From an uncultured Erythrobacter sp. (GTDB lineage: Bacteria; Pseudomonadota; Alphaproteobacteria; Sphingomonadales; Sphingomonadaceae): a DNA stretch of 64,000 nt. Every line of letters begins with the position of its first letter. The stretch's first letter is position 1. Of the stretch, positions 1-64,000 are shown one piece after another. The position numbers and the translations under genes are program-made. The stretch is taken from NCBI GenBank assembly GCA_937899785.1, contig CALCCG010000153.1:62001-126000 (forward strand). The letters are read 5' to 3'. The notes under the pieces are model-generated. The model saw nothing but the letters and a program-made list of their open reading frames with translations, searched no databases and was not told where the DNA came from.

Positions 1-80
1 GCAGAAGGCACACGCACTCCGCTCGCTTCAACATCCTTCCAAAGGGCGGCCAAAGGCCCGGCAGACTGAGCGGTGGTCAT
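1..80 (-). CDS. N-terminal fragment of an unidentified gene
   Basis: An open frame starts with ATG at 80-78 and runs off the window edge. It reads MTTAQSAGPLAALWKDVEAS and continues for 26 codons with codon choice typical of the rest of the window. No Shine-Dalgarno sequence is obvious upstream, and 26 residues are too few to name a family. It would be divergent from the TonB receptor gene downstream. The call rests only on an open frame at the edge. Confidence 0.35.
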   Translation of the reverse strand, partial: MTTAQSAGPLAALWKDVEASGVRVPS

Positions 81-991
81 ACGGCGCTCGTGGGTTGCAA
101 GGGGTTGCGCAGTGGGGACCGAGGAACAGCCTGAGCAAGATTGGCGGCCGCCGTGGTCAAGATCCAATGTGTTGAGGGTCCGCCGGTCGTCGAAGAATTG
201 ACCGCACTCGATATCCTAGAAATCATTCGAAGCCGTCGCGCGCCAGCCGTGTGTTAGAGCTCATTTGCACGGAAGGGCATACCGCTGGCCGGGGCCTGCG
301 CAATTCTCGAAACGCGCGGGTGGTGCGCGCTCATAGTACAGCTCACCCCATCGCATCTTCTGGCCTACCTACGTATTTTTGAGCTTTGAGAAGTCCAGAT
401 TCGATCTATCGAAGTCCCAGAAATCGCCCGATCCAACACGAATGTTGTACGACGGATTTGCACCTGAGATCAGAGAGTCATGATGGTGAGATACGCTGAC
501 GGCTGCGAGCGGTCTTGCCGAGATGCAAGAGCCCAATTGGGCAATCCTTCGCGCTTCCCTTCACGAGCGCTACCGCGCAAACAGATTCGGACAGCTTAAT
601 CGCGCGCTCTGGGACTCCGGCTACTGTTGATTCGGTCGCATGAGCTGCGCCCAACAACGTATTTGACAAGACTGCAACCTTTAGATGTCAAATATATTAC
701 AGTTTTCAATATATGAAAAAATATTTGAAATATATATTCTGGTAATCTTGCAACTTTGATCAATATAACTCTCACTGCTAATTTAATATGCAAAAATTTT
801 TGTCATCTGAGACGCTTATAATTTCCCGACAAATATCTGTTAATGAGGAAATAATTCGATTTCATGTTTCAGAATTTGAAATTAACGTTGCAGTATTGCA
901 AAATCTGACATGTTCTTGACCTTTGGCTGACGCCTAGCCCTCACATCACACTCATAAGCCCCCCCTGTTGGTTCATACACAGGGGGACATT
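81..991. other. Long non-coding stretch with an AT-rich block
   Basis: No convincing gene is present. The part from about 100 to 640 has ordinary composition with several short frames broken by stops, possibly decayed sequence. From about 660 to 910 the DNA becomes strikingly AT-rich compared with the whole window. It contains TCAAATAT (688-695) repeated inverted as ATATTTGA (721-728) and many A/T tracts. It ends just before the leader of the TonB receptor. It may be promoter and upstream-element DNA, a binding region for a nucleoid protein, or the remains of foreign DNA. Confidence 0.6.
756..784 (+). promoter_or_regulatory. Candidate promoter for the TonB receptor
   Basis: TTGATC (756-761) and TAATTT (779-784) are separated by 17 bases inside the AT-rich block and point towards the TonB receptor. 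A start near 790 would leave a leader of about 200 bases. A second possible -35, TTGACC at 916-921, lies closer to the gene but has no good -10. Matching by eye in AT-rich DNA gives false positives easily. Confidence 0.25.
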
Positions 992-3595
992 GTGTCATAC
1001 TACTCAAGCACCACTCCATTGCGCGTCGCGCTCTTTGCTAGCGCGTGCCTCTTCGTAACGCCCGCTGCTCTTGCCCAGGGGCAGGACGATCAAGACACAG
1101 GCGACCAGAGGGCTGATTCCACCGCTGAGGGCGAGTCAAACGCGATCTTGGTCACCGCCACACCGATCCGCGACACGAACGAGGCATCGCTTCAGCTCAA
1201 GCGCGAATCGCTCAACGTGGTCGAGATTATCGCGTCGGACGCGATCGGCCGACTGCCCGACCAGAACCTCGCCGACACCTTGGGCCGCGTGCCTGGCCTC
1301 GCGATCGAGCGTGACCAAGGTCAAGCGCGTTTCATTAACTTTCGCGGTGCTCCGTTCCGGTTCACCAGCATCGCGTTCAACGGGATCGACGTACCGGGGG
1401 CCGAAGACGGCCGTATTCCACGCTTCGATTCCTTTCCTGCTTCAATCACCAGTGGGATCGAAGTCAACAAGGCGATCACCGCCAACATGCCCGGCGAGGC
1501 GGTGTCGGGCTTCATCAATGTGCAAACCGCTAGCCCGTTTGACCGCGACGGCATCTTCTTCTCTGCGGAAGGAGGCCTTGGCAATCAGGAACTGGGCGAT
1601 GTCCGCACTGAGCGCCTGAACGGACGTATCGGCTATTCCAACGATACGTTTGGTGTGCTGCTGTTTGGTTCGCGCAATCTGCGCGGCCGTATCACGGACA
1701 ACCGCGAGTACGAACTGACCGAGGGCCCGAACGGGGAGATTTTCCCGGACAACCTCGACTTCCGCTCCTATCGAGGCGAGCGCGAAGACCGCTCGTATGG
1801 CGGCGAGATCGGCATTCGTCCCAGCGACAGTCTCAACATCTACGCGCGCACTATCTTCAGCGAGTTCATCGACCGTGAAGAGCGCAACCAGTTTGACTTT
1901 GACATCGCTGACGGCGCCGCCACAACCGGCACGCCGTTCACCGCGGACACGGGCTACCAGCCGGTTGTGCTGGTCACCCGGCTGCTTGAAGACGGTGTCT
2001 ACAACAACTCGACCTGGGTCAGCACGCTGGGCGCAGATTACGAAGCCAATGACTGGATCATTTCGGGCAGCTTCAGTTACATCGAAACCGAAAACTCGAC
2101 CGAACTCCCAATCCCGTTTAGCGCGGGCGGCACTGCGGCGCTGTCTTACGACGTCACTGATATCTTGAACCCGCAGGTCTTCCTGTTCGAAACCGGAACG
2201 ATGGACCCAATCGCTGCCGATGACGTCACCTATCCGGTGGATTTCGGCCTGATCTTTGCGAGCGGCCTCGACACTGAGAACTACAAGTTCAAGCTCGACC
2301 TCCAAAAGGAAGGCGTAAGCCTGTTTGGGGGAGACACGACGATCAAATTCGGCACACAGGTCGATATCCGGGAGGCAGAAGGGGGCGACACGCTGGCCTT
2401 CGGCGGCTTCCCAAGCGACGCGGTCGACATCTCGAGCTTCCTCACAGACGATCTGTGGTCATCGGACTTCGACAACACGATCCAAGCGCGCGACTTTGAC
2501 AACCAAGGTCTGATCGACGCGTGGGAAAGCGCTGTTGGCGGGTTTGACTTCGCCTTTGATGACGATTCACTGATCTTTATCGACGAAAACATCTACGCTG
2601 GTTATGTCTCGGTCGAGACGCTGTTCGAAGGTGGCAGCCTCGTCTTTGGCGCGCGTGTCGAAGCCACCGACTTCAGCACGGACGGCTCGCTGATCGATGA
2701 AACCGGCGCGCTCACGCCAGTGACGGTCGAAAACGACTACGTCCACTTCCTGCCGAACGTCCACGTCAACATAGACTGGGCCGAAGATCTGGTGTTCCGC
2801 GCCTCCTTCTCAACCGGTGTCAGCCGCCCAACCTACAGTCAACTGCGCGCTTCGGTGGCGGTTGATCCAACGGAGGTGCCGCCGACGGCTTCGGGCGGCA
2901 ACCCCAATCTGGACGCCGAATTCAGCTATGGCGGCGACATCAGCCTCGAATACTACTTCGCTCCAGGAATGATCTTGTCGGCGGGCGCTTTTGTTCGTTT
3001 CATCGACAACGTCCTCTACAACGCTGGGGCAACCGTTCCCGATGGATCGGTTGTCGCCCCTGGCCTTATCGATCCTGGCACGCCGCTGGTCTACAACACC
3101 ACGTTTAACGGCGATAACGGTCGTCTGACTGGCGTGGAGTTCAACTTTATCGGCCAGGCGACCTTCCTTCCCGAGCCTTTCGATGGCTTGGGTGCAAGCG
3201 CCAACCTGACCCTGCTTAGCAGCGAGTTCACCGCTCCCAGCCTCGGGAATCGCCAATTTGATTTGCCGGGCACATCGGACACAATCTTCAACGCTTCAGT
3301 CTTTTATGAAAAGTTCGGTATCTCTGCTCGGCTCAACTATCAGTACCGCAGCGACTGGCTTTCGACGACGGAAAATGAGAGTCTGAATGAGTTTTGGGGG
3401 GCCACCACCCGCGTCGACGCCTCGATCCGCTACGCCGTTCCCGAGATCATCCCGGACTTGGCTGTGACCCTTTTCGCTGATGCAAACAACATCACGGATG
3501 AACGCGACTTGCGTTACGTCGGATCACCGAGCACGCCCAACCAATATGAAGGGTTTGGTGCACGTTACATGTTTGGAATTCGGCTCGACTACTGA
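992..3595 (+). CDS. TonB-dependent outer-membrane receptor
   Basis: An active-transport outer-membrane receptor of about 867 residues. The GTG at 992 is preferred over a TTG at 968 because AGGGGGA lies about six bases upstream of it. The N-terminus then becomes a normal signal peptide ending in PAALA-QG. The plug carries the pattern IGRLPDQNLADTLGRVPGLA followed by NFRGAPFRF and a GEAVSGFINVQTA stretch, typical of the Xanthomonas/Caulobacter-type receptor group. The remainder is a beta-barrel rich in Asp, Asn and aromatics, ending with the YMFGIRLDY strand. The lipoprotein phosphatase follows after 29 bases, so the two probably form one transcription unit. The ligand is unknown; sugars, phosphorylated compounds or lipophilic substrates are all possible. 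Confidence 0.9.
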   Translation: MSYYSSTTPLRVALFASACLFVTPAALAQGQDDQDTGDQRADSTAEGESNAILVTATPIRDTNEASLQLKRESLNVVEIIASDAIGRLPDQNLADTLGRVPGLAIERDQGQARFINFRGAPFRFTSIAFNGIDVPGAEDGRIPRFDSFPASITSGIEVNKAITANMPGEAVSGFINVQTASPFDRDGIFFSAEGGLGNQELGDVRTERLNGRIGYSNDTFGVLLFGSRNLRGRITDNREYELTEGPNGEIFPDNLDFRSYRGEREDRSYGGEIGIRPSDSLNIYARTIFSEFIDREERNQFDFDIADGAATTGTPFTADTGYQPVVLVTRLLEDGVYNNSTWVSTLGADYEANDWIISGSFSYIETENSTELPIPFSAGGTAALSYDVTDILNPQVFLFETGTMDPIAADDVTYPVDFGLIFASGLDTENYKFKLDLQKEGVSLFGGDTTIKFGTQVDIREAEGGDTLAFGGFPSDAVDISSFLTDDLWSSDFDNTIQARDFDNQGLIDAWESAVGGFDFAFDDDSLIFIDENIYAGYVSVETLFEGGSLVFGARVEATDFSTDGSLIDETGALTPVTVENDYVHFLPNVHVNIDWAEDLVFRASFSTGVSRPTYSQLRASVAVDPTEVPPTASGGNPNLDAEFSYGGDISLEYYFAPGMILSAGAFVRFIDNVLYNAGATVPDGSVVAPGLIDPGTPLVYNTTFNGDNGRLTGVEFNFIGQATFLPEPFDGLGASANLTLLSSEFTAPSLGNRQFDLPGTSDTIFNASVFYEKFGISARLNYQYRSDWLSTTENESLNEFWGATTRVDASIRYAVPEIIPDLAVTLFADANNITDERDLRYVGSPSTPNQYEGFGARYMFGIRLDY

Positions 3596-3624
3596 TCGCC
3601 TGGACCTATTGAAGGAGACAGACA

Positions 3625-4740
3625 ATGCGTCTTATAATTTCATGCGTAGCGCTCGCCTTTGGCCTGACGGCGTGCAGCGAAGAGGCAATCGAGACTCAGT
3701 CGACACTTGGGAAAGTTACCGTCGAAAATGGCGAGACCGCCAATGACTACAACCTGGCTTGGGAAGGCGATCCGACAGTAACGATTGAAGTGTCCACCAA
3801 CTCTGAATTCTCGGCTGGCGAAGGCGAAGTGATCGGGTCTTTCGAAGGTGGCTCAGCTACTTGGAGCGCTGAAGGCGATCCGGCCCGCCGCTACTTCTTG
3901 CTTACCACCGAAGACGGGGCGAGCGAGAAGGCTGCGGTCCGGCTGCTCCCGCTTGAAGGCGGGCGCAATTTCCGCGATCTGGGCGGCTACGAAACCGAGG
4001 ATGGCAAGACGGTCCAATGGGGCAAGGTCTATCGTTCGGGCGTGATGGCGGGCCTGACGGACGGCGACTACGAATATCTCGGTGATCTCGGCATCACCAC
4101 GGTATGCGACTTTCGCGACGAAGACGAGCGCACCAGTGAGCCGACCGATTGGCGCGCGGGCGAGGTCGAATATCTGACCTTCGCCCCTCCCCCAGCTGAA
4201 CAAGACGGTGAGAACAGCCCGATCATGGCCGCTTACAAAAACCCGGACGCAACGCCGGACGATGTGCGCGCCGCGATGGCTGCAGGTTATCCCGGCATCG
4301 CGAAGAACGAGGACGAAGGCTATACTGCGATGTTTGACCAGCTCGCCGCTGGCAACATCCCGCTTGCCTTCAACTGTTCAGCGGGCAAGGACCGTGCGGG
4401 GACAGCGGCTGCGCTGCTTTTGAGTGCCTTGGGCGTCCCGCGCGAGACCGTGGTCTACGATTACGCGCTGTCGGACGACTATGTCGACTACATGGCCGAA
4501 TTTATGGGTGACGAAGCGCGCGCCAAGGCAGCCGAAGAGGGCGATAGGAGCCCTTACGCTTTCCTCATGAAACTGCCACCCGAAATGGTCGCCCCGCTGA
4601 TGGAATCAAACCCGATCTACATCGAGACCACGCTCGATGCGATGGAAGCCGAGCACGGCTCTGTGGTCGCCTACATTCAAAGCGAGTACGAGGTCACGGA
4701 TGAAGAACTTGCGACGATACGCGCCGCCTTGCTCGACTAG
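3625..4740 (+). CDS. Lipoprotein of the tyrosine phosphatase family
   Basis: Predicted periplasm-facing lipoprotein of 371 residues. The signal peptide ends in the lipobox LTAC (Cys17). Residues about 30-110 form a beta-rich N-terminal part. From about 113 comes the GGRNFRDLGGY signature of PF13350-type tyrosine/dual-specificity phosphatases. The P-loop reads NCSAGKDRAG, with nucleophile Cys251 and phosphate-binding Arg257. Relatives I know usually have His before the Cys and Thr after the Arg, so both flanking positions are variant. GAAGGAG lies seven bases upstream of the ATG. Its place directly after a TonB receptor suggests it dephosphorylates a ligand at the cell surface or in the periplasm, but this is inference. 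Confidence 0.85.
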   Translation: MRLIISCVALAFGLTACSEEAIETQSTLGKVTVENGETANDYNLAWEGDPTVTIEVSTNSEFSAGEGEVIGSFEGGSATWSAEGDPARRYFLLTTEDGASEKAAVRLLPLEGGRNFRDLGGYETEDGKTVQWGKVYRSGVMAGLTDGDYEYLGDLGITTVCDFRDEDERTSEPTDWRAGEVEYLTFAPPPAEQDGENSPIMAAYKNPDATPDDVRAAMAAGYPGIAKNEDEGYTAMFDQLAAGNIPLAFNCSAGKDRAGTAAALLLSALGVPRETVVYDYALSDDYVDYMAEFMGDEARAKAAEEGDRSPYAFLMKLPPEMVAPLMESNPIYIETTLDAMEAEHGSVVAYIQSEYEVTDEELATIRAALLD

Positions 4741-4779
4741 GCCTTACACGCAGCGTTCGGCTGACGGGTAAGGCAAGGC

Positions 4780-4818
4780 TCCACGTCCAAAGGCGACTAG
4801 GCTCCCTTTGGACGTGGA
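4780..4818. terminator. Perfect 14-bp inverted repeat between convergent genes
   Basis: TCCACGTCCAAAGG (4780-4793) and its exact complement CCTTTGGACGTGGA (4805-4818) enclose an 11-base loop. It lies 40 bases after the phosphatase stop and 57 bases before the end of the opposing acyltransferase gene. Its position fits a bidirectional terminator, but neither side carries a clear T-run, so it could instead be an RNA-stabilising hairpin. Confidence 0.5.
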
Positions 4819-4874
4819 CATCCCGCCCTCAACCCCTGAAGGAAGAACCGACCGTGTTGGGTTACGCCAAGACG

Positions 4875-5975
4875 CTAGGCCAAAAGACAATATGGCTGTT
4901 CGATAATGTCCCGAAACGCCTGGATCAATTCCGCACCAAGGGCGCCATCAATAGCGCGATGATCAAAGCTACCCGTCACATTCATTACGTTTGCCACGGT
5001 CAACGCATTGTCGACCACGATGGGTCTTTGCTCACCCGCTCCAATAGCGAGGATCATGCCATGCGGAGGGTTTATCACGGCGCTGAACTGTTTGATTCCA
5101 AACATGCCCAAGTTGGATAGCGAGGCTGTGCCTCCCTGGTATTCATGCGGCTGCAACTTGCCCTCCCGAGCCTTGCCGGCAAGCGCTTTCATCTCGGAGC
5201 TGATTGCGACGACACCCTTTTCACCAGCGCCCCGGACAACGGGCGTTATCAGTCCCGATGGTCCGGCGACCGCAACACTTATGTCCTCTCGCTGGAACTG
5301 CAAAAGCTTGTCATCGCGATAACTCACATTGCATGTCGGCACGCGCTGTAGCGCCCGCGCGAGCGCCTTAATGAGAAAATCGTTCACCGAAAGCTTAACG
5401 CCGTCCGTAGCAAGGGAAGCGTTCAGCTGCTTTCGCAAATCGAGGAGCGCATCGAGCCGAATATCAGCCGTTAGATAATAGTGCGGGACAGTTTGCTTTG
5501 CCTCGGTCAGTCGGCGCGCAATGACCTTTCGGACATTACTAAGCTTTTGCTCCTCGAAAGGAGCGTCGATGGCTGAATCGATAAGAGCAGCGCCCTCAGA
5601 AACCACAGGAGAGGAGCGCTTGGAAGGCTGCTCGCCTTGGGCTGCCGGCTCAAAGTCCTCAACATCTGATCTTACGATCCGACCGTTGGGTCCACTTCCC
5701 TTTACTATCGAAAGATCGACGCCCTTCTCAGCCGCCAAACGACGCGCCAACGGCGAGGCCAACACCTCGCGCACCACCTGTTCCGCCTTGGCAGGCGCAC
5801 TCGTTGATGATGCGCGCAGGGATTCATCCAACTTCATCGAAGCGTTGGCAACATCGTCTTTCGTGATCTTCCCTGCAGGTCCTGTCCCTTCAATCGTGCG
5901 AAGGTCCAGTCCGTTCTCGTCCGCCAAACGGCGCGCTGAAGGGCTAGCCGCTGGCGTAGCAGAGTTAGCCTGCAT
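4875..5975 (-). CDS. 2-oxo-acid dehydrogenase E2 acyltransferase lacking a lipoyl domain
   Basis: Acyltransferase (E2) core of a 2-oxo-acid dehydrogenase complex, 366 residues. It opens with two peripheral-subunit-binding domains in tandem, at about 10-45 (SARRLADENGLDL) and about 75-110 (LARRLAAEKGVDL). The catalytic domain spans about 140-366, with the active-site segment SFDHRAIDG (His339, Asp343). An ordinary E2 begins with one or more lipoyl domains, and none is present: an in-frame TAA lies just upstream of the ATG. A free lipoyl domain is encoded next to the E1 genes at 39.9-42.1 kb and is the likely partner. GAAGGGG precedes the start by nine bases. The start overlaps the end of a small upstream frame, so translation may be coupled. 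Confidence 0.88.
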   Translation of the reverse strand: MQANSATPAASPSARRLADENGLDLRTIEGTGPAGKITKDDVANASMKLDESLRASSTSAPAKAEQVVREVLASPLARRLAAEKGVDLSIVKGSGPNGRIVRSDVEDFEPAAQGEQPSKRSSPVVSEGAALIDSAIDAPFEEQKLSNVRKVIARRLTEAKQTVPHYYLTADIRLDALLDLRKQLNASLATDGVKLSVNDFLIKALARALQRVPTCNVSYRDDKLLQFQREDISVAVAGPSGLITPVVRGAGEKGVVAISSEMKALAGKAREGKLQPHEYQGGTASLSNLGMFGIKQFSAVINPPHGMILAIGAGEQRPIVVDNALTVANVMNVTGSFDHRAIDGALGAELIQAFRDIIEQPYCLLA

Positions 5976-6081
5976 GGCCGTTTACCCCTTCATGATAGAG
6001 GCGCAGCGCACGCACGATTGGGCCCCTCTGCTGCGTCGAGCATTGGCGCTCCTCGATAACAAAGATCCCGTTTTCCGGCAT
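5965..6081 (-). CDS. Possible 38-residue peptide upstream of E2
   Basis: A short frame beginning MPENGIFVIEERQCSTQQRG starts at 6081 and stops at 5965-5967. GGAGAA lies about nine bases before the ATG, a better ribosome site than that of the E2 gene. Its last 11 bases overlap the E2 start in another frame, an arrangement typical of translational coupling. No known family is recognised. It may be a genuine small protein, a leader peptide or chance. Confidence 0.35.
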   Translation of the reverse strand: MPENGIFVIEERQCSTQQRGPIVRALRLYHEGVNGHAG

Positions 6082-6160
6082 GGCACTCGTTTCTCCTGTC
6101 CGGCTTCGTCGTGAAGCGGCGCTTGTCACGATCACAAATCGAACTTTTTGATGTTGGGAA

Positions 6161-6179
6161 ACTCTGCAAAGTGTGAAGG
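6161..6179 (+). promoter_or_regulatory. Recurrent AAAGTGT element, copy 1
   Basis: The sequence ACTCTGCAAAGTGTGAAGG resembles elements before the LuxR gene (36773-36791), the second Rieske gene (38382-38400), and in two other divergent intergenic spaces (20611-20630, 22519-22536). Here it lies in the 325-base space between the E2/small-frame unit and the GST gene; nothing else was recognised there. It is a candidate operator. Confidence 0.35.
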
Positions 6180-6406
6180 GGAGGACCGCACGCTTGGCTA
6201 AGATGATGAAGCGGTGCGATTAATGGGCTGTAATGGCTAACCTCCCGACTGGATGCGTACGGGCGCGCCGCAGGGTGAACCATCACCTTCTTCGCCCTGT
6301 CGTCCTGGCTGCGCCGCAGCGACTTGAACTAGCGCATTTGAGAGGGCGACGGGCGAACGTCGAAGGCGTAGTGATATGGCAAGTTAAGACATGGGAGAGA
6401 TTGCCG

Positions 6407-7051
6407 ATGATCCTGCATTCCAGCCTCGGCCCAAACCCGCGCCTTGTGCGCATGTTCCTCGCCGAAAAGGGACTGGCCGAAGGCCGGGATTTCCAGCGCA
6501 AGCACTACGACATTATCACTGGCGAGAACCGCCAGGATGCCAGCTATATCGCAAAAAACCCGCTCGGGGCCATGCCGACATTGGAGCTGGGTGATGGGAC
6601 ATGCCTTACCGAAAGCTGGCCGATCTGTGAGTACCTTGAAGAGCGTTTTCCGAATCCAAACCTTATCGGGACAAGTGCTGAGGAAGACGCCGAGGTTCGC
6701 AAATGGTGCCGGCTGATCGATCAGGAAATTGTTGTCCCCATGACGATGGGCTTTCGGGCCACCGGAGGTCGTCCCATGTTTGAACCGCGAATGCGCGTAT
6801 TGAGCGAAGCGGCGGGCGCGGAAATGATGGATTACGCTAACGCCAGTTGGCTGTGGCTCGACAAGGCGCTTGGCGATAAGGCACACGTCGCCGCTGGGCG
6901 TATGACGCTGGCCTGCCTGATGGTGTATTGCTTCGCCAATTTCGGTTTCACCGTTGGCTGGACGCTTCCCGATGGCGCGAACAATATTGCGCGCTTTTTG
7001 GACGCGCACAAGGATCGTCCCAGCGCGGGTATTTGGACCCAGAGCGAGTAA
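6407..7051 (+). CDS. Glutathione S-transferase family protein
   Basis: A 214-residue protein with the thioredoxin-like N-terminal half of GSTs. SSLGPNPRLVRMFLAEKGL forms the first strand and helix, NPLGAMPTLELGDG supplies the cis-Pro loop, and LTESWPICEYLEERFP is the glutathione gamma-Glu-binding segment. The helical C-terminal domain starts near residue 85. The ATG at 6407 is chosen because it follows GGGAGAG and matches the family start; the frame continues upstream without family similarity. The SDR gene starts inside its stop codon (TAATG), so they are cotranscribed. In this setting it may conjugate, isomerise or remove a thioether from an electrophilic intermediate. Confidence 0.85.
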   Translation: MILHSSLGPNPRLVRMFLAEKGLAEGRDFQRKHYDIITGENRQDASYIAKNPLGAMPTLELGDGTCLTESWPICEYLEERFPNPNLIGTSAEEDAEVRKWCRLIDQEIVVPMTMGFRATGGRPMFEPRMRVLSEAAGAEMMDYANASWLWLDKALGDKAHVAAGRMTLACLMVYCFANFGFTVGWTLPDGANNIARFLDAHKDRPSAGIWTQSE

Positions 7052-7818
7052 TGCCAGACCTTTCTGGCAAGGTCGCCATTGTCACCGGCTGCGCTTCGGG
7101 TATCGGCGCAGCCACCGTACGGCGCCTGCGCTCCGACGGAGCCGATGTTCTGGGCACAGATATCAATGAGGCGGACGGCGCCGCCGTGTGCCAAGCTATC
7201 CGCGCCCGGTTTGTCAGACACAACGTTTCAGACACCGCGGCGTGGCCCGAGATCGTAGCGCAAGCGACCCAGAGGTGGGGACGGCTCGATATTCTCGTCA
7301 ACAACGCCGGCGTCGTCAGTCAGGCTTCGATTGAAGATGTGACTGACGAGATTTGGGACCGCACCTACGATATCAATATCAAGGGCACGATGGCTGGGTG
7401 CCGCGCGGCCATTGCGGCTATGAAGGCCAATCCTGGCGGAGCTTCTGGTGCGCTTATCAACATCGCCTCCACCAGCGCAATGGCCGCGCTTCCGGGCGAT
7501 GTTGCCTATTGTTCGAGCAAGGGCGCGGTGCGCGTTTTGACCCAATCGGTCGCCGCGCATTGCGCCAAAGCGGGCTACGCGATCCGATGCAACACAATTG
7601 TCCCCGGCGCGACTGAGACCGGAATTCTGAACGATGCGGAAGAAGCCATGCCCGGGTTGAAGGCGGCGGTCGCGGCCACTTCGCCGATGAACCGGCTGGC
7701 CGATCCGGCTGAAACGGCGGCAGCCATCGCCTTCCTCGCTTCGGATGAATGCCCCTATATGACCGGCGCGGAAATGTTGGTGGACGGGGCCATGATGGCC
7801 GTGCATCCAGGTTTTTAG
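7051..7818 (+). CDS. Short-chain dehydrogenase/reductase
   Basis: Classical SDR of 255 residues. The cofactor motif TGCASGIGAAT lies near residue 12, NNAG near 82, and the catalytic Ser with YCSSK near 150. The acidic residue after the second strand (GTDINEADG) favours NAD(H). The C-terminal YMTGAEMLVDGAMMA is the usual SDR ending. It overlaps the GST gene by one base. Its stop overlaps the opposing MFS stop at 7815-7818. It probably oxidises an alcohol or reduces a ketone of the imported substrate; the actual substrate cannot be deduced. Confidence 0.9.
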   Translation: MPDLSGKVAIVTGCASGIGAATVRRLRSDGADVLGTDINEADGAAVCQAIRARFVRHNVSDTAAWPEIVAQATQRWGRLDILVNNAGVVSQASIEDVTDEIWDRTYDINIKGTMAGCRAAIAAMKANPGGASGALINIASTSAMAALPGDVAYCSSKGAVRVLTQSVAAHCAKAGYAIRCNTIVPGATETGILNDAEEAMPGLKAAVAATSPMNRLADPAETAAAIAFLASDECPYMTGAEMLVDGAMMAVHPGF

Positions 7819-9107
7819 CCCCCCGCCATTCGTTCAAGATATCCGCTGCGCCGCATTTGCCCAGCGGTCCAAGCGAACACCGCCATCGCCAGCGCCCCTG
7901 AAACAAGGCAAACGCCGAAAACCGCAATGGTCAACGACTTCGCACCGAGCGTTGGTCCGAGCCAATCGCTGACCCATCCGATCACAGCCAGGCCCAACGC
8001 TTGGCCAACCAGATTGTTGAAAAACAGTGCGATCGCAACCGCAAAGCCGCGCTGGCTGGGTTCGACCGCTGCCTGTATCCCCGAAAGTATCGGCGCTTGG
8101 CTTGCGACGTAGACTGCGTAGGCGAAAGCGAAGAGGGTCAGAAAGGGCCAGAACGCGACAGAAGACAGGCTCAAACCCAGTGGGATGAGGCATCCCAGGC
8201 TTACCGCACCTGGCATCCACGCCCGCCAACGTTCATCGCGCCGCGTCAGCCACCCCGCGACGTACCCTCCCAGAATAGGGCCAGGAATGCCTCCGATGAA
8301 GAAGGCGAGACCAAGATAGAGACCAACCTCCCCGCTTGATATGCCAAAGCTACGGATCATGACCGCCGCCATCCAAAAGGCCAGAGCGTAACCGATCATG
8401 ATCTGCACCGCCCACCCAACGGCCAGCCCCATGAAGACGCGATTGCGAGAAAGCGTGCGTGCCGTTTCCCAAAGCGGACTTTGCTCAATCGAGGCGTTGG
8501 CCGGCGCGTAACGTCCGCGGCGTGGCTCGCGCATTGTCATCCATACAAGGGCTCCGATCACCATGCCGGGAAGCCCCATCAGAACAAAGGTCCAGCGCCA
8601 GCCGAACGCTTCGTTGAGCTGCCCGCCAACCAGAAGTCCACCCGCGGTACCCAGGCTTGCGCCGATCGTTAGGAAGCCCATGGCCTTGGCCAGCTCCTCG
8701 CGACGAAAATAGTCCGCAACAAGGCTCTGCGATGCGGGACCAGAGCCCCCCTCGCCAACGCCCACTCCAGTGCGCGCAAGAAACAAGGACCAGAAGCCAG
8801 TTGCAAGCCCGCATAGCGCGGTCATCGCGCTCCAAAAGGTGATGGCACCGGCCACAATCGTGCGCCGCACGGAGCGATCGGCCAGCCGCGCGGCCGGGAA
8901 GCCGACAATTACGTAGGTCGCCGCAAAGGCGAGCCCTCCAAGAAGGCCAATCTCGCCATCAGAAAAGGCGAACTCCGCCTTGATGTCTTCAAGCAGAATC
9001 GCGAAGACCAGTCGGTCCGCAATCGAAAACATGCTGACCGTTGTCAGAAGCGCGAGAACGTACCAACGATATCCGCCCGGCTCTGCATCGAGCGGCTCTT
9101 TGATCAC
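7815..9107 (-). CDS. MFS transporter, Spinster-like
   Basis: Twelve-helix major facilitator carrier of about 430 residues. The first helix is YRWYVLALLTTVSMFSIADR. The loop between helices 2 and 3 has the MFS signature form GFPAARLADRSVRR, and GVGEGGSGPASQSLVADYF is typical of the Spinster group common in sphingomonads. GTG at 9107 is chosen because it starts five bases after the upstream SDR stop and leaves a normal short cytoplasmic N-terminus; the frame runs further upstream inside the SDR gene without family similarity. It forms an operon with the SDR at 9112-9915. It is likely the inner-membrane carrier for the substrate of the island. Confidence 0.85.
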   Translation of the reverse strand: MIKEPLDAEPGGYRWYVLALLTTVSMFSIADRLVFAILLEDIKAEFAFSDGEIGLLGGLAFAATYVIVGFPAARLADRSVRRTIVAGAITFWSAMTALCGLATGFWSLFLARTGVGVGEGGSGPASQSLVADYFRREELAKAMGFLTIGASLGTAGGLLVGGQLNEAFGWRWTFVLMGLPGMVIGALVWMTMREPRRGRYAPANASIEQSPLWETARTLSRNRVFMGLAVGWAVQIMIGYALAFWMAAVMIRSFGISSGEVGLYLGLAFFIGGIPGPILGGYVAGWLTRRDERWRAWMPGAVSLGCLIPLGLSLSSVAFWPFLTLFAFAYAVYVASQAPILSGIQAAVEPSQRGFAVAIALFFNNLVGQALGLAVIGWVSDWLGPTLGAKSLTIAVFGVCLVSGALAMAVFAWTAGQMRRSGYLERMAGG

Positions 9108-9111
9108 AGCC

Positions 9112-9915
9112 TTAGTGATGAGGACGCGCGTCGAGGCCGTTATCAACGGGAATTGTGACCCCGTTGATAAAACGCGCATCGTCGGATGCAAGAAACAGCA
9201 CGCATCTCGCAATGTCCTGCGGAGCACCGAGCGCGTCCAAAGGCAGCGGGCCATCGGGGATCACCATTGGTGCCTCATCGGCCCGGCCCGTGACTGCCAT
9301 AACCATGGGCGTCTCGATCCCTCCGGGCGCCAGGGCGTTGCACCGAACGCCGTATCCCTCGTCCTGGCAGTGGATCGCAATCGAGCGGGTCATGGCCGCT
9401 ATGGCGCCTTTGGCCGCCGTGTAAGCGGGAATCTCAGCGTATCCCATAAGCGCCGCGGTTGACGCCATATTTATAATCGAGGCCCCGGCATGGCCTTCAG
9501 GCGCGCCCACAACCCTGTGTCGGTTTTTCATGAGCGGCAACGCATATTTGCATCCCAAGAAGGTTCCAGTGACATGCACATCAAGGTGCAATCGGAAGTG
9601 TTCGGGTGGGCATTTCTCGATGTTCTCAAAGATCACAATTCCTGCATTGTTGACGAGGACATCGAGTCCGCCATAGCGCGCCTCTACCGCCTCGATGACT
9701 GTCTTCCACTGGTCTTTGTCAGTCACATCGAGGGCCATCGCATCGCCATTGATTGACGCTGCCACAGCCTGCGCCGCTTCGATGTCGCGGTCGGTCACAA
9801 TCACCTTGGCACCGCTTCGCGCAAGCACCTCACAATCGGCCTTCCCAAGCCCCATTGCGCCACCAGTGACAAGAGCCACGCGTCCTTCCAAGCGTCCCTG
9901 CACGCCTTCGTTCAT
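9112..9915 (-). CDS. Short-chain dehydrogenase/reductase
   Basis: Classical SDR of 267 residues. The Rossmann motif TGGAMGLGKAD starts near residue 17, NNAG near 90, and the catalytic YTAAK near 167. The ending FINGVTIPVDNGL is normal. The Asp in VTDRD after the second strand suggests NAD(H). GGGAGA lies about six bases before the ATG. It is the first gene of a two-gene unit with the MFS carrier and is divergent from the second TonB receptor across a 320-base regulatory space. Confidence 0.9.
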   Translation of the reverse strand: MNEGVQGRLEGRVALVTGGAMGLGKADCEVLARSGAKVIVTDRDIEAAQAVAASINGDAMALDVTDKDQWKTVIEAVEARYGGLDVLVNNAGIVIFENIEKCPPEHFRLHLDVHVTGTFLGCKYALPLMKNRHRVVGAPEGHAGASIINMASTAALMGYAEIPAYTAAKGAIAAMTRSIAIHCQDEGYGVRCNALAPGGIETPMVMAVTGRADEAPMVIPDGPLPLDALGAPQDIARCVLFLASDDARFINGVTIPVDNGLDARPHH

Positions 9916-9997
9916 ACTGATCTCCCGATACCTATTTTGGGCCCGAACCTATCGTGCGCGGCCGACCACGCCACTGACTAAAGCGTTATGTGAAGGG

Positions 9998-10016
9998 TCA
10001 ACCAGATTGGTTTTGA
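9998..10016. promoter_or_regulatory. Imperfect palindrome between SDR and TonB receptor
   Basis: TCAACCAGATTGGTTTTGA has complementary halves (TCAACCA / TGGTTTTGA) around GAT. It is placed midway between the divergent SDR-MFS and TonB receptor units. A -35-like TTGACA lies at 10037-10042, downstream towards the receptor, with only a poor -10 after it. A repressor site controlling uptake genes is possible. The rest of the 9916-10235 space shows no gene. Confidence 0.35.
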
Positions 10017-10190
10017 CGCTACGGAAAGTAGGTTTTTTGACATTCTGTGACCAAAAGGCCGCAAAATACCCTCTCGCCTATTGCTTTTGCTAGATGCGCT
10101 CGTCGATCCGAGGTCTACACTCTCCCGGCATGGTCCGCTGGGCGTTCTGGAAAGATCGCTCTCGCCCCAATGGGAAGCGGGTCAGGGGAG

Positions 10191-10220
10191 AAAGGCAAGC
10201 GGGCAAACCCGCTGCCTTTT
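10191..10220 (+). promoter_or_regulatory. Leader hairpin with T-run before the TonB receptor
   Basis: AAAGGCAAGCGGG (10191-10203) pairs with CCCGCTGCCTTT (10208-10219) around a CAAA loop with one bulged A. It ends in TTTT directly before the Shine-Dalgarno AAGGGAGAG (10220-10229). In shape it is an intrinsic terminator placed in the untranslated leader. It could act as an attenuator or mask the ribosome site. Confidence 0.5.
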
Positions 10221-10235
10221 AAGGGAGAGAGCCTG

Positions 10236-12782
10236 ATGCAAACACTTCAAACCCAGACTTCGTTTGGCGTGACTTCAACTGCGCGCCGTGCGCTTCTGGC
10301 GGGCACCGCGCTGGTCGCATTAGCGGCCATGCCAGGAACGGCGCTGGCACAAGGACAAGATTCGACGACGGCTGCATTCGAAGAAGAGGGCGAGCTGGAC
10401 GACAGAGTGATCATTGTCCAAGCCCGCCGACAGAATGAAAGCCTGCAGGAAGTGCCCGTCACCGTCACGGCTATCGGAGGCGAAACACTAGAGCGCTATG
10501 GTGTTGACCAGGTCGCTGATGTTGTCGGCCGCGTGCCGACCTTGAATGTGCAAGTTGGCGGCTCAGGGTCCGGCGGTCAGCTTTCGCTTCGCGGCGTTGG
10601 CTCTTCCAACATTTCCGCCGCCTTCGACAGCGCCGTCGCTTTCGACTTTGACGGAGTGCAGGTTTCGACGATGCGTCTCGTGCAGGCTGGGTTCTTCGAC
10701 ACCCAGCAGATCGACATTCTCAAAGGTCCGCAATCGCTCTTTTTCGGCAAGTCAGCCTCAGCGGGCGTCTTTGCGATCCGCTCTGCGGATCCGACATCAA
10801 CTTGGGAATCGAACATTCGCGCGTCCTACGAGTTTGAGGAGCAGGGCTACACTCTTGGGGGCTATATCTCTGGTCCCCTTACCGACACGCTCGGCATTCG
10901 CCTTGCCGCACAGTGGAACGACATCGACGAATTCGTCGAAATGGAACCCGGTACGCCCACGGCCAACGGACGTTTCCGCGGTCAAGAGAACCTTGTCGCT
11001 CGGGCCACACTCGATTGGGAGCCGAGCGATCGGTTTGATGCCAACCTGAAGGTCCAATACGTTCGCAACGAAGGTGATGGGGCGATTCAGCACACGGATC
11101 AGGACTGCGGTGCGAATGGCGTAGCCGACCCAGTCTTCCTTTTGCAGGGCGTTGCTGCCATCCCGGCCGGCTACAGCTGTGACAGTGATGATGGATTGTA
11201 CTACCTTCCTGATTCCGCTCCCTCGCTTGCAGGCGGCGTGCCGACACCATCGGCAGCGGCTGGTCGCGATGGTGTGCCATTTTCTGAAACCGATGTCTGG
11301 TTCGGCCGCTTTCTTATGAATTTCGAGGTCACCGACACGCTCACCCTCACATCGACGACAGGCTATCTCGATCTCGATGCCGTCGATTTTGACTGCTACG
11401 CCTATGGCGGTGTCGGACCAGCCTTTTCGCCGCTTGGCGACTTGCTTGGCGATCCAGACTTCCTCGCCGCAAACGCGCCGGCATTAGCCGCATCAAATGC
11501 GGCCGGTTCCGCGCAAGGCACGGGCTGTTCCGATCCGGTCAACCAGCTTGAACAGTTCACGCAGGAATTGCGCCTCACGTCGGACTTTGATGGGCCGTTC
11601 AATTTCATGCTGGGTGTGTTCTACGAAGACCGCGATTTTGTCTTTGATACAGCGCAGCAAGCCGTGAACATTTCGCTCATCGCGCCCGATCCGGTGACGG
11701 GCTTCACTTACGATTGGGATCGACGCCAGGACACCGCAACCGAAGCTTTCTCGGTGTTTGGTTCGGTTATCATTGATCTGACGGACGATCTCGAACTGTC
11801 AGGCGGTCTTCGCTACACAGACGAGAGCAAAACGGCTGTCATTACCGTCCCCTTTCTGCACACTTTCCTGCAGGGACCAGGCTTCGTCGCGCCCGGCTTT
11901 AACTCGGGGCCGATTGAGTTTGACGACGACAACTTCTCGCCCGAAGTTACGCTTCGATATCAAGCGACTGATGACGTCAACATCTTTGCATCGTTCAAAA
12001 CCGGATTTAAGTCGGGCGGTATCGACAATTCCGCTCTGCCATCAGCCAGTTTGAGCGTTGCGGCAAACAGCGGTGATTTTGGACCGCTGATCTTCGACTC
12101 TGAAACAACACAGGGCGGTGAGATCGGCTTCAAATCGCAATGGGCCGATCGCACCTTCACGTTGAACGCAACGGCCTATTACTATGTCTTTGATGACCTG
12201 CAGGTGCAAAACTTCGATGCCGTCGCGATCCAGTTTATTACGTTGAACGCCGGTGAGGTCACCTCGCAAGGTGTGGATGTGGAGTGGAATTGGAGAACTC
12301 CAGCTGATGGGCTCACCCTGTCGGGCAACCTCGCTTACCTTGACGCTGAGTTTACCGATACCTTCATTACCGCCTCCGGAACGGACTTGGACGGGCGTGA
12401 CGCGGCGCGCGCACCAACATGGTCCGGGAACTTTGCGGCCGACTTCTTCACTCCGGTCAGCGACAGTCTAGAGTTCGGCTTAAGCGGCAATATGATCTTC
12501 AGCGATGATTACATTGCAAATGAGGATTCCAACAACGACTTCGTCCAGGACAGCTATGTCACGTTCGACGCGACGATATCGCTTGGAGATATCGACAATC
12601 GCTGGAAATTCTCGATCATCGGGGTGAACCTGACAGACGAGATTTGGGTGAACACATCAGCCCCGCGTCCTTTCTTGTCGCCAGGCGGTGCGGCAGGCGC
12701 TGGTCTTCCCCTTGGTGACGACATCCTCCTTACTCAAAACCGAGGCCGTCAGGTCTACGCGGAGGTTCAATTCTCGTTCTGA
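10236..12782 (+). CDS. TonB-dependent outer-membrane receptor
   Basis: Outer-membrane receptor of 848 residues. The signal peptide ends GTALA-QG. A TonB-box-like segment (DDRVIIVQARR) is followed by the plug motifs ESLQEVPVTVTAI, GVGSSN and DILKGPQSLFFGKSASAG. The C-terminal strand RGRQVYAEVQFSF ends in Phe, as expected for BAM-dependent barrels. AAGGGAGAG lies six bases before the ATG. The plug is of the general sphingomonad type found with aromatic, steroid and terpenoid clusters. It stands between the SDR-MFS unit and a Rieske oxygenase, so it likely imports the substrate degraded by the island. A strong terminator follows. Confidence 0.92.
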   Translation: MQTLQTQTSFGVTSTARRALLAGTALVALAAMPGTALAQGQDSTTAAFEEEGELDDRVIIVQARRQNESLQEVPVTVTAIGGETLERYGVDQVADVVGRVPTLNVQVGGSGSGGQLSLRGVGSSNISAAFDSAVAFDFDGVQVSTMRLVQAGFFDTQQIDILKGPQSLFFGKSASAGVFAIRSADPTSTWESNIRASYEFEEQGYTLGGYISGPLTDTLGIRLAAQWNDIDEFVEMEPGTPTANGRFRGQENLVARATLDWEPSDRFDANLKVQYVRNEGDGAIQHTDQDCGANGVADPVFLLQGVAAIPAGYSCDSDDGLYYLPDSAPSLAGGVPTPSAAAGRDGVPFSETDVWFGRFLMNFEVTDTLTLTSTTGYLDLDAVDFDCYAYGGVGPAFSPLGDLLGDPDFLAANAPALAASNAAGSAQGTGCSDPVNQLEQFTQELRLTSDFDGPFNFMLGVFYEDRDFVFDTAQQAVNISLIAPDPVTGFTYDWDRRQDTATEAFSVFGSVIIDLTDDLELSGGLRYTDESKTAVITVPFLHTFLQGPGFVAPGFNSGPIEFDDDNFSPEVTLRYQATDDVNIFASFKTGFKSGGIDNSALPSASLSVAANSGDFGPLIFDSETTQGGEIGFKSQWADRTFTLNATAYYYVFDDLQVQNFDAVAIQFITLNAGEVTSQGVDVEWNWRTPADGLTLSGNLAYLDAEFTDTFITASGTDLDGRDAARAPTWSGNFAADFFTPVSDSLEFGLSGNMIFSDDYIANEDSNNDFVQDSYVTFDATISLGDIDNRWKFSIIGVNLTDEIWVNTSAPRPFLSPGGAAGAGLPLGDDILLTQNRGRQVYAEVQFSF

Positions 12783-12796
12783 AGCGGTTTTCCTAC

Positions 12797-12851
12797 GATC
12801 CCAGTCTCCTCTTGGGATCAGTGCGGGCGGGCCTGAGGGTCCGCCCGTTTT
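12797..12851 (+). terminator. Tandem hairpins ending in a T-run
   Basis: GATCCCA/TGGGATC form a first stem (12797-12819). CGGGCGG (12824-12830) pairs with CCGCCCG (12841-12847), followed by TTTT. This is a good rho-independent terminator shortly after the TonB receptor stop. Confidence 0.8.
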
Positions 12852-12932
12852 CCGTGAAACCTCCCAAAAACACGAATTGCCCATAGTCGGCCTGCGAGCG
12901 CATTTTGCGTGTGGGATTTTGGAGAGCCAATC

Positions 12933-14162
12933 ATGTCGCGCGAAGAACTCGTTTCGATGACCCGCAGCCTGATCGCGCATGGCGCGGCGGATACAATGGA
13001 ATACGCGGATGAGATCGTACGGGTCCCTGCGAGCACATACACCGATCCCGAGCTGTTCGAGCTGGAGAAGCGCAACATCTTCCGCCGCCTGCCCCTAATG
13101 GTTGCGCCATCCTGCGAACTTCCAGAGCCAGGGGACTACAAAGCGATGGAGATCTGCGGCGTCCCCCTGCTGCTAACGCGTCAACGGGATCGCAGCGTGG
13201 GGGCGTTTCTGAACATGTGCTCGCATCGCGGCAATCCCGTTGTCGAAGCCGGCACGACAGGCAACGCAACACGTTTTATGTGCGGCTATCACGGATGGAC
13301 CTTCAAGAACGACGGCGGCCTTGTAGGTGTTGCCTCACCAAAGGACTTTGGGCCCGTCGACAAGGCCGCTTTGTGCCTCAAACGCTTTCCTGTCCATGAA
13401 AGCGCCGGGCTGATCTGGGCGACGCTTGACCTGGATTCCAAACTGCCGATCGCTGATTATCTGTGCGGCTATGATGCGCTGCTCGAAGCCTTTGGTTTCG
13501 ACACATGGACCCTGTTCAGCCAGCGTACGCTGGCCGGTCCGAACTGGAAGACAGCCTATGATGGCTATCTCGATTTTTACCACCTGCCGGTCTTACACAA
13601 GGACACCTTCGGAGCGGACTTCTTCAACCGAGCGAACTATTTCTTTTGGGGCCCGCACCAACGTCTTTCGAGCCCCTCGAAATTCGCCCAGAAAACCGGC
13701 AGCGACGAAATGCTCGATCTATCGGAGATGGCGGATGAGGAGTTGCCCGCCGACGCCCTCACACAAGGCGTATGGACCGTGTTCCCACACATCTCGATTG
13801 CAAGTTTTTACGGCGGAGGCCAACGCGGGGCGATGATCTCACAGCTCTTCCCGGGGGACTGCGTAGGTGAGAGCTACACAACCCAATACTACGTGATGGA
13901 AAATCAGCCTGAAACCGAGGAAGATGTCGCTTCAGCGCAGGAGCAATTCGACTTCCTCGAAATCGTTGTTCGGGATGAAGATTACGCGACCGGCAGGCGC
14001 CAGCACGAAGCGCTGCAGTCTGGCATGCTCAAAGAGGTGCTGTTTGGGAAAAACGAGCGCGGCGGTCAGGTCTTCCACACATGGGCGGCAAAGCTGACAC
14101 ACGCAAGCGACGAAGAGCTACTCGACATCTTTGCCGCCGAGCGGAAGCAGGCGGCAGAGTAA
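12933..14162 (+). CDS. Rieske non-heme iron oxygenase, alpha subunit
   Basis: Terminal oxygenase subunit of 409 residues. The [2Fe-2S] Rieske cluster ligands are Cys96/His98 (CSHRG) and Cys117/His120 (CGYHGW). The catalytic mononuclear iron is bound by His217 and His222 in DFYHLPVLH, with Asp214 as the likely bridging acid. GGAGAG precedes the ATG by six bases. No ferredoxin, reductase or beta subunit lies next to it, so electron partners must come from elsewhere, as is common in sphingomonads. It likely hydroxylates or demethylates a ring or side-chain position of the substrate. Confidence 0.9.
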   Translation: MSREELVSMTRSLIAHGAADTMEYADEIVRVPASTYTDPELFELEKRNIFRRLPLMVAPSCELPEPGDYKAMEICGVPLLLTRQRDRSVGAFLNMCSHRGNPVVEAGTTGNATRFMCGYHGWTFKNDGGLVGVASPKDFGPVDKAALCLKRFPVHESAGLIWATLDLDSKLPIADYLCGYDALLEAFGFDTWTLFSQRTLAGPNWKTAYDGYLDFYHLPVLHKDTFGADFFNRANYFFWGPHQRLSSPSKFAQKTGSDEMLDLSEMADEELPADALTQGVWTVFPHISIASFYGGGQRGAMISQLFPGDCVGESYTTQYYVMENQPETEEDVASAQEQFDFLEIVVRDEDYATGRRQHEALQSGMLKEVLFGKNERGGQVFHTWAAKLTHASDEELLDIFAAERKQAAE

Positions 14163-14312
14163 CCTCCAAACTCGCTCACCGCGCCACACCCCTGTCTCTT
14201 GGAGGGCGAAAGGGATGGCATTGGACCCAATTCAAACAGCGCCCGCTTCCGGTGAAGACACGCTGATCGGCTCCACCGAGCAGGCGCCTTGCGCCACGGC
14301 TGAAGATCCCAT

Positions 14313-15260
14313 TTAGCCAAAGGCGGGACGAAAATTACTCTCACCCCAGTTTTGGCGCCGGGTCCATTCGCCCATGGTCTCAAGCTTGCCATCCAGCTCG
14401 GGAAAACGCTCGTAGACATAGTCCATATCGACTTCGAACGGACGCGTTGGCGCCTCATTGTTGTATTCGTAAAACGCCTGAATGCCCAAAGCGAACTCTT
14501 CACGCATCTCCTCAGGCATAGTGTCGCCCGCTGCATCCACGAGGTAACGCCCGAATTCTGCAGGTGTGCATGGATCGTAGGTGATTGGCTTGTCGAGCGC
14601 TTCCGTCAGGCACTGCGTAACCTGCTTACCCACCAAGCGCTCAGGACCGCCAATATTGAGCCATGCGCCTTCCATATCGGGCCGATCGAGAGCGGCGAGC
14701 ATAAATCTCGCGACATCGTCAAGGCTGATCCAATTGGCCTCGAGTTCGGGATTGTGCGGATAGACATAACGACCTTCATCAATGATAAAGGGACGCGCCC
14801 AATTGGTCAGCAAATTGTCCATAAAGAGCACGCTTCCAAACACCGTTCCAGGGCAGCCTGATCGCCACAGAGCGTTGATACCCTTAGTGTTCTCGCCATA
14901 TGTAAAGGGATCGCCAGGTCGATCGGGAATCCAGCTTGATGTGTTCCAAACCAACCGCTTCACGTCCAACTCGGCCGCGACCTTGCCCAAGTCACCGATC
15001 AGCACCGCACGATCAGCGCGCGCCTGCAAAGGATGCGTGTAGAAGATGTAGTCCGACCCCTCGAGCGCGGGTCTGAAGCTCTCGGAATCATACAGATCCA
15101 TTGGGCGCTCCTCTACGCGGTCAATCCCGTCGATTTGGGCGCCACCAAAGGGGTCTTCCTGCCGCGAAATAGCGCGCACCTCATAGCCCGCTTTGAGCGC
15201 TTGTCGTACCTGCGCCATGCCTTGTCGTCCGCTTGCGCCGATCACCGTGATGCGTGCCAT
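14313..15260 (-). CDS. NmrA-like NAD(P)-binding protein
   Basis: Atypical SDR of 315 residues. It has the N-terminal Rossmann motif VIGASGRQGMAQ and the Arg-bearing AISRQ strand end, which suits NADP(H) binding. GSVLFMDNLL and NWISLDDVARFMLAAL are characteristic of NmrA/isoflavone-reductase-like proteins. There is no YxxxK triad of the classical type. AGGAGAGG lies five bases before the ATG. It may be a reductase or a redox-sensing regulator. It is divergent from the CurA-like reductase at 15387. Confidence 0.8.
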   Translation of the reverse strand: MARITVIGASGRQGMAQVRQALKAGYEVRAISRQEDPFGGAQIDGIDRVEERPMDLYDSESFRPALEGSDYIFYTHPLQARADRAVLIGDLGKVAAELDVKRLVWNTSSWIPDRPGDPFTYGENTKGINALWRSGCPGTVFGSVLFMDNLLTNWARPFIIDEGRYVYPHNPELEANWISLDDVARFMLAALDRPDMEGAWLNIGGPERLVGKQVTQCLTEALDKPITYDPCTPAEFGRYLVDAAGDTMPEEMREEFALGIQAFYEYNNEAPTRPFEVDMDYVYERFPELDGKLETMGEWTRRQNWGESNFRPAFG

Positions 15261-15386
15261 TTGCCTCTCCTTTTTGGAATTGGCGTCAAACTAGCCAGCG
15301 ACCGACACAACCGCACCGCGCCAAAATGATAGCCCCTAACAAAAGCGCATCTTGTCGGATCGGCGGGGTGCTTAGAAAAGGCCGAA

Positions 15387-16388
15387 ATGCAGACCCGTTA
15401 CTGGCGCATTGACAGCAGGCCTGAAGGCACACGCTTCGCTGAAGCCCTGTCGCTTTCGGAAACAAGTCTTCCCGCGCTTGGCGAAGGCGAGATCCGGATT
15501 CGAAACGCAATGCTTTCGATGGACGCCGGGACGAGGATGTGGCTCACCGACCGTGAAGATGGCTACCAGCCACCACTGGCAATCGAAAGCCCCATGACAG
15601 GCCTTGTTCTGGGCGAGGTCATTGCGAGCCGTAGCGACGCATTCAAGGAAGGCGATCTGGTGCGCGCTTTTGGGACATGGGCCGATGTGAGCCAAGTCGA
15701 TCCCGTGCTGGCCGGCGCAATAGCGCTCGATCCCAGTGTCAAAGACAGACGGGCGTGGTTTGGGCCGCTTGGAATGAACGGCTGGACGGCGCTTTGGGGT
15801 GTTGAAGTGACCGGCGCGGCCAAAGCTGGCGAGCGCGTTCTTGTCTCAGCCGCAGCCGGAGCGACGGGCCTTCTTGCTGTGCAGATTGCAAGACTACTCG
15901 GCTGCGAAGCGTGGGGTATCGCCGGTGGCGCGGAAAAAGGCCGGTTGCTGATAGAGGACTTCGGGTGCGCCGGAGCCATCAATTACAAGACCGCCAACCT
16001 TGGCGAACAACTGGATGCGGCTGGTGGCTTTGATGTCTATTTCGACAATGTCGGCGGGCCGGTATTGGACAAGGTGCTCACCCGCATGAACCACTATGGA
16101 CGGATCGCCGTCTGCGGGCTTGTCTCCGACTACACGTCCGGCTCGCGCACCGCCCCAAGCGAGTTTGATCAGGTGCTTATGCGCCGTCTGCGGGTCGAGG
16201 GATTCTTCTCGCCAGACTTTATCGACCAAGGCGAGCGACTAACCCAGCGGCTGCTTGGATGGTTTGAGGCGGGCGAACTCACCATGCCCTATGACGTTAC
16301 CCACGGGCTTGAAAACACACTCCTTGCCTATGAGAAGCTCTTCGCAGGGCGCAATATCGGGAAGGTCATCGTGGAGCTGGAGCAATGA
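15387..16388 (+). CDS. CurA-like NADP-dependent medium-chain reductase
   Basis: Zinc-free medium-chain dehydrogenase/reductase of 333 residues. Its N-terminal GroES-like half contains LSMDAGTRMWLTD. The Rossmann segment VLVSAAAGATGLLAVQIA lies near residue 150, and FDVYFDNVGG is a typical leukotriene B4 dehydrogenase/CurA feature. Such enzymes reduce C=C bonds conjugated to carbonyls. AAAAGG precedes the ATG. It overlaps the next gene by ATGA, so the two are translationally coupled. It is one of three paralogues in the island (also 21460-22461 and 24770-25792). Confidence 0.88.
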   Translation: MQTRYWRIDSRPEGTRFAEALSLSETSLPALGEGEIRIRNAMLSMDAGTRMWLTDREDGYQPPLAIESPMTGLVLGEVIASRSDAFKEGDLVRAFGTWADVSQVDPVLAGAIALDPSVKDRRAWFGPLGMNGWTALWGVEVTGAAKAGERVLVSAAAGATGLLAVQIARLLGCEAWGIAGGAEKGRLLIEDFGCAGAINYKTANLGEQLDAAGGFDVYFDNVGGPVLDKVLTRMNHYGRIAVCGLVSDYTSGSRTAPSEFDQVLMRRLRVEGFFSPDFIDQGERLTQRLLGWFEAGELTMPYDVTHGLENTLLAYEKLFAGRNIGKVIVELEQ

Positions 16389-16933
16389 ATATGCGGCTGG
16401 AAGATCGCGCAGCCATTGCGCAAGTCTTGGCCGGCTACACCCATGCGCTGGATCGGCGGCAATGGCACTTGATGGAGCGTTTTTTCCACGCGGACGCTGT
16501 CTTTCGGTTTGGCGTGATTGAGGGAGACTGGCGCAGCTTTGTGGAACAGGCGCGCGCGTTGCTCGACCCGTGCCTGGCGACTCAGCATCAGCTCGGCCAG
16601 ACCTTGTACGGTTTCGATGGAGACCGTTGCCACACTGAGACTTATATGACGGCAATGCATACGATCCCGCCCGGATTCCCAATGAGTGATATTTTTCCTG
16701 ACAAAGGCGTTATCTACTCGGCCGTGGTAGCCGGACGGTATGTCGATGTGTTTGAACGACGCGGCGATCAACATAGCGGGGAGTGGCGTATTGCGAAACG
16801 CACAGGCCTTTATGACTGGCGCGAATTTCGCCAGACCCAGGGCACCGACCTATCCGATGTTCCCGAAGGCGCGGCTGGGTACAAGGATGAGCGCGATCCG
16901 GCCAGCGCTGTGGTGAAACACTGGCTGGGCTAG
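16385..16933 (+). CDS. SnoaL-like (NTF2-fold) protein
   Basis: A 182-residue NTF2-fold protein of the SnoaL_4 group, which includes dehydratases, dehydrochlorinases such as LinA, and isomerases. The pattern TQHQLGQTLYGFDGDRCHTE holds the conserved His after the second helix, and HALDRRQWHLMERFF carries the early Asp. Those two positions are the likely catalytic pair by family analogy. The start overlaps the stop of the reductase before it (ATGA). It may carry out a dehydration, isomerisation or cyclisation step. Confidence 0.82.
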   Translation: MNMRLEDRAAIAQVLAGYTHALDRRQWHLMERFFHADAVFRFGVIEGDWRSFVEQARALLDPCLATQHQLGQTLYGFDGDRCHTETYMTAMHTIPPGFPMSDIFPDKGVIYSAVVAGRYVDVFERRGDQHSGEWRIAKRTGLYDWREFRQTQGTDLSDVPEGAAGYKDERDPASAVVKHWLG

Positions 16934-16986
16934 GCTATGAATTTCGCCAATGGCCTAGACAAGAGGCAGACGGCATCTGCTCTAAC

Positions 16987-18585
16987 ATGGCTACTGCAAA
17001 CGCAACCGACACCCCGCCCGTAACCTTTTGTGATGTCGTTGCCGACTTCGCCCACTCGCAGCCCCACGCGGCTGCCTTCACGTTTGGGGATGCCGTCACG
17101 ACTTTTGCTAGGCTTGATGAAGCGGGTAATCGTGCCGCGCGGGTACTAAGCGATCTTGGGGTGACAAAGGGCGACCGGATCTGCTTTTTGGGCAAGAACC
17201 ACCCCTTCTATTTCGAGGTGCTGCTGGGCGCGGCTAGAATTGGCGCGGTGATGACGCCCGTAAACTGGATACAGGCTCCGCCAGAAGACGCTAACATTCT
17301 CGGCACCGCCGCCGCGCGCGTCGCCATAGAAGGCGAAGGCTTTACCGATATGCTCGAAACCGCGCGCGCGCAGGCGCCGATGGTCAAACGCGTCATCGGC
17401 CTCGCTGCGCCCGACTTTGACGGGCCGGACTATGCAAGTCTGCGCGATGCGGCGGACCCGACACCTCCCGCCACCGAGATCGGGCTCGATGACGACGCGC
17501 TTCAGCTCTACACATCGGGCACGACTGGCCGGCCCAAAGGCGCGGTGATGACGCATGGTTCGATCCTTTCGAGCCGCGATGCCGATGGCGGCGAAGGCGC
17601 TCAAAGGGAATGGCAAGAACCCGTCGAAGGCGATGTCACCTTGTTGGCGATGCCGTGTTTCCACATCAGCGGTACCGGTACGGGCCTTACCACCATGATC
17701 GGCGGAACCAACGCGATTGTGCTTCCCGAGTACGATCCGACCAAAGCTCTCGATCTGATCGAGAATTACAACATCAGCCGCATCTTCCTGGTCCCCGCCG
17801 CGATCCAGATCCTGCTTAATCATCCGCGCGCCAAAGAGGTCGACTTCAGCCGCATCCAGTACATCACCTATGGCGCCTCGCCCATTCCGCTCGAGCTTAT
17901 GCGAGAGGCGATGGATGTGATCGGCTGCGGCTTTGTGCAGATGTATGGCATGACGGAGACCAGCGGAACGATCGTCGCGCTTGATCCAGAGGATCACGTT
18001 CCCGAAGGTTCGCCCAAAATGCGCAGCGTGGGCAAGCCTTTGCACGGGGTTGAGATCAAGATCATCGACGAATCTGGCGCGGATGTACCGGTCGGCGCCG
18101 TGGGCGAAATCGCCACGCGATCCTCAAAGAACATGAGCCGCTATTGGAACAACCCCGATGCGACCGCGGAAACTATCGATGCGGATGGCTGGCTGCGGAC
18201 CGGCGACGCTGGCTATCTCGACGAGGATGGCTATCTCTAGTTCCATGACCGAGTGAAGGACATGATCATATCGGGCGGAGAGAACATCTACCCCGCCGAG
18301 GTTGAAAACGCGCTCTATTCGCACCCCGACATTGGCGATGTCGCGGTGATCGGTGTACCCGATGAAAAATGGGGCGAAGCGGTGAAAGCCTGCGTCGTGC
18401 TCAAAGAGGGCAAGACACTTACTGAGGCCGACGTCATCGCCCACGCCCGCACGCAGATTGCGGGATACAAATGCCCCAAATCCGTCGGCTTCATCCCAGC
18501 CTTGCCGCGCAACCCATCGGGCAAGATCCTGCGCCGCGAATTGCGCGCGCCCTACTGGGAAGGGAAAGACAAGGCGGTCAATTGA
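16987..18585 (+). pseudogene. Acyl-CoA/aryl-CoA ligase interrupted by an in-frame TAG
   Basis: An AMP-forming CoA ligase whose reading frame would give 532 residues, but codon 418 (18238-18240) is TAG. Before it are the P-loop YTSGTTGRPKGAVMTHG, the MYGMTETSG motif and TGDAGYLDEDGYL. After it, in the same frame, follow [20 protein letters not shown] and the catalytic-lysine segment [12 protein letters not shown]. Relatives usually have Tyr at the stop position (GYLY-IHDRVKD), so one base change from TAC or TAT explains it. The break falls exactly at the hinge between the large and small domains. A GTG at 18253 could start the C-terminal domain separately. It could be a recent null mutation, a sequencing error or a functional split. 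The rest shows no decay. Confidence 0.85.
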
Positions 18586-18595
18586 GGAGAGGCCA

Positions 18596-18961
18596 ATGCC
18601 CGGAGAAGCGCAACGCGTGATCGAGCGATTTTGGCGCGTTCAGGACCAAGGCGATTACACCGAACTCGCCCCGCTTTTCGCGCCCGACGCGGTGCTGGAC
18701 GACCCGGTCTATGGCCGCTTTGAAGGGCGCGAGGCGATCTTGAAATTCATGACCATGATGGTCAGCGAAATGGGCCATCGCGAAATCCACTTCACGCTTG
18801 ATGAGGTGTGCGGGGACGACCATGCGGTTTGGGCGCGTTGGACGATGCATTCCCCAGCAGGCACGCGCGGAGGGGTTGGCATTTACAAGGTCGAAAACGG
18901 TCTGATGACCTATTATCGCGACTATATGGACCCCGAAACAGGAGGGGGAGAAGCTCAATGA
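18596..18961 (+). CDS. SnoaL-like (NTF2-fold) protein
   Basis: A 121-residue NTF2-fold protein with VIERFWRVQDQGDYTELAPL at the N-terminus, then FAPDAVLDDPVYGRFEGREA, and the ending MTYYRDYMDPE, which is usual for ketosteroid-isomerase-like proteins. GAGGAGAGG precedes the ATG closely. Its start lies 10 bases after the ligase stop, and the next SDR overlaps its end by ATGA, so all belong to one operon. It may be an isomerase or hydratase; the substrate is unknown. Confidence 0.82.
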   Translation: MPGEAQRVIERFWRVQDQGDYTELAPLFAPDAVLDDPVYGRFEGREAILKFMTMMVSEMGHREIHFTLDEVCGDDHAVWARWTMHSPAGTRGGVGIYKVENGLMTYYRDYMDPETGGGEAQ

Positions 18962-19737
18962 AATTGGAAGGAAAGGTGGCGGCGATCACCGGTGGGACGG
19001 CCGGACTGGGCCGCGGAATAGCCGAGGGGTTCTTGGCTGAGGGCGCTAAAGTCGCTCTGTTCGCTCGCAATCCAGAGAAGGGCGAAGCCGCCGCGCGCGA
19101 CCTGAGCCCCGATGGCAGTTGCGCTGTCTTCATCGCGGGCGATGTGATGAACCAAGCCGACATCGAAAGTTTCGTCGACAAAACCATCGAGGCCTTCGGA
19201 ACTCTGGATGTCCTCGTCAACAACGCTGGCGGCGCGGGCGACCTCCAGCCGCTGGTCAACCTGTCTGACGAGACCTTTGACGAGGCGATGAAGTGGAATG
19301 TCTATTCTACCTTTTATGCAACCCGGCGCGCGCTCCCGACCATGCTCGCCAAAAAGAACGGGCGAGTGATCAACATCTCCTCGATGGAGGGCAAACACGG
19401 CAAACCGGTGCTCACGGCCTATTCCGCCGCCAAACACGCCGTGAACGGCCTGACGAAAAGCCTCGCGCGCGAAGTGGGCGCGGAGGGAGTGACGGTGAAC
19501 GCCATCTGCCCAGGCCTCGTCATCACCGACATTATCAAGAACAACGGCCCCGAAACCGCCAAAGCGATGGGCATGGAGTTCGACGAGATGATCAACACGT
19601 TCGCGCAAGAAGCCGCGATCAAGCGGCCCAATACGGTGGAGGAAATCGCTGCGATGGCCGTGCTGCTTGCGTCCGACGCGGGTGCAGGGATCACCGGCGC
19701 CATGCTGAGCGTCGACGGCGGCACGGCGCAATATTAA
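18958..19737 (+). CDS. Short-chain dehydrogenase/reductase
   Basis: Classical SDR of 259 residues with TGGTAGLGRG at about 12-21, NNAG near 88 and YSAAK near 158. Arg in LFARN after the second strand suggests NADP(H) preference. It has the regular C-terminus ITGAMLSVDGG. Its ATG overlaps the stop of the SnoaL-like gene, which makes it the last gene of the 15.4-19.7 kb operon. It converges on another SDR gene with only 12 bases between the stops. Confidence 0.9.
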   Translation: MKLEGKVAAITGGTAGLGRGIAEGFLAEGAKVALFARNPEKGEAAARDLSPDGSCAVFIAGDVMNQADIESFVDKTIEAFGTLDVLVNNAGGAGDLQPLVNLSDETFDEAMKWNVYSTFYATRRALPTMLAKKNGRVINISSMEGKHGKPVLTAYSAAKHAVNGLTKSLAREVGAEGVTVNAICPGLVITDIIKNNGPETAKAMGMEFDEMINTFAQEAAIKRPNTVEEIAAMAVLLASDAGAGITGAMLSVDGGTAQY

Positions 19738-19749
19738 GACGCGGTCAGC

Positions 19750-20559
19750 CTAGCCCTCTTGGGCCGCCATAGCCGCGACCACCGCCGCCTGGATGTCGGT
19801 CGCTTGCGGGTTACCGCGCAGTGTCACGCCGCCATTGGGTTGCAGGTTCTCACCTGTAATGAACGCGTGATCCGAACACAGGAACACGCAGGTCTGCGCG
19901 ACATCCTCCGAAGTGTTCAATCGGCCCAGCGGGTACTTCGGAAGAAAGGCCTCGACCAACCCCGGCGTGTCGAAAGCGCCTTGTGTCATGGGGCTTTCAG
20001 TAAAAGCCGGAGACACACTGTTCGCGCGAATACCGAGGTGGCCGAAATCGTTGGCAACGCAGCGGATCATCGCTTCGCCCGCCGTCTTGGTGCCGATATA
20101 GGCCGCGTGGTTGTTGATCAGCGCCTTGGTTGTTGCGCTCGACAGATTGATGATCGAACCGCCGGACGGTTCCTGCTCGCTCATCACTTTGACAAAGGCC
20201 TGAAGGAAGTGATGCACGCCCTTGAACTGGAGCGCTGCAATCGCGTCGAGTTGCTCTTCGGTTGTTTCCAAGAGCCCTGCAAGCAAGCCCCACCCGGTCG
20301 TGTTGATTGCGGCATCGACACGCCCAAAGTCGGCGCGTGCCGTATCCGCAAGCGCATGAACGGCCGCGTGGTCGGTTATGTCGCATAACGCGTAGCTTCC
20401 ACCGATCTCAGCGGCCAAGTCTCTCAGCGGTCCTTCGTTGCGGCCCGCAACCATAACGCGGGCGCCCTCGCCCGCCAGCGCGCGCGCCGTCACCTGTCCG
20501 ATATTTCCGGCGGTCGCCGCGCCCAGCACCACGGCAAATTTGCCTTCAAGCTGTCCCAT
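19750..20559 (-). CDS. Short-chain dehydrogenase/reductase
   Basis: SDR of 269 residues with LGAATAGNIGQVTA as a slightly divergent cofactor motif, catalytic YIGTK near residue 153 and the ending FITGENLQPNGGVTLRG. The Arg in VAGRN after the second strand suggests NADP(H). AAGGAGAG lies five bases before the ATG at 20559, which decides against the longer upstream frame. It stands alone on the minus strand, divergent from the SnoaL-like gene at 20686. Confidence 0.87.
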   Translation of the reverse strand: MGQLEGKFAVVLGAATAGNIGQVTARALAGEGARVMVAGRNEGPLRDLAAEIGGSYALCDITDHAAVHALADTARADFGRVDAAINTTGWGLLAGLLETTEEQLDAIAALQFKGVHHFLQAFVKVMSEQEPSGGSIINLSSATTKALINNHAAYIGTKTAGEAMIRCVANDFGHLGIRANSVSPAFTESPMTQGAFDTPGLVEAFLPKYPLGRLNTSEDVAQTCVFLCSDHAFITGENLQPNGGVTLRGNPQATDIQAAVVAAMAAQEG

Positions 20560-20610
20560 ATCTCGCTCTCCTTCTGCAAAAGGGGGACTACCACGCCGCT
20601 TTGGCGCGTC

Positions 20611-20630
20611 CTCTTCCCAAAAGTGTTCAT
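20611..20630 (+). promoter_or_regulatory. Recurrent AAAGTGT element, copy 2
   Basis: CTCTTCCCAAAAGTGTTCAT lies in the divergent space between the SDR (19750-20559) and the SnoaL-like gene (20686). It shares the pyrimidine-rich left part and AAAGTGT core with the elements at 6161, 22519 and 36773, while 38382 has the close variant AAAGTGC. Candidate operator. Confidence 0.3.
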
Positions 20631-20685
20631 TGTGCCCACGAGCGCGGGGGCCGATAGATTGCCACAACTAGAGGAGAGGCACACG

Positions 20686-21105
20686 ATGTTCACAGGGCCG
20701 ATGGAGGACCGCCTGGCGATCCGCGAGCTGCACGAGATCTATGGCGACGGCGTCGTGCGTTTCGACAAGGATACCTGGGGATCGGTCTGGGCCGAGGACG
20801 CCACCTGGGACTTTATGGGAATGACGATCGAAGGGCGCGAGGCGATTGTCGAAACTTGGCTTGGAGCGATGGCCGGCTTTGACGCGGTTAGCTTTTCTTG
20901 CGTGCCAGCCTCAATCGACGTCGACGGCGACACTGCGACCAGCCGCGTGCAAACCCAAGAAGTGCTTAAGGCCAAAGACGGTTCAACGCGAATGATCGGC
21001 GGTCTCTACACTGACACGCTCGCCAAGCGCGATGGAGCCTGGGTCTACACCCACCGCGCCTTCAACATTGTCGCCGAATACAACGCCCCTGAGGAGACCG
21101 CGTGA
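20686..21105 (+). CDS. SnoaL-like (NTF2-fold) protein
   Basis: A 139-residue NTF2-fold protein of the SnoaL_4 type. RLAIRELHEIYGDGVVRFDK holds the conserved Asp of the first helices. VWAEDATWDFMGMTIEGREA and the C-terminal YTHRAFNIVAEY agree with the family. GAGGAGAGGC precedes the ATG. The following monooxygenase-like gene starts inside its stop (TGATG), so they are translationally coupled. A dehydratase or isomerase role is possible. Confidence 0.82.
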   Translation: MFTGPMEDRLAIRELHEIYGDGVVRFDKDTWGSVWAEDATWDFMGMTIEGREAIVETWLGAMAGFDAVSFSCVPASIDVDGDTATSRVQTQEVLKAKDGSTRMIGGLYTDTLAKRDGAWVYTHRAFNIVAEYNAPEETA

Positions 21106-21446
21106 TGGCCAAGATTGTAATTTCCGCCCAGCTCGACCTCGATCCGGCCCAGCGCACCGCTGCCCTGATCAAGGCCAAGCGACATATCGCGGCAGCCCTC
21201 GCTCAACCGTGCTGCATTGCCTACGATTGGAGCGCGGATGGCAACGATCCCGCGCGGGTCAACGTGTTCGAAGAGTGGCAAAGCGAAGAGGCGCTGGCGG
21301 CGCATTTTGCGGGACCAGCTTACGCCGGAATGCGCGATCATATCGGCGCGTTTGGCCTGACTGGAGCAGCCAGCCGCAAATACCGCGTTGACGCCGAGGC
21401 GCCAGTTTACAACGCGGAAGGCGTCGCGACCGAGGCTTTTTACTAG
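21105..21446 (+). CDS. Antibiotic-biosynthesis-monooxygenase-like protein
   Basis: A 113-residue protein of the dimeric alpha/beta barrel (ABM/quinol monooxygenase) type. MAKIVISAQLDLDP is the first strand, CIAYDWSADG the second, and VNVFEEWQSEEALAAHFAGP the family signature. ATG at 21105 overlaps the preceding stop; a GTG three bases upstream is also possible. Family members oxidise small aromatics without cofactors or act as ligand-binding proteins. It forms a two-gene unit with the SnoaL-like gene and converges on the reductase gene. Confidence 0.8.
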   Translation: MAKIVISAQLDLDPAQRTAALIKAKRHIAAALAQPCCIAYDWSADGNDPARVNVFEEWQSEEALAAHFAGPAYAGMRDHIGAFGLTGAASRKYRVDAEAPVYNAEGVATEAFY

Positions 21447-21459
21447 AAAAGCTCCCGCG

Positions 21460-22461
21460 TCAGACTTTGAGCATCTGCTTCCCGCGATTTTGCCCGGTGA
21501 AGAGGCGCTTGAGCGTCGCAGGAGCGTTCTCAAACCCTTCCTGTATGTCCTCTTGGTACGTCAGCTTTCCGTCTTGAACGAATCCTTCGAGCCGTTTGCG
21601 GATCGCGGGGAATTCGGGCGCCCAATCCAACACAATAAAGCCCGCCATGCTGGCGCGGCGGAAAATCAGATTGAAGTAGTTGCCCGGACCTGAGGGATGA
21701 CCGCCGGTCTCATACCGGCTGATACCGCCGCATACGACCACGCGCGCGCCGGTTGCAATATTGGCTAGCATATCGTCAAGGATAGAGCCGCCGACATTGT
21801 CAAAAATCACGTCAACGCCGCCTGGGCAGTGTTCTTTGATTTGCGCTTTCACATCGCCCGCCTTGTAGTCGATGGCGGCGTCGTAGCCTGCTTCATCGAC
21901 CAGCCACTTACACTTGTCCGGCCCGCCTGCGATGCCGACGACGCGGCAACCGGCGATTTTGGCCAATTGGCCAACCACGCTGCCCGTCGCGCCTGCTGCG
22001 CCTGAGATCAGCACCACGTCGCCCGCGACCGGCTTGCCAACCTTGAAGAAACCGCAATAGGCCGTGAGACCGGTGGTCCCAAGAACCGACAGGACCGCAG
22101 TGGGAGACAGCGTGGTCTGAACCTTGGTCAGGCCCTCCCCATCATGCACGTTATGCTCGGTCCAGCCGGTGGTGCCAAAGACGATCTCGCCCACTGCGAA
22201 TTTTGGATTGTGACTGGCGATCACCTCGCTGATCGCGCCGCCGCGCATCACGTCGCCAATCGCCATCGGAGCGACGTAGTCGGCGATGTTCTCCATCCAT
22301 CCCTTTTGCGCCGGGTCGAACGAGAGGTAGCGTGTTGCGAGCAGAACTTCACCGTCACGCGGATCCGCAAGCTCGGTTTCGACAAGTTTGAAGTCGTTGT
22401 CCTCAATACCGCGGCCTCGCGGGTGGTTGTTGAGCAGCCATTGGCGCGTGGTGGTGGGCAT
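21460..22461 (-). CDS. CurA-like NADP-dependent medium-chain reductase
   Basis: A 333-residue zinc-free medium-chain reductase, second paralogue of the island. It begins MPTTTRQWLLNNHPRGRG. The cofactor fold contains VVLISGAAGATGSVVGQLAK, GIAGGPDKC, and VDVIFDNVGGSILDDML. It ends LFTGQNRGKQMLKV, as LTB4-dehydrogenase-like enzymes do. AAGGAGAG precedes the ATG. It likely reduces an alpha,beta-unsaturated ketone or acyl derivative. It is closer in motif detail to the copy at 24770 than to the one at 15387. Confidence 0.9.
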   Translation of the reverse strand: MPTTTRQWLLNNHPRGRGIEDNDFKLVETELADPRDGEVLLATRYLSFDPAQKGWMENIADYVAPMAIGDVMRGGAISEVIASHNPKFAVGEIVFGTTGWTEHNVHDGEGLTKVQTTLSPTAVLSVLGTTGLTAYCGFFKVGKPVAGDVVLISGAAGATGSVVGQLAKIAGCRVVGIAGGPDKCKWLVDEAGYDAAIDYKAGDVKAQIKEHCPGGVDVIFDNVGGSILDDMLANIATGARVVVCGGISRYETGGHPSGPGNYFNLIFRRASMAGFIVLDWAPEFPAIRKRLEGFVQDGKLTYQEDIQEGFENAPATLKRLFTGQNRGKQMLKV

Positions 22462-22518
22462 CGCGATCTCTCCTTTGCGAACCTCTTTGGCCTCTAATGC
22501 TGATGCAGAGCGCTCCTC

Positions 22519-22536
22519 TCTACGGGCAAAAGTGTC
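22519..22536 (+). promoter_or_regulatory. Recurrent AAAGTGT element, copy 3
   Basis: The sequence around 22519-22536 (TCTACGGGCAAAAGTGTC) resembles the elements at 36773 and 38382 in core and left flank. It lies about 50 bases before the molybdopterin oxidoreductase gene in a divergent intergenic space. Candidate operator. Confidence 0.3.
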
Positions 22537-22584
22537 AGTCGCCGCAGTTCGATGGTCTGGTAACTTCCGGGGCTGAGGAGAAAG

Positions 22585-24768
22585 ATGATGGGTGTTTCAA
22601 CGCACAAGACCTTCTGCCGCTTCTGCCACGCCAATTGCGCGATGGAGGTCGACGTAGAGGACGGGCGCGTGCTTTCGGTGCGGGGAGATCCCGAAGATCC
22701 CGCCTATGGCGGTTACACCTGCATGAAAGGGCGTGAATTGCCCGATTCGCACAACGCCGAACATCGACTAACGCAAAGCCTGGTGCGCGACGCCATGGGT
22801 GATTTTCAACCGACGCCGATGCCCGAAACGCTCGCGCATATCGCGGATAGGCTGCGCGGCATCATCGATAAGCACGGGCCGGACGCGGTCGCCGTTTTCA
22901 TGGGTTCGGGCGGGTATCAGAACAGCGCGGCCTGGGCCGCCTCACACAGTTTTGCGCAAGCCATCGGCTCGAAGCACTTCTTCACCTCGGTGACACTCGA
23001 CCAACCGGCCAAAGTCTTCACCACCGCGCGGTATGGCCAGTGGTCCGGGGGCACAAACACCTTCTCCGAAAGCGATGTAGCGCTGCTGATCGGCAACAAT
23101 CCGATCGTTTCGCATTACTCGCCTCCGGGTGGCGTCCCGCCCTTTAGTCCCTCGCGCCGGATCCGCGACCGGCAGGCAGAGGGCATGAAAGTGATCGTCG
23201 CCGACCCGCGCGAAAGCGACATTGCCCGCCTCGCCAACATCTATCTTCCCGTCAAACCGGGTGAAGATCCCGCGCTGCTCGCCGGGATGATCAATGTGAT
23301 CATAAATGAGGAACTCTACGATCGTAATTTCGTCGCCGCGCATGTCGAAGGTTTTGACGAACTGTTGGACGCGGTCCGCCCGATGACGCCGGAAGTCGCC
23401 GCAGAGCGCGCTGGGGTCGAGACCGACCAACTGGTCGCGGCGGCGCGCATGTTTGCAACCGGCGCCAAAGGCTGCGCGGTCACTGGGACCGGCCCGGAGA
23501 TGGCGGGCAACGGCACCTTGACGGAATACTTGGTCGTCTGCCTCAACACGTTGTGCGCGCGCTTCAAACAGGAAGGCGACAAGGCGGGTATCCCGCGTGT
23601 TTTTACCCCTCCGATGAGCGATCTGAAAGCGCAAGTGGGTCCGGATCTGCCGATGTTCGGCGCTGAAGGGATGGCAAAGTCGCGCTTCCGTGGCCTTGGT
23701 CAGCTCGGCTTCGAGATGCCTTGCAATATCATGGCCGACGAAATTCTGACGCCGGGCGAAGGCCAAATCCGCGCACTGATCAGCGTCGGCGGAAACCCCG
23801 TGGTTGGCTTCCCCAATCAGGAGAAGATGGTTCGGGCACTCGATGATCTGGATCTGTTCGTTCAGATTGACCCGTGGCTGAGTGCAAGCGCCCGCCGCGC
23901 GGATGTGGTGCTTGCGCCCAAGCAATCGCTGGAACGCGACGACATCACAAACCTCTCCGAATGGTGGCATGAAACCGCCTACGCCCGCTATGTCGAGGCA
24001 GTGGCTGAGGCCCCAGGCGATGTGATCGATGAATACGAAATGTTCTGGCATCTCGCGAAGGCGCTGGGCGTGCAAATGGAACTGGGAGGCGGCCCGTTGC
24101 CGATGGACACCGAGGAGCCACCCGCCAAAGTCGATTTCCTTGATCTCTCGACCGCCGGGTGCTTGGTTCCTCCCAGCACAGTGCGCGAAGACGCGCGCGC
24201 CGCCGGGGGTGCCGCGGTGATCTACGAAGACTTGCATCCCCGAATCGGGCCGGGCGATCCTGCGATGGAAAACCGATTCAACCTCGCTGCGGGCGCTATG
24301 CCCGAAGCGCTTCTGCGCTACGCTCAAAACCACACGGTCAAAGCGGGCTATAAGTTTAAGCTGATCAGCCGCCGCTCCAAAGCGCGCTTTAACTCGATCG
24401 GCCATCCGCTCGAAAAACTACGCGCAAGAGCCACAACAAACCCGGCCTACGTTCACCCCGACGACATTGCCGAGTTCAATCTCATCGAAGGGGAGATCGT
24501 CGCGATCTCCAGCCCACACGCCACCATTCACGGCGTGGTCAAAGCGAGCGACCGGGTGCGACGCGGGCTTGTTTCCATGGCGCACGCCTTTGGCGATGCG
24601 CACGCGGACGCCAGCAATGTGCGTGAAATCGGCAGCTCCACAAACCGCCTGACAAGCGACGAGACTGACTACGATCCAATTACGGGTCAGGCTTTGCAAA
24701 GCGCCATACCGATCAAGCTGCAGATGATTAAGGAAACCGCGTCGGCAGCAGAGATGGAGAAAGCCTGA
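22585..24768 (+). CDS. Molybdopterin (bis-MGD) oxidoreductase with [4Fe-4S] cluster
   Basis: Catalytic subunit of the DMSO-reductase superfamily, 727 residues. Cys11, Cys14, Cys18 and Cys46 (FCRFCHANC ... YTCMKG) bind a [4Fe-4S] cluster. Further motifs are VTLDQPAK, the VADPRESDIARLANIYLPVK segment and a C-terminal MGD-binding domain with NRLTSDETDYDPITGQ. There is no Tat signal at the N-terminus, so the enzyme appears cytoplasmic. No electron-transfer subunit is adjacent. GAGGAG precedes the first of two adjacent ATGs. It heads a transcription unit that continues with a CurA-like reductase one base after its stop. Hydroxylation or hydration of the substrate is conceivable. Confidence 0.88.
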   Translation: MMGVSTHKTFCRFCHANCAMEVDVEDGRVLSVRGDPEDPAYGGYTCMKGRELPDSHNAEHRLTQSLVRDAMGDFQPTPMPETLAHIADRLRGIIDKHGPDAVAVFMGSGGYQNSAAWAASHSFAQAIGSKHFFTSVTLDQPAKVFTTARYGQWSGGTNTFSESDVALLIGNNPIVSHYSPPGGVPPFSPSRRIRDRQAEGMKVIVADPRESDIARLANIYLPVKPGEDPALLAGMINVIINEELYDRNFVAAHVEGFDELLDAVRPMTPEVAAERAGVETDQLVAAARMFATGAKGCAVTGTGPEMAGNGTLTEYLVVCLNTLCARFKQEGDKAGIPRVFTPPMSDLKAQVGPDLPMFGAEGMAKSRFRGLGQLGFEMPCNIMADEILTPGEGQIRALISVGGNPVVGFPNQEKMVRALDDLDLFVQIDPWLSASARRADVVLAPKQSLERDDITNLSEWWHETAYARYVEAVAEAPGDVIDEYEMFWHLAKALGVQMELGGGPLPMDTEEPPAKVDFLDLSTAGCLVPPSTVREDARAAGGAAVIYEDLHPRIGPGDPAMENRFNLAAGAMPEALLRYAQNHTVKAGYKFKLISRRSKARFNSIGHPLEKLRARATTNPAYVHPDDIAEFNLIEGEIVAISSPHATIHGVVKASDRVRRGLVSMAHAFGDAHADASNVREIGSSTNRLTSDETDYDPITGQALQSAIPIKLQMIKETASAAEMEKA

Positions 24769-24769
24769 C

Positions 24770-25792
24770 ATGCCGACCAACCGTCAATATCTCCTCCAGC
24801 GCCGCCCTGATGGTGAACCCGTGCCCGACGACTTTGAGCTCGTCGAAACGTCGACGCCCGAGCTGGAGAAGGGGCAATTTCTGATCCGTAATCACTACGC
24901 CAGTCTGGACCCTGCGATGCGCGGCTGGATGGACGCGGGTGGCAACTACATGCCCCCGGTTCCGCTCGGTACTTCAATGCGAGCGAGCACTATTGGAGTG
25001 GTCGAGGAAAGCCGCGCCGAGGGCTTTGAGCCGGGACAATGGGTCATGGGGCTCAACGCTCTTGAGGATTATTCATTGGGTGTCGCAGGCGGCTTTACGC
25101 AGCCGATTGATCACACCCTCGTTCCAAGCGTGACCAATTACCTCTCAATCTTCGGAGCGGTCGGCATGACCGCCTATTTCGGCTTTCTCGAAGTGTGCGA
25201 GCCCAAGGAAGGTGAGACCGTGTTGGTTTCCGGGGCTGCGGGCGCGGTTGGCTCGCTTGTTGGGCAGTTGGCCAAGATCCACGGCTGCCGCGCGGTCGGC
25301 ATTGCGGGAGGCAGCGAGAAATGCGCGAGGCTGATGGAGAAGTACGGGTTTGACGCGGCCATCGACTACAAGGCTTTTGCGCGTGATGACGAAGCCGGTT
25401 TGACCGAAGCGATCGCGAAAGCCGCGCCGGATGGTGTCGATGTGATTTTCGAGAATGTTGGCGGGGCAATTCTCGACGCGGGTTTGATGAACCTCAACCT
25501 CTTCGCCCGTGTCGGGCTGTGCGGCCTTATCAGCGAATACAACACCGCGCCGCGCGGCGCTCGTAACATCTGGCAACTGATCGTCAAACGCGGACAGATC
25601 CGCGGGCTTCTGGTTGCCGACTACGTTGAACGCTTCCCGGAAGGCGCATCAAAAATGGGCGAGTGGGCGGCCGCTGGAAAACTCACGATTGATGAGCATA
25701 TCGATGAGGGTCTGGAGAACACCTTTGACGCTTTCATGCGGCTTTTTGCAGGGTCGAACCAGGGCAAGATGATCCTCAAAATCGCGACATGA
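24770..25792 (+). CDS. CurA-like NADP-dependent medium-chain reductase
   Basis: A 340-residue zinc-free medium-chain reductase, third paralogue. It starts MPTNRQYLLQRRPDG, contains SLDPAMRGWMDAGGNYM and the Rossmann part VLVSGAAGAVGSLVGQLAK, GIAGGSEKC, and VDVIFENVGGAILDAGL, and ends LFAGSNQGKMILKIAT. It follows the Mo enzyme by one base and is followed by the ThuA-like gene one base later, so the three appear cotranscribed and probably act on the same compound. Confidence 0.9.
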   Translation: MPTNRQYLLQRRPDGEPVPDDFELVETSTPELEKGQFLIRNHYASLDPAMRGWMDAGGNYMPPVPLGTSMRASTIGVVEESRAEGFEPGQWVMGLNALEDYSLGVAGGFTQPIDHTLVPSVTNYLSIFGAVGMTAYFGFLEVCEPKEGETVLVSGAAGAVGSLVGQLAKIHGCRAVGIAGGSEKCARLMEKYGFDAAIDYKAFARDDEAGLTEAIAKAAPDGVDVIFENVGGAILDAGLMNLNLFARVGLCGLISEYNTAPRGARNIWQLIVKRGQIRGLLVADYVERFPEGASKMGEWAAAGKLTIDEHIDEGLENTFDAFMRLFAGSNQGKMILKIAT

Positions 25793-25793
25793 T

Positions 25794-26576
25794 ATGGCCC
25801 GCGATCTGCTTGTCCTGTCGGGTGGCCACCCCTACGAAGCCGAGCCGTTCGACGCGCTGATCCATTCGCTCGGCGATTGGGAGGTGACGCATCTCGTCCA
25901 TCCCGAGGCGGAAGAGGCGGTCGCAAAGGGCCGCGCGGCTGAGGCCGATGCGCTGCTCTTCTACGACATGGGTGGTTATATCTTCGCTGATAACGGGCTG
26001 ACCACGCGTCCGCCCCTTCCCGAATATCGCCGAGCCATCACAGAGCGCTTTGAAAGCGGGCGTGGAGCGGTCGCGCTCCACCACGCACTCGCAGGCTGGG
26101 CTCAGTGGCCGCAATGGCACAAATGGCTTGGCGGACAGTTCTTGTACGCTTCAGGTGAATGGCAAGGTCAAGAAATGCCTGACAGCGGTTATCGCCACGA
26201 GGTCGAGTACACCGCGCGAATTGTAGCGGCGCATCCGGTCACGGCGGGCCTTCCCGCCAGCTTCCCTGTTCGCGACGAACTCTATCTGTGTCCAATTGCC
26301 GAAGATCGCGTCACGCCGCTGATCCAGAGCGAGGGATACGCCATGGTGCGCGACAACTTCTTCTCAGCTGCGCTTGCGGTGAAAGGGCGAATGTTCTCGC
26401 GCGAAGGCTGGGACCATCCGTCTGGCTCGGCGCTGATTGGGTGGGAGACCCGCGCACTCGCAGCGCCGCTCATCTATCTGCAATTTGGTGATGGACCGGA
26501 AACCTACGCGAACCCGCCCGTGCGCCAACTTATCGTCAACGCGCTGGAATACACGTCACAAGGAGCCGACGTATGA
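25794..26576 (+). CDS. ThuA-like domain protein
   Basis: A 260-residue protein with the class I glutamine-amidotransferase-like ThuA fold: LLVLSGGHPYEAEPFDALI at the start, a VALHHALAGWAQWPQWHKWL region containing the conserved His pair, and HPVTAGLP with DELYLCPI further on. ThuA proteins occur in trehalose and other sugar or polyol oxidation clusters, and their chemistry is poorly known. A second ThuA-like gene lies at 31789. It overlaps the next gene by ATGA. Confidence 0.8.
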   Translation: MARDLLVLSGGHPYEAEPFDALIHSLGDWEVTHLVHPEAEEAVAKGRAAEADALLFYDMGGYIFADNGLTTRPPLPEYRRAITERFESGRGAVALHHALAGWAQWPQWHKWLGGQFLYASGEWQGQEMPDSGYRHEVEYTARIVAAHPVTAGLPASFPVRDELYLCPIAEDRVTPLIQSEGYAMVRDNFFSAALAVKGRMFSREGWDHPSGSALIGWETRALAAPLIYLQFGDGPETYANPPVRQLIVNALEYTSQGADV

Positions 26577-26947
26577 CCCCGACTGAGAGTGTTGAGAGTT
26601 TCATCAACCATTGGAATGACAGCGACATGGACGCCATGTTTGCGATGTGCGCTGAGGATATTGTCTGGCACAACATGCCGATGGCCCCGATCGAAGGGAA
26701 AACCGCCATGCGCGTTGCGCTTGGTGGCATGATGGCCAGCGTCAAAGGGTGCGATTGGGAGATCCTTTCCATTGCGTCCAACGGTAACACCGTCCTGACA
26801 GAAAGGATCGACGCCTTCGACCTTGAATCCGGCAAACGCGCATCTGTGCGTGTCATGGGGACGTTCGAACTCGATCGCTCCGGCAAGATCACGCGCTGGC
26901 GCGATTACTTCGACATGGCGGAATTCCAGCGCGAGTTCGCCCCGTGA
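26573..26947 (+). CDS. Limonene-1,2-epoxide-hydrolase-like protein
   Basis: A 124-residue NTF2-fold protein resembling limonene-1,2-epoxide hydrolase. The motifs are VWHNMPMAPIEG (Asn34), VLTERIDAF (Arg78, Asp80) and WRDYFDM (Asp111), which match my memory of the Asp-Arg-Asp catalytic triad and the water-positioning Asn of that enzyme. The Tyr that normally helps hold the water appears to be Trp32. If active, it would hydrolyse an epoxide without a covalent intermediate. The start overlaps the stop of the ThuA-like gene, and the P450 follows after about 100 bases, so an epoxide made by an oxygenase is a plausible substrate. Confidence 0.8.
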   Translation: MTPTESVESFINHWNDSDMDAMFAMCAEDIVWHNMPMAPIEGKTAMRVALGGMMASVKGCDWEILSIASNGNTVLTERIDAFDLESGKRASVRVMGTFELDRSGKITRWRDYFDMAEFQREFAP

Positions 26948-27050
26948 TAGGGTGGCCAGCCATCGCAAGGCACTAACACATTCGCGCATCGCATGATGCG
27001 CCGCGATGGTTAGAATCCCTAAGAGATTTTCATCGGGATCGGAGTCTTTC

Positions 27051-28304
27051 ATGAACAAGCCTGCCGCGATCAAGGACACCAGTGTCTTTGCGCCGGAAAC
27101 CCTGCTGCAGCCTTGGGAGTACTATCGGGCAATCCACGATGCCGGGATCGATGTCGAGCACCTGCCCGAGATGAACACCTTTGTCGTTTACAGCTACGAT
27201 TTGTGCAGCGAAGCGACCTCGAAGCCTGATATTTTCTCAAACGACTTCAGTGTGTTGATGGGTCGCGAACACGATGAAGAGATCGTGGCCATTTTGGCCG
27301 AAGGCTGGCCGGACGAGCAAACTCTGCTCACCGCCGATGCGCCCGTGCACACACGCAATCGCAAGCTGGTCAACCTAGCCTTTTCGATGAAGCGCGTGAA
27401 CGCGATTGAGGAAACCATGCGCGGCAAGTCGATCGCGCTGATCGAAGCCTTTGCCAACAAAGGCGCGTGCGAGTTTGTCGAGGAATTCGCGATTCCGCTA
27501 CCCGTGTATATGATTGCGGGGCAAATCGGGCTCGACACCGACATCAAGCAGGTCAAGAAATGGTCTGACGCGGCGGTCGATCGGTTCAGCCAAATGGTCG
27601 ATCACGAGCGCAAGAAAGAATGCGCGCGTAGCCTGGTTGAATACCAGCACTACATGAAGAGCAAGATTGATGAGCGCCGGGCCGATGGCGGCGATGATCT
27701 GCTTGCCGACTTGGTCGCTGCCAAGGTCGAAGGGGAAACCCCGCTGACCGATCCAGAGATTATGTCGATCATGCAGCAGTTTATGGTCGCCGGGAACGAG
27801 ACCACCACCTCAACCCTTGCCGGATGCCTGCTGCAATTGATCCGCAACCCTGATCAAATGGCAAAAGCCAAAGCCGCCGCGGGCGGCCGCGATCCCAAGC
27901 TGATCATGAACATGATCGAAGAGGCGCTGCGCTACGAAACGCCCACATCGGGGATGTGGCGCATCGTCAAAGAGGACACTCAGCTGGGCGAGCACACGCT
28001 TCCAGCTGGATCAATCGCGCAATTGCGCTACGCCGCAGCCAACCGCGATCCGAGCAAATTCGAAGATCCGGATAAGTTCGACATTGAGCGCAAGAACGCG
28101 CGCGCGCACCTCGCCTTTGGCAAGGGGCCGCATATGTGCGTGGGCAATATGCTCAGCCGCAAGGAAATGCTGGTCGCCTTTGACGAATTGCTTGAGCGGC
28201 TCGATGGGTTCGCCGTGTCGAATGAGAATGAAATCGAGGTTCTCCAGAACATCCTATTGCGCGGCGTCATCAAGCTGCCCATCACGTTCTCTCAGAAGGC
28301 CTGA
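27051..28304 (+). CDS. Cytochrome P450
   Basis: Soluble bacterial P450 of 417 residues. It has the I-helix FMVAGNETTTS for oxygen activation, the K-helix EEALRYE, and the heme-ligand loop FGKGPHMCVGNML with axial Cys363. ATG at 27051 is preferred over one at 27006 because GGAG precedes it by about seven bases and the extra 15 residues are unlike the family. No ferredoxin is adjacent. It is followed after five bases by an acyl-CoA dehydrogenase, then a DUF35 protein and a thiolase. That order resembles the cyp125-fadE28-fadE29-chsH-ltp2 operon of mycobacterial sterol degradation, so hydroxylation of a terminal or branched side-chain carbon is an attractive role. Confidence 0.92.
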   Translation: MNKPAAIKDTSVFAPETLLQPWEYYRAIHDAGIDVEHLPEMNTFVVYSYDLCSEATSKPDIFSNDFSVLMGREHDEEIVAILAEGWPDEQTLLTADAPVHTRNRKLVNLAFSMKRVNAIEETMRGKSIALIEAFANKGACEFVEEFAIPLPVYMIAGQIGLDTDIKQVKKWSDAAVDRFSQMVDHERKKECARSLVEYQHYMKSKIDERRADGGDDLLADLVAAKVEGETPLTDPEIMSIMQQFMVAGNETTTSTLAGCLLQLIRNPDQMAKAKAAAGGRDPKLIMNMIEEALRYETPTSGMWRIVKEDTQLGEHTLPAGSIAQLRYAAANRDPSKFEDPDKFDIERKNARAHLAFGKGPHMCVGNMLSRKEMLVAFDELLERLDGFAVSNENEIEVLQNILLRGVIKLPITFSQKA

Positions 28305-28309
28305 TCGCG

Positions 28310-29389
28310 ATGAACTTTGATCTTTCCGAAGAGCAGGAGATGTTCTGCGACTCGGTGAAGCGCTTTGCCGCGCCAATCGATGTCGAAGCGCGGCGCAGAT
28401 TGCGGCTCTCGCCCACAGGCTATGACCGCGATCGCTGGCAAAAGCTTGCTGAGCTTGGCCTGATTGCTCTGGCTGTGCCCGAAGAGGACGGCGGCATGGG
28501 CGGTTCGCCGGTTGATCTGGCGCTAGTGCACGAAGCTATCGGCAAAGCCAATTCACCCGATCCGTTGCTTGAACACGGGGTTCTGCCGGCTTGCTTGCTG
28601 GAAGGGCATGAGGCCCTTGAGAGCGTTTTGAGCGGAGAGCGGATCGCAACCCTAGCCTGGGCCGAACGCTCGCAGCGCTTCAGTCTCACGCCCGTCGGTG
28701 TGACAGCCGAAGCGAGCGGCGATGGTTTCATCATCTCAGGCGAGAAGACCTTTGTCATGGGTGGACTGCTTGCCGATCTCTTCCTTGTGACGGCCAGTCT
28801 CGAAGGGGAGACGGCGGTGTTCGCGGTTCCAGCGCATGCACCAGGGATAGATCAGCGCGCCTATCGCCTGACCGACGGCAGCATCGCGTGTGAGATCCGG
28901 CTCACTCGGGTTGCTGTCGGACGATTGGCGCGGCTCAATCACGATGCCGCTTCGCTGGCGCACATCGTGTCGACCCTTCGCCTGTGCTCAGCCGCCGAGT
29001 TGGTAGGCCTTGGCCAACGCTTGCTCGACGATACGCTCGTCTTTGTTAAGGAGCGCGAGCAGTTTGGCGTCGCCATTGGCACATTCCAGGCCCTTCAGCA
29101 TCGCCTTGTTGAGGCCTACGCTCGTCTCGAACAGTCACGGTCGATGCTCTATCGCGCAGCGCTTAGCGATCCATCTTCTGCCTTGGAATGGTCCAAGGCC
29201 GCCGCTGGGGCAAAGGCCTTCATCACAGAAAATATCGACGCGATCAGCCGTGAAGCGGTTCAGATGCACGGGGGCATGGGGATCACCGACGAATTGGCGA
29301 TTGGCCACGCGATGAAACGGGCCCTGGTGCTCGGCCGCCTGTTCGGCGACGCCGAAAGCGTTCTCGCCGAATACGCGCACGCGGCCTGA
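28310..29389 (+). CDS. Acyl-CoA dehydrogenase
   Basis: Flavoprotein of 359 residues. The N-terminal helical domain begins MNFDLSEEQEMFCDSVKRFA. GDGFIISGEKTFVMGG is the middle strand domain, KEREQFGVAIGTFQALQHR the FAD-contacting helix, and VQMHGGMGITDELAIGHAMK the C-terminal signature. It is shorter than the usual 380-400 residues and resembles one partner of the heteromeric dehydrogenases used in steroid side-chain breakdown. The second ACAD at 32574 could be its partner. It introduces an alpha,beta double bond into an acyl-CoA and transfers electrons to ETF. Confidence 0.9.
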   Translation: MNFDLSEEQEMFCDSVKRFAAPIDVEARRRLRLSPTGYDRDRWQKLAELGLIALAVPEEDGGMGGSPVDLALVHEAIGKANSPDPLLEHGVLPACLLEGHEALESVLSGERIATLAWAERSQRFSLTPVGVTAEASGDGFIISGEKTFVMGGLLADLFLVTASLEGETAVFAVPAHAPGIDQRAYRLTDGSIACEIRLTRVAVGRLARLNHDAASLAHIVSTLRLCSAAELVGLGQRLLDDTLVFVKEREQFGVAIGTFQALQHRLVEAYARLEQSRSMLYRAALSDPSSALEWSKAAAGAKAFITENIDAISREAVQMHGGMGITDELAIGHAMKRALVLGRLFGDAESVLAEYAHAA

Positions 29390-29403
29390 AGAGAGCGCAA
29401 CGG

Positions 29404-29841
29404 ATGGCTGAAAAGATCGACCCAGACCTTTGGAGTGAGGGGCCCAATCCGCAATTGATGGGCGGTCGCCTCCCCTCAGGTGAGATCGTGTTCCCTATGC
29501 CCGTGGGCGACGCTGCGCGCGATGTGGAGCCATACAAACTCTCGCGCACGGGCACGCTTTGGTCCTGGACCACGCAAGGCTTCCTGCCCAAGGAACCGTA
29601 TATCGGTCCTGGGTCAAACGAAGGCCCCAATGGCGAACCATCGCCGCCCGACTTCCAGCCTTTCCTTCTTGGCTATGTCGAACTTCCGGGCGAAGTGATT
29701 GTCGAAAGCCGAATTGTCGACGCAGCGCTTGAAGACCTGAGCCTGAACATACCGGTCGAGTTCTGCATCGTGCCGTTTAGCAATCGCCACGACACCTACG
29801 CGTTTCGACCCATTGCCGCTCAACAGGAGGACACTGCATGA
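29404..29841 (+). CDS. DUF35 OB-fold protein without zinc-ribbon cysteines
   Basis: A 145-residue DUF35 (Zn-ribbon/OB-fold acyl-CoA-associated) protein. The linker MGGRLPSGEIVFPMPVGD occupies the place of the zinc ribbon, and LSRTGTLWSWTTQGF starts the OB fold. The family normally has two CxxC pairs before the OB fold; here all four are gone, and the only Cys lies in the late strand EFCIVPF. DUF35 proteins bind thiolase-like aldolases such as Ltp2 and are needed for their activity. Its stop overlaps the thiolase start by ATGA, so the two are very likely a complex. Confidence 0.85.
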   Translation: MAEKIDPDLWSEGPNPQLMGGRLPSGEIVFPMPVGDAARDVEPYKLSRTGTLWSWTTQGFLPKEPYIGPGSNEGPNGEPSPPDFQPFLLGYVELPGEVIVESRIVDAALEDLSLNIPVEFCIVPFSNRHDTYAFRPIAAQQEDTA

Positions 29842-31010
29842 GCGAGAACGTCTACATCATCGGCGCGGGCATTCACCCCTTTGGCCGCACGCAGGAGCGA
29901 TCAGGCCGCGAGCAGGGGGTGTACGCCGTGCGCCAGGCGCTCGAGGATGCCGGGCTCGAATGGGCCGATATCGAATGCGCGTATGGCGGATCTGCCGCAG
30001 CGGGCAACGCCGACATCATGGTCAACGAATTGGGCCTGACAGCCCTCCCCTTTGTCAATGTCGCGAATGGCTGTGCCACCGGGGGCAGCGCTATCGCATC
30101 AGCCCAGCAAGCGGTCGCGAGCGGTATGTACGACCTCGCGCTGGCGGTCGGTTTTGACAAACACCCGCGCGGCGCCTTCAACGCCCAGCCCGCCGATTAT
30201 GGCTTGCCTGAATGGTACGGCGAAACGGGCATGATGCTGACGACGCAATTCTTTGCGCTAAAGATTCAGCGCTATATGCAATTGCACGGCATCAGCCGGA
30301 CGACGCTTGGCCGCGTGGCCGAAAAGGCCTTCCGCAACGGGGCCAAGGCGCCGCACGCGTGGCGCCGCTCGCCGATCGATCTCGAAACGATCATGAACGC
30401 CCCAATGATCAACGATCCCCTGACCAAGTTCATGTTCTGCTCACCCGCTGAAGGGGGCGTGGCCTTGATCCTTGCGAGCGAAAAGAAGGCGCGTGAATTG
30501 GGGGCGCTGGGCGATGGCAAATCAGTCAAGATTGCCAAAGTCGCCTTCAAGACCCGTCCGCCTGACAGTTTCGAAGTCTTCCAGGCTGGCATCAGCATCA
30601 AGGAAGGCGGTAAACCCACTGTGCTCGCGGCGCGGGCTGCTTTCGAAGGCGCCGGGATTGGCCCCGAAGACATCGACGTCGCGCAGCTCCAGGACACCGA
30701 AAGCGGAGCGGAAATTATGCATATGGCCGAGAACGGCTTCTGCAAAGATGGCGATCAGGAGGAATGGCTCGCCAATGGCTGGTCGGAAGTCGACGGCAAA
30801 TTGCCGATCAACACTGATGGCGGCTGCCTAGCCTGCGGCGAACCAATCGGTGCATCGGGCTTGAGGCAGGTCTATGAGAATGTTGAGCAGTTGCGCGGAC
30901 GCGCGGGCGAACGGCAGGTGTCGGGCCGCGATGGCGATGGTCCCAAGACCGCCTACAGCCACGTCTACGGTGCGCCCGGCATTTCCGCTGTTGCGATTAT
31001 GGAGCGGTGA
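29838..31010 (+). CDS. Thiolase-like enzyme of the lipid-transfer-protein type
   Basis: A 390-residue thiolase-fold protein. VNVANGCATGGSA includes the nucleophile-position Cys79. The C-terminal motif reads GGCLACGEPIGASG, where ordinary thiolases have GHPxGxSG, so the general-base His is Glu335. Such changes are known from Ltp2-like retro-aldolases that cleave tertiary or branched 3-hydroxyacyl-CoA side chains. It is coupled to the DUF35 gene by an ATGA overlap. The SDR that follows begins at once. It may perform carbon-carbon cleavage of a CoA-activated branched chain, either thiolytic or by retro-aldol. Confidence 0.88.
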   Translation: MSENVYIIGAGIHPFGRTQERSGREQGVYAVRQALEDAGLEWADIECAYGGSAAAGNADIMVNELGLTALPFVNVANGCATGGSAIASAQQAVASGMYDLALAVGFDKHPRGAFNAQPADYGLPEWYGETGMMLTTQFFALKIQRYMQLHGISRTTLGRVAEKAFRNGAKAPHAWRRSPIDLETIMNAPMINDPLTKFMFCSPAEGGVALILASEKKARELGALGDGKSVKIAKVAFKTRPPDSFEVFQAGISIKEGGKPTVLAARAAFEGAGIGPEDIDVAQLQDTESGAEIMHMAENGFCKDGDQEEWLANGWSEVDGKLPINTDGGCLACGEPIGASGLRQVYENVEQLRGRAGERQVSGRDGDGPKTAYSHVYGAPGISAVAIMER

Positions 31011-31012
31011 GC

Positions 31013-31783
31013 ATGGGTAGGATGACCGACAAGGTCGCGCTGGTCACCGGGGGCGCGGAAGGCATAGGAGCCACCGTGGGTCGGATGATCGTCGCTGAAG
31101 GCGGCGAGGCGCTGCTGTGTGACGTGCAGATCGATAAGGCTCGGGCGCTCGCTGATGAACTGGGCGAGAACGCCGCGGCTTTCGAGCTGGATGTACGCGA
31201 CCTCGACCAATGGTACGCGGCGGTCAAAGCTGCGCAGGAGCGGTTCGGCAAGCTCAACGTGCTGTGCAACGTCGCTGGAATTTCCGAGCCTGGGATCGTG
31301 ACCGATGTTGATCTCGACAGTTGGAATCGCACAATCGATATCAATCTCAACGGCCCGTTCTACGGATGCCGAGCCGCGATTCCGGCGATGGAGGCTGCGG
31401 GGGAGCCGGGCGCGATCGTCAATATCGGCTCGATGATCGCGATGCGCGCCGCTGCGTTTGTTGCGGCCTATTCCGCGTCGAAAGCTGGGCTGCTAGGGCT
31501 CACTCGCTCGGTCGCGCTGGACTTGGCCGAACGCGGCCTGCCGATCCGCGCAAATATGGTTCACCCTGGCGCGATCCGCACGCCAATGTATGATCGCTAT
31601 AAGTATTCCGGCGTCGACACACCCGAAAACATTGAAACCAACTTTGCTGCTACACACCCGATGAACCGGATCGGCGAGCCCGAAGAGGTGGCCAAAGCGG
31701 TGGTCTTCCTCGCCAGCGACGAAGCGAGTTTCACCACAGGCTGCGATTTCACGGTCGATGGCGGCGGATCGATAAGGAGCTAG
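31013..31783 (+). CDS. Short-chain dehydrogenase/reductase
   Basis: Classical SDR of 256 residues with TGGAEGIGATVGR near residue 12, CNVAG near 85 in place of NNAG, YSASK near 155, and FTTGCDFTVDGGGS at the end. The Asp in LLCDVQIDK supports NAD(H). ATG at 31013 lies three bases after the thiolase stop; a GTG at 31007 is an alternative. It may oxidise a 3-hydroxyacyl-CoA or a product of the thiolase step. It is followed by the second ThuA-like gene. Confidence 0.9.
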   Translation: MGRMTDKVALVTGGAEGIGATVGRMIVAEGGEALLCDVQIDKARALADELGENAAAFELDVRDLDQWYAAVKAAQERFGKLNVLCNVAGISEPGIVTDVDLDSWNRTIDINLNGPFYGCRAAIPAMEAAGEPGAIVNIGSMIAMRAAAFVAAYSASKAGLLGLTRSVALDLAERGLPIRANMVHPGAIRTPMYDRYKYSGVDTPENIETNFAATHPMNRIGEPEEVAKAVVFLASDEASFTTGCDFTVDGGGSIRS

Positions 31784-31788
31784 GCGGC

Positions 31789-32559
31789 ATGACTGAAACC
31801 ACCAGTGAACGCATCGACGCGCACTTCATTATCGGCGGCAAGTACCACGATATGGACACCCCGCGCATTGAGATACTCAAACTGCTCGCCGAACATCCGC
31901 GCATCCGGACGACGGTAGCGTGCGACTTTTCGGGGCTTGAGCGGCTAGAGCAGTGCCGGTTCTTGATAACTTACACAGTCGACGAGGTGCCGACCCAAGA
32001 GCAAGCTGAGTATCTCCAAGCCTGGGTCGAAGGAGGTGGAAAGTATCTGGCGCTCCACGGCACAAACTCGATACTCGCCTTTCGCGAGGACGGCTTGGTG
32101 GACGCACCGGATGACACCACCGGTTTTATGGCATTGCTCGGCACGCAGTTCAAAGCGCACCCGCCCATCGGGCCATTCGAAGTTGAAGTCGTCGATGGGG
32201 ATCACGAACTGACGAGCGGGATCAGCAACTTTGAAGTGGTGGACGAACTCTACATCACCAAGATCACCAATGACATAAACGTCTTGATGCAGACCACCTT
32301 CGAAGGCGAAGCGACAGGATTTGTGGACTCTGACTGGCCCGAAACCAAAGTGCCGATCCTCTACACCCGTGACGTCGGCAAGGGTGAGATCGTGTACAAC
32401 ATCCTTGGCCATTGCCGGGGGCATTACGACCTTCCGGGCATGGCCGATTTCTATCCGCACAAGGAAATGTGCGCGTGGAATTACGACGTTTTCTATGAGA
32501 TGCTGCGTCGCGCCATTCTTTGGGCGATGCGCGAAGAGGCGCTTGAGCCAGCGCAATAG
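31789..32559 (+). CDS. ThuA-like domain protein
   Basis: A 256-residue ThuA-fold protein, distant from the one at 25794. HFIIGGKYHDMDTPRIEIL is the first strand and helix, YLALHGTNS the His-bearing turn, DHELTSGISNFEVVDELYI the middle motif, and LGHCRGHYDLPGMADFY the C-terminal signature. It lies five bases after the SDR and 14 bases before the second ACAD. The occurrence of two ThuA-like genes in one catabolic island hints at sequential or paired action, but their reaction is not known. Confidence 0.8.
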   Translation: MTETTSERIDAHFIIGGKYHDMDTPRIEILKLLAEHPRIRTTVACDFSGLERLEQCRFLITYTVDEVPTQEQAEYLQAWVEGGGKYLALHGTNSILAFREDGLVDAPDDTTGFMALLGTQFKAHPPIGPFEVEVVDGDHELTSGISNFEVVDELYITKITNDINVLMQTTFEGEATGFVDSDWPETKVPILYTRDVGKGEIVYNILGHCRGHYDLPGMADFYPHKEMCAWNYDVFYEMLRRAILWAMREEALEPAQ

Positions 32560-32573
32560 GGACGCTTGACGAT

Positions 32574-33782
32574 ATGGATATGGACTTCTCTCCTGCAGAC
32601 GCGGCCTTCCGCGAGGAAGTGCGCGACTTTCTGGCGGAAAAACTGCCCCAGCACCTGCGCGACGGCGCGCGGCGCACGCCAGGAGTTTTTGTTGAGCCCG
32701 ATATTGGAATGGAATGGCACCGCATCCTTTATGAAAAAGGGTGGGTCGCGCCGCACTGGCCAAAGGAGGACGGCGGCACCGGATGGACTCCGACCCAGCG
32801 GTTTATCTTTGACAAAGAGAGCGCGCTGGCCGGAGCACCTGGCCTTCCTGTCCTGGCTCTGAAGCTTGTCGGGCCCGTCATCTGTGCGTTTGGCACACCC
32901 GAGCAGAAGGCGCGTTTCCTTCCGCGGATCCTTTCCGGCGAAGACTATTGGTGCCAAGGCTATTCAGAGCCGGGCAGCGGATCGGATCTCGCCAGCCTCA
33001 AGACGTCAGCGCGCATCGAAGGCGATGAATATGTCGTCAACGGCTCCAAAATCTGGACGACGCACGCCCATCACGCCAACTGGATTTTCGCCTTGGTGCG
33101 TACGAACGCCGAAGTGCGCCCCCAGGCCGGCATTACTTTCCTTTTGATGCCCATGGATCAGGAAGGCGTTGAGGTGTCGCCGATCCATTCAATGTCAGGC
33201 GATCACGAAGTCAACGCGGTCTTCTTCAGCGACGCCAAGAGCCATGTCGACAATCGTATCGGCGAAGAAGGTCAGGGCTGGAGCATCGCCAAGTTCTTGC
33301 TTGAAAATGAGCGAGGTGGATCGTGCCATGCTCCGAGGTTGCTTCAGTCGATTGATACGCTGGCTGAGCTCGCGCAATCGCAGCCTTCGGGCGTGAACGG
33401 TGCGATCGCTCATGACCCTCGCTTTCGCGACAGGCTGGCGCGGGCTCGGCTGGACGCCGAAGCCTTGGAGTTCACCGAGCTGCGCATCCTCGCCGAGTTG
33501 GCCAAGGGGCGCCCGCCCGGCCCGCAGACCTCGCTTGTCAAATTGCTGGCGTCCAATATCGGCCAGGAAGTGGACACCTTGCGGGTCAACCTATTGGGCA
33601 CTGACGCGCTGCAATTGCCGCTCGAGCGTCCGCTTTATGGCAATGAAAGTCCCGAACCTGTCGGCAGCGAGATGGCTCAGACCGCGATGGGTCGTTACCT
33701 CAACAATCGCGCGGCCACGATCTTTGGCGGCTCGGATGAGGTGCAAAAGAACATTATTGCCAAGACTGTGCTCGGCCTTTGA
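32574..33782 (+). CDS. Acyl-CoA dehydrogenase
   Basis: Flavoprotein of 402 residues. The N-terminal part contains GWVAPHWPKEDGGTG. WCQGYSEPGSGSDLASLKT is the FAD-binding strand signature, YVVNGSKIWTTHAHHANW the middle domain, and RAATIFGGSDEVQKNIIAK the C-terminal signature with the flavin-binding loop. The start is at 32574 or six bases later. It resembles FadE-type enzymes of steroid and cyclic-acid degradation. It may be a homomer or the second subunit of an alpha2beta2 enzyme with the ACAD at 28310. Confidence 0.9.
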   Translation: MDMDFSPADAAFREEVRDFLAEKLPQHLRDGARRTPGVFVEPDIGMEWHRILYEKGWVAPHWPKEDGGTGWTPTQRFIFDKESALAGAPGLPVLALKLVGPVICAFGTPEQKARFLPRILSGEDYWCQGYSEPGSGSDLASLKTSARIEGDEYVVNGSKIWTTHAHHANWIFALVRTNAEVRPQAGITFLLMPMDQEGVEVSPIHSMSGDHEVNAVFFSDAKSHVDNRIGEEGQGWSIAKFLLENERGGSCHAPRLLQSIDTLAELAQSQPSGVNGAIAHDPRFRDRLARARLDAEALEFTELRILAELAKGRPPGPQTSLVKLLASNIGQEVDTLRVNLLGTDALQLPLERPLYGNESPEPVGSEMAQTAMGRYLNNRAATIFGGSDEVQKNIIAKTVLGL

Positions 33783-33823
33783 TCCAAGCGCTCTCAATCC
33801 ACTCTCGAAGAAAGACGCTCTGA

Positions 33824-34726
33824 ATGGACGTTTCGAAGTTAATGTTCCGCCAAGGGCTTATGGGCGGAGCCCGGATACTGGTGACCGGCGGCGGCACGGG
33901 CCTTGGCAAGGAAATGTCCGAAGCGTTCCTTAAACTGGGCGCCACCGTCTACATTTGCGGGCGGCGTCAGAACAAGCTGGACGAATGCGCTGCTGAGTTG
34001 ATGGAAAAGCACGGCGGCAAGGTTGTCGCCCACGCCTGCGACATCCGCGATCCCGATGCGATCCACGCTATGGTCGATGCGATCTGGGCCGATGGTGGCG
34101 CGCTAACCGGGGTGGTCAATAACGCGGCGGGCAATTTCATCAGCCGCACCGAAGATCTCTCGGTCAACGGCTTTAACGCGATTGCGGATATTGTGATGCG
34201 CGGTACATTTTATGTAACGCTTGATGTGGGCAAACGTCTCATCGCGGAAGGGAAGAAGGCGAGCTTCCTGTCGATCCTGACAACCTGGGTTTGGTCCGGC
34301 AGCGCCTTTGTCGTGCCTAGCGCGATGTCGAAGACCGCGATCAACGCGATGACACAAAGCCTGGCGACCGAATGGGGGCGCTACGGTCTGCGCTTTAACG
34401 CGATCAACCCCGGACTCTTCCCGACCAAGGGCATGAGCGCGCGACTGCACCCAGGCGGAAGCGGCGGAAATTCCGGCAACGAAATGAACCCCATGGGACG
34501 CGCTGGCGAAATGCACGAAATCGGAAATCTCGCCGTTTTCCTGATGGGCCCCGGAGCGGAATATGTGAACGGGCAAACGATTGCGATCGACGGCGCGGGC
34601 TACCAAGCCAATGGCGGCACCTTCTACCCCATGCTCCAAGGACTTGGCGACGCGGAGTGGGAGCAAATGCGCGCCATGATCAAAGGCACCAACGACAAGG
34701 ACAAGGCCGACCGCGCGACGGGTTGA
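33824..34726 (+). CDS. 2,4-dienoyl-CoA-reductase-like SDR
   Basis: SDR of 300 residues similar to 2,4-dienoyl-CoA reductases. It has the cofactor motif TGGGTGLGKEM near residue 21, Arg in ICGRRQ for NADP(H), and NNAAGNF. The usual YxxxK is replaced by AMSK, so Lys is kept but Tyr is absent, as in DECR-type enzymes. RFNAINPGLFPTKGMSARL is the extended substrate loop. It closes the run of plus-strand genes that begins at 22585. It would reduce a dienoyl-CoA formed by the two dehydrogenases. Confidence 0.87.
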   Translation: MDVSKLMFRQGLMGGARILVTGGGTGLGKEMSEAFLKLGATVYICGRRQNKLDECAAELMEKHGGKVVAHACDIRDPDAIHAMVDAIWADGGALTGVVNNAAGNFISRTEDLSVNGFNAIADIVMRGTFYVTLDVGKRLIAEGKKASFLSILTTWVWSGSAFVVPSAMSKTAINAMTQSLATEWGRYGLRFNAINPGLFPTKGMSARLHPGGSGGNSGNEMNPMGRAGEMHEIGNLAVFLMGPGAEYVNGQTIAIDGAGYQANGGTFYPMLQGLGDAEWEQMRAMIKGTNDKDKADRATG

Positions 34727-34738
34727 GCCGTCGGCTCA
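34724..34738. terminator. Small hairpin joining two convergent stop codons
   Basis: TGAGCC-GTC-GGCTCA forms a 6-bp stem with a 3-base loop. The left arm begins with the SDR stop and the right arm ends with the stop of the opposing DUF1330 gene. No T-run. Weak as a terminator. Confidence 0.3.
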
Positions 34739-35050
34739 GCCGCGTGGCGGCATGCCATGCACCATCGTCAAAAATTTGAGGTTTGTCCCGGCGCGGCGAT
34801 GCTCCGAGAGTGCCTGATAGTCCGGATCATCGTACCAGGCCTTGGCCGCCGCCTCGTTGGGAAAACGCCAGACGACGACGCGCCCGTCCAACGCGGACGA
34901 CCCTTCCAGCGTTTCCGGAGCGTCATCAAAGGTAATGAACTCGCCGCCATGCTTCTTCAGGATCGGGAAAAAGCCCTTTTCATAAAGACGGTAGGTCTCT
35001 GCATCCGCGATAGTGAAATTGGCGATCATGATCACGGGCGTCTCGGTCAT
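34736..35050 (-). CDS. DUF1330 family protein
   Basis: A 104-residue protein of the dimeric alpha/beta-barrel DUF1330 family, seen in IANFTIADAETYRLYEKGF, VVVWRFPNEAAAKAWYDDPD and YQALSEHRRAGTNLKFLTM. The function of the family is unknown; members lie among oxidative catabolic genes. Its gene follows the minus-strand CoA ligase after 20 bases, so they form a unit. Convergent with the dienoyl-CoA-reductase-like gene. Confidence 0.82.
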   Translation of the reverse strand: MTETPVIMIANFTIADAETYRLYEKGFFPILKKHGGEFITFDDAPETLEGSSALDGRVVVWRFPNEAAAKAWYDDPDYQALSEHRRAGTNLKFLTMVHGMPPRG

Positions 35051-35070
35051 TGTTTTCCTTTCGCGCGGGC

Positions 35071-36681
35071 CTAGCCCGCAGCCTCGTCGGCCAGTTTTTG
35101 CGCGACCTTATAGTCTGGCTTTCCGTTGTTAAGCCTCAAGGACTGGCTCGTCATCACGTAAAGACGCGGGATCTTGTAGCCCGCCAAGCCGTCTCGTGCG
35201 CAGCTGTCGAGCGCCTCTTCGCGTACGTCTCCTTCGGGTTGGACCACCGCGACGACCTTGCGGCCAAAGCGCGGATCGGGAAGGCTGACGACGCGCGCGT
35301 CTTTTACCCCGGGATGTTCGAGGAGCACAGCCTCGACCTCTTCGGGGAAGACCTTCTCGCCGCCAGTGTTGATGCACAGATTGTCGCGCCCAATGAACTC
35401 CAGCGAACCGTCGGCCGCCCAGCGCGCGCGATCGCCGGTCATAAGCCAGCGCTTGCCATCAATTACGGGGAAGGTCTGGGCGTTCTTTTCGTCCTCGCCA
35501 AGGTAGCCGAGCGGCAAAGGGCCGGTTCGCGCCACGATGCCGACGCCGTCGCTATCCCGCTCAATCTCTTTGAGGTTTTCGTCAAACAGCTTGGTTTCGC
35601 GCCCAGGCAACGCGGAGAATTTCCCGCCCCCCGTCGACCCGGCGGCGGTTGTAATAACGACGGCTGTGCCCGAACTCTCGCTTGATCCGAGCGCGTCAAT
35701 GACGACCAAATGCGGCGCGTGCTTTATCAGGCGCTGCTTAAGGTCGGCCGAAAAAATCGCTCCGGAACTGGTCACATTGCGCAGGGTTGCCAACGCTTCA
35801 GCGCTATCGGGCCGTGTGTCGAGCTCGTTCGCGATGGGTAAGGCAAACGCGTCTCCAACAATAAAAATTCCCCTTGCGCCAATTCGCGCGACTTCATCGA
35901 TAGCGAGGCCCGCGTCGAACTTGGCGGACGGCAGCAGCGCCAGCGTGCCGCCCTTCAGGAGGTGAATAACGCCGGTGAACTGACCCGCGCCGTGCATTAA
36001 AGGGCTGAGCAAGAGAAGCGGCGATGCCGTTGCCGGATGACTAGGGTCAATCCTTGTAGCCTCGGCAACATGAGCCGCAAAAGACGTCGCAACAAATGGC
36101 GGGGAATCTGGCCCTCTTTGCCAGACCGAGACGCTAAACGCCTGCCAAGCTTCGATCATTGGCCACATCACCGCCTTTGGCATGCCGGTTGTCCCGCCAG
36201 TAGCGGTGAGGAACAGCGCCTCCCGATCTTCGTGGATAGTGAAATCGGCGGGCAGTTCGTGTGCCTGCATTGCCTCCCAGTCCGGCGATCCCACATTTAC
36301 GCTCAGCGTGCCACTTGGCATGGCAGCGATGCCTGGCTCAGCAAAGTCGCTCTCGGTAAAAAGGGCGCGTAGACAAAAACGAGCAAAGATATCCTCCAGC
36401 TCGCGAGCTTTGTAGTGGTAGTTGACATTAACCGGCGTGACCCCGGCCTTCACACAGCCAAAGTAGGCGAGCAGATAGTCTGGCGTGTTGCGCAACATCT
36501 GCCCGGCAACATCACCTGGCTTTAGGCCCTTCGCATGCAAGGCGGCAGCGATGGCATCGGTTTTTGTATCGAGCTCCGCCCAAGTCAGAACGCGCTCACC
36601 CTGCACGATTGCTGGACGTTCGGGCTCGATCGATGCCGCAAGCGCCTTGAGCGCGAAACCGAAATTCTCACCAAACCACAT
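35071..36681 (-). CDS. Acyl-CoA synthetase (AMP-forming), FadD-like
   Basis: CoA ligase of 536 residues. Its P-loop is TATGGTTGMPKAVMW, followed by DALGSSESSGTA, TGDRARWAADGSLEFIGR and the hinge with NTGGEKVFPEEVE. The acyl-adenylate Lys is in NNGKPDYKVAQ near the C-terminus. All domains are intact, unlike the interrupted ligase at 16987. ATG at 36681 is preferred because it has an upstream GGGAG and fits family length; the frame opens 19 codons earlier. It resembles the FadD group acting on steroid or cyclic carboxylates. It is divergent from the LuxR-type regulator. Confidence 0.9.
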   Translation of the reverse strand: MWFGENFGFALKALAASIEPERPAIVQGERVLTWAELDTKTDAIAAALHAKGLKPGDVAGQMLRNTPDYLLAYFGCVKAGVTPVNVNYHYKARELEDIFARFCLRALFTESDFAEPGIAAMPSGTLSVNVGSPDWEAMQAHELPADFTIHEDREALFLTATGGTTGMPKAVMWPMIEAWQAFSVSVWQRGPDSPPFVATSFAAHVAEATRIDPSHPATASPLLLLSPLMHGAGQFTGVIHLLKGGTLALLPSAKFDAGLAIDEVARIGARGIFIVGDAFALPIANELDTRPDSAEALATLRNVTSSGAIFSADLKQRLIKHAPHLVVIDALGSSESSGTAVVITTAAGSTGGGKFSALPGRETKLFDENLKEIERDSDGVGIVARTGPLPLGYLGEDEKNAQTFPVIDGKRWLMTGDRARWAADGSLEFIGRDNLCINTGGEKVFPEEVEAVLLEHPGVKDARVVSLPDPRFGRKVVAVVQPEGDVREEALDSCARDGLAGYKIPRLYVMTSQSLRLNNGKPDYKVAQKLADEAAG

Positions 36682-36772
36682 GCCACGCTCCCGCAACGAT
36701 CCTATCGGCAGCCTTTGGTTTTGCCGACTATTCCGCAAAAATTCCGCCTAACCGGCGTTTGACCACAATTCC

Positions 36773-36809
36773 CCTACGTAAAGTGTGAGGCATTTGGACA
36801 AAAATGAGG
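36773..36809 (+). promoter_or_regulatory. Recurrent AAAGTGT element and TGAGG repeat before luxR
   Basis: CCTACGTAAAGTGTGAGGC (36773-36791) matches the element before the second Rieske gene (38382-38400). It is followed by CAAAAATGAGG (36799-36809), also echoed there as TCAAAATGAGGG. It lies 60 bases before the regulator start in the divergent space with the CoA ligase and may be an autoregulatory operator. Confidence 0.4.
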
Positions 36810-36852
36810 TATCATCCGGAATCGGGAAGAGCAGGAGAGGAGAGAGCCGCAA

Positions 36853-37662
36853 ATGGCCACCAACGTAGTCGAGCTTCGCACGCCTCAGGGCAAAGAGACC
36901 ATGGAGCGTCTGCTCCAGCAGGTTACCATTGGCTGCACAGAAGACATTTATGACGCCGCGCAAGCGCTGGCGCGAATTGCGCAAGAACGCGGAATGCAGG
37001 TTGCCGTGTGCGACGACATTTCATCTAAGGAGCCAATGGTCGACGCTGATGGCACTATTTTGAACGCCGACGTTTTTCGTTGGCTCGATGATGGGGCGCG
37101 CTGGTGGGAGGATCATCGCCTCGCTCTGCATTCGCCGCTTCCGCGCGCTTGTCGCTACGAGAGCGAGCCATTTTGGGTGAATCAGCACGGGTTCAACACG
37201 CATTGGCGCAACTCGTATCTGGACGAACTCGACTTGTCGGATTTTGAGCGACGTTCGTTGTGCAAGGCGGCGATAGTAATACCGGTTCATCTGCCGTTCG
37301 GTCAGATTTCCGCGAGCAGCTTCATCAGCGTAGATCGCGATCGCGAAGATCTATCGGATGAGTTTGCGCTTTACGGCACCCTTTTCGCGCAAGTGATCCA
37401 ACGTTTTGTAGCCGGCTATGTCCAAGCGCATCGCACCAAGCGGCGCATTCCGTCGGACTGCGTTTTGTCAAAGCGCGAGGTTGAATGCTTGCGCTGGGCC
37501 GCGATTGGCAAGACCGACCGCGAAATCAGCATGATCCTGGAACGCAGCCACGCTACGATCCGCTATCATATCCACCGCGCTGGCGAGAAACTTGAAAGCG
37601 TGAACCGCGCTCAGACGATCTTCAAAGCGGGCCAATTGGGGTATCTCGGGGCGTCTGACTGA
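36853..37662 (+). CDS. LuxR-family transcriptional regulator (solo)
   Basis: A 269-residue regulator. Residues about 20-180 form an autoinducer-binding-like domain with RWWEDHRLALHSPLPRACRY. Residues about 200-265 form the HTH: VLSKREVECLRWAAIGKTDR, EISMILERS, and YHIHRAGEKLESVNRAQ. No synthase gene is present, so it is a LuxR solo; its ligand may be a catabolic intermediate rather than a homoserine lactone. GGAGAGGAGAG precedes the ATG. As the only regulator in the island it is the first candidate to control the units bearing the AAAGTGT element. Confidence 0.88.
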   Translation: MATNVVELRTPQGKETMERLLQQVTIGCTEDIYDAAQALARIAQERGMQVAVCDDISSKEPMVDADGTILNADVFRWLDDGARWWEDHRLALHSPLPRACRYESEPFWVNQHGFNTHWRNSYLDELDLSDFERRSLCKAAIVIPVHLPFGQISASSFISVDRDREDLSDEFALYGTLFAQVIQRFVAGYVQAHRTKRRIPSDCVLSKREVECLRWAAIGKTDREISMILERSHATIRYHIHRAGEKLESVNRAQTIFKAGQLGYLGASD

Positions 37663-37717
37663 TTGGAATTGGGGGCGTTTGTTCCCTCATATGCCCATGA
37701 CAGGGAGGAAACTTCAA

Positions 37718-37748
37718 GGCGGGCGCTTAGTGTACCCTTACGCCCGCC
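37718..37748. terminator. GC-rich hairpin between convergent genes
   Basis: GGCGGGCG (37718-37725) pairs with CGCCCGCC (37741-37748) around a 15-base loop, between the ends of the LuxR gene and the opposing VOC gene. On the minus strand the stem is followed by TTGAAGTTT, so it probably ends the VOC transcript. It could serve both. Confidence 0.5.
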
Positions 37749-37769
37749 GCGCGGCCTTCAACGTCACAA

Positions 37770-38309
37770 TCAACCGAGCTTTCGCAAAGGCTCGCGGCCG
37801 TCCCATCCAATGCCCGCTTGCTTAATCATCTCGAACAAGGCCGGACTTTCTGGGCTGGGCTGGAGAATTTCCACCAGGCTCCCCGCGCCCGGCCCCGGAT
37901 CGACGTAGATGACGCGGCTTTCTCCAAGTGAGCCTTCGATTAGCACTTCGGCCCCGCTGGCCTCGCTGGCGATATAGGCCTCGCCGATGTCATCAACCAA
38001 TAAGCAGGTGTGATGCAACCCGCCCCCCAACCCGTCAGCGTATTCGCCAGTGTAAATCGAGGGGTGCGTGTCGCGCGGGCGGATGAGCTCGACCTGCAGG
38101 TCCCCCCAATAGGCCAGCGCGAGGTCGAAATGCGCATCGGTCGGTTTGCCTTTGTATTTCATCCCTTCGAGGTGAATTCCTTCCATAAGAAAGAACGGGC
38201 CGACCCCCATTGTCTGAGTCCAATGGGCCACGGCCGCCCCAAAATCCGTCGGGACAAAGGCAATCTGCATGATCTCGCCAAGGCTTGCGATGCCGGTTCG
38301 CACTGTCAT
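37770..38309 (-). CDS. VOC (glyoxalase-like) metalloprotein
   Basis: A 179-residue protein of the vicinal oxygen chelate fold. EIMQIAFVPTDFGAAVAHWT is the first beta-alpha unit, LGGGLHHTCLLVDDIGEA the second with the metal-ligand His pair, and VIYVDPGPGAGSLVEIL the Glu-bearing last strand. GGGAAGAG precedes the ATG at 38309; the open frame continues upstream without homology. Members include ring-cleavage dioxygenases, epimerases and lactoylglutathione lyases. Here it may act on an oxygenated intermediate. It is divergent from the second Rieske gene. Confidence 0.82.
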   Translation of the reverse strand: MTVRTGIASLGEIMQIAFVPTDFGAAVAHWTQTMGVGPFFLMEGIHLEGMKYKGKPTDAHFDLALAYWGDLQVELIRPRDTHPSIYTGEYADGLGGGLHHTCLLVDDIGEAYIASEASGAEVLIEGSLGESRVIYVDPGPGAGSLVEILQPSPESPALFEMIKQAGIGWDGREPLRKLG

Positions 38310-38381
38310 TTTCGCTCTTCCCACTCTCGAATCCGCTAGGGCAATTCTCGCTAAGCTTGTGCGATAACCGACGATGCGAAC

Positions 38382-38440
38382 ACTCCACAAAGTGCGAGGC
38401 CTACGCCCCGCCGTGCGCAAAATGGGATCAAAATGAGGGT
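38382..38440 (+). promoter_or_regulatory. Recurrent element before the second Rieske gene
   Basis: ACTCCACAAAGTGCGAGGC (38382-38400) and TCAAAATGAGGG (38429-38440) repeat, in the same order, the two elements before the LuxR gene. The Rieske start lies seven bases after the second. Candidate operator and ribosome-site region. Confidence 0.4.
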
Positions 38441-38446
38441 GCAATC

Positions 38447-39865
38447 ATGAATGAGATCAAGGATCTGGACAGGGATAGCCGTTGCCCCGGATTGAGCTAC
38501 ACCGACATGTTGAACGGGGATACGCGCACACCGCCCGATTACCTCTTTGAGGAAACAAATCTTGAAATGTCGGATGATCCCATCCCTGTGAGCGCGTATA
38601 TCTCGGAGGATTACGCAAAGGCAGAACGCGAGAAAATGTGGCCCAATGTGTGGCAGTTTGCCGCGCGCGAAGATGAAATGCCCGACCCGGGCGACACCGT
38701 GGTCTACAACATCAACGACAAGAGCTTCCTGCTGGTTCGGCAGAAGGACGGCGCCGTAAAGGCGTTCTATAACGCCTGCCTGCATCGCGGTCGCAAGCTG
38801 CGCACGGAATGCGGTCCCTCGATCCAATTGCGCTGCCCTTTTCATGGGTTCACCTGGCGCAATGACGGATCGCTTAAAGAAATCCCGTCCAACTGGGACT
38901 TCAAGCATCTCAAAGGCAAGGACATGGATCTGCCTGAGGCGCGCGTTGAGTTGTGGCAGGGTTTCGTAATGATCACCGAGAACCACGACCTACCCGATTT
39001 CAAAACCTGGCTTGGACCGGCGGCCGAGCACTATGAGCGCTACGATTTTGAAAACCGCTACACCGGTATGTGGGTGCAAAAGAAGTTTCCCGCCAATTGG
39101 AAGGCCACCGCAGAGGCCTTCATGGAAGCCTGGCATTCGATCACCACGCACCCGCAGTTGCTCGGCTTTCTGGGCGATGCCAACACGCGCTACGATCTGA
39201 TCGGTGATCACTTCAACCGGGCGATCACGCCCTCGGGCGTGCTAAGCCCCCATATTAAAGGCAAGGGCTCCGATTACGTGCTTGAGAAAATGAACGAATT
39301 CTCAGGCGGCGATGATGCCGAAACCAACCGTCGTTTCAACGCGAGCGAGGGCGAAGCCGGCTTTGACCCAGAAGACCCTCTGGCCGCGCGGCGCGTCCTC
39401 GCCGAGGCCGGTCGCCAGGGATTTACCGAGCAATACGGATATGACTATTCGGACGCTTCGGACAGCGAAATCCTCGACAATTTTACTTACAATATCTTCC
39501 CCAATTTCGCCCCATGGATCGGATTCCTGCCCACGCTCGTCTATCGCTGGTTGCCTGGTGAAACCTGTGATGAAAGCATCATGGAAATCCGCCTGCTCTT
39601 CCCCACGCCCAAGGGCGAGGAACGCCCCCGCGCGGTGGAGATGACCTACATTCCCGATGGTGAGCCGTTCTCGAGCGCAGCGGACAAGATGGGCCCGCAG
39701 CTCGCCAATGTGTTCGATCAAGACATGGCCAACCTGCCCTATGTGCAAGAGGGTATGAAGACGCTCAAAAGTGGGCAGATGGAATTGGGCACCTATCAGG
39801 AAAGCCGAGTGCGCCACTTTTACGAGACCATGCAGAAATACCTGAACGGCAAGGTGCCAGCGTAA
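38447..39865 (+). CDS. Rieske non-heme iron oxygenase, alpha subunit
   Basis: Terminal oxygenase subunit of 472 residues. Rieske ligands are Cys111/His113 (CLHRGRKL) and Cys130/His133 (CPFHGF). The catalytic iron ligands are His230 and His235 in AWHSITTHPQ. It is longer than the first Rieske protein (409 residues), with an N-terminal arm of about 45 residues and an insertion near 300-340 (QYGYDYSDASDSEI). The ATG at 38447 follows GAGGGT. No beta subunit or ferredoxin is nearby. It likely acts on a different position or substrate from the first Rieske enzyme. Confidence 0.9.
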   Translation: MNEIKDLDRDSRCPGLSYTDMLNGDTRTPPDYLFEETNLEMSDDPIPVSAYISEDYAKAEREKMWPNVWQFAAREDEMPDPGDTVVYNINDKSFLLVRQKDGAVKAFYNACLHRGRKLRTECGPSIQLRCPFHGFTWRNDGSLKEIPSNWDFKHLKGKDMDLPEARVELWQGFVMITENHDLPDFKTWLGPAAEHYERYDFENRYTGMWVQKKFPANWKATAEAFMEAWHSITTHPQLLGFLGDANTRYDLIGDHFNRAITPSGVLSPHIKGKGSDYVLEKMNEFSGGDDAETNRRFNASEGEAGFDPEDPLAARRVLAEAGRQGFTEQYGYDYSDASDSEILDNFTYNIFPNFAPWIGFLPTLVYRWLPGETCDESIMEIRLLFPTPKGEERPRAVEMTYIPDGEPFSSAADKMGPQLANVFDQDMANLPYVQEGMKTLKSGQMELGTYQESRVRHFYETMQKYLNGKVPA

Positions 39866-39925
39866 GAGCGGGGCGCGGCAAACTCAGAACTGCAAAGAAG
39901 TGGGGCGCGCCAAGATATCGGCTCG

Positions 39926-40156
39926 CTATTCGATCGTACCGATCAAATCGCCGACCTTATAGGTTTCCCCCTCTTCGCCCGTCGGCCGAATAACGCCGCT
40001 GGCCTGGGCTTCGATCTCAACGGTCGTCTTGTCGGTTTCGGCGGTGTAGATGATCTCTCCCTTCGTCACCGTCTCGCCGTCTCCGAACATCCACTCGGCC
40101 AGCACAACCTCGGTCGCGCTCATGCCAAGCTTTGGAATGCGGATTTCTTCAGCCAT
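39926..40156 (-). CDS. Free-standing lipoyl domain protein
   Basis: A 76-residue protein consisting of a single biotinyl/lipoyl-attachment domain. ETDKTT places the modified Lys at position 43 in the tight turn, and YKVGDLIGTIE closes the barrel. Its gene lies five bases after E1beta, completing an E1alpha-E1beta-lipoyl operon. In normal complexes the domain is the N-terminus of E2. Here the E2 core with two subunit-binding domains is 34 kb away at 4875-5975 and lacks it, so this protein likely acts as a mobile acyl carrier in trans. Confidence 0.9.
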   Translation of the reverse strand: MAEEIRIPKLGMSATEVVLAEWMFGDGETVTKGEIIYTAETDKTTVEIEAQASGVIRPTGEEGETYKVGDLIGTIE

Positions 40157-40161
40157 GCAGG

Positions 40162-41148
40162 TCAGTCCCTTCCCATCGACGCTTTGATCTGTTCAACAAT
40201 CTCACCCTTGGTCGGGATCCAGGCCTGTTCGAGATGCGTGGCGAAAGGGACGGCGGCGAAGGTGCCGCCAATGCGGCGTACCGGGCCTTTGAGATCACCC
40301 CAGCATTTCTCCTGGATGTTGGCAGCAAGTTCAGCGCCGGTCCCGAACGGCCGCACCGCTTCGTGCAAAGTGAGGGCGCGGCCCGTTTTTCGCACGCTCG
40401 CCAGCACAGTGGCTTCGTCATAAGGCGCGATCGTGCGCAAATCGACGACCTCTGCGCTGATGCCTTCTTTCTCGAGCTCGCCAGCGACCTCAAGCGCGTC
40501 CAACACTGTGCGCCCGTAGGTGATAAGGCTGATGTCCGAACCCTCCTTGGGAACCGAGGCCTTGCCCAATGGCACACGATAATCAACGCCGGGATCTTCC
40601 GACTTGAGATTGTAGCAAAGGATATTCTCGATAAAGACGACCGGGTCGTTTGCCTCGATTGCGGAGCGCATCAAGCCGCGCGCGTCCGCAGCGTTGGATG
40701 GGGTCACCACATGCATGCCCGCGACATGTGCGAACCACGCCTCCAGCATGTCGGAGTGTTGCCCCCCAAAGCCCACTCCAACGCCCGTCGTGGTGCGGAT
40801 CACGATCGGGCACGGGGTCTGACCGCCACTCATAAACCGCAGTTTCGCCGCGTGGTTGACGATTTGGTCCATGCAAACGCCGACAAAGTTCATCAGCATA
40901 ATTTCAGCAATGGGACGTTGCCCTGCCAGGGCCGCGCCAACGGCTGCGCCAATAATCGCCGTCTCGGAAATGGGCGTCGCGCGGATACGATTCTCGCCAT
41001 ACTTCTCCGTCAGGCCCGAGGTGATCTTGAAAACCCCACCACCCTGCTTCGCCGCAACATCCTCGCCTAGACAAAACACGCCATCATCTACGGCCATAGC
41101 CTCATCGATGGCCTTGTTGAGGGCCTCGGTCATAGTGATCTCAGCCAT
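40162..41148 (-). CDS. 2-oxo-acid dehydrogenase E1 beta subunit
   Basis: A 328-residue transketolase-like beta subunit. The N-terminal pyrimidine-binding domain has LGEDVAAKQGG, ATPISETAIIGAAVGAALAG and GGQHSDMLEAWFAHVAG. The C-terminal domain has SLITYGRTVLDALE and TLHEAVRPFGTGAELAA. It forms the alpha2beta2 thiamine-diphosphate enzyme with the product of the next gene upstream. It shares one base with the E1alpha stop (TAATG on the minus strand). It is most like acetoin or pyruvate dehydrogenase E1 in general; the substrate is not fixed by sequence. Confidence 0.92.
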   Translation of the reverse strand: MAEITMTEALNKAIDEAMAVDDGVFCLGEDVAAKQGGGVFKITSGLTEKYGENRIRATPISETAIIGAAVGAALAGQRPIAEIMLMNFVGVCMDQIVNHAAKLRFMSGGQTPCPIVIRTTTGVGVGFGGQHSDMLEAWFAHVAGMHVVTPSNAADARGLMRSAIEANDPVVFIENILCYNLKSEDPGVDYRVPLGKASVPKEGSDISLITYGRTVLDALEVAGELEKEGISAEVVDLRTIAPYDEATVLASVRKTGRALTLHEAVRPFGTGAELAANIQEKCWGDLKGPVRRIGGTFAAVPFATHLEQAWIPTKGEIVEQIKASMGRD

Positions 41149-42116
41149 TAAGCCGTCTCCTCAAGCACGTCTTTGTAGATTTCGTCGGTGTCCGGAAGCG
41201 GCGCGTCGAGCGCGTGCCGGACAGCAGCGTCGATATCGGCGTCGATCTGGGCAACGACCGCGTCGAGTTCTTCCTCGGTGAATTGGCGTTCCAGCATCAC
41301 CTTGCGCAGCTTGGGCAGCGGGTCCTCCGCCTGCATCTCCGCGAGGTGCTCCTCGGGCATGTACGAGAAGTCCGAGCCAAAGAAGTGTCCCATCATGCGG
41401 TAACACATGGCCTCGACCAGGACCGGTCCCTTGCCGCTGCGGGCGTGCTCGACGGCTTCTTCCATCGCGGGGTAGATCTGGTTCACATCGTTGCCATCGA
41501 CGGTGCCGCCTTTCATCCCGTAGGCTGCCGCGCGGCTCCCGATATTGGGGCTGTCGGTGTGGTCAGCGTAGGCTGTGTGTTCGCCATAACGGTTGTTCTG
41601 GCACAGGAAGATGACGGGCAGTTTGTAGAGCTGCGCCATGTTCATCGCTTCGTGGAAGCCGCCAATATTGGCCGCGCCGTCGCCAAAGCTGACCAGCGTC
41701 ACCTTGCCATCGCCGTTATTCTGGCTCGCCATCGCAAGCCCGTTGGCGATCGGCAAGCCGCTGCCTACGACGCCGGTCGTCACCATGATCCCGGTGTCGG
41801 GATCGGTGATGTGCATCGTACCGCCTTTGCCTTTGCAGGTGCCCGTGGCTTTGCCGAGGCATTCGCCCCACCACTTTTCCATCGGGATGCCCTTGGCCGT
41901 CTGTTCGCCCTGGCCGCGATAGGTGCACACGACGTAGTCTTCGGGCTCAAGCGCAGCCATGGCGGCGGCCGAGACCAGTTCTTGCCCACGCACGCAGTAG
42001 TACATCACGGCGACCTTGCCCTGCATCAGCAGCTCGCGGAACTTCTCATCCGTTCGGTTCACCTTCATCGTGCGGGTGTAAATATCGAGCAGCTTCTTGC
42101 GATCGATTTCAGCCAT
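41148..42116 (-). CDS. 2-oxo-acid dehydrogenase E1 alpha subunit
   Basis: A 322-residue thiamine-diphosphate-binding alpha subunit. The ThDP motif runs from GDG (145-147, FGDGAANIGGFHEAMN) to NN (174-175, FLCQNNRYGEH). MHITDPDTGI is the active-site His loop, and HTDSPNIGSRAAAYGMKGG the conserved phospholoop region. It decarboxylates a 2-oxo acid and passes the acyl group to the lipoyl protein. First gene of the E1alpha-E1beta-lipoyl operon, 48 bases downstream of an SDR on the same strand. No E3 dihydrolipoamide dehydrogenase is in the window. Confidence 0.92.
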   Translation of the reverse strand: MAEIDRKKLLDIYTRTMKVNRTDEKFRELLMQGKVAVMYYCVRGQELVSAAAMAALEPEDYVVCTYRGQGEQTAKGIPMEKWWGECLGKATGTCKGKGGTMHITDPDTGIMVTTGVVGSGLPIANGLAMASQNNGDGKVTLVSFGDGAANIGGFHEAMNMAQLYKLPVIFLCQNNRYGEHTAYADHTDSPNIGSRAAAYGMKGGTVDGNDVNQIYPAMEEAVEHARSGKGPVLVEAMCYRMMGHFFGSDFSYMPEEHLAEMQAEDPLPKLRKVMLERQFTEEELDAVVAQIDADIDAAVRHALDAPLPDTDEIYKDVLEETA

Positions 42117-42164
42117 TGGATCGGGCCTTTCAGAATTGGAATGGGCAGAGGCGAAGCGCCAAGA

Positions 42165-42929
42165 TCAGAACTGGACGCGCTGCGTAAAGCCGCCGTCGAT
42201 CACGATGTTTGATCCCGTCATGTACGGTACGGCTGGGCTCGCCACGAAGACGATGCCCTTGGCGACCTCTTCGTCGTTGCCGAACCGTCCCATCGGCATT
42301 TTCGCCAGCGTGCCCTCGTAAAGCTCGGGCATCACGCCTTTGATCACCTCCCAGTTGCCTCCGGGATATTCAATCGCGCCGGGCGACACTGTGTTCACCC
42401 GGATGCCTTGCGGGGCGAGCGCCTGCGAGAGCTGCGAACCGTAAGTGATCAGCGCGGCTTTGAGCGCGTTAAAGGCTTGCGGTTGGATAAAGGTTTCGAG
42501 CGCCGCGGTCGAACTCATGAAGACGATCGAGCCGCTGTCGGACTGCGCGAGATGCGGCGTGAGAACCTCTACCGCGTTGACTGCCCCCATAATGTCCATG
42601 TCGAGGGCGTTTTGCCAATCGCCGGTACCGCCTGTGCCAGAACTCGATGCGGTGTGGATGAAGATATCGCACCCACCAAGCTCCGCGGCGGCCTTTTCCA
42701 GCCAGGCTTTGTAAGCGTCGCCCCCGGAAGCCATATCGAACACTTCAGCGAAAACCTTGCCCGACCCAGCGGCACCGATTTCACTTTTTGCCGCTTCGAT
42801 CTTGTCATCCTTTCGGCTGAAGAACGCGACATCTGCGCCTTCGGCAGCGAAAAGCTTGAGTGACGCAAGCCCCAGCCCGTGCGCGCCGCCATTCATAATG
42901 ACTTTCTTCCCGTGAAGTCCCAGGTCCAT
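42165..42929 (-). CDS. SDR-family protein with Phe in place of the catalytic Tyr
   Basis: A 254-residue SDR-fold protein. NGGAHGLGLAS replaces the classical TGxxxGxG by NG, and SRKDD after the second strand favours NADP(H). The catalytic Ser is present in FMSSTAALE. At the exact spacing for Tyr the sequence is QAFNALKAAL, so Tyr is replaced by Phe while Lys is kept. YMTGSNIVIDGGFTQ is a normal C-terminus. It may be inactive, structural, or use another acid. It is upstream of and co-oriented with the E1 genes, so it likely belongs to their operon. Confidence 0.87.
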   Translation of the reverse strand: MDLGLHGKKVIMNGGAHGLGLASLKLFAAEGADVAFFSRKDDKIEAAKSEIGAAGSGKVFAEVFDMASGGDAYKAWLEKAAAELGGCDIFIHTASSSGTGGTGDWQNALDMDIMGAVNAVEVLTPHLAQSDSGSIVFMSSTAALETFIQPQAFNALKAALITYGSQLSQALAPQGIRVNTVSPGAIEYPGGNWEVIKGVMPELYEGTLAKMPMGRFGNDEEVAKGIVFVASPAVPYMTGSNIVIDGGFTQRVQF

Positions 42930-43169
42930 CGCTCACTCTCCCATTGGTCTTGAATTCCAGAGTCAGGGATAGCGGAGCATGACGCACAAGCGCACTCGTC
43001 AAAAATGGGGAGGTGCCAATGGGATCGGGAAGGCGCGAATGCGCTCAGACCACCGATAGGTGATGGGTGCTTGTGACTAATAGTTTTTGCAATGACCCAG
43101 ACCCACAGGCGTCATCTAGGAAAGGTCACGCCACGACGTCGACCGTCATGAACGCATCGGACCGCAGGG

Positions 43170-44234
43170 ATGAAGACAGCTCTTGTAACAGGAGGCGGTA
43201 GCGGAATTGGCCGAGAGCTGGTGCGTTTGTTTGCGCGACAAGGCTATCAGATCGTGGTGTTCAGCCTCGTGCAGGACGAGTTGGATGCGCTCCAAACGGG
43301 ATTGGAACGCTCGCTGTGCCCGGAAAACATCCACCTCTTCCAAATGGACCTTTCCCAGCCCGATGCCGCCGCTCGCCTATTGGAAGTCTGCGAGGTCAAC
43401 GGGCTGGAAATCGATATATTGGTGAACAATGCTGGCTTTGCCCTGTGGGGTGAATGCGTGGAGCAGGACCCTAAAAAGCTCCGCTCAATGATGCAGCTCA
43501 ACATTGCGACCTTGACCGAGCTCAGTCAGCAACTTGGGCAGAAAATGAAAGCGCGAAAGGGTGGTAAAATCTTGAATATTGGCTCGACGCTTGGCGTTTC
43601 TCCGGTCCCGGTGGCCGCCGCGTATGGCGCGACCAAAGCTTACGTGAATTCGTTCAGTGTCGCGCTTTCGCTAGAACTTGCGCCTTACGGCGTACAGGTT
43701 TCGGTGGTCGAACCATTTCTTACGAACACGAACTTCCTCAACTATTCGCTACAAAACTCACCCACCAAGCTTGATGCGCAGCGCAAAGACGAAAGCATCG
43801 CGCAAGCGAACAAGCTAGCGCATTCTCCTGAAAGGGTGGCTCAGGACGCGTACCAAGGCCTTATGACGGGGAAAACGATCATCATGCCGGGACCATTAAT
43901 CCGGCTGATTTTTTTGGTTCAACCGGGTAAGATCGCAAAAGTCGGTTGCAAGGACATTCTACAAATTCTTTGGGAAAGACTATCTATAAATCAGCTCGTT
44001 GAAGCCCGCGGAAGTCCGCAACTAAGTCGTTGGCAGATGATCTGCTTACAGACGTCGTTGACAAAACCAGCCTCAACGCCCCGCGTTGAAAATGTAACTC
44101 TCGCCCGATTGGGCGTCCAAGCGTTGATCACTTTCAAAAAACTACCGCCAACTCGCGGTACAACCGCAAGAAGCTCGATTATCAGCGGAGTCAGCGACAG
44201 CGTAAAGGCCAGCAAGGTGAAATTCTATTCTTGA
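43170..44234 (+). CDS. SDR with an unusual C-terminal extension
   Basis: A 354-residue frame whose first 265 residues form a classical SDR: TGGGSGIGRE, NNAGFALWG and YGATK near 155, and an SDR tail like PGPLIRLIFLVQPGK. From about residue 280 the sequence no longer resembles the family and shows weaker codon bias. Other frames in the same stretch hold alternative open sequence, which suggests that a former stop was lost and translation now reads into spacer DNA. The frame ends 13 bases before the tRNA-Ser 3' end, at the edge of the catabolic island. The SDR core is confident; the tail is not. Confidence 0.75.
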   Translation: MKTALVTGGGSGIGRELVRLFARQGYQIVVFSLVQDELDALQTGLERSLCPENIHLFQMDLSQPDAAARLLEVCEVNGLEIDILVNNAGFALWGECVEQDPKKLRSMMQLNIATLTELSQQLGQKMKARKGGKILNIGSTLGVSPVPVAAAYGATKAYVNSFSVALSLELAPYGVQVSVVEPFLTNTNFLNYSLQNSPTKLDAQRKDESIAQANKLAHSPERVAQDAYQGLMTGKTIIMPGPLIRLIFLVQPGKIAKVGCKDILQILWERLSINQLVEARGSPQLSRWQMICLQTSLTKPASTPRVENVTLARLGVQALITFKKLPPTRGTTARSSIISGVSDSVKASKVKFYS

Positions 44235-44247
44235 TCGTCCAAGAAAG

Positions 44248-44337
44248 TGGCGGAGAGACAGGGATTCGAACCCTGGGTACTCGTGAGAGCACAACGGTTT
44301 TCGAGACCGCCCCGTTCGACCACTCCGGCATCTCTCC
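44248..44337 (-). tRNA. tRNA-Ser (anticodon CGA)
   Basis: The minus strand gives a complete class II tRNA. The 5' GGAGAGA pairs with TCTCTCC, the D arm contains GGTCGAACGGGG, and the anticodon loop CTCGAAA gives CGA for UCG codons. There is a long variable arm and the T loop GGTTCGAATCC. The discriminator is G, and CCA is encoded (44250-44248). It lies between the catabolic island and core genes. Confidence 0.95.
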
Positions 44338-44555
44338 GCAAGCCCTAAGGCTGAATAGCGCCCTTTCAAGGAGTTTGGACGTTGGGTCTCCTTTTGGGCA
44401 GCGCGCCGGTTAGCGCAGCCCCTTCCCCTTGCCAAGCCCCCAGTGCGCGCAAAGTGCACGCAATGTTGCTCTTAGGTCGCAAAAGGCGTGCATATCTTGG
44501 CCCGACCATAGGTTGCGACTTGTTTTGCGGGTGCGAAGGTCCATATTCTCAAGCT

Positions 44556-44936
44556 ATGGAACGCGCCGAATTCTTCTCCAGTCACGCAGGGCGCACGATC
44601 AACGCCCCGCGCCAGATCCGCAGCCGCTTTGGTATTGGTGATGTTGTCCGCCACCGCCTTTTCGACTTTCGCGGCGTCGTCTTTGATATCGACCCGGTCT
44701 TCGCCAACAGCGAGGAGTGGTATGAATCGATCCCCGAAGACATCCGCCCCAATCGCGACCAGCCGTTCTACCACCTCCTCGCCGAAAACGAGGAATCGAG
44801 CTACGTCGCCTATGTCAGCCAGCAGAACCTCGTGATTGACGGCGAAGGCGGCCCGGTGGACCACCCGACCCTGCCCCAGCTGTTCGAACAGTTTCGCGAC
44901 GGGCGCTACCAGATGCGCCGCTCGCTGACCCACTGA
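44556..44936 (+). CDS. hspQ: HspQ (YccV-like) hemimethylated-DNA-binding/heat-shock protein
   Basis: A 126-residue protein with the HspQ core: RFGIGDVVRHRLFDFRGVVF, DIDPVFANSEEWYESIPEDI, PFYHLLAENEESSYVAYVSQ, and QNLVIDGEGGPVDHPTL. In enterobacteria it influences DnaA stability and acts as a Lon specificity factor. ATG at 44556 is chosen by family length; the frame is open upstream for 58 codons without homology. No clear ribosome site is seen, so the start is less certain than the identity. The space 44338-44555 before it holds no other gene. Confidence 0.87.
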   Translation: MERAEFFSSHAGRTINAPRQIRSRFGIGDVVRHRLFDFRGVVFDIDPVFANSEEWYESIPEDIRPNRDQPFYHLLAENEESSYVAYVSQQNLVIDGEGGPVDHPTLPQLFEQFRDGRYQMRRSLTH

Positions 44937-45073
44937 TCCGGCTCTCCATCGCCGGTCGTCGCTCAAGCGCGCCCGCGCGAGGTTGGTCCTGCGTACGCCA
45001 CGCCCGCTGCGAAAGTCGCCCCAGGCAACCAATTTAGGAAAGGTCTAAAGACTTGGGCTAAAGTCGACCCGAC

Positions 45074-45976
45074 TCAACTCTTCAACTTCCACCCACTCTT
45101 GAGCAGCGCATACACCCCCAGCGCGATCGCCGCGTTGAACACCCCGATCCCCACGCCTGCGACCATGACCGCGCTGGCATCGCCCATATCGCTCTGGCCC
45201 AAAAAGCCGTACCGAAAGCCGGAAATCACGTAGAAAAACGGGTTCGCGCGGCTCACCGCTTGAAACGCGGGCGCCAGGTTCTCGATCGTGTAGAACGTGC
45301 CCGATAGAAGCGAGAGCGGCGCGATCACGAAGTTGGTTATGGCCGCGTTGTGATCGAACTTCTCCGCCCAAACCGACGTCGCCAGTCCGAGCAAAGCCAG
45401 CATCACCGCACCCATCAGGCCAAACCACACAACCGCCCATAGATGCGCAATTCCCAACGACACCCCCGGCCACAACGCCATCGCCAAGGCGACCGTGCAT
45501 CCAACGGCAATCGCCCGGGTAACGGCCGCGGCGATGATCCCGCCCATCATCTCGCCCGGCGATAGTGGCGGCATCAGCAGGTCGATAATCGTCCCCTGAA
45601 TCTTGCCCGAGAGCAACGAGAAGGAGGAATTGGCAAAGGCATTCTGCATCATTCCCATCACGATCAAGCCTGGGGCAACGAAGCTGGCAAACGGCACACC
45701 CAGCACTTCGCGCCCTCCCCGGCCTAAAGCGACGGTGAAAATCACCAAAAACAACAGAGTTGTTACCGCTGGAGCCCAAATCGTCTGCGTCTGCACCTTG
45801 AGAAACCGCCGAACCTCCTTCATATAGAGTGACCAAAGACCGATCCGGTTCACTCCCACGATCTGCGGGACCCCTCGCGGGGTAAACCCACCCTTGGGCG
45901 CGGAGGCTCGTTGAGAAGGTTTGCCGGTTTCGACGACCGGGTCTTTGACAGTAGGATCGGAAGCTTGCTTAGCCAT
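45074..45976 (-). CDS. ABC-2 type transporter permease
   Basis: A 300-residue inner-membrane protein. After a cytoplasmic N-terminus of about 45 residues come six hydrophobic segments, starting with IWAPAVTTLLFLVIFTVALG. LLSGTFYTIENLAPAFQAVS and NPFFYVISGFRYGFLG are typical of ABC-2 export permeases. The cognate ATPase is not adjacent. It may export a polysaccharide or drug-like compound. Convergent with hspQ. Confidence 0.85.
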   Translation of the reverse strand: MAKQASDPTVKDPVVETGKPSQRASAPKGGFTPRGVPQIVGVNRIGLWSLYMKEVRRFLKVQTQTIWAPAVTTLLFLVIFTVALGRGGREVLGVPFASFVAPGLIVMGMMQNAFANSSFSLLSGKIQGTIIDLLMPPLSPGEMMGGIIAAAVTRAIAVGCTVALAMALWPGVSLGIAHLWAVVWFGLMGAVMLALLGLATSVWAEKFDHNAAITNFVIAPLSLLSGTFYTIENLAPAFQAVSRANPFFYVISGFRYGFLGQSDMGDASAVMVAGVGIGVFNAAIALGVYALLKSGWKLKS

Positions 45977-46059
45977 GGCACGTTCGCCTAGGCGAGCGAG
46001 ACAGGACAGACAAGGCGTTCAGGGCGACTCTCCTGCGCGCATGAGACGAAAGTGACAGT

Positions 46060-46770
46060 ATGAGCTGGACGGACGAGCGCATCGCAACGCTCAAGAAGAT
46101 GTGGGAAGGCGGCGCCACAGCGAGCCAGATCGCTGAGGAACTGGGTGGCGTGAGCCGCAACGCTGTGATCGGCAAGGCGCACAGGCTTGGGCTCAAGTCT
46201 CGCCCCTCTCCGGTCAAGGCGAATGAGAAGAAGAAGGCCGCTAAGAAGGCGGCGTCCAAATCCTCCGCGTCGACCAAGAAGGCGGCCGAAAGCGCGGCCA
46301 AGCCGGTGGCCAAGCCCGCTGCTAAGCCCGCCGCGAAAGCGGACACGCCTGCTGCGAACACCGCCGGGCATGCCAAGGCCGCCAACACGCCCGCGACGCC
46401 TTCGCAGCCTATGCCCAATCCGAGCTCCGATTTGCCTAAGATCGTCTCGGTCGGCCCAGGCGGTTTCCTGCGTCAGGGTCCCGGCGATCAGCAAGCGCCC
46501 ATCCCACCCGCGCCACCGCGTCGCCTTGTCCCGGCCAAGCCCAGCCCCGAGATCGCCGACAAGACGAGTCTCCTGGATCTGTCCGACAAGGTCTGCCGCT
46601 GGCCGATGGGCCATCCGGGTGAGCCCGACTTCCACTTTTGCGGCAAACCCGTGAACCCGGGCTTCCCCTATTGCGTCGAGCATTGCGGCCGGGCCTATCA
46701 AGCGCAGCTGCCCCGCGGCGCGCGACGTCCCCCGCCTCCGTTGCCCTTTGGGGGACCCAGAGTGCGCTAG
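46060..46770 (+). CDS. gcrA: GcrA cell-cycle regulator
   Basis: A 236-residue protein. The N-terminal DNA-binding part is MSWTDERIATLKKMWEGG ... ASQIAEELGG ... SRNAVIGKAHRLGL, diagnostic for GcrA. A long Lys/Ala/Pro-rich linker (about 55-125) follows, and then a C-terminal CRWPMGHPGEPDFHFCG region with Cys/His residues that interacts with sigma70. GcrA binds methylated GANTC sites together with RNA polymerase in alphaproteobacteria. One GANTC (GACTC) lies at 46026-46030, shortly before the start. Confidence 0.93.
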   Translation: MSWTDERIATLKKMWEGGATASQIAEELGGVSRNAVIGKAHRLGLKSRPSPVKANEKKKAAKKAASKSSASTKKAAESAAKPVAKPAAKPAAKADTPAANTAGHAKAANTPATPSQPMPNPSSDLPKIVSVGPGGFLRQGPGDQQAPIPPAPPRRLVPAKPSPEIADKTSLLDLSDKVCRWPMGHPGEPDFHFCGKPVNPGFPYCVEHCGRAYQAQLPRGARRPPPPLPFGGPRVR

Positions 46771-46904
46771 GACGCGCGCCGAGACTCGTGCCAAAGCGTG
46801 CGCCGAGGCGCGAGCGCCCTTTGTCGATTCGCTTGAACCCCGTCCGCATCGCGGCGCGAGCTCACGCGTGTTGGAGACACAGGTTGCACAGCACAAGAAC
46901 GCAA

Positions 46905-46963
46905 AACACACCCACCCATGCCCAGCGTCTTCACCAGGCGAATGGGCGTGGGAGAAGTGTGTT
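46905..46963 (+). other. Long imperfect hairpin between gcrA and the DUF1993 gene
   Basis: AACACAC (46905-46911) pairs with GTGTGTT (46957-46963). Within it, CCAC...GCCC pairs with GGGCGTGG. The structure spans 59 bases in a 279-base spacer lacking a gene. Neither end has a T-run. It may be a small RNA or a leader structure. Confidence 0.3.
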
Positions 46964-47049
46964 CAAGAGACGCAAAGGGGCGCATAAGCCTGTTGTGCCC
47001 AGCAAAAGCCGAGTAGAAAGCGCAATTCGCGTCGAAACGGGAGAGATCC

Positions 47050-47577
47050 ATGCCGCTAACACTGCACGAAGCCTTCGTCCCCAGCGCTCATCAGATCGTT
47101 GGCGGCGTGCGCGCGCTGATCGACACCGCGGAAGACTTTGCCGTCGAAAACGGGATGGAGGACGCAGAGCTGCTCGACGCCGCCTTGGCGAGCGACATGT
47201 GGTCCTTACCGTGGCATGTGCGCGCGTGCTGGGTGCACACAAAGCTCGCGCTCGACCTTGTGCCCACCGGCGAATTCAGCCCCGACTTCACCGAGATCCC
47301 AGACAATTGGGACGCGATGCGCGCGATGGCGGATGAAGCGCTCGCCGCTCTCGACGCAGCCGACGCCAACGCGCTGGAAACCCTTGCCGAGAGCGAGGTC
47401 CATTTTGTGCTAGGCGGCACGCGCCGAATGTCGTTCACGGTGAGCAACTTTCTGTTGAGCTTTTCGCAGCCCAATTTCTATTTTCACGCGACTACCTTCT
47501 ACGACATTTTGCGCATGAAAAACGTTCCGCTGGGCAAACGCGCCTTCCTCCACACGCCGCGCATCCTTCGGAGCTAA
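47050..47577 (+). CDS. DUF1993 family protein
   Basis: A 175-residue helical protein of the DUF1993 (DinB-like) family, seen in AHQIVGGVRALIDTAEDFA, FTVSNFLLSFSQPNFYFHAT, and TFYDILRMKNVPLGKRAFL. The function is unknown. GGGAGAG precedes the ATG. The outer-membrane DUF481 gene follows after seven bases. Confidence 0.85.
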   Translation: MPLTLHEAFVPSAHQIVGGVRALIDTAEDFAVENGMEDAELLDAALASDMWSLPWHVRACWVHTKLALDLVPTGEFSPDFTEIPDNWDAMRAMADEALAALDAADANALETLAESEVHFVLGGTRRMSFTVSNFLLSFSQPNFYFHATTFYDILRMKNVPLGKRAFLHTPRILRS

Positions 47578-47584
47578 AACACGC

Positions 47585-48502
47585 ATGATCAGGACCACTC
47601 TCGCCGCCGCCGCTCTGGTTACGCTCGCTTCTCCGACGGTCGCCTTGGCTGATATTCCCGATCCCGTGCGCGCCATGATTGAAGCGGCCATCGAGACCGG
47701 GGACGAGGAAAAAGTGCGCACGGTGATCGATCTTGCCAAAACCACCAATCCCGATGACGTCGCGCAACTTGATGCCCTTCTGGCAAGCTTCGAGCGCGAT
47801 CTTGCGCTCGCCAAGGCGGCTGAGGAAGCCGCGGCGCAGAAGGAGATTCGCTCAGCAGGCTTCTTTGACAACTGGACCGGTCAGGGCGAACTTGGAGCGT
47901 TCACGTCGACCGGCAACGCCGAAAACACCGGGATCACAGCGAGCCTCAACCTAACAAGAGAAGGCATCAATTGGCGCCATAAGCTTTCGGGACGGGCGGA
48001 CTATCAAGAGACCGATGGAGTGGCCACGCGCGAACAATTTCTCGCCGCGTATGAGCCCAATCTGAAAATCACCGACCGGCTGTTCGCCTACGCTTTGGCG
48101 CAGTATGAACGCGACCGGTTTCAGGGCTTCTCCGCGCGCTACTCAGCCTCCGGTGGATTGGGCTATGACGTGCTGACCGATGGTCCGACGCTTTCCGTCA
48201 AGGCCGGTCCCGCCTGGCGACGCACCGAACTGACCACCGGAGCGAGCACCAGCAATCTGGCAGGTCTGGCCGCGCTCGATTTCGACTGGGCGATTTCGGA
48301 CAGCTTGTCGTTCACTCAGGACGCCAGCGCGCTGGTGCAGAGCGGTTCGAGCACGTTCATTTCGGACACCGGCTTTCAAGCGGCCATTTCCGATGCGCTG
48401 TCTGTCCGGTTGTCCTACACGCTGGAACACGACACCGATCCTCCGCTTGGCGCGGTGAAGACCGACACGCTGAGCCGGATCACGATCCTTTACGACTTCT
48501 GA
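47585..48502 (+). CDS. DUF481 outer-membrane barrel protein
   Basis: A 305-residue exported protein. The signal peptide ends VALA-DI. A helical segment (about 24-95) rich in Ala and Glu follows. From about 95 it is a DUF481/YdiY-like beta-barrel with GELGAFTSTGNAENTGITAS, WRHKLSGRADYQ and GLGYDVLTDGP. The last residues DTLSRITILYDF end in Phe, as expected for barrel assembly. Its role is unknown. Confidence 0.87.
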   Translation: MIRTTLAAAALVTLASPTVALADIPDPVRAMIEAAIETGDEEKVRTVIDLAKTTNPDDVAQLDALLASFERDLALAKAAEEAAAQKEIRSAGFFDNWTGQGELGAFTSTGNAENTGITASLNLTREGINWRHKLSGRADYQETDGVATREQFLAAYEPNLKITDRLFAYALAQYERDRFQGFSARYSASGGLGYDVLTDGPTLSVKAGPAWRRTELTTGASTSNLAGLAALDFDWAISDSLSFTQDASALVQSGSSTFISDTGFQAAISDALSVRLSYTLEHDTDPPLGAVKTDTLSRITILYDF

Positions 48503-48507
48503 TTTTG

Positions 48508-48525
48508 CGTGAGCTATTGCTCACG
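48508..48525. terminator. Short hairpin after the DUF481 gene
   Basis: CGTGAGC-TATT-GCTCACG is a perfect 7-bp stem with a 4-base loop five bases after the DUF481 stop and before the convergent methyltransferase-like gene. It has no T-run after it on either strand. Possible terminator. Confidence 0.4.
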
Positions 48526-48551
48526 GCCAGGCCACCCGCGCCCTCCACCCT

Positions 48552-49223
48552 TCAAACAGACGCTAACCAGATCGTGTGGCGCGGACCCTTATGGTTGGGA
48601 CGCGCGCGCACTTCACGGGCCTCCACAGCGAAGCCGGCGTCCTTGAGGCGGCGCGTGAAGGCGGGATCGGGTGCGGCGGACCACACAGCGAGGATACCAC
48701 CCGGCCGCAAGGCGTCGCGCGCCTTGGCCAGGCCCGTGCGGGTGTAGAGTCGGTCATTGTCCGCGCGCACAACGCCATCAGGGCCATTGTCGACATCAAG
48801 CAAGATCGCATCATAGCGTTCGCCCTGCCCTGCCTCCTCAATCACATCCGCGACATCGCGCAGCACCACCGTGCCGCGCGGATCATCCAGCGTGTCCCCG
48901 GACAGCGCTGATAGAGGCCCGCGCGCCCAATCGAGGATTTCGGACACGATCTCCGCCACGCTCACCCGCCCCTTGGCCGGCATCTGAGCAAGCGCGGCGC
49001 GATAGGTGAAGCCCATGCCATAACCGCCAATCAGCACGCGCGGCGCGGGCGTATCGAGTTGTTCGATCGTCAGGCGTGCGAGTTGCTCTTCGGAGAACTG
49101 CATGCGCGTTCCCATCAGCTCCTCGCGCCCAAGCATGATGATAAAGTCGCGCCCATGGCTCACCAGCGTCAGCGTGTCTCCACCGGGGATTTTCGCGGTG
49201 TCCAGAGTTTTGCGCTCGAGCAT
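48552..49223 (-). CDS. Spermidine-synthase-like methyltransferase-fold protein
   Basis: A 223-residue Rossmann protein of the spermidine-synthase-like group. APRVLIGGYGMGFTYRAAL is the nucleotide-binding loop, VAEIVSEILDWARG the acidic strand end, and YDAILLDVDNGPDGVVRAD the catalytic Asp strand. It lacks the N-terminal beta domain of true spermidine synthases. It may transfer aminopropyl or methyl groups or be an orphan of the fold. Confidence 0.8.
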   Translation of the reverse strand: MLERKTLDTAKIPGGDTLTLVSHGRDFIIMLGREELMGTRMQFSEEQLARLTIEQLDTPAPRVLIGGYGMGFTYRAALAQMPAKGRVSVAEIVSEILDWARGPLSALSGDTLDDPRGTVVLRDVADVIEEAGQGERYDAILLDVDNGPDGVVRADNDRLYTRTGLAKARDALRPGGILAVWSAAPDPAFTRRLKDAGFAVEAREVRARPNHKGPRHTIWLASV

Positions 49224-49256
49224 GGTTGGCGGGTCTGATCAGGAGGGGCTGAATAG

Positions 49257-49286
49257 GAAAAGGGCCGCGAGTTTCCTCGCGACCCT
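49257..49286 (-). terminator. Rho-independent terminator of pnp
   Basis: On the minus strand AGGGTCGCGAG-GAAA-CTCGCGGCCCT forms an 11-bp stem with one mismatch or wobble and a GAAA tetraloop, followed by TTT. It stands 27 bases after the pnp stop. Confidence 0.9.
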
Positions 49287-49312
49287 CTTCGATTGATGTG
49301 CCTAAGCGGCGC

Positions 49313-51628
49313 TTAGTCCTTCAGGAAGTCTGGCATCGCGGCGGGGCCGTCATTGCCGCCACCGCTATCGCCGCCATCACGGCCACCACGATCGCGCCCG
49401 CGACCGCCACGGCCACCGCGACGATCGCCGCCCCGATCTCCTCTGGGGCCACCGCCACGACCACCACGGTCGCCGCGATCACCGCGCGGTTCGCGCGGCG
49501 GGCGGGTGTCTTCGAGCTCTTCACCGGTTTCCTGGTCAACCACGCGCATCGACAGGCGGACCTTGCCGCGATTGTCGATCTCGAGGACCTTGACCTTCAC
49601 CTCCTGGCCTTCGGAGACAACGTCGGTCGGCTTCTCAACACGCTCATTCTTCATTTCGGAGACGTGGACGAGGCCGTCCTTGCCGCCCATGAAGTTCACG
49701 AACGCGCCAAAATCGACGATGTTGACGACCTTGCCGGTGTAGATCTTGCCGACTTCGGCCTCTTCGACGATGCCTTCGATCCACTTCTTCGCGGCTTCGA
49801 TTTCATCGAGGTTCGATGACGAGATCTTGATCGTGCCTTCATCGTCAATATCGACCTTGGCGCCGGTTTCCGCAACGATCTCGCGAATGACCTTGCCGCC
49901 CGTGCCGATAACGTCGCGGATTTTGGCTTTGTCGATCTGCATCGTCTCGATACGCGGAGCGTGCTTGGAAACCTCGGTGCGCGCGCCGGTCAGCGCCTTG
50001 GCCATTTCACCCAGGATGTGCGCGCGGCCGGCCTTCGCCTGCTCGAGCGCCTTTTCCATGATTTCCTTGGTGATGCCAGCAACCTTGATGTCCATCTGGA
50101 GCGACGTGATGCCCTCTTCGGAACCGGCCACCTTGAAGTCCATGTCGCCCAGGTGATCTTCGTCACCCAGAATGTCAGAGAGAACCGCGAAGGACTCGCC
50201 TTCAAGGATAAGGCCCATGGCGATGCCCGAAACCGGACGCGCCAGCGGAACACCCGCGTCCATCATGGACAGCGCACCGCCGCAGACCGTGGCCATCGAG
50301 GACGAGCCGTTCGACTCGGTGATGTCCGACAGAACACGGATTGTGTACGGGAAGTCTTCAACCGTCGGCAGAACCGGACGAAGCGCGCGGAAGGCGAGCT
50401 TACCATGGCCGGTTTCGCGGCGGCTGGTGAAGCCGAAGCGGCCCACTTCGCCGACCGAATAGGGCGGGAAGTTATAGTGCAGCATGAAATTGCTGTAGCT
50501 AAGCCCTTCCAGACCATCGATCATCTGCTCGGCGTCCTTGGTGCCCAAAGTCGTGGTGCAGATCGCCTGCGTTTCTCCGCGCGTGAACAGCGCCGAACCG
50601 TGCGTGCGCGGCAACAGGCCGACCATGGCTTCGATCGGGCGAACCTGATCGAGCTTACGCCCATCGATGCGGGTGCCGTCCTTGAGGATCGAGCCACGAA
50701 CGATGTCGCTTTCGAGCTTCTTCACCAGCTTCAGCGTGCCAAGATATTCAGCCGGATCGCTTTCCGCGAGGTCAGCAAAGGCTTCACGCGCCTTTTCGCG
50801 CGCCGCGTTCACCGCGTCCTGACGCTCTGACTTGTTGGTGAGCTTGTAAGCCGCTTCGAGATCAGCGCCGATAGCGCCGCGCAGGCGGTCCATCTTGGCA
50901 CTCTTGTCTTCGACCGGATCGAGCGCCCAGGGATCCTTGGCAGCTTGTTCAGCCAGATCGATGATCGCGCCGATGACCTTGCGGCTCTCTTCGTGGGCGA
51001 ACATGACAGCGCCGAGCATTTCGTCTTCGGTCAGCTCTTTCGCTTCGGATTCGACCATCATCACGGCGTCTTGCGTTGCGGCGACAACTAGGTCGAGACG
51101 GCCCTCATCGCCCAGAGCGTCAGCGACGGTCGGGTTGAGGACGTATTCACCGCCGGTGGTGAAGCCGACACGAGCCGCACCAATCGGGCCCATGAAAGGA
51201 ACGCCCGAAATCGTCAGTGCGGCCGAAGCGGCGATCATCGCGACAATGTCAGGCTCGGTTTCGCCATCATAGGACAGGACCTGGCAGATGACGTTGATTT
51301 CGTTGTAGAAACCTTCGGGAAAGAGCGGGCGGCACGGACGGTCGATCAAACGCGAGGTCAGCGTTTCCTTTTCCGTCGCGCGGCCTTCGCGCTTGAAGAA
51401 GCCACCCGGGATACGGCCGGCGGCTGAGAATTTTTCCTGGTAGTGAACGGTCAGTGGGAAGAAGTCTTGGCCTTCCTTGACGCTCTTGGCGGCGGTCACA
51501 GCGCATAGCACCACGGTCTCGCCATAAGTAGCCAGCACTGCGCCGTCGGCTTGACGGGCAATACGGCCGGTTTCCAGAGTGAGGGTCTTTCCGCCCCACT
51601 CCAGCGATACGGTTTTCGTGTCGAACAT
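49313..51628 (-). CDS. pnp: Polyribonucleotide nucleotidyltransferase (PNPase)
   Basis: A 771-residue phosphorolytic exoribonuclease. Two RNase PH domains (about 1-210 and 310-540) contain [20 protein letters not shown] and the catalytic-region [23 protein letters not shown] domain (about 550-615) and an S1 domain (about 618-690) follow. The C-terminus is extended by Arg/Gly/Asp repeats and ends MPDFLKD, as in many sphingomonads. It follows rpsO, the classical order, with a 228-base spacer. AAGGAAA precedes the ATG. It likely joins RNase E in the degradosome. Confidence 0.97.
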
Positions 51629-51819
51629 GAATTTTCCTTTTGAACCCGCACGGCCTTATTGCGCGGCGGGGCCTACAATTTCCGGGTGTGCCGTCCCGGT
51701 CCGGTCTGGGGCGTGGTTTTCGAAAGCCCCAAGGCTAGGCCGCCGAATTGCAGCCTGTGCCCCTATGTACAGGAAGAGCGGGCAGGCGTTGATCGCCCCC
51801 GTAAAATCCCTCCCCTTTG

Positions 51820-51848
51820 CAAGAAGCGGCCCCAATTGGGACCGCCTC
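51820..51848 (-). terminator. Hairpin between rpsO and pnp
   Basis: On the minus strand GCGGTCCC-AATT-GGGGCCGC (one G:T pair) lies a few bases after the rpsO stop, followed by TTCTT. It is a partial terminator or processing site; rpsO-pnp readthrough with RNase III processing is known in other bacteria. Confidence 0.6.
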
Positions 51849-51856
51849 TCAAATTC

Positions 51857-52126
51857 TTACTTACGCAGACCCAGTTTCTGGATCAGGGCGTTGTAGCGCT
51901 CGACGTCTTTTTTCTTGAGATAGGCGAGCAGATTGCGGCGCTTGTTGACCATCATGAGGAGGCCGCGACGCGAGTGGTTGTCCTTGTGATTGGCCTTGAA
52001 GTGCTCGGTGAGGTTGCGAATACGCTCGGTGAGGATCGCGACCTGGACTTCCGGCGAACCGGTGTCGCCCTTGGCTTGGGCGTTGTCTTTGATGATTTCT
52101 TGCTTGCGTTCGGCGGATACCGACAT
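51857..52126 (-). CDS. rpsO: 30S ribosomal protein S15
   Basis: An 89-residue protein with the complete S15 signature: [40 protein letters not shown], and [20 protein letters not shown]. It binds 16S rRNA early in assembly. It lies 12 bases after truB in the usual truB-rpsO-pnp order. Confidence 0.97.
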
Positions 52127-52138
52127 GTCTTTTCTCTC

Positions 52139-53074
52139 TTACTCAGCGACATCGGGTAGATTGAAACCCCTGACCACTTTGGCCGTCCCGTCGGTGATCT
52201 CCATCAGCGCAATCGGAACGCCGCTCAGCGTTGCGCAATAGAGCCCGGAAGGTTGGGGCATCCCAGACACAACCCGGCCCTGTCGGACCGCCTGCGCGTC
52301 TGTCTGGGAGAGGGAAAGGGCCGGGATGTCGTCCAGCCCCGCCTCTAACGGCAGGAGGTGGTCACATAATTGCGCGCCATTAGCAATTTCGTTCAGTTTG
52401 TCCAGCGAAATCGCTTGGGTTTCGGTGAACGGACCCGCTTTGGTTCGGCGTAGATAAGCGACGTGTCCTACACTTCCAAGAGCCCGCGCGATATCGCGGG
52501 CTAAAGAGCGGATATAAGTGCCCTTGGACACATGGGCGCAAAGCGTCACCCAACGCGCCCGGTCTGGTTCCTCCCCTTCAGCGACATAAGCGATCTCATG
52601 GATCGTGACGCGCCGCTTGGGAACTTCCAACTCCTCGCCAGCCCGTGCTCTGGCATAGGCGCGCTTCCCGTCAATCTTAATGGCCGAATATGCCGGGGGA
52701 ACTTGTTCTATTTCCCCTTCGAAGGAGTGCATTACCTGCTCGACGTCCGCGTAATCGGGTATGTGGTCTGAGCGTTCCACCACCTCGCCCTCGGTATCCA
52801 GAGTGTCGGTTTCCTCACCGAACTTGATCGTAAACTCATAGATCTTGCTCGCATTCAGCATCCGCCCGGCGAGTTTGGTCGCCTCACCCAAAGCGATCGG
52901 CAGCACCCCTTCGGCCAGCGGATCGAGCGTACCCCCATGGCCGACCTTGGTCTTCGCATACCCGCCTTCTCGCAGGACGCGCTTGACCGCGCCCACGGCC
53001 TGCGTGGAACCAAGCCCGCGCGGCTTATCGAGGATAATCCATCCGTGTGGAGCGGGTTTTGTGTCGGAAGTCAC
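52139..53074 (-). CDS. truB: tRNA pseudouridine(55) synthase
   Basis: A 311-residue enzyme forming pseudouridine 55 in tRNAs. KVGHGGTLDPLAEGVLPIAL holds the catalytic Asp51. Further motifs are YEFTIKFGEETDTLDTEG and GTYIRSLARDIARALG. It starts with GTG at 53074; no ATG fits. It is divergent from glpD with 50 bases between. Confidence 0.95.
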   Translation of the reverse strand: MTSDTKPAPHGWIILDKPRGLGSTQAVGAVKRVLREGGYAKTKVGHGGTLDPLAEGVLPIALGEATKLAGRMLNASKIYEFTIKFGEETDTLDTEGEVVERSDHIPDYADVEQVMHSFEGEIEQVPPAYSAIKIDGKRAYARARAGEELEVPKRRVTIHEIAYVAEGEEPDRARWVTLCAHVSKGTYIRSLARDIARALGSVGHVAYLRRTKAGPFTETQAISLDKLNEIANGAQLCDHLLPLEAGLDDIPALSLSQTDAQAVRQGRVVSGMPQPSGLYCATLSGVPIALMEITDGTAKVVRGFNLPDVAE

Positions 53075-53124
53075 GTATGCCCCCTAGCCAAACGCGCGCC
53101 GAACCGCCAATCCTTCATGCTGCA

Positions 53125-54624
53125 ATGCAAAACGACTTTGACCTTCTCATCATCGGCGGCGGGATCAACGGCGCCGGGATTGCGCGCGACGCTGCCGGGC
53201 GTGGGGCGTCGGTGTGCCTAGTGGAGAAGGACGATCTGGCGCAGGCCACCTCAAGCGCGTCGACCAAGCTGGTGCATGGCGGGCTTCGCTATCTCGAACA
53301 CCTCGAATTTCGACTAGTGCGCGAAAGCCTGATCGAGCGTGAGCGGCTCTTGCAGATCGCGCCACACATCATCTGGCCGCTGCGCTTTGTCTTGCCGCAC
53401 GACAAGGGCTTGCGCCCCAAGTGGATGTTGCGGCTTGGCCTGTTCCTTTACGATCATCTGGGCGGGCGAAAGCTGTTGCCGCCCACGAGCGATGTAGACC
53501 TGCGCGAGCCCCCGCACGGCGCGGTGCTGGAAGACCGGCTGACCCATGGCTGGGAATATTCGGATTGCTGGGTGGAGGATTCGCGCCTCGTTGCGCTCAA
53601 CGCGCTCGACGCGAAGGAGCATGGCGCCGATATCCGCACCCGCACCGAATGCGTGGAACTAGAGCGCCGCAAGAGCGCGTGGATCGCCACCCTGCGCACC
53701 TCCGAAGGCGGCGAAGAGCGGATCACCGCACGCGCCGTCATCAACGCGGCGGGTCCCTGGGTCGACACGGTCCTTGGCCGCGCGCTTCCGAAAGAAAACC
53801 ACACCAATCTCCGCCTCGTCAAAGGCAGCCATCTGATCTTCCCAAGGCTCTATGACGGCGATCACTGCTACATCTTCCAGAACCGCGACGACCGGATCAT
53901 CTTCGCGATCCCCTATGAGCGCAACTTCACACTCGTCGGCACCACCGATCAAGGCTTTGAAGGCGATCCAGCCGGAATCGATATCAGCGCGGAGGAAGCC
54001 GCCTATATCTGCGAGGCGGCGAATGAGTATCTACGCGCCGACGTTACACCCGACCAGGCCGTCGCCAGCTATGCCGGGGTGCGCCCGCTCTACGAGAACA
54101 ACGCCGCGAGCAACTCGACGGTAACACGCGATTATCAGTTTGAGCTGGATCAGGGCGAGAATGGCGAAGACCCGCCGATCCTTTCAATCTTTGGCGGAAA
54201 GATCACCACCTATCGCAAGCTGGCCGAGCACGCCCTGGAGAAACTGCCCGGTTTCTCAACCCACCAATGGACCGCCGATGAGGCTCTGCCGGGCGGCGAT
54301 ATCCCGGTCGACCAATACGACAACCGCCTCGCCCAACTGATGATGCGCATCGACTGGTTCCCACCTGAAGGACTGCGCCGACTCTATCGCGCCTATGGCA
54401 CGCGGGTTGAGCGCATCCTTGGCGGCGCGAAGAGCCTCGCCGATCTGGGGACGCACTTTGGCGGCGATTTCTACGAAGCGGAGCTGCGCTACCTGGTCGA
54501 AACCGAATTCGCGCGCAGCGCAGAGGACGTTCTCTACCGTCGTTCAAAGCTCTATCTGCACCTCGCCAAGGACGAGCAATCCCGCGTGTATGACTGGTTT
54601 AAGCGCGGACTGGTCGCAGCCTAG
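53125..54624 (+). CDS. glpD: Glycerol-3-phosphate dehydrogenase (FAD)
   Basis: A 499-residue membrane-associated flavoenzyme oxidising glycerol 3-phosphate to dihydroxyacetone phosphate. DLLIIGGGINGAGIARDAAG binds the FAD. KLVHGGLRYLEHLEFRLV and ILSIFGGKITTYRKLAEHAL are the family signatures. ATG at 53125 fits the start of relatives; the frame is open for 26 codons upstream. It stands alone inside the otherwise minus-strand RNA/translation block. Confidence 0.95.
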   Translation: MQNDFDLLIIGGGINGAGIARDAAGRGASVCLVEKDDLAQATSSASTKLVHGGLRYLEHLEFRLVRESLIERERLLQIAPHIIWPLRFVLPHDKGLRPKWMLRLGLFLYDHLGGRKLLPPTSDVDLREPPHGAVLEDRLTHGWEYSDCWVEDSRLVALNALDAKEHGADIRTRTECVELERRKSAWIATLRTSEGGEERITARAVINAAGPWVDTVLGRALPKENHTNLRLVKGSHLIFPRLYDGDHCYIFQNRDDRIIFAIPYERNFTLVGTTDQGFEGDPAGIDISAEEAAYICEAANEYLRADVTPDQAVASYAGVRPLYENNAASNSTVTRDYQFELDQGENGEDPPILSIFGGKITTYRKLAEHALEKLPGFSTHQWTADEALPGGDIPVDQYDNRLAQLMMRIDWFPPEGLRRLYRAYGTRVERILGGAKSLADLGTHFGGDFYEAELRYLVETEFARSAEDVLYRRSKLYLHLAKDEQSRVYDWFKRGLVAA

Positions 54625-54627
54625 CGA

Positions 54628-55350
54628 TTACACCGCTTGCGAGACCCAAAGCGCCAGCGTTATGAACGCATCGATGACCCAAAGCAACGGCGCTCCGAGC
54701 GCGGTGAATATCCACGATCCGCCGGTTAGCCAGCTCAAGACCACAAGGCCGATCAACGCCGCAAAGCCGTAGCGCTGAAGGCGGTTCCACCGCGTGCGCA
54801 AACCCTTTGGCAAGAGCCCAGCGACGAAATGCGATCCGTCGAGCGGCGGTATCGGCAGCGCGTTCAGAACCGCGATCAAAAGGTTGATCACGACGAAGAA
54901 GTAGAGCGCGCTCATCACCCAGGCCGGCTCTCCGGCGGGGCTGAACAGAAGCGGCAAGAACGGGCGCGCGGGATCAAAGTTCGCCCCGTCGACCCAGGCA
55001 AGGCCAAGGGCAAGCGCTCCGATCAAAGCCAGGCCGATATTGCTCAAGGGCCCAGCGGCGGCGACCGCCATGAGACCAAAGCGGGGGTTGCGCAGCCGCC
55101 TCTTCCGGATCGGGACCGGCTTGGCCCAGCCAAAGAAGGGCCCGCCCGCCAAAGTAAGCGCGCTGGGAATCAGCACCGTTCCGACGTGGCTGACATGGCG
55201 AAGCGGATTGAGCGTCAGCCGACCGCGCTCACTTGCGGTGGTGTCTCCCAACCACTTGGCCACAAGGCCGTGTGCCAGTTCGTGGAAAACCATGGCGACC
55301 ATAAGGCTGGGCGCCAAAATCACAGCGATGGCGAGCGTCTGCAACATCAC
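54628..55350 (-). CDS. Site-2 protease family (M50) membrane metalloprotease
   Basis: A 240-residue membrane protein with the zinc motif VFHELAHGLVAKWLGD in helix 1 and the Asp ligand motif NALPIPPLDGSHF in a later helix. About five to six hydrophobic segments are visible. It belongs to the short cytosolic-face M50B group without PDZ domain (YwhC-like). Natural substrates are unknown. Convergent with glpD with three bases between the stops. Confidence 0.87.
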   Translation of the reverse strand: MMLQTLAIAVILAPSLMVAMVFHELAHGLVAKWLGDTTASERGRLTLNPLRHVSHVGTVLIPSALTLAGGPFFGWAKPVPIRKRRLRNPRFGLMAVAAAGPLSNIGLALIGALALGLAWVDGANFDPARPFLPLLFSPAGEPAWVMSALYFFVVINLLIAVLNALPIPPLDGSHFVAGLLPKGLRTRWNRLQRYGFAALIGLVVLSWLTGGSWIFTALGAPLLWVIDAFITLALWVSQAV

Positions 55351-55380
55351 TGGCGATATAGGGATCGCCGGAGGAAAAGG

Positions 55381-55974
55381 CTAACCGACCGCGTCCAGAT
55401 CCCCCGCCAGCGCGGCGCTGAAATGCATACGGCATAGGGCGACATAGCGATCGTTACCGCCAATCTCGGTCTGCTCGCCTTCGTGGACCGGGCGGCCCAT
55501 GCCATCCACCCGCAGATTCATCGTTGCCTTTCGCCCGCACCAGCAGACCGCCTTGAGTTCCACCAGCGCGTCCGCGATCCCCAGCAGCGTCGCCGCGCCG
55601 GGGAACAGCTCGCCCTGGAAGTCGGTTCTGAGGCCATAGCACAGCACCGGGATACTCAGCTCGTCCGAGAGCCGCGCGAGCTGCCACACCTGACTGGTGC
55701 TGAGAAATTGCGCCTCGTCGAGAAGCACGCAATCAAGCTTTTGCTCGGCGTGTTCGGCCTCTACGCGCTCAAACAAATCGGTGTCCTGCGTGTAAAGATG
55801 CGCGCTCGCCTCCAGGCCGATCCGGCTCTTCACCTTACCTGCGCTGCGCGTATCCAGCTTGGCGGTCCACACCATCGTGCGCATCCCGCGCTCGCGGTAG
55901 TTGAAATCGGCTTGCAGCAGGCTCGACGATTTGCCTGCGTTCATGCTGGAGTAGTAGAAGTAGAGCTTGGCCAT
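55381..55974 (-). CDS. tdk: Thymidine kinase
   Basis: A 197-residue type II thymidine kinase. [20 protein letters not shown] is the P-loop, [11 protein letters not shown] the Asp-Glu motif, and the zinc-binding Cys are in [11 protein letters not shown] and ALCRMH. The ATG at 55974 fits the family; one three codons upstream is possible. It salvages thymidine. Confidence 0.93.
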
Positions 55975-56135
55975 TGGTTCCACATCTAGCTTGAGCCTGG
56001 GCGCGGAGTCGAAACCGGTCGGGGATGAGTCTGTGGGTTATTCGCGACCACACGATGCGCTCAGCCGCCAAAAACGGAAGGCTAAAGAAACCAAATGCCC
56101 CTTTCAGCCGTAGAAGAAGCGTTGGAGACATTCGC

Positions 56136-56750
56136 ATGATGCGTTCGCCAAGCTGGTCGCTTGCTCTTCTTGCCGCTTTTGCCCCGTTGGCTGTGACCGC
56201 CAGCGCGCGGGATGCCGCGCCGATCGCGGCGCCGGACGCAACCGGGCAGCGCTACAAGATTGATGAAGCCGAAAGCAGCGTCTCAGCCAAAGTCGCCTTC
56301 TTCGGGCTTGCCAGCAAAACCGCACGCTTTCCCAAGATGGCGGGAGACGTCACCATTGTCCCCGGCCAGACCGAGGGGGCGCGGATCGACGTCACTTTTG
56401 ATGCGACCGCTTTGGAAGCGCCTGACAGCGTGACGCTCAGCCGATTGCGGGGGGAAAAGTTCTTCTGGGTCGAGAAATACCCCGAGGTCCATTTCGTCGG
56501 TGAAGACCTGACGCTTACCAGTGCAACCGAAGGCACGCTTTCAGGCCAGTTGACCGCACGCGGGGTGACGCAGCCGGCCACACTCGAGGTTGAGTTTGAC
56601 ACACCCCCGCTGACCGCGCCCGAAGGCGACGCAATCGTCTTTACCGCCAAGACCACGATTGACCGGCGCAAATACGGAATGAAGAGCTATCAGCTGATCG
56701 TTGGAAACAAGGTGAAGATCACTTTGAGTGCGAAGATGTGGCCCACATGA
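56136..56750 (+). CDS. YceI-family periplasmic lipid-binding protein
   Basis: A 204-residue exported protein. Its signal peptide includes SLALLAAFAPLAVTASA. The lipocalin-like YceI barrel starts with YKIDEAESSVSAKVAFFG and has DSVTLSRLRGEKFFWVEKYP and DRRKYGMKSYQLIVGNKVKI. Family members bind isoprenoid quinones or polyprenyl lipids. GGAG lies about eight bases before the first of two adjacent ATGs. Convergent with rbfA. Confidence 0.9.
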   Translation: MMRSPSWSLALLAAFAPLAVTASARDAAPIAAPDATGQRYKIDEAESSVSAKVAFFGLASKTARFPKMAGDVTIVPGQTEGARIDVTFDATALEAPDSVTLSRLRGEKFFWVEKYPEVHFVGEDLTLTSATEGTLSGQLTARGVTQPATLEVEFDTPPLTAPEGDAIVFTAKTTIDRRKYGMKSYQLIVGNKVKITLSAKMWPT

Positions 56751-56757
56751 TCGCGCT

Positions 56758-57168
56758 TTAGCGCTCGGGTTCATCGTCCCCAAGATCGCGGGCAACCTTC
56801 GGATCGCGCAGCAAGGCTTCGATCCGGTCGGCTTCGGCAAAGCTTTCATCCTTGCGAAACTTCAGCTTGGGCGCGAATTTGAGGCCAAGGCGCTTGGCGA
56901 CCTCGCGCTGGAGGAAAGCGGTGTTCTGGCGCAGCGCGTGCACCACATCATCCTCGCCAGCCCCCAGTAGCGGCTTCACATAAGCGGTCGCGTGGCGCAG
57001 ATCGGGCGTCATGCGCACTTCGGTGACGGCGATGTTGGACGCGCTCACCACGTCATCGTGCACTTCCTGCCGGGCGAGGAGCTCGGACAGGATATGGCGC
57101 ACCCGCTCACCCACTTTGAGGACGCGCACGGAATGCTGCTCAGCGGTAAAGTCCTGACGCTTGACCAT
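56758..57168 (-). CDS. rbfA: 30S ribosome-binding factor A
   Basis: A 136-residue protein with the KH-like RbfA core: [40 protein letters not shown], and [20 protein letters not shown]. It assists 16S maturation in the cold. It lies four bases after the DUF1697 gene at the end of the rimP-infB block. ATG at 57168 is chosen by family length. Confidence 0.93.
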
Positions 57169-57172
57169 AAGC

Positions 57173-57724
57173 CTATCCCATAGCTTCAAGGATGCGTCGG
57201 AGCGAGCGGATGTTGCGCGCTGTCCCACGACAGCCCAGACGCTTGGCAAGGAAGGGGCCTGTAAGCTTGCTGCGTCCCACACCATCAACATAGTCGATAT
57301 GGAGAGCAACGGTGCCAAGCTTTATGCGCTCATGACCTCGGCCTTGATGGTCGCTGAGAAGCTGATCGAACGCTTCAGGCCCGGGCCTGGCTTCGAGGAA
57401 ATGGACGTGAACAAGATTGTCCTCCCCATCTCCGACAAAGGGGTTTTCGGCAACGCTCGCTTCAAGCTGAGCCGCGCTGAGCACGATGGCGAAGGTCTCG
57501 ATGCCAAAGTCTTCGGAAAGGCAAGCGGCAAAGCCGTCGGCGTGTGCGGCGCTTTCCCCCGGATCGCCGTCAAACAGGACATTGCCGCTCGCCGTCACCG
57601 TTGCGACATTGGCAAAGCCGCGCCTGGTCAGTGCCGCCCGCAGCGCGTCCATTGTGAGGCGATTGCCGCCGGTGTTGATGCTCCCCAACAGCGCCACCAG
57701 CCGCGTGTTTGATGCCTGGGCCAT
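57173..57724 (-). CDS. DUF1697 family protein
   Basis: A 183-residue protein of the DUF1697 family. [20 protein letters not shown] and [18 protein letters not shown] are its signature. Its role is unknown. Its ATG overlaps the stop of the thioesterase gene, and rbfA follows directly. The insertion of this gene and the thioesterase between infB and rbfA is not the usual order. Confidence 0.87.
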
Positions 57725-58167
57725 CAGCCCATCCCCGTCTCGGTCGGAGACGGCCTTGCGGTTGGGATCGCGGTGCTGGTGGAACGCGCGTAGAGCGCGC
57801 TTCCGTCTTCACTCCACAATTCGCCTTCGAGGAAGACCACCCGCCGCCCCGCTTTAATCACACGGCCCTTGCCGATGATCGTTGCCCCTTCGGGGATCAG
57901 CCGGATCAGGGTCATCGACAGATCGAGGTTGAGCGGCGCCATCTCGCCATCGGTCGCGGCGACAAAGGCGTACCCCATCACATCGTCGAGATAGCCCGCG
58001 ATAAGGCCACCCTGCACGCCGCCGCGCCAGGTGGTCATCTCCTTCTTGACCGTGAACCGCATGGTCGCGGTCTGCGTGGCTTCGTCGAAGCCTACAAAAT
58101 GCGATCCGAGCAGGTTGGAATGCGGAGAGCTATCGGCCCCCGCCTGAATTTGATCACGCCAGTCCAT
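57724..58167 (-). CDS. PaaI-like hotdog thioesterase
   Basis: A 147-residue hotdog-fold thioesterase. WRGGVQGGLIAGYLDDVMGY carries the catalytic-helix pattern of PaaI/YdiI-type enzymes, with Asp in the active position. DLSMTLIRLIPEGATIIGKG is the typical second half. It likely hydrolyses aryl- or acyl-CoA. It sits 16 bases after infB in the same operon. Confidence 0.87.
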   Translation of the reverse strand: MDWRDQIQAGADSSPHSNLLGSHFVGFDEATQTATMRFTVKKEMTTWRGGVQGGLIAGYLDDVMGYAFVAATDGEMAPLNLDLSMTLIRLIPEGATIIGKGRVIKAGRRVVFLEGELWSEDGSALYARSTSTAIPTARPSPTETGMG

Positions 58168-58183
58168 TCGCTGAACTCAAGCC

Positions 58184-60748
<2,565 letters not shown>

Positions 60749-60765
60749 TCTAGCTCGTTATTCCT

Positions 60766-61539
60766 TCACGTATTCTCATGCGTCGTCTGCTGGGACGGGA
60801 TATCGATCCCGCCATCAGCGCCGGGCCCAAAATCTTCCAGAGCCGCTCCGCGCGGTTCAGTCCTGACAAATTTCACCAGACGGGTGACCGCCTGTTCCAC
60901 TCTGTTGGCCGCGCGCAGGTCGCTGGAGTGGCCCGAAACGCCCAGATGGACGACATTTTCGCGGCCCAATGCCACAGACAGAGTGTCGCGGTCCAGAGGC
61001 AAGACGGTGCCTCTTGCCCCGGAACCTTCGGCTTCCATCCCCACGCGCCAAGCCTGATCAAGCTTCTTGCGGCCATCCTCGCTCGCGTCCCCAGCGTGCA
61101 GCAACAGCGCCACCGCCCCGCCGCGCGCTCGTTCAGCGATCCGGTTGGAGCCCAGCACGATATGGCCCGCGCGCATTTCCAGGCCCAGCCGATCCGTCAC
61201 ATGACGCTTCAACGCGGCCTCGATCAACGCAGACAAGTTTTCAGGGATTGTAAGTTTTGCCCCCTTAAACGCCCGCGCCAACGCGCCCTTAAGCTGGCCA
61301 TTGCCGATTGCGTTTTCAAGCGCTTGACCGTCGGGATTTATCCAGGCTCCGCGCCCAGGAGCCTTCGCACCTGGGTCAGGTAGCACGTCGCCATCAGGAG
61401 AGATCGCGAGCCGCACGAGCGTTTCACGCGGCGCCGTCTCCCCAGAAAGGATGCAGCGACGTTCGCTCCCAGCTTTCCGGCCGGGAGAGCCGTCATCAAC
61501 GATGTCGGGGCTTAGGCGCTCATTGGGTGGAGTCCGCAT
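60766..61539 (-). CDS. ylxR: YlxR (DUF448) RNA-binding protein with L7Ae-like C-terminal part
   Basis: A 257-residue protein. The YlxR domain has RRCILSGETAPRETLVRLAI and the PGRGAWINPDG motif. The C-terminal half from about 150 resembles the L7Ae/ribosomal-protein fold (MRAGHIVLGSNRIAERARGG), a fusion usual in alphaproteobacteria. AGGAGG lies five to six bases before the ATG, which lies inside the end of nusA (20-base overlap). Confidence 0.88.
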   Translation of the reverse strand: MRTPPNERLSPDIVDDGSPGRKAGSERRCILSGETAPRETLVRLAISPDGDVLPDPGAKAPGRGAWINPDGQALENAIGNGQLKGALARAFKGAKLTIPENLSALIEAALKRHVTDRLGLEMRAGHIVLGSNRIAERARGGAVALLLHAGDASEDGRKKLDQAWRVGMEAEGSGARGTVLPLDRDTLSVALGRENVVHLGVSGHSSDLRAANRVEQAVTRLVKFVRTEPRGAALEDFGPGADGGIDIPSQQTTHENT

Positions 61540-63163
61540 CGGCGGCCTCCTGTGCGGGAGCCGCTGCGGGCTCCTCATCTTCGAACCAATGCGCGCGCGC
61601 GGCCATGATGATTTCGTTGCCCTGTTCTTCCGACAGGCCATACTCACCCAGAACGCCGCCTTTGTCCTGCTCACGCTGCGGGCGGCGCATAGGCGGGCCA
61701 TCGGCGTTGTTGCGGCGGCGCGGCGCTTCGCGCTTCTTGGCGATCAATTCGTCGGTGGCGAGGTCCGCCAGATCATCAAGCGTCTTGATCCCCGCTTTGC
61801 CCAGCACGACCAGCATCGCTTCGGTGAGGTGCGGCATGGTGGCGAGATCGTCTTCCACGCCCAGTTCGCGCCGGGCGGTGCGGTGCGCCTCTTCCTGGCG
61901 CTCAATCGCTTCGACCGCGCGGCTCTGCAGCTCTTCGGCGAGCTCTTCATCAAAGCCTTCGATGCTGGCGAGTTCAGCGAGTTCGACATAGGCCACTTCT
62001 TCGAGCACTGCGAAACCCTCGGCCACCAGCAGCTGCGAGAGCGTTTCGTCGACGTCGAGCTCTTCTTCGAACATTTTCGAACGCTCAGCGAATTCCTTGG
62101 AGCGCTTCTCGGACGCTTCTTCCTCGGTCATGATGTCGATCTGGTGCGTCGTCAGCTGGCTGGCGAGGCGCACGTTCTGACCGCGCCGACCAATGGCAAG
62201 GCTGAGCTGATCGTCGGGCACAACGACTTCGATCCGCCCATCGTCTTCATCGAGCACCACGCGCGCTACAGTGGCGGGCTGCAGCGCGTTGACGATGAAG
62301 GTCGCTGTGTCTTCGGACCACGGAATGATGTCGATCTTTTCGCCCTGAAGTTCCTGCACGACGGCCTGAACGCGGCTACCCTTCATGCCGACGCAGGCGC
62401 CGACCGGATCGATGCTGCTGTCGTGGCTGATCACGCCGATCTTGGCGCGGCTGCCCGGATCGCGGGCGGCGGCTTTGATCTCGATGATGCCGTCGTAGAT
62501 TTCAGGCACTTCCTGCGCGAACAGCTTGCGCATGAAGTCTGGTGCGGCGCGGCTCAGGAAAATTTGCGGACCACGATTGTTGCGCTCAACCTTGGTGATG
62601 AGCGCGCGGACGCGTTCGCCGACACGCGCAGCCTCGCGCGGGATCTGCTGATCGCGGCGGATGACGCCTTCAGCGCGGCCGAGATTAACGATGACGTGGC
62701 CGAACTCGACCGACTTGATCACGCCGGTGATAATTTCGCCGGCGCGGTCCTTAAACTCTTCGAACTGACGCTCACGCTCCGCGTCGCGGACCTTCTGGAA
62801 GATCACCTGCTTTGCCGACTGCGCGTCGATGCGGCCCAGGGCAACCGGAGGCAGTGGGTCAACGATGAAGTCGCCCAACGCGGATCCCTCTTGCAGCTTT
62901 TGCGCCGCCTTGAGATCGACCTGCTTGAAGTAGTCTTCCACCTCTTCAACCACTTCGACCACACGCCACAGCGTCAGGTCGCCGGTCTGCGGGTCCAGCT
63001 TGGCGCGGATGTCGTTTTCGGCGCCGTAGCGGTTGCGGGCCGATTTCTGGATCGCCTCTTCCATCGCTTCGATCACGATGCCTTTGTCGATCATCTTCTC
63101 GGACGCCACCGAGTTCGCGATCGCGAGGAGCTCGGCCTTGTTGGCGGAAATGGCGCTGGCCAT
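61520..63163 (-). CDS. nusA: Transcription termination/antitermination factor NusA
   Basis: A 547-residue factor. The N-terminal RNA-polymerase-binding domain has GIVIEAMEEAIQKSARNRYG. S1 (about 135-200) and two KH domains with GACVGMKGSRVQAVVQELQG and LAIGRRGQNVRLASQLT follow. The C-terminus contains acidic repeats and a helix-hairpin-helix. It shares one to three bases with the end of rimP. Confidence 0.96.
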   Translation of the reverse strand: MASAISANKAELLAIANSVASEKMIDKGIVIEAMEEAIQKSARNRYGAENDIRAKLDPQTGDLTLWRVVEVVEEVEDYFKQVDLKAAQKLQEGSALGDFIVDPLPPVALGRIDAQSAKQVIFQKVRDAERERQFEEFKDRAGEIITGVIKSVEFGHVIVNLGRAEGVIRRDQQIPREAARVGERVRALITKVERNNRGPQIFLSRAAPDFMRKLFAQEVPEIYDGIIEIKAAARDPGSRAKIGVISHDSSIDPVGACVGMKGSRVQAVVQELQGEKIDIIPWSEDTATFIVNALQPATVARVVLDEDDGRIEVVVPDDQLSLAIGRRGQNVRLASQLTTHQIDIMTEEEASEKRSKEFAERSKMFEEELDVDETLSQLLVAEGFAVLEEVAYVELAELASIEGFDEELAEELQSRAVEAIERQEEAHRTARRELGVEDDLATMPHLTEAMLVVLGKAGIKTLDDLADLATDELIAKKREAPRRRNNADGPPMRRPQREQDKGGVLGEYGLSEEQGNEIIMAARAHWFEDEEPAAAPAQEAADADSTQ

Positions 63164-63759
63164 CAGTCGTCTGCCTTTTCTTCTACGTCCCCGGTCACAG
63201 GGTCTTCTACAATGTCTTCGACACCGGTCGTGTCGATCGGTTTGGTTGCGGCGATAAGCTTGTCGGTGAGGACCAGCTTGGCCGTGTGAATTTTGTCGCG
63301 CGGCAGGTCCACCACCACGCCCATCTTGGCTTCGTCGAGAATAACGACTCCGTCGGCGAGGCCTTTAAGTTCACCCTTATACACGCGTTGGGCCTTCTCT
63401 TCACCGGTCCAGCCCTTTTGCATCACGACGCGCGCTTCATGACCGGTCCAGTTGGTGAAGTCCTTGTTCCGCGTGAGCGGACGGTCGATGCCCGGCGAGG
63501 ACACTTCGAGGTGATACGCGCCTTCGACGAGCTGTTCGCCCGCCTCTTCGCGTTCGTCGATAAGGTCCGAAACCCGGCGCGAGAGTTCGGCGCATTGCTC
63601 GATGATAAGCTGGCCGGTCGCGGGGTCTTCGGCCATGATCTGCAGCGCTTGGCCACCCTCACCCGCTTCGGACTGCATCATCTGCACGCGCACCAGTTCA
63701 AACCCGAGCGCCTTGGCTTCGGGTTCCACCAGTTCAATAAGACGCGTCAGATCGGTCAT
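63163..63759 (-). CDS. rimP: Ribosome maturation factor RimP
   Basis: A 198-residue factor needed for 30S assembly. LIELVEPEAKALGFELVRVQ opens the first domain, HLEVSSPGIDRPLTRNKDF is the family signature, and a C-terminal SH3-like domain follows, ending acidic. GGAGAG precedes the ATG at 63759. First gene of the rimP-nusA-ylxR-infB operon. Confidence 0.95.
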   Translation of the reverse strand: MTDLTRLIELVEPEAKALGFELVRVQMMQSEAGEGGQALQIMAEDPATGQLIIEQCAELSRRVSDLIDEREEAGEQLVEGAYHLEVSSPGIDRPLTRNKDFTNWTGHEARVVMQKGWTGEEKAQRVYKGELKGLADGVVILDEAKMGVVVDLPRDKIHTAKLVLTDKLIAATKPIDTTGVEDIVEDPVTGDVEEKADD

Positions 63760-63856
63760 GTCTCTCCGAAGTAGATCACAAGTGTGACAAAGCCGCTTGG
63801 TGCCGGCCCCTTGCGGCGCCAGCCTCAATGTGTCTCGACAATGTCGGGATGCGGCT

Positions 63857-63885
63857 CAATTAGTGGCAGTCGCCCAGCTTGGCAA
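63857..63885 (-). promoter_or_regulatory. Candidate promoter of the rimP operon
   Basis: On the minus strand TTGCCA (63885-63880) and TAATTG (63862-63857) have a 17-base spacer, about 100 bases before rimP. Fair match by eye only. Confidence 0.4.
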
Positions 63886-63921
63886 GAGTGGATCTGCGCC
63901 GGGAGCGCAAACGGGCGTTTG

Positions 63922-64000
63922 TCAGCGCCCCATTACCCAGGCGCGCGCTTCGTCCTTCAGCGCCTGGCGCTGATCAATTTCGTACATCTCAGCAAAGCGC
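63922..64000 (-). CDS. C-terminal fragment of an unidentified gene
   Basis: A frame runs in from the window edge and ends with RFAEMYEIDQRQALKDEARA followed by WVMGR and a TGA stop at 63924-63922. It lies upstream of rimP on the same strand. Twenty-five residues with charged helix-like composition are not enough for an assignment. Confidence 0.5.
   Translation of the reverse strand, partial: RFAEMYEIDQRQALKDEARAWVMGR

Follow-up and report, generated by a model that had tools for sequence, protein, structure and literature searches.

A free-standing lipoyl protein beside E1 genes and a distant lipoyl-less E2: a candidate split 2-oxo-acid dehydrogenase in an uncultured Erythrobacter

Within the window, the 64,000-nucleotide stretch of an uncultured Erythrobacter genome analyzed here, three genes on the minus strand encode, in order, an E1 alpha subunit, an E1 beta subunit and a small free-standing lipoyl protein. 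The ThDP-binding E1 alpha (41148..42116) matches PF00676 (234.8 bits), and its best models and solved matches are pyruvate dehydrogenase (PDH) and 2-oxo-acid E1s, with PDH E1 alpha 1ni4 the best solved match. E1 beta (40162..41148) contains PF02779 and PF02780 and scores 345 bits against NF006667 (cut-off 321). As stated in the original prediction, which was made from the bare sequence, the third gene (39926..40156) encodes a free lipoyl domain of 76 residues with the motif ETDKTT; PF00364 spans residues 3–75, and Lys43, within the motif, is present in every one of the 27 aligned rows. The AlphaFold model of this protein (mean pLDDT 90.7) places residues 41–44 between two strands, and Foldseek matches it to solved lipoyl domains such as 2dnc and 1ghj and, more weakly, to biotinyl domains. 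Its only Pfam match at E ≤ 0.001 is PF00364, with none to the GcvH family. Upstream of E1 alpha lies a conserved neighbor, an SDR oxidoreductase gene (42165..42929, minus strand), for which the best NCBIfam matches shown are SDR models, all under their cut-offs. Other neighbors encode Rieske oxygenases, acyl-CoA dehydrogenases and FAD-binding proteins; going by the neighboring genes, our guess would be an aromatic, steroid-like or terpenoid-like class of substrate.

A gene that stands alone, at a distance of 34 kb from E1 (4875..5975, minus strand), encodes a PDH-type E2 acyltransferase core of 366 amino acids. Pfam places PF00198 at residues 140–365 (4881..5558; 259.5 bits) and finds PF02817 twice, the first peripheral subunit-binding domain covering residues 10–45 (5841..5948; 66.5 bits with a local HMM, and a PF02817 match in the whole-genome search) and the second residues 71–106 (5658..5765). 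The catalytic domain keeps the string DHRAIDG (HxxxDG), which we take to be the catalytic site of the E2 family. The catalytic and subunit-binding domains expected of a PDH-type 2-oxo-acid dehydrogenase E2 are present, and the N-terminal lipoyl domain of the same polypeptide is missing, PF00364 being absent from this ORF in the Pfam search. These results agree with the predicted architecture of two binding domains, an intact HRAIDG and no lipoyl domain, and the predicted in-frame TAA is read just 5′ of the ATG, which TAA-ACG-GCC precedes. A local profile detected no lipoyl remnant in three frames of the 625 bases upstream of the ATG (best E 2.6). The top NCBIfam match is TIGR01349, at 422.6 bits and under its cut-off of 445. 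Recent truncation of the PDH-type E2 of the same genome can be ruled out, as the two proteins are 62% identical and are not sisters in our trees; that E2 and several PDH E2s of relatives also have two binding domains. The window E2 gene sits in a catabolic cluster on contig C153.

The genome, a 256-contig assembly with 6.93% contamination, contains all four kinds of gene: E1, E2, lipoyl carrier and E3. The original prediction had remarked that E3 is absent, which is true within the window; elsewhere in the genome, contig C57 encodes a dihydrolipoyl dehydrogenase (TIGR01350, 550.5 bits, cut-off 408.8). PDH E1 is encoded on C118, its E1 beta bearing an N-terminal lipoyl domain. A lipoyl-bearing PDH-type E2 lies on C249, and an ordinary E2 of this kind was what the prediction had named as telling against it if it served the window E1 subunits; we see no sign that it does. 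A 2-oxoglutarate E2, expected in the genome, was not seen in the assembly, and an E2 may therefore be missing from it.

The carrier is kept with E1. Of 80 related loci, 78 have a free lipoyl ORF after E1 beta, and the other two stop at a contig edge (a stricter automatic recount gave 76 pairs). The SDR was matched in 77 of the 80 (median identity 79%) and forms a single cluster just upstream in 65. E1 alpha-bearing stretches with no free lipoyl ORF also exist (1/20 and 9/31). The idea of a diffusible lipoyl carrier is supported by this pairing and by the recurrence, described below, of lipoyl-less E2s near such sets; the part of it that finds no support is the window E2 as a necessary partner. 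When the 80 loci were searched with flanks of up to 10 kb, there were three weak matches to the window E2 (median 41%), which we took as other E2s. A complete lipoyl-less E2 was not seen in 31 of 36 genomes whose E1 alpha is at least 63% identical, and these 31 include all seven same-genus genomes with E1 alpha, most E2s being judged by frame length. Since 31 of the 36 close-E1 genomes show no such E2, the window E2 does not appear to be an obligate partner of E1, even though the window itself has all four genes of a split set, with E2 34 kb away.

We read 109 complete E2s, and in 81 of them lipoyl domain and E2 core are one polypeptide, as the original prediction held to be normal; the remaining 28 in this non-random sample were lipoyl-less. 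Dropped from the count were 17 edge or partial ORFs (L199, L200, L146, L148, L026, two in L245, L250, L252, the second frame of L251, L147, L236, L240, L244, L242, L243 and L241). Among these fetched, likewise non-random loci, a free lipoyl ORF lay at most 2.5 kb from 14 of the 28 complete lipoyl-less E2s and from none of the 81 that bear a lipoyl domain; among E2s flanked on both sides by 1.2 kb or more of sequence the counts were 14/28 and 0/43 (Fisher p = 1.7e-7, again for loci not chosen at random). The other 14 lipoyl-less E2s lacked a free lipoyl ORF at that range; in nine cases there was none anywhere in the fetched stretch, although L145 has one in the neighboring stretch L150. Two further lipoyl-less E2s, L190 (genome G254) and L228 (G144), fall in the PDH part of the tree and had no free lipoyl ORF in the fetched stretch; the latter, of PDH type and made up of a single binding domain and a core, adjoins a lipoyl-bearing E1 beta. 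Four-gene sets of E1 alpha, E1 beta, free lipoyl protein and bare E2 were read at L163, L177, L192, L193, L195, L201 and L218 and on Diaphorobacter and Paraburkholderia plasmids; the window's family has such sets as well as these two genera. Lipoyl-less E2s with two binding domains occurred in three genomes, in all three near an E1 alpha/beta and free lipoyl set, the gap to E1 beta being 34 kb for the window gene, about 16 kb for that of G051 and 3.4 kb for the one in G322 (Pfam-checked). The E1 alphas of G051 and G322 are only 46% identical to that of the window, and their two-domain E2s, too, lie among catabolic genes. Domains in fetched loci were read with local profiles built from few sequences, with a Pfam check on six proteins.

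The genome search proposed with the original prediction, for lipoyl-less E2s that co-occur with the E1–lipoyl operon, gave a divided answer: not seen in most close-E1 genomes, a complete lipoyl-less E2 was found in 19 of 77 E1 alpha-positive and 3 of 40 E1 alpha-negative genomes (Fisher p = 0.026, the negatives being read less fully). E1 alpha-negative here means no E1 alpha match at E ≤ 1e-90, and a split set whose E1 is more distant does occur in two of these genomes (L217, L218). The positive genomes offered 289 E2 places and the negative ones (3.3–6.9 Mb) 132, 20 of them fetched; most places in both were judged by frame length only. Frames of at least 400 amino acids, once read, yielded four lipoyl-less E2s (L184, L161, L217 and L228), and more may therefore be hidden. 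One candidate that we set aside is the E2 of a Novosphingobium sp. KA1 plasmid (68% identical across 81% of the query), which has a lipoyl domain and E1 and E3 genes of its own.

Lipoyl-less E2s probably have more than one origin, because in a quick tree built from 109 catalytic domains the lipoyl-less label needs seven changes, at least four of them forced by starred branches. Our first tree, of the catalytic domain only, gave the impression of separate losses in the window and G051 E2s. The three two-domain lipoyl-less E2s group in the quick tree (SH-aLRT 89, on a branch without a star) but not in a careful 33-row tree, and one clade for the three is not rejected (AU p = 0.256).

If the free lipoyl protein carries acyl groups, which E2 receives them? 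One possibility, unlikely on balance yet to be taken seriously, is that the catalytic core of a housekeeping E2, be it of PDH, branched-chain or 2-oxoglutarate type, takes them from the carrier in trans, with the window E2 incidental or engaged in another reaction. The genome does encode a lipoyl-bearing PDH-type E2, and the rarity of complete lipoyl-less E2s in the close-E1 alpha genomes (judged mostly by frame length) and of window-like E2s at the 80 loci fits this explanation; however, dedicated lipoyl-less E2s adjoin many E1/free-lipoyl sets, and all three two-domain ones lie near such sets. It is improbable, in our view, that the window E2 is instead an accessory subunit that co-assembles with the PDH E2 and is served by the lipoyl domains of PDH E2 and E1 beta. 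Such a role would suit its PDH-type profile, its resemblance to the genome's own E2, the lipoyl domain on E1 beta of C118 and the arrangement in G144, but the gene lies in the C153 catabolic cluster, away from the PDH genes on C118 and C249, and the other two E2s of its kind likewise keep catabolic company.

That the window E2 is a decaying or non-functional copy of a PDH E2 seems very improbable indeed. It is a lone gene with atypical codon usage, and its end branch measured 0.53, 1.14 and 0.29 in three trees; against decay, the 366-codon frame is intact and DHRAIDG is kept. Judged by its codons, moreover, the ORF is under constraint, since differences concentrate at position 3: compared with a PDH E2 they amount to 22.8, 20.7 and 60.9% at codon positions 1, 2 and 3, and in three of three comparisons position 3 exceeded positions 1 and 2 more than twofold. 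In a substitution-only drift simulation of 200 copies the frame stayed open in 15 when identity stood at 82%, and in 2 of 200 at 75%. We also think it quite doubtful that the E1/free-lipoyl set performs acetoin dehydrogenase-like cleavage of an acyloin or diketone, with an acyl acceptor other than a classical E2. The top NCBIfam model of the lipoyl protein is indeed that of acetoin dehydrogenase E2 (NF011457), the Sphingobium relatives of E1 alpha are annotated as acetoin:DCPIP oxidoreductase alpha, and the matches of the neighboring SDR include a meso-2,3-butanediol dehydrogenase model, under its cut-off. However, the carrier's 60.5 bits fall far below the NF011457 cut-off of 307, a 2-oxoglutarate E2 model comes next at a nearly equal 54.6 bits, the annotated names rest on similarity and E1 alpha itself points to PDH and 2-oxo-acid E1s.

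We give about even chances to the reading that the window encodes parts of a split dehydrogenase of the 2-oxo-acid type whose lipoyl carrier is diffusible, and recurrent lipoyl-less E2s near E1/free-lipoyl sets are what such a complex predicts. In this dehydrogenase, the surrounding catabolic genes would produce a 2-oxo acid, or else an acyloin or a diketone, for ThDP-dependent E1 alpha/beta, which would reductively acylate lipoyl-Lys43 of the 76-residue carrier. The untethered carrier would then travel to the lipoyl-less E2 core, whose HxxxDG site would transfer the acyl group to CoA; the two subunit-binding domains of this E2 may hold E3, and perhaps E1, and the E3 of C57 would reoxidize the carrier. 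The genes present, their domains, the persistence of the carrier alongside E1 and the repeated occurrence of lipoyl-less E2s next to free lipoyl genes are what we observed. Lipoylation of Lys43, the docking of the proteins, the substrate and the service of the window E2 to the window E1 are what we infer. More broadly, and here we are evenly divided, E2 in catabolic clusters may have separated, apparently on several occasions, into a soluble lipoyl carrier and an acyltransferase that lacks the lipoyl domain, with the window holding a PDH-derived E2 recruited to such a system; this would be an undescribed form of lipoate-dependent dehydrogenase. A literature search of titles and abstract openings, mostly outside subscription journals, did not turn up a split E2 accompanied by a free lipoyl gene.

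In accounts of these complexes, the lipoyl arm is tethered to E2 and keeps intermediates within one assembly. If the split arrangement is real, acyl groups would be moved by a diffusible protein instead of a tethered swinging arm, and separately encoded carriers with arm-less E2s, probably the outcome of more than one loss, would show that tethering is dispensable. They would provide natural pairs for testing why tethering is usually kept, and a reaction could be assigned to poorly annotated parts of catabolic clusters.

How does this arrangement compare with known systems? With alphaproteobacterial PDH (E1 alpha, lipoyl-bearing E1 beta, an E2 of lipoyl, subunit-binding and catalytic domains, and E3; here C118, C249 and C57) the window shares E1 alpha/beta, the E2 catalytic and binding domains and a PDH-type E2 profile; it differs in that the lipoyl domain is a separate 76-residue protein absent from E2, E1 beta has no N-terminal lipoyl domain and the genes lie in a catabolic cluster. 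The E3-binding protein (mammalian protein X) has a lipoyl domain and has lost the catalytic His, whereas the window E2 has no lipoyl domain and keeps DHRAIDG, and so falls outside that family. A precedent for lipoyl in trans is actinobacterial OdhA/KGD 2-oxoglutarate dehydrogenase, described as having E2o fused to E1o and its lipoyl group supplied by PDH E2 (PMC10415282); in the window, by contrast, E1, the carrier and E2 are encoded apart from one another, with E2 unfused to E1 and more than 34 kb from it. The glycine cleavage H protein and LbpA are likewise small free-standing lipoyl carriers, but LbpA resembles GcvH (PMC6067878), while the window carrier matches only PF00364 and goes with E1 alpha/beta. 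For archaeal single-domain lipoyl proteins, the accessible part of the source gives no link to an E1 operon or a lipoyl-less E2 (PMC3904984). Nearest in layout are plasmids of Diaphorobacter sp. HDW4B and Paraburkholderia sprentiae, which have the order E1 alpha, E1 beta, free lipoyl protein and bare E2, the last two annotated as “lipoyl domain-containing protein” and “2-oxo acid dehydrogenase subunit E2”; the plasmid E2s are cores of 249 or 275 amino acids without binding domains, whereas the window E2 has retained two of them and is encoded at a distance of 34 kb.

On the minus strand of the window, the gene for the acyltransferase (E2) core, at 4875-5975, has in Pfam a PF00198 match and two stretches of PF02817 but lacks PF00364. 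Far from it on the same strand lies a trio in which E1alpha (41148-42116) comes first, followed by E1beta (40162-41148) and a 76-aa protein (39926-40156) with a complete lipoyl domain by Pfam. ORFs and Pfam thus bear out the original prediction of an E2 that has two binding domains but lacks a lipoyl domain, and of a separate lipoyl protein after E1alpha and E1beta. The predicted in-frame TAA before the E2 ATG is the third codon upstream, and the sequence ahead of this E2 showed no remnant of a lipoyl domain. The AlphaFold model of the lipoyl protein has a mean pLDDT of 90.7 and places residues 41-44 between the strand of residues 35-40 and that of residues 45-49; by Foldseek, the protein matches solved lipoyl domains. 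A 38-codon ORF (6081-5965, minus strand) overlaps the E2 start by 11 bases at its end, and E2 translation could be coupled to that of this small peptide.

The free lipoyl carrier is a standing gene with E1alpha and E1beta. Among the best 80 of 117 E1alpha-based loci, mostly from Erythrobacter, Porphyrobacter, Altererythrobacter, Sphingopyxis, Blastomonas and Novosphingobium, in 78 the free lipoyl ORF follows E1beta and so lies about 1 kb beyond where E1alpha ends; the remaining two (L071, L089) stop at a contig edge. A stricter automatic recount paired E1beta with a lipoyl-only ORF in 76 of the 80, missing L084 and L087 though the ORF is present. Lys43 is invariant in all 27 aligned carrier rows (27 of the 79 available). 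In the same best 80, an SDR gene is matched in 77 (median identity 79%), SnoaL-like, Rieske, LuxR, acyl-CoA dehydrogenase and VOC genes (named by eye or from the window's homologues) are frequent neighbors, and the window's E2 has three weak matches.

The catabolic cluster of the window also contains a molybdopterin oxidoreductase gene (22585-24768, plus strand) and has at its right end a tRNA-Ser(cga) gene (44248-44337, minus strand), to the right of which the genes look household by eye, an arrangement as in a genomic island at a tRNA. Two TonB-dependent receptors are encoded on the plus strand in the left part (968-3595 and 10047-12782), the first followed by a Y_phosphatase3 protein.

How do lipoyl-less E2s relate to free lipoyl genes? 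Of 397 family genomes, 77 carry an E1alpha homologue (E<=1e-88). The PF00198 search covered all of these, where it gave 289 places, and 40 E1alpha-negative genomes between 3.3 and 6.9 Mb in size, where it gave 132. Loci were fetched for short frames, low scores or closeness to E1, together with some ordinary ones, and their domains were read by local profiles, with a Pfam check on six proteins. Counting complete catalytic ORFs, with duplicates removed and 17 edge or partial ones left out, gave 28 lipoyl-less and 81 lipoyl-bearing E2s. In this picked, non-random sample, 14 of the 28 but none of the 81 have a free lipoyl ORF no more than 2.5 kb away; since some lipoyl-bearing loci had little flank, the comparison was restricted to at least 1.2 kb on both sides, giving 14/28 versus 0/43. 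Three lipoyl-bearing E2s (L185-L187) have a free lipoyl ORF 5.7-9.2 kb off, adjoining another E1 set. For the other 14 lipoyl-less E2s, it lies farther off within the fetched stretch (5) or is absent from it (9). E1alpha-bearing stretches have a free lipoyl ORF in 19 of 20 cases in one fetched batch and 22 of 31 in a second.

Reading turned up a complete lipoyl-less E2 in 19 of the 77 E1alpha-positive versus 3 of the 40 negative genomes (p 0.026), the negatives being read less fully (20 of 132 places). In two of these three (G119, G038), the E2 adjoins its own E1/free-lipoyl set; in the third (G144), it adjoins a lipoyl-bearing E1beta. The latter, a PDH-like set (L228, 551-2961) whose E2 consists of a binding domain and core only, is another way to move the lipoyl arm off E2. 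At four loci (L245 in G236, L251 in G368, L250 and L252 in G363), E2 genes are split into overlapping frames or fragments, which could reflect sequencing errors or decay.

The order E1alpha-E1beta-free lipoyl-bare E2 is found complete at L163 and L201 (one genome), L177, L192 and L193 (one genome), L195 and L218, and on plasmids of Diaphorobacter sp. HDW4B and Paraburkholderia sprentiae. The plasmid annotations call the last two genes "lipoyl domain-containing protein" and "2-oxo acid dehydrogenase subunit E2". L217 keeps the order, but within a longer frame. Azospirillum sp. B510 (L231) and a Streptomyces NBC_00564 plasmid (L235) have the trio with no adjoining E2. Genes for ring-hydroxylating (Rieske-type) oxygenases and FAD-binding proteins lie in the vicinity of these two trios, which are outside the window's family.

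Does the window's E2 serve the E1 encoded 34 kb away? Lipoyl-less E2s with two binding domains, Pfam-checked, occur in three genomes: the window's, G051 (L145) and G322 (L183). They lie 34, about 16 and 3.4 kb from E1beta and 34, about 19 and 9 kb from the free lipoyl ORF, respectively. Taking chance as 2 x distance / genome length for a 3-3.6 Mb genome, we estimate such nearness to E1beta at roughly 2%, 1% and 0.3%. The three group together in a quick tree of 109 E2s (SH-aLRT 89); in a careful tree of 33, the window's E2 joins that of G322 at 67/23 with G051 apart, and a single clade is not rejected (p-AU 0.256). On the quick tree, which has long branches, the 28 lipoyl-less E2s require 7 changes, gains or losses, at least 4 of them forced by starred branches, versus 25.1 for shuffled labels. 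The PDH part of the tree also holds two more lipoyl-less E2s: that of L190 has no binding domain, and that of L228, next to the lipoyl-bearing E1beta, has one. The fetched stretch of neither contains a free lipoyl ORF.

The codon usage of the window's E2 is atypical for the window (0.56 on a scale built from our gene calls right of 44 kb, most of which score 0.6-0.8), which would fit a foreign or weakly expressed gene. Its differences from PDH E2s fall mostly at third codon positions (22.8, 20.7 and 60.9% at positions 1, 2 and 3 against L122), and in simulation, the frame is soon lost when copies drift with no selection acting on them.

Another E2 could also be involved. PF00198 finds three places in the window's genome (256 contigs, 95.85% complete, 6.93% contamination; the window is 62001-126000 of contig C153): the window's E2, a PDH-type E2 on contig C249 that comprises a lipoyl domain, two binding domains and a core and scores 534.1 bits with TIGR01349 (cut-off 445), and a contig-edge fragment of C165, branched-chain-like by eye. 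Thus an ordinary lipoyl-bearing E2, which the original prediction had named as evidence against itself should it serve these E1 subunits, does exist outside the window; likewise, the lack of an E3 holds for the window and fails genome-wide, as C57 encodes a dihydrolipoyl dehydrogenase (TIGR01350). C118 encodes a PDH-type E1alpha and a lipoyl-bearing E1beta. As the expected 2-oxoglutarate E2 was not seen in this search, the assembly may miss an E2. Among 36 genomes whose E1alpha is at least 63% identical, five show a complete lipoyl-less E2 (G000, G225, G140, G339, G281), that of G281 adjoining an E1 set of its own, so in most hosts the E1/carrier operon seems to work without a dedicated one, presumably using a housekeeping E2 in trans. 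All seven same-genus genomes with E1alpha (G180, G260, G292, G323, G344, G364, G383) have three E2 places each, with frames of at least 406 aa, and the E1alphas of G051 and G322 are 46% identical to the window's. A PDH-derived E2 may have been recruited to the operon in the window's genome; we consider pairing of the two in this organism about evenly balanced.

In 2-oxo-acid dehydrogenases, E1 decarboxylates the substrate and acylates the lipoyl arm, E2 passes the acyl group to CoA, and E3 reoxidizes the arm. Parts of the split arrangement have precedents in the literature consulted: the PDH E2 supplies lipoyl-lysine in trans to OdhA (PMC10415282), lipoyl carriers in free form include LbpA and GcvH (PMC6067878), and archaeal lipoyl-only proteins are listed as a class (PMC3904984). 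Since the passages and search listings consulted yielded no description of E1alpha and E1beta combined with a lipoyl domain as a free protein and an E2 that lacks one, we take the arrangement to be a new form of the known lipoate-dependent complexes, of which only five had been characterized at the time of PMC6067878.
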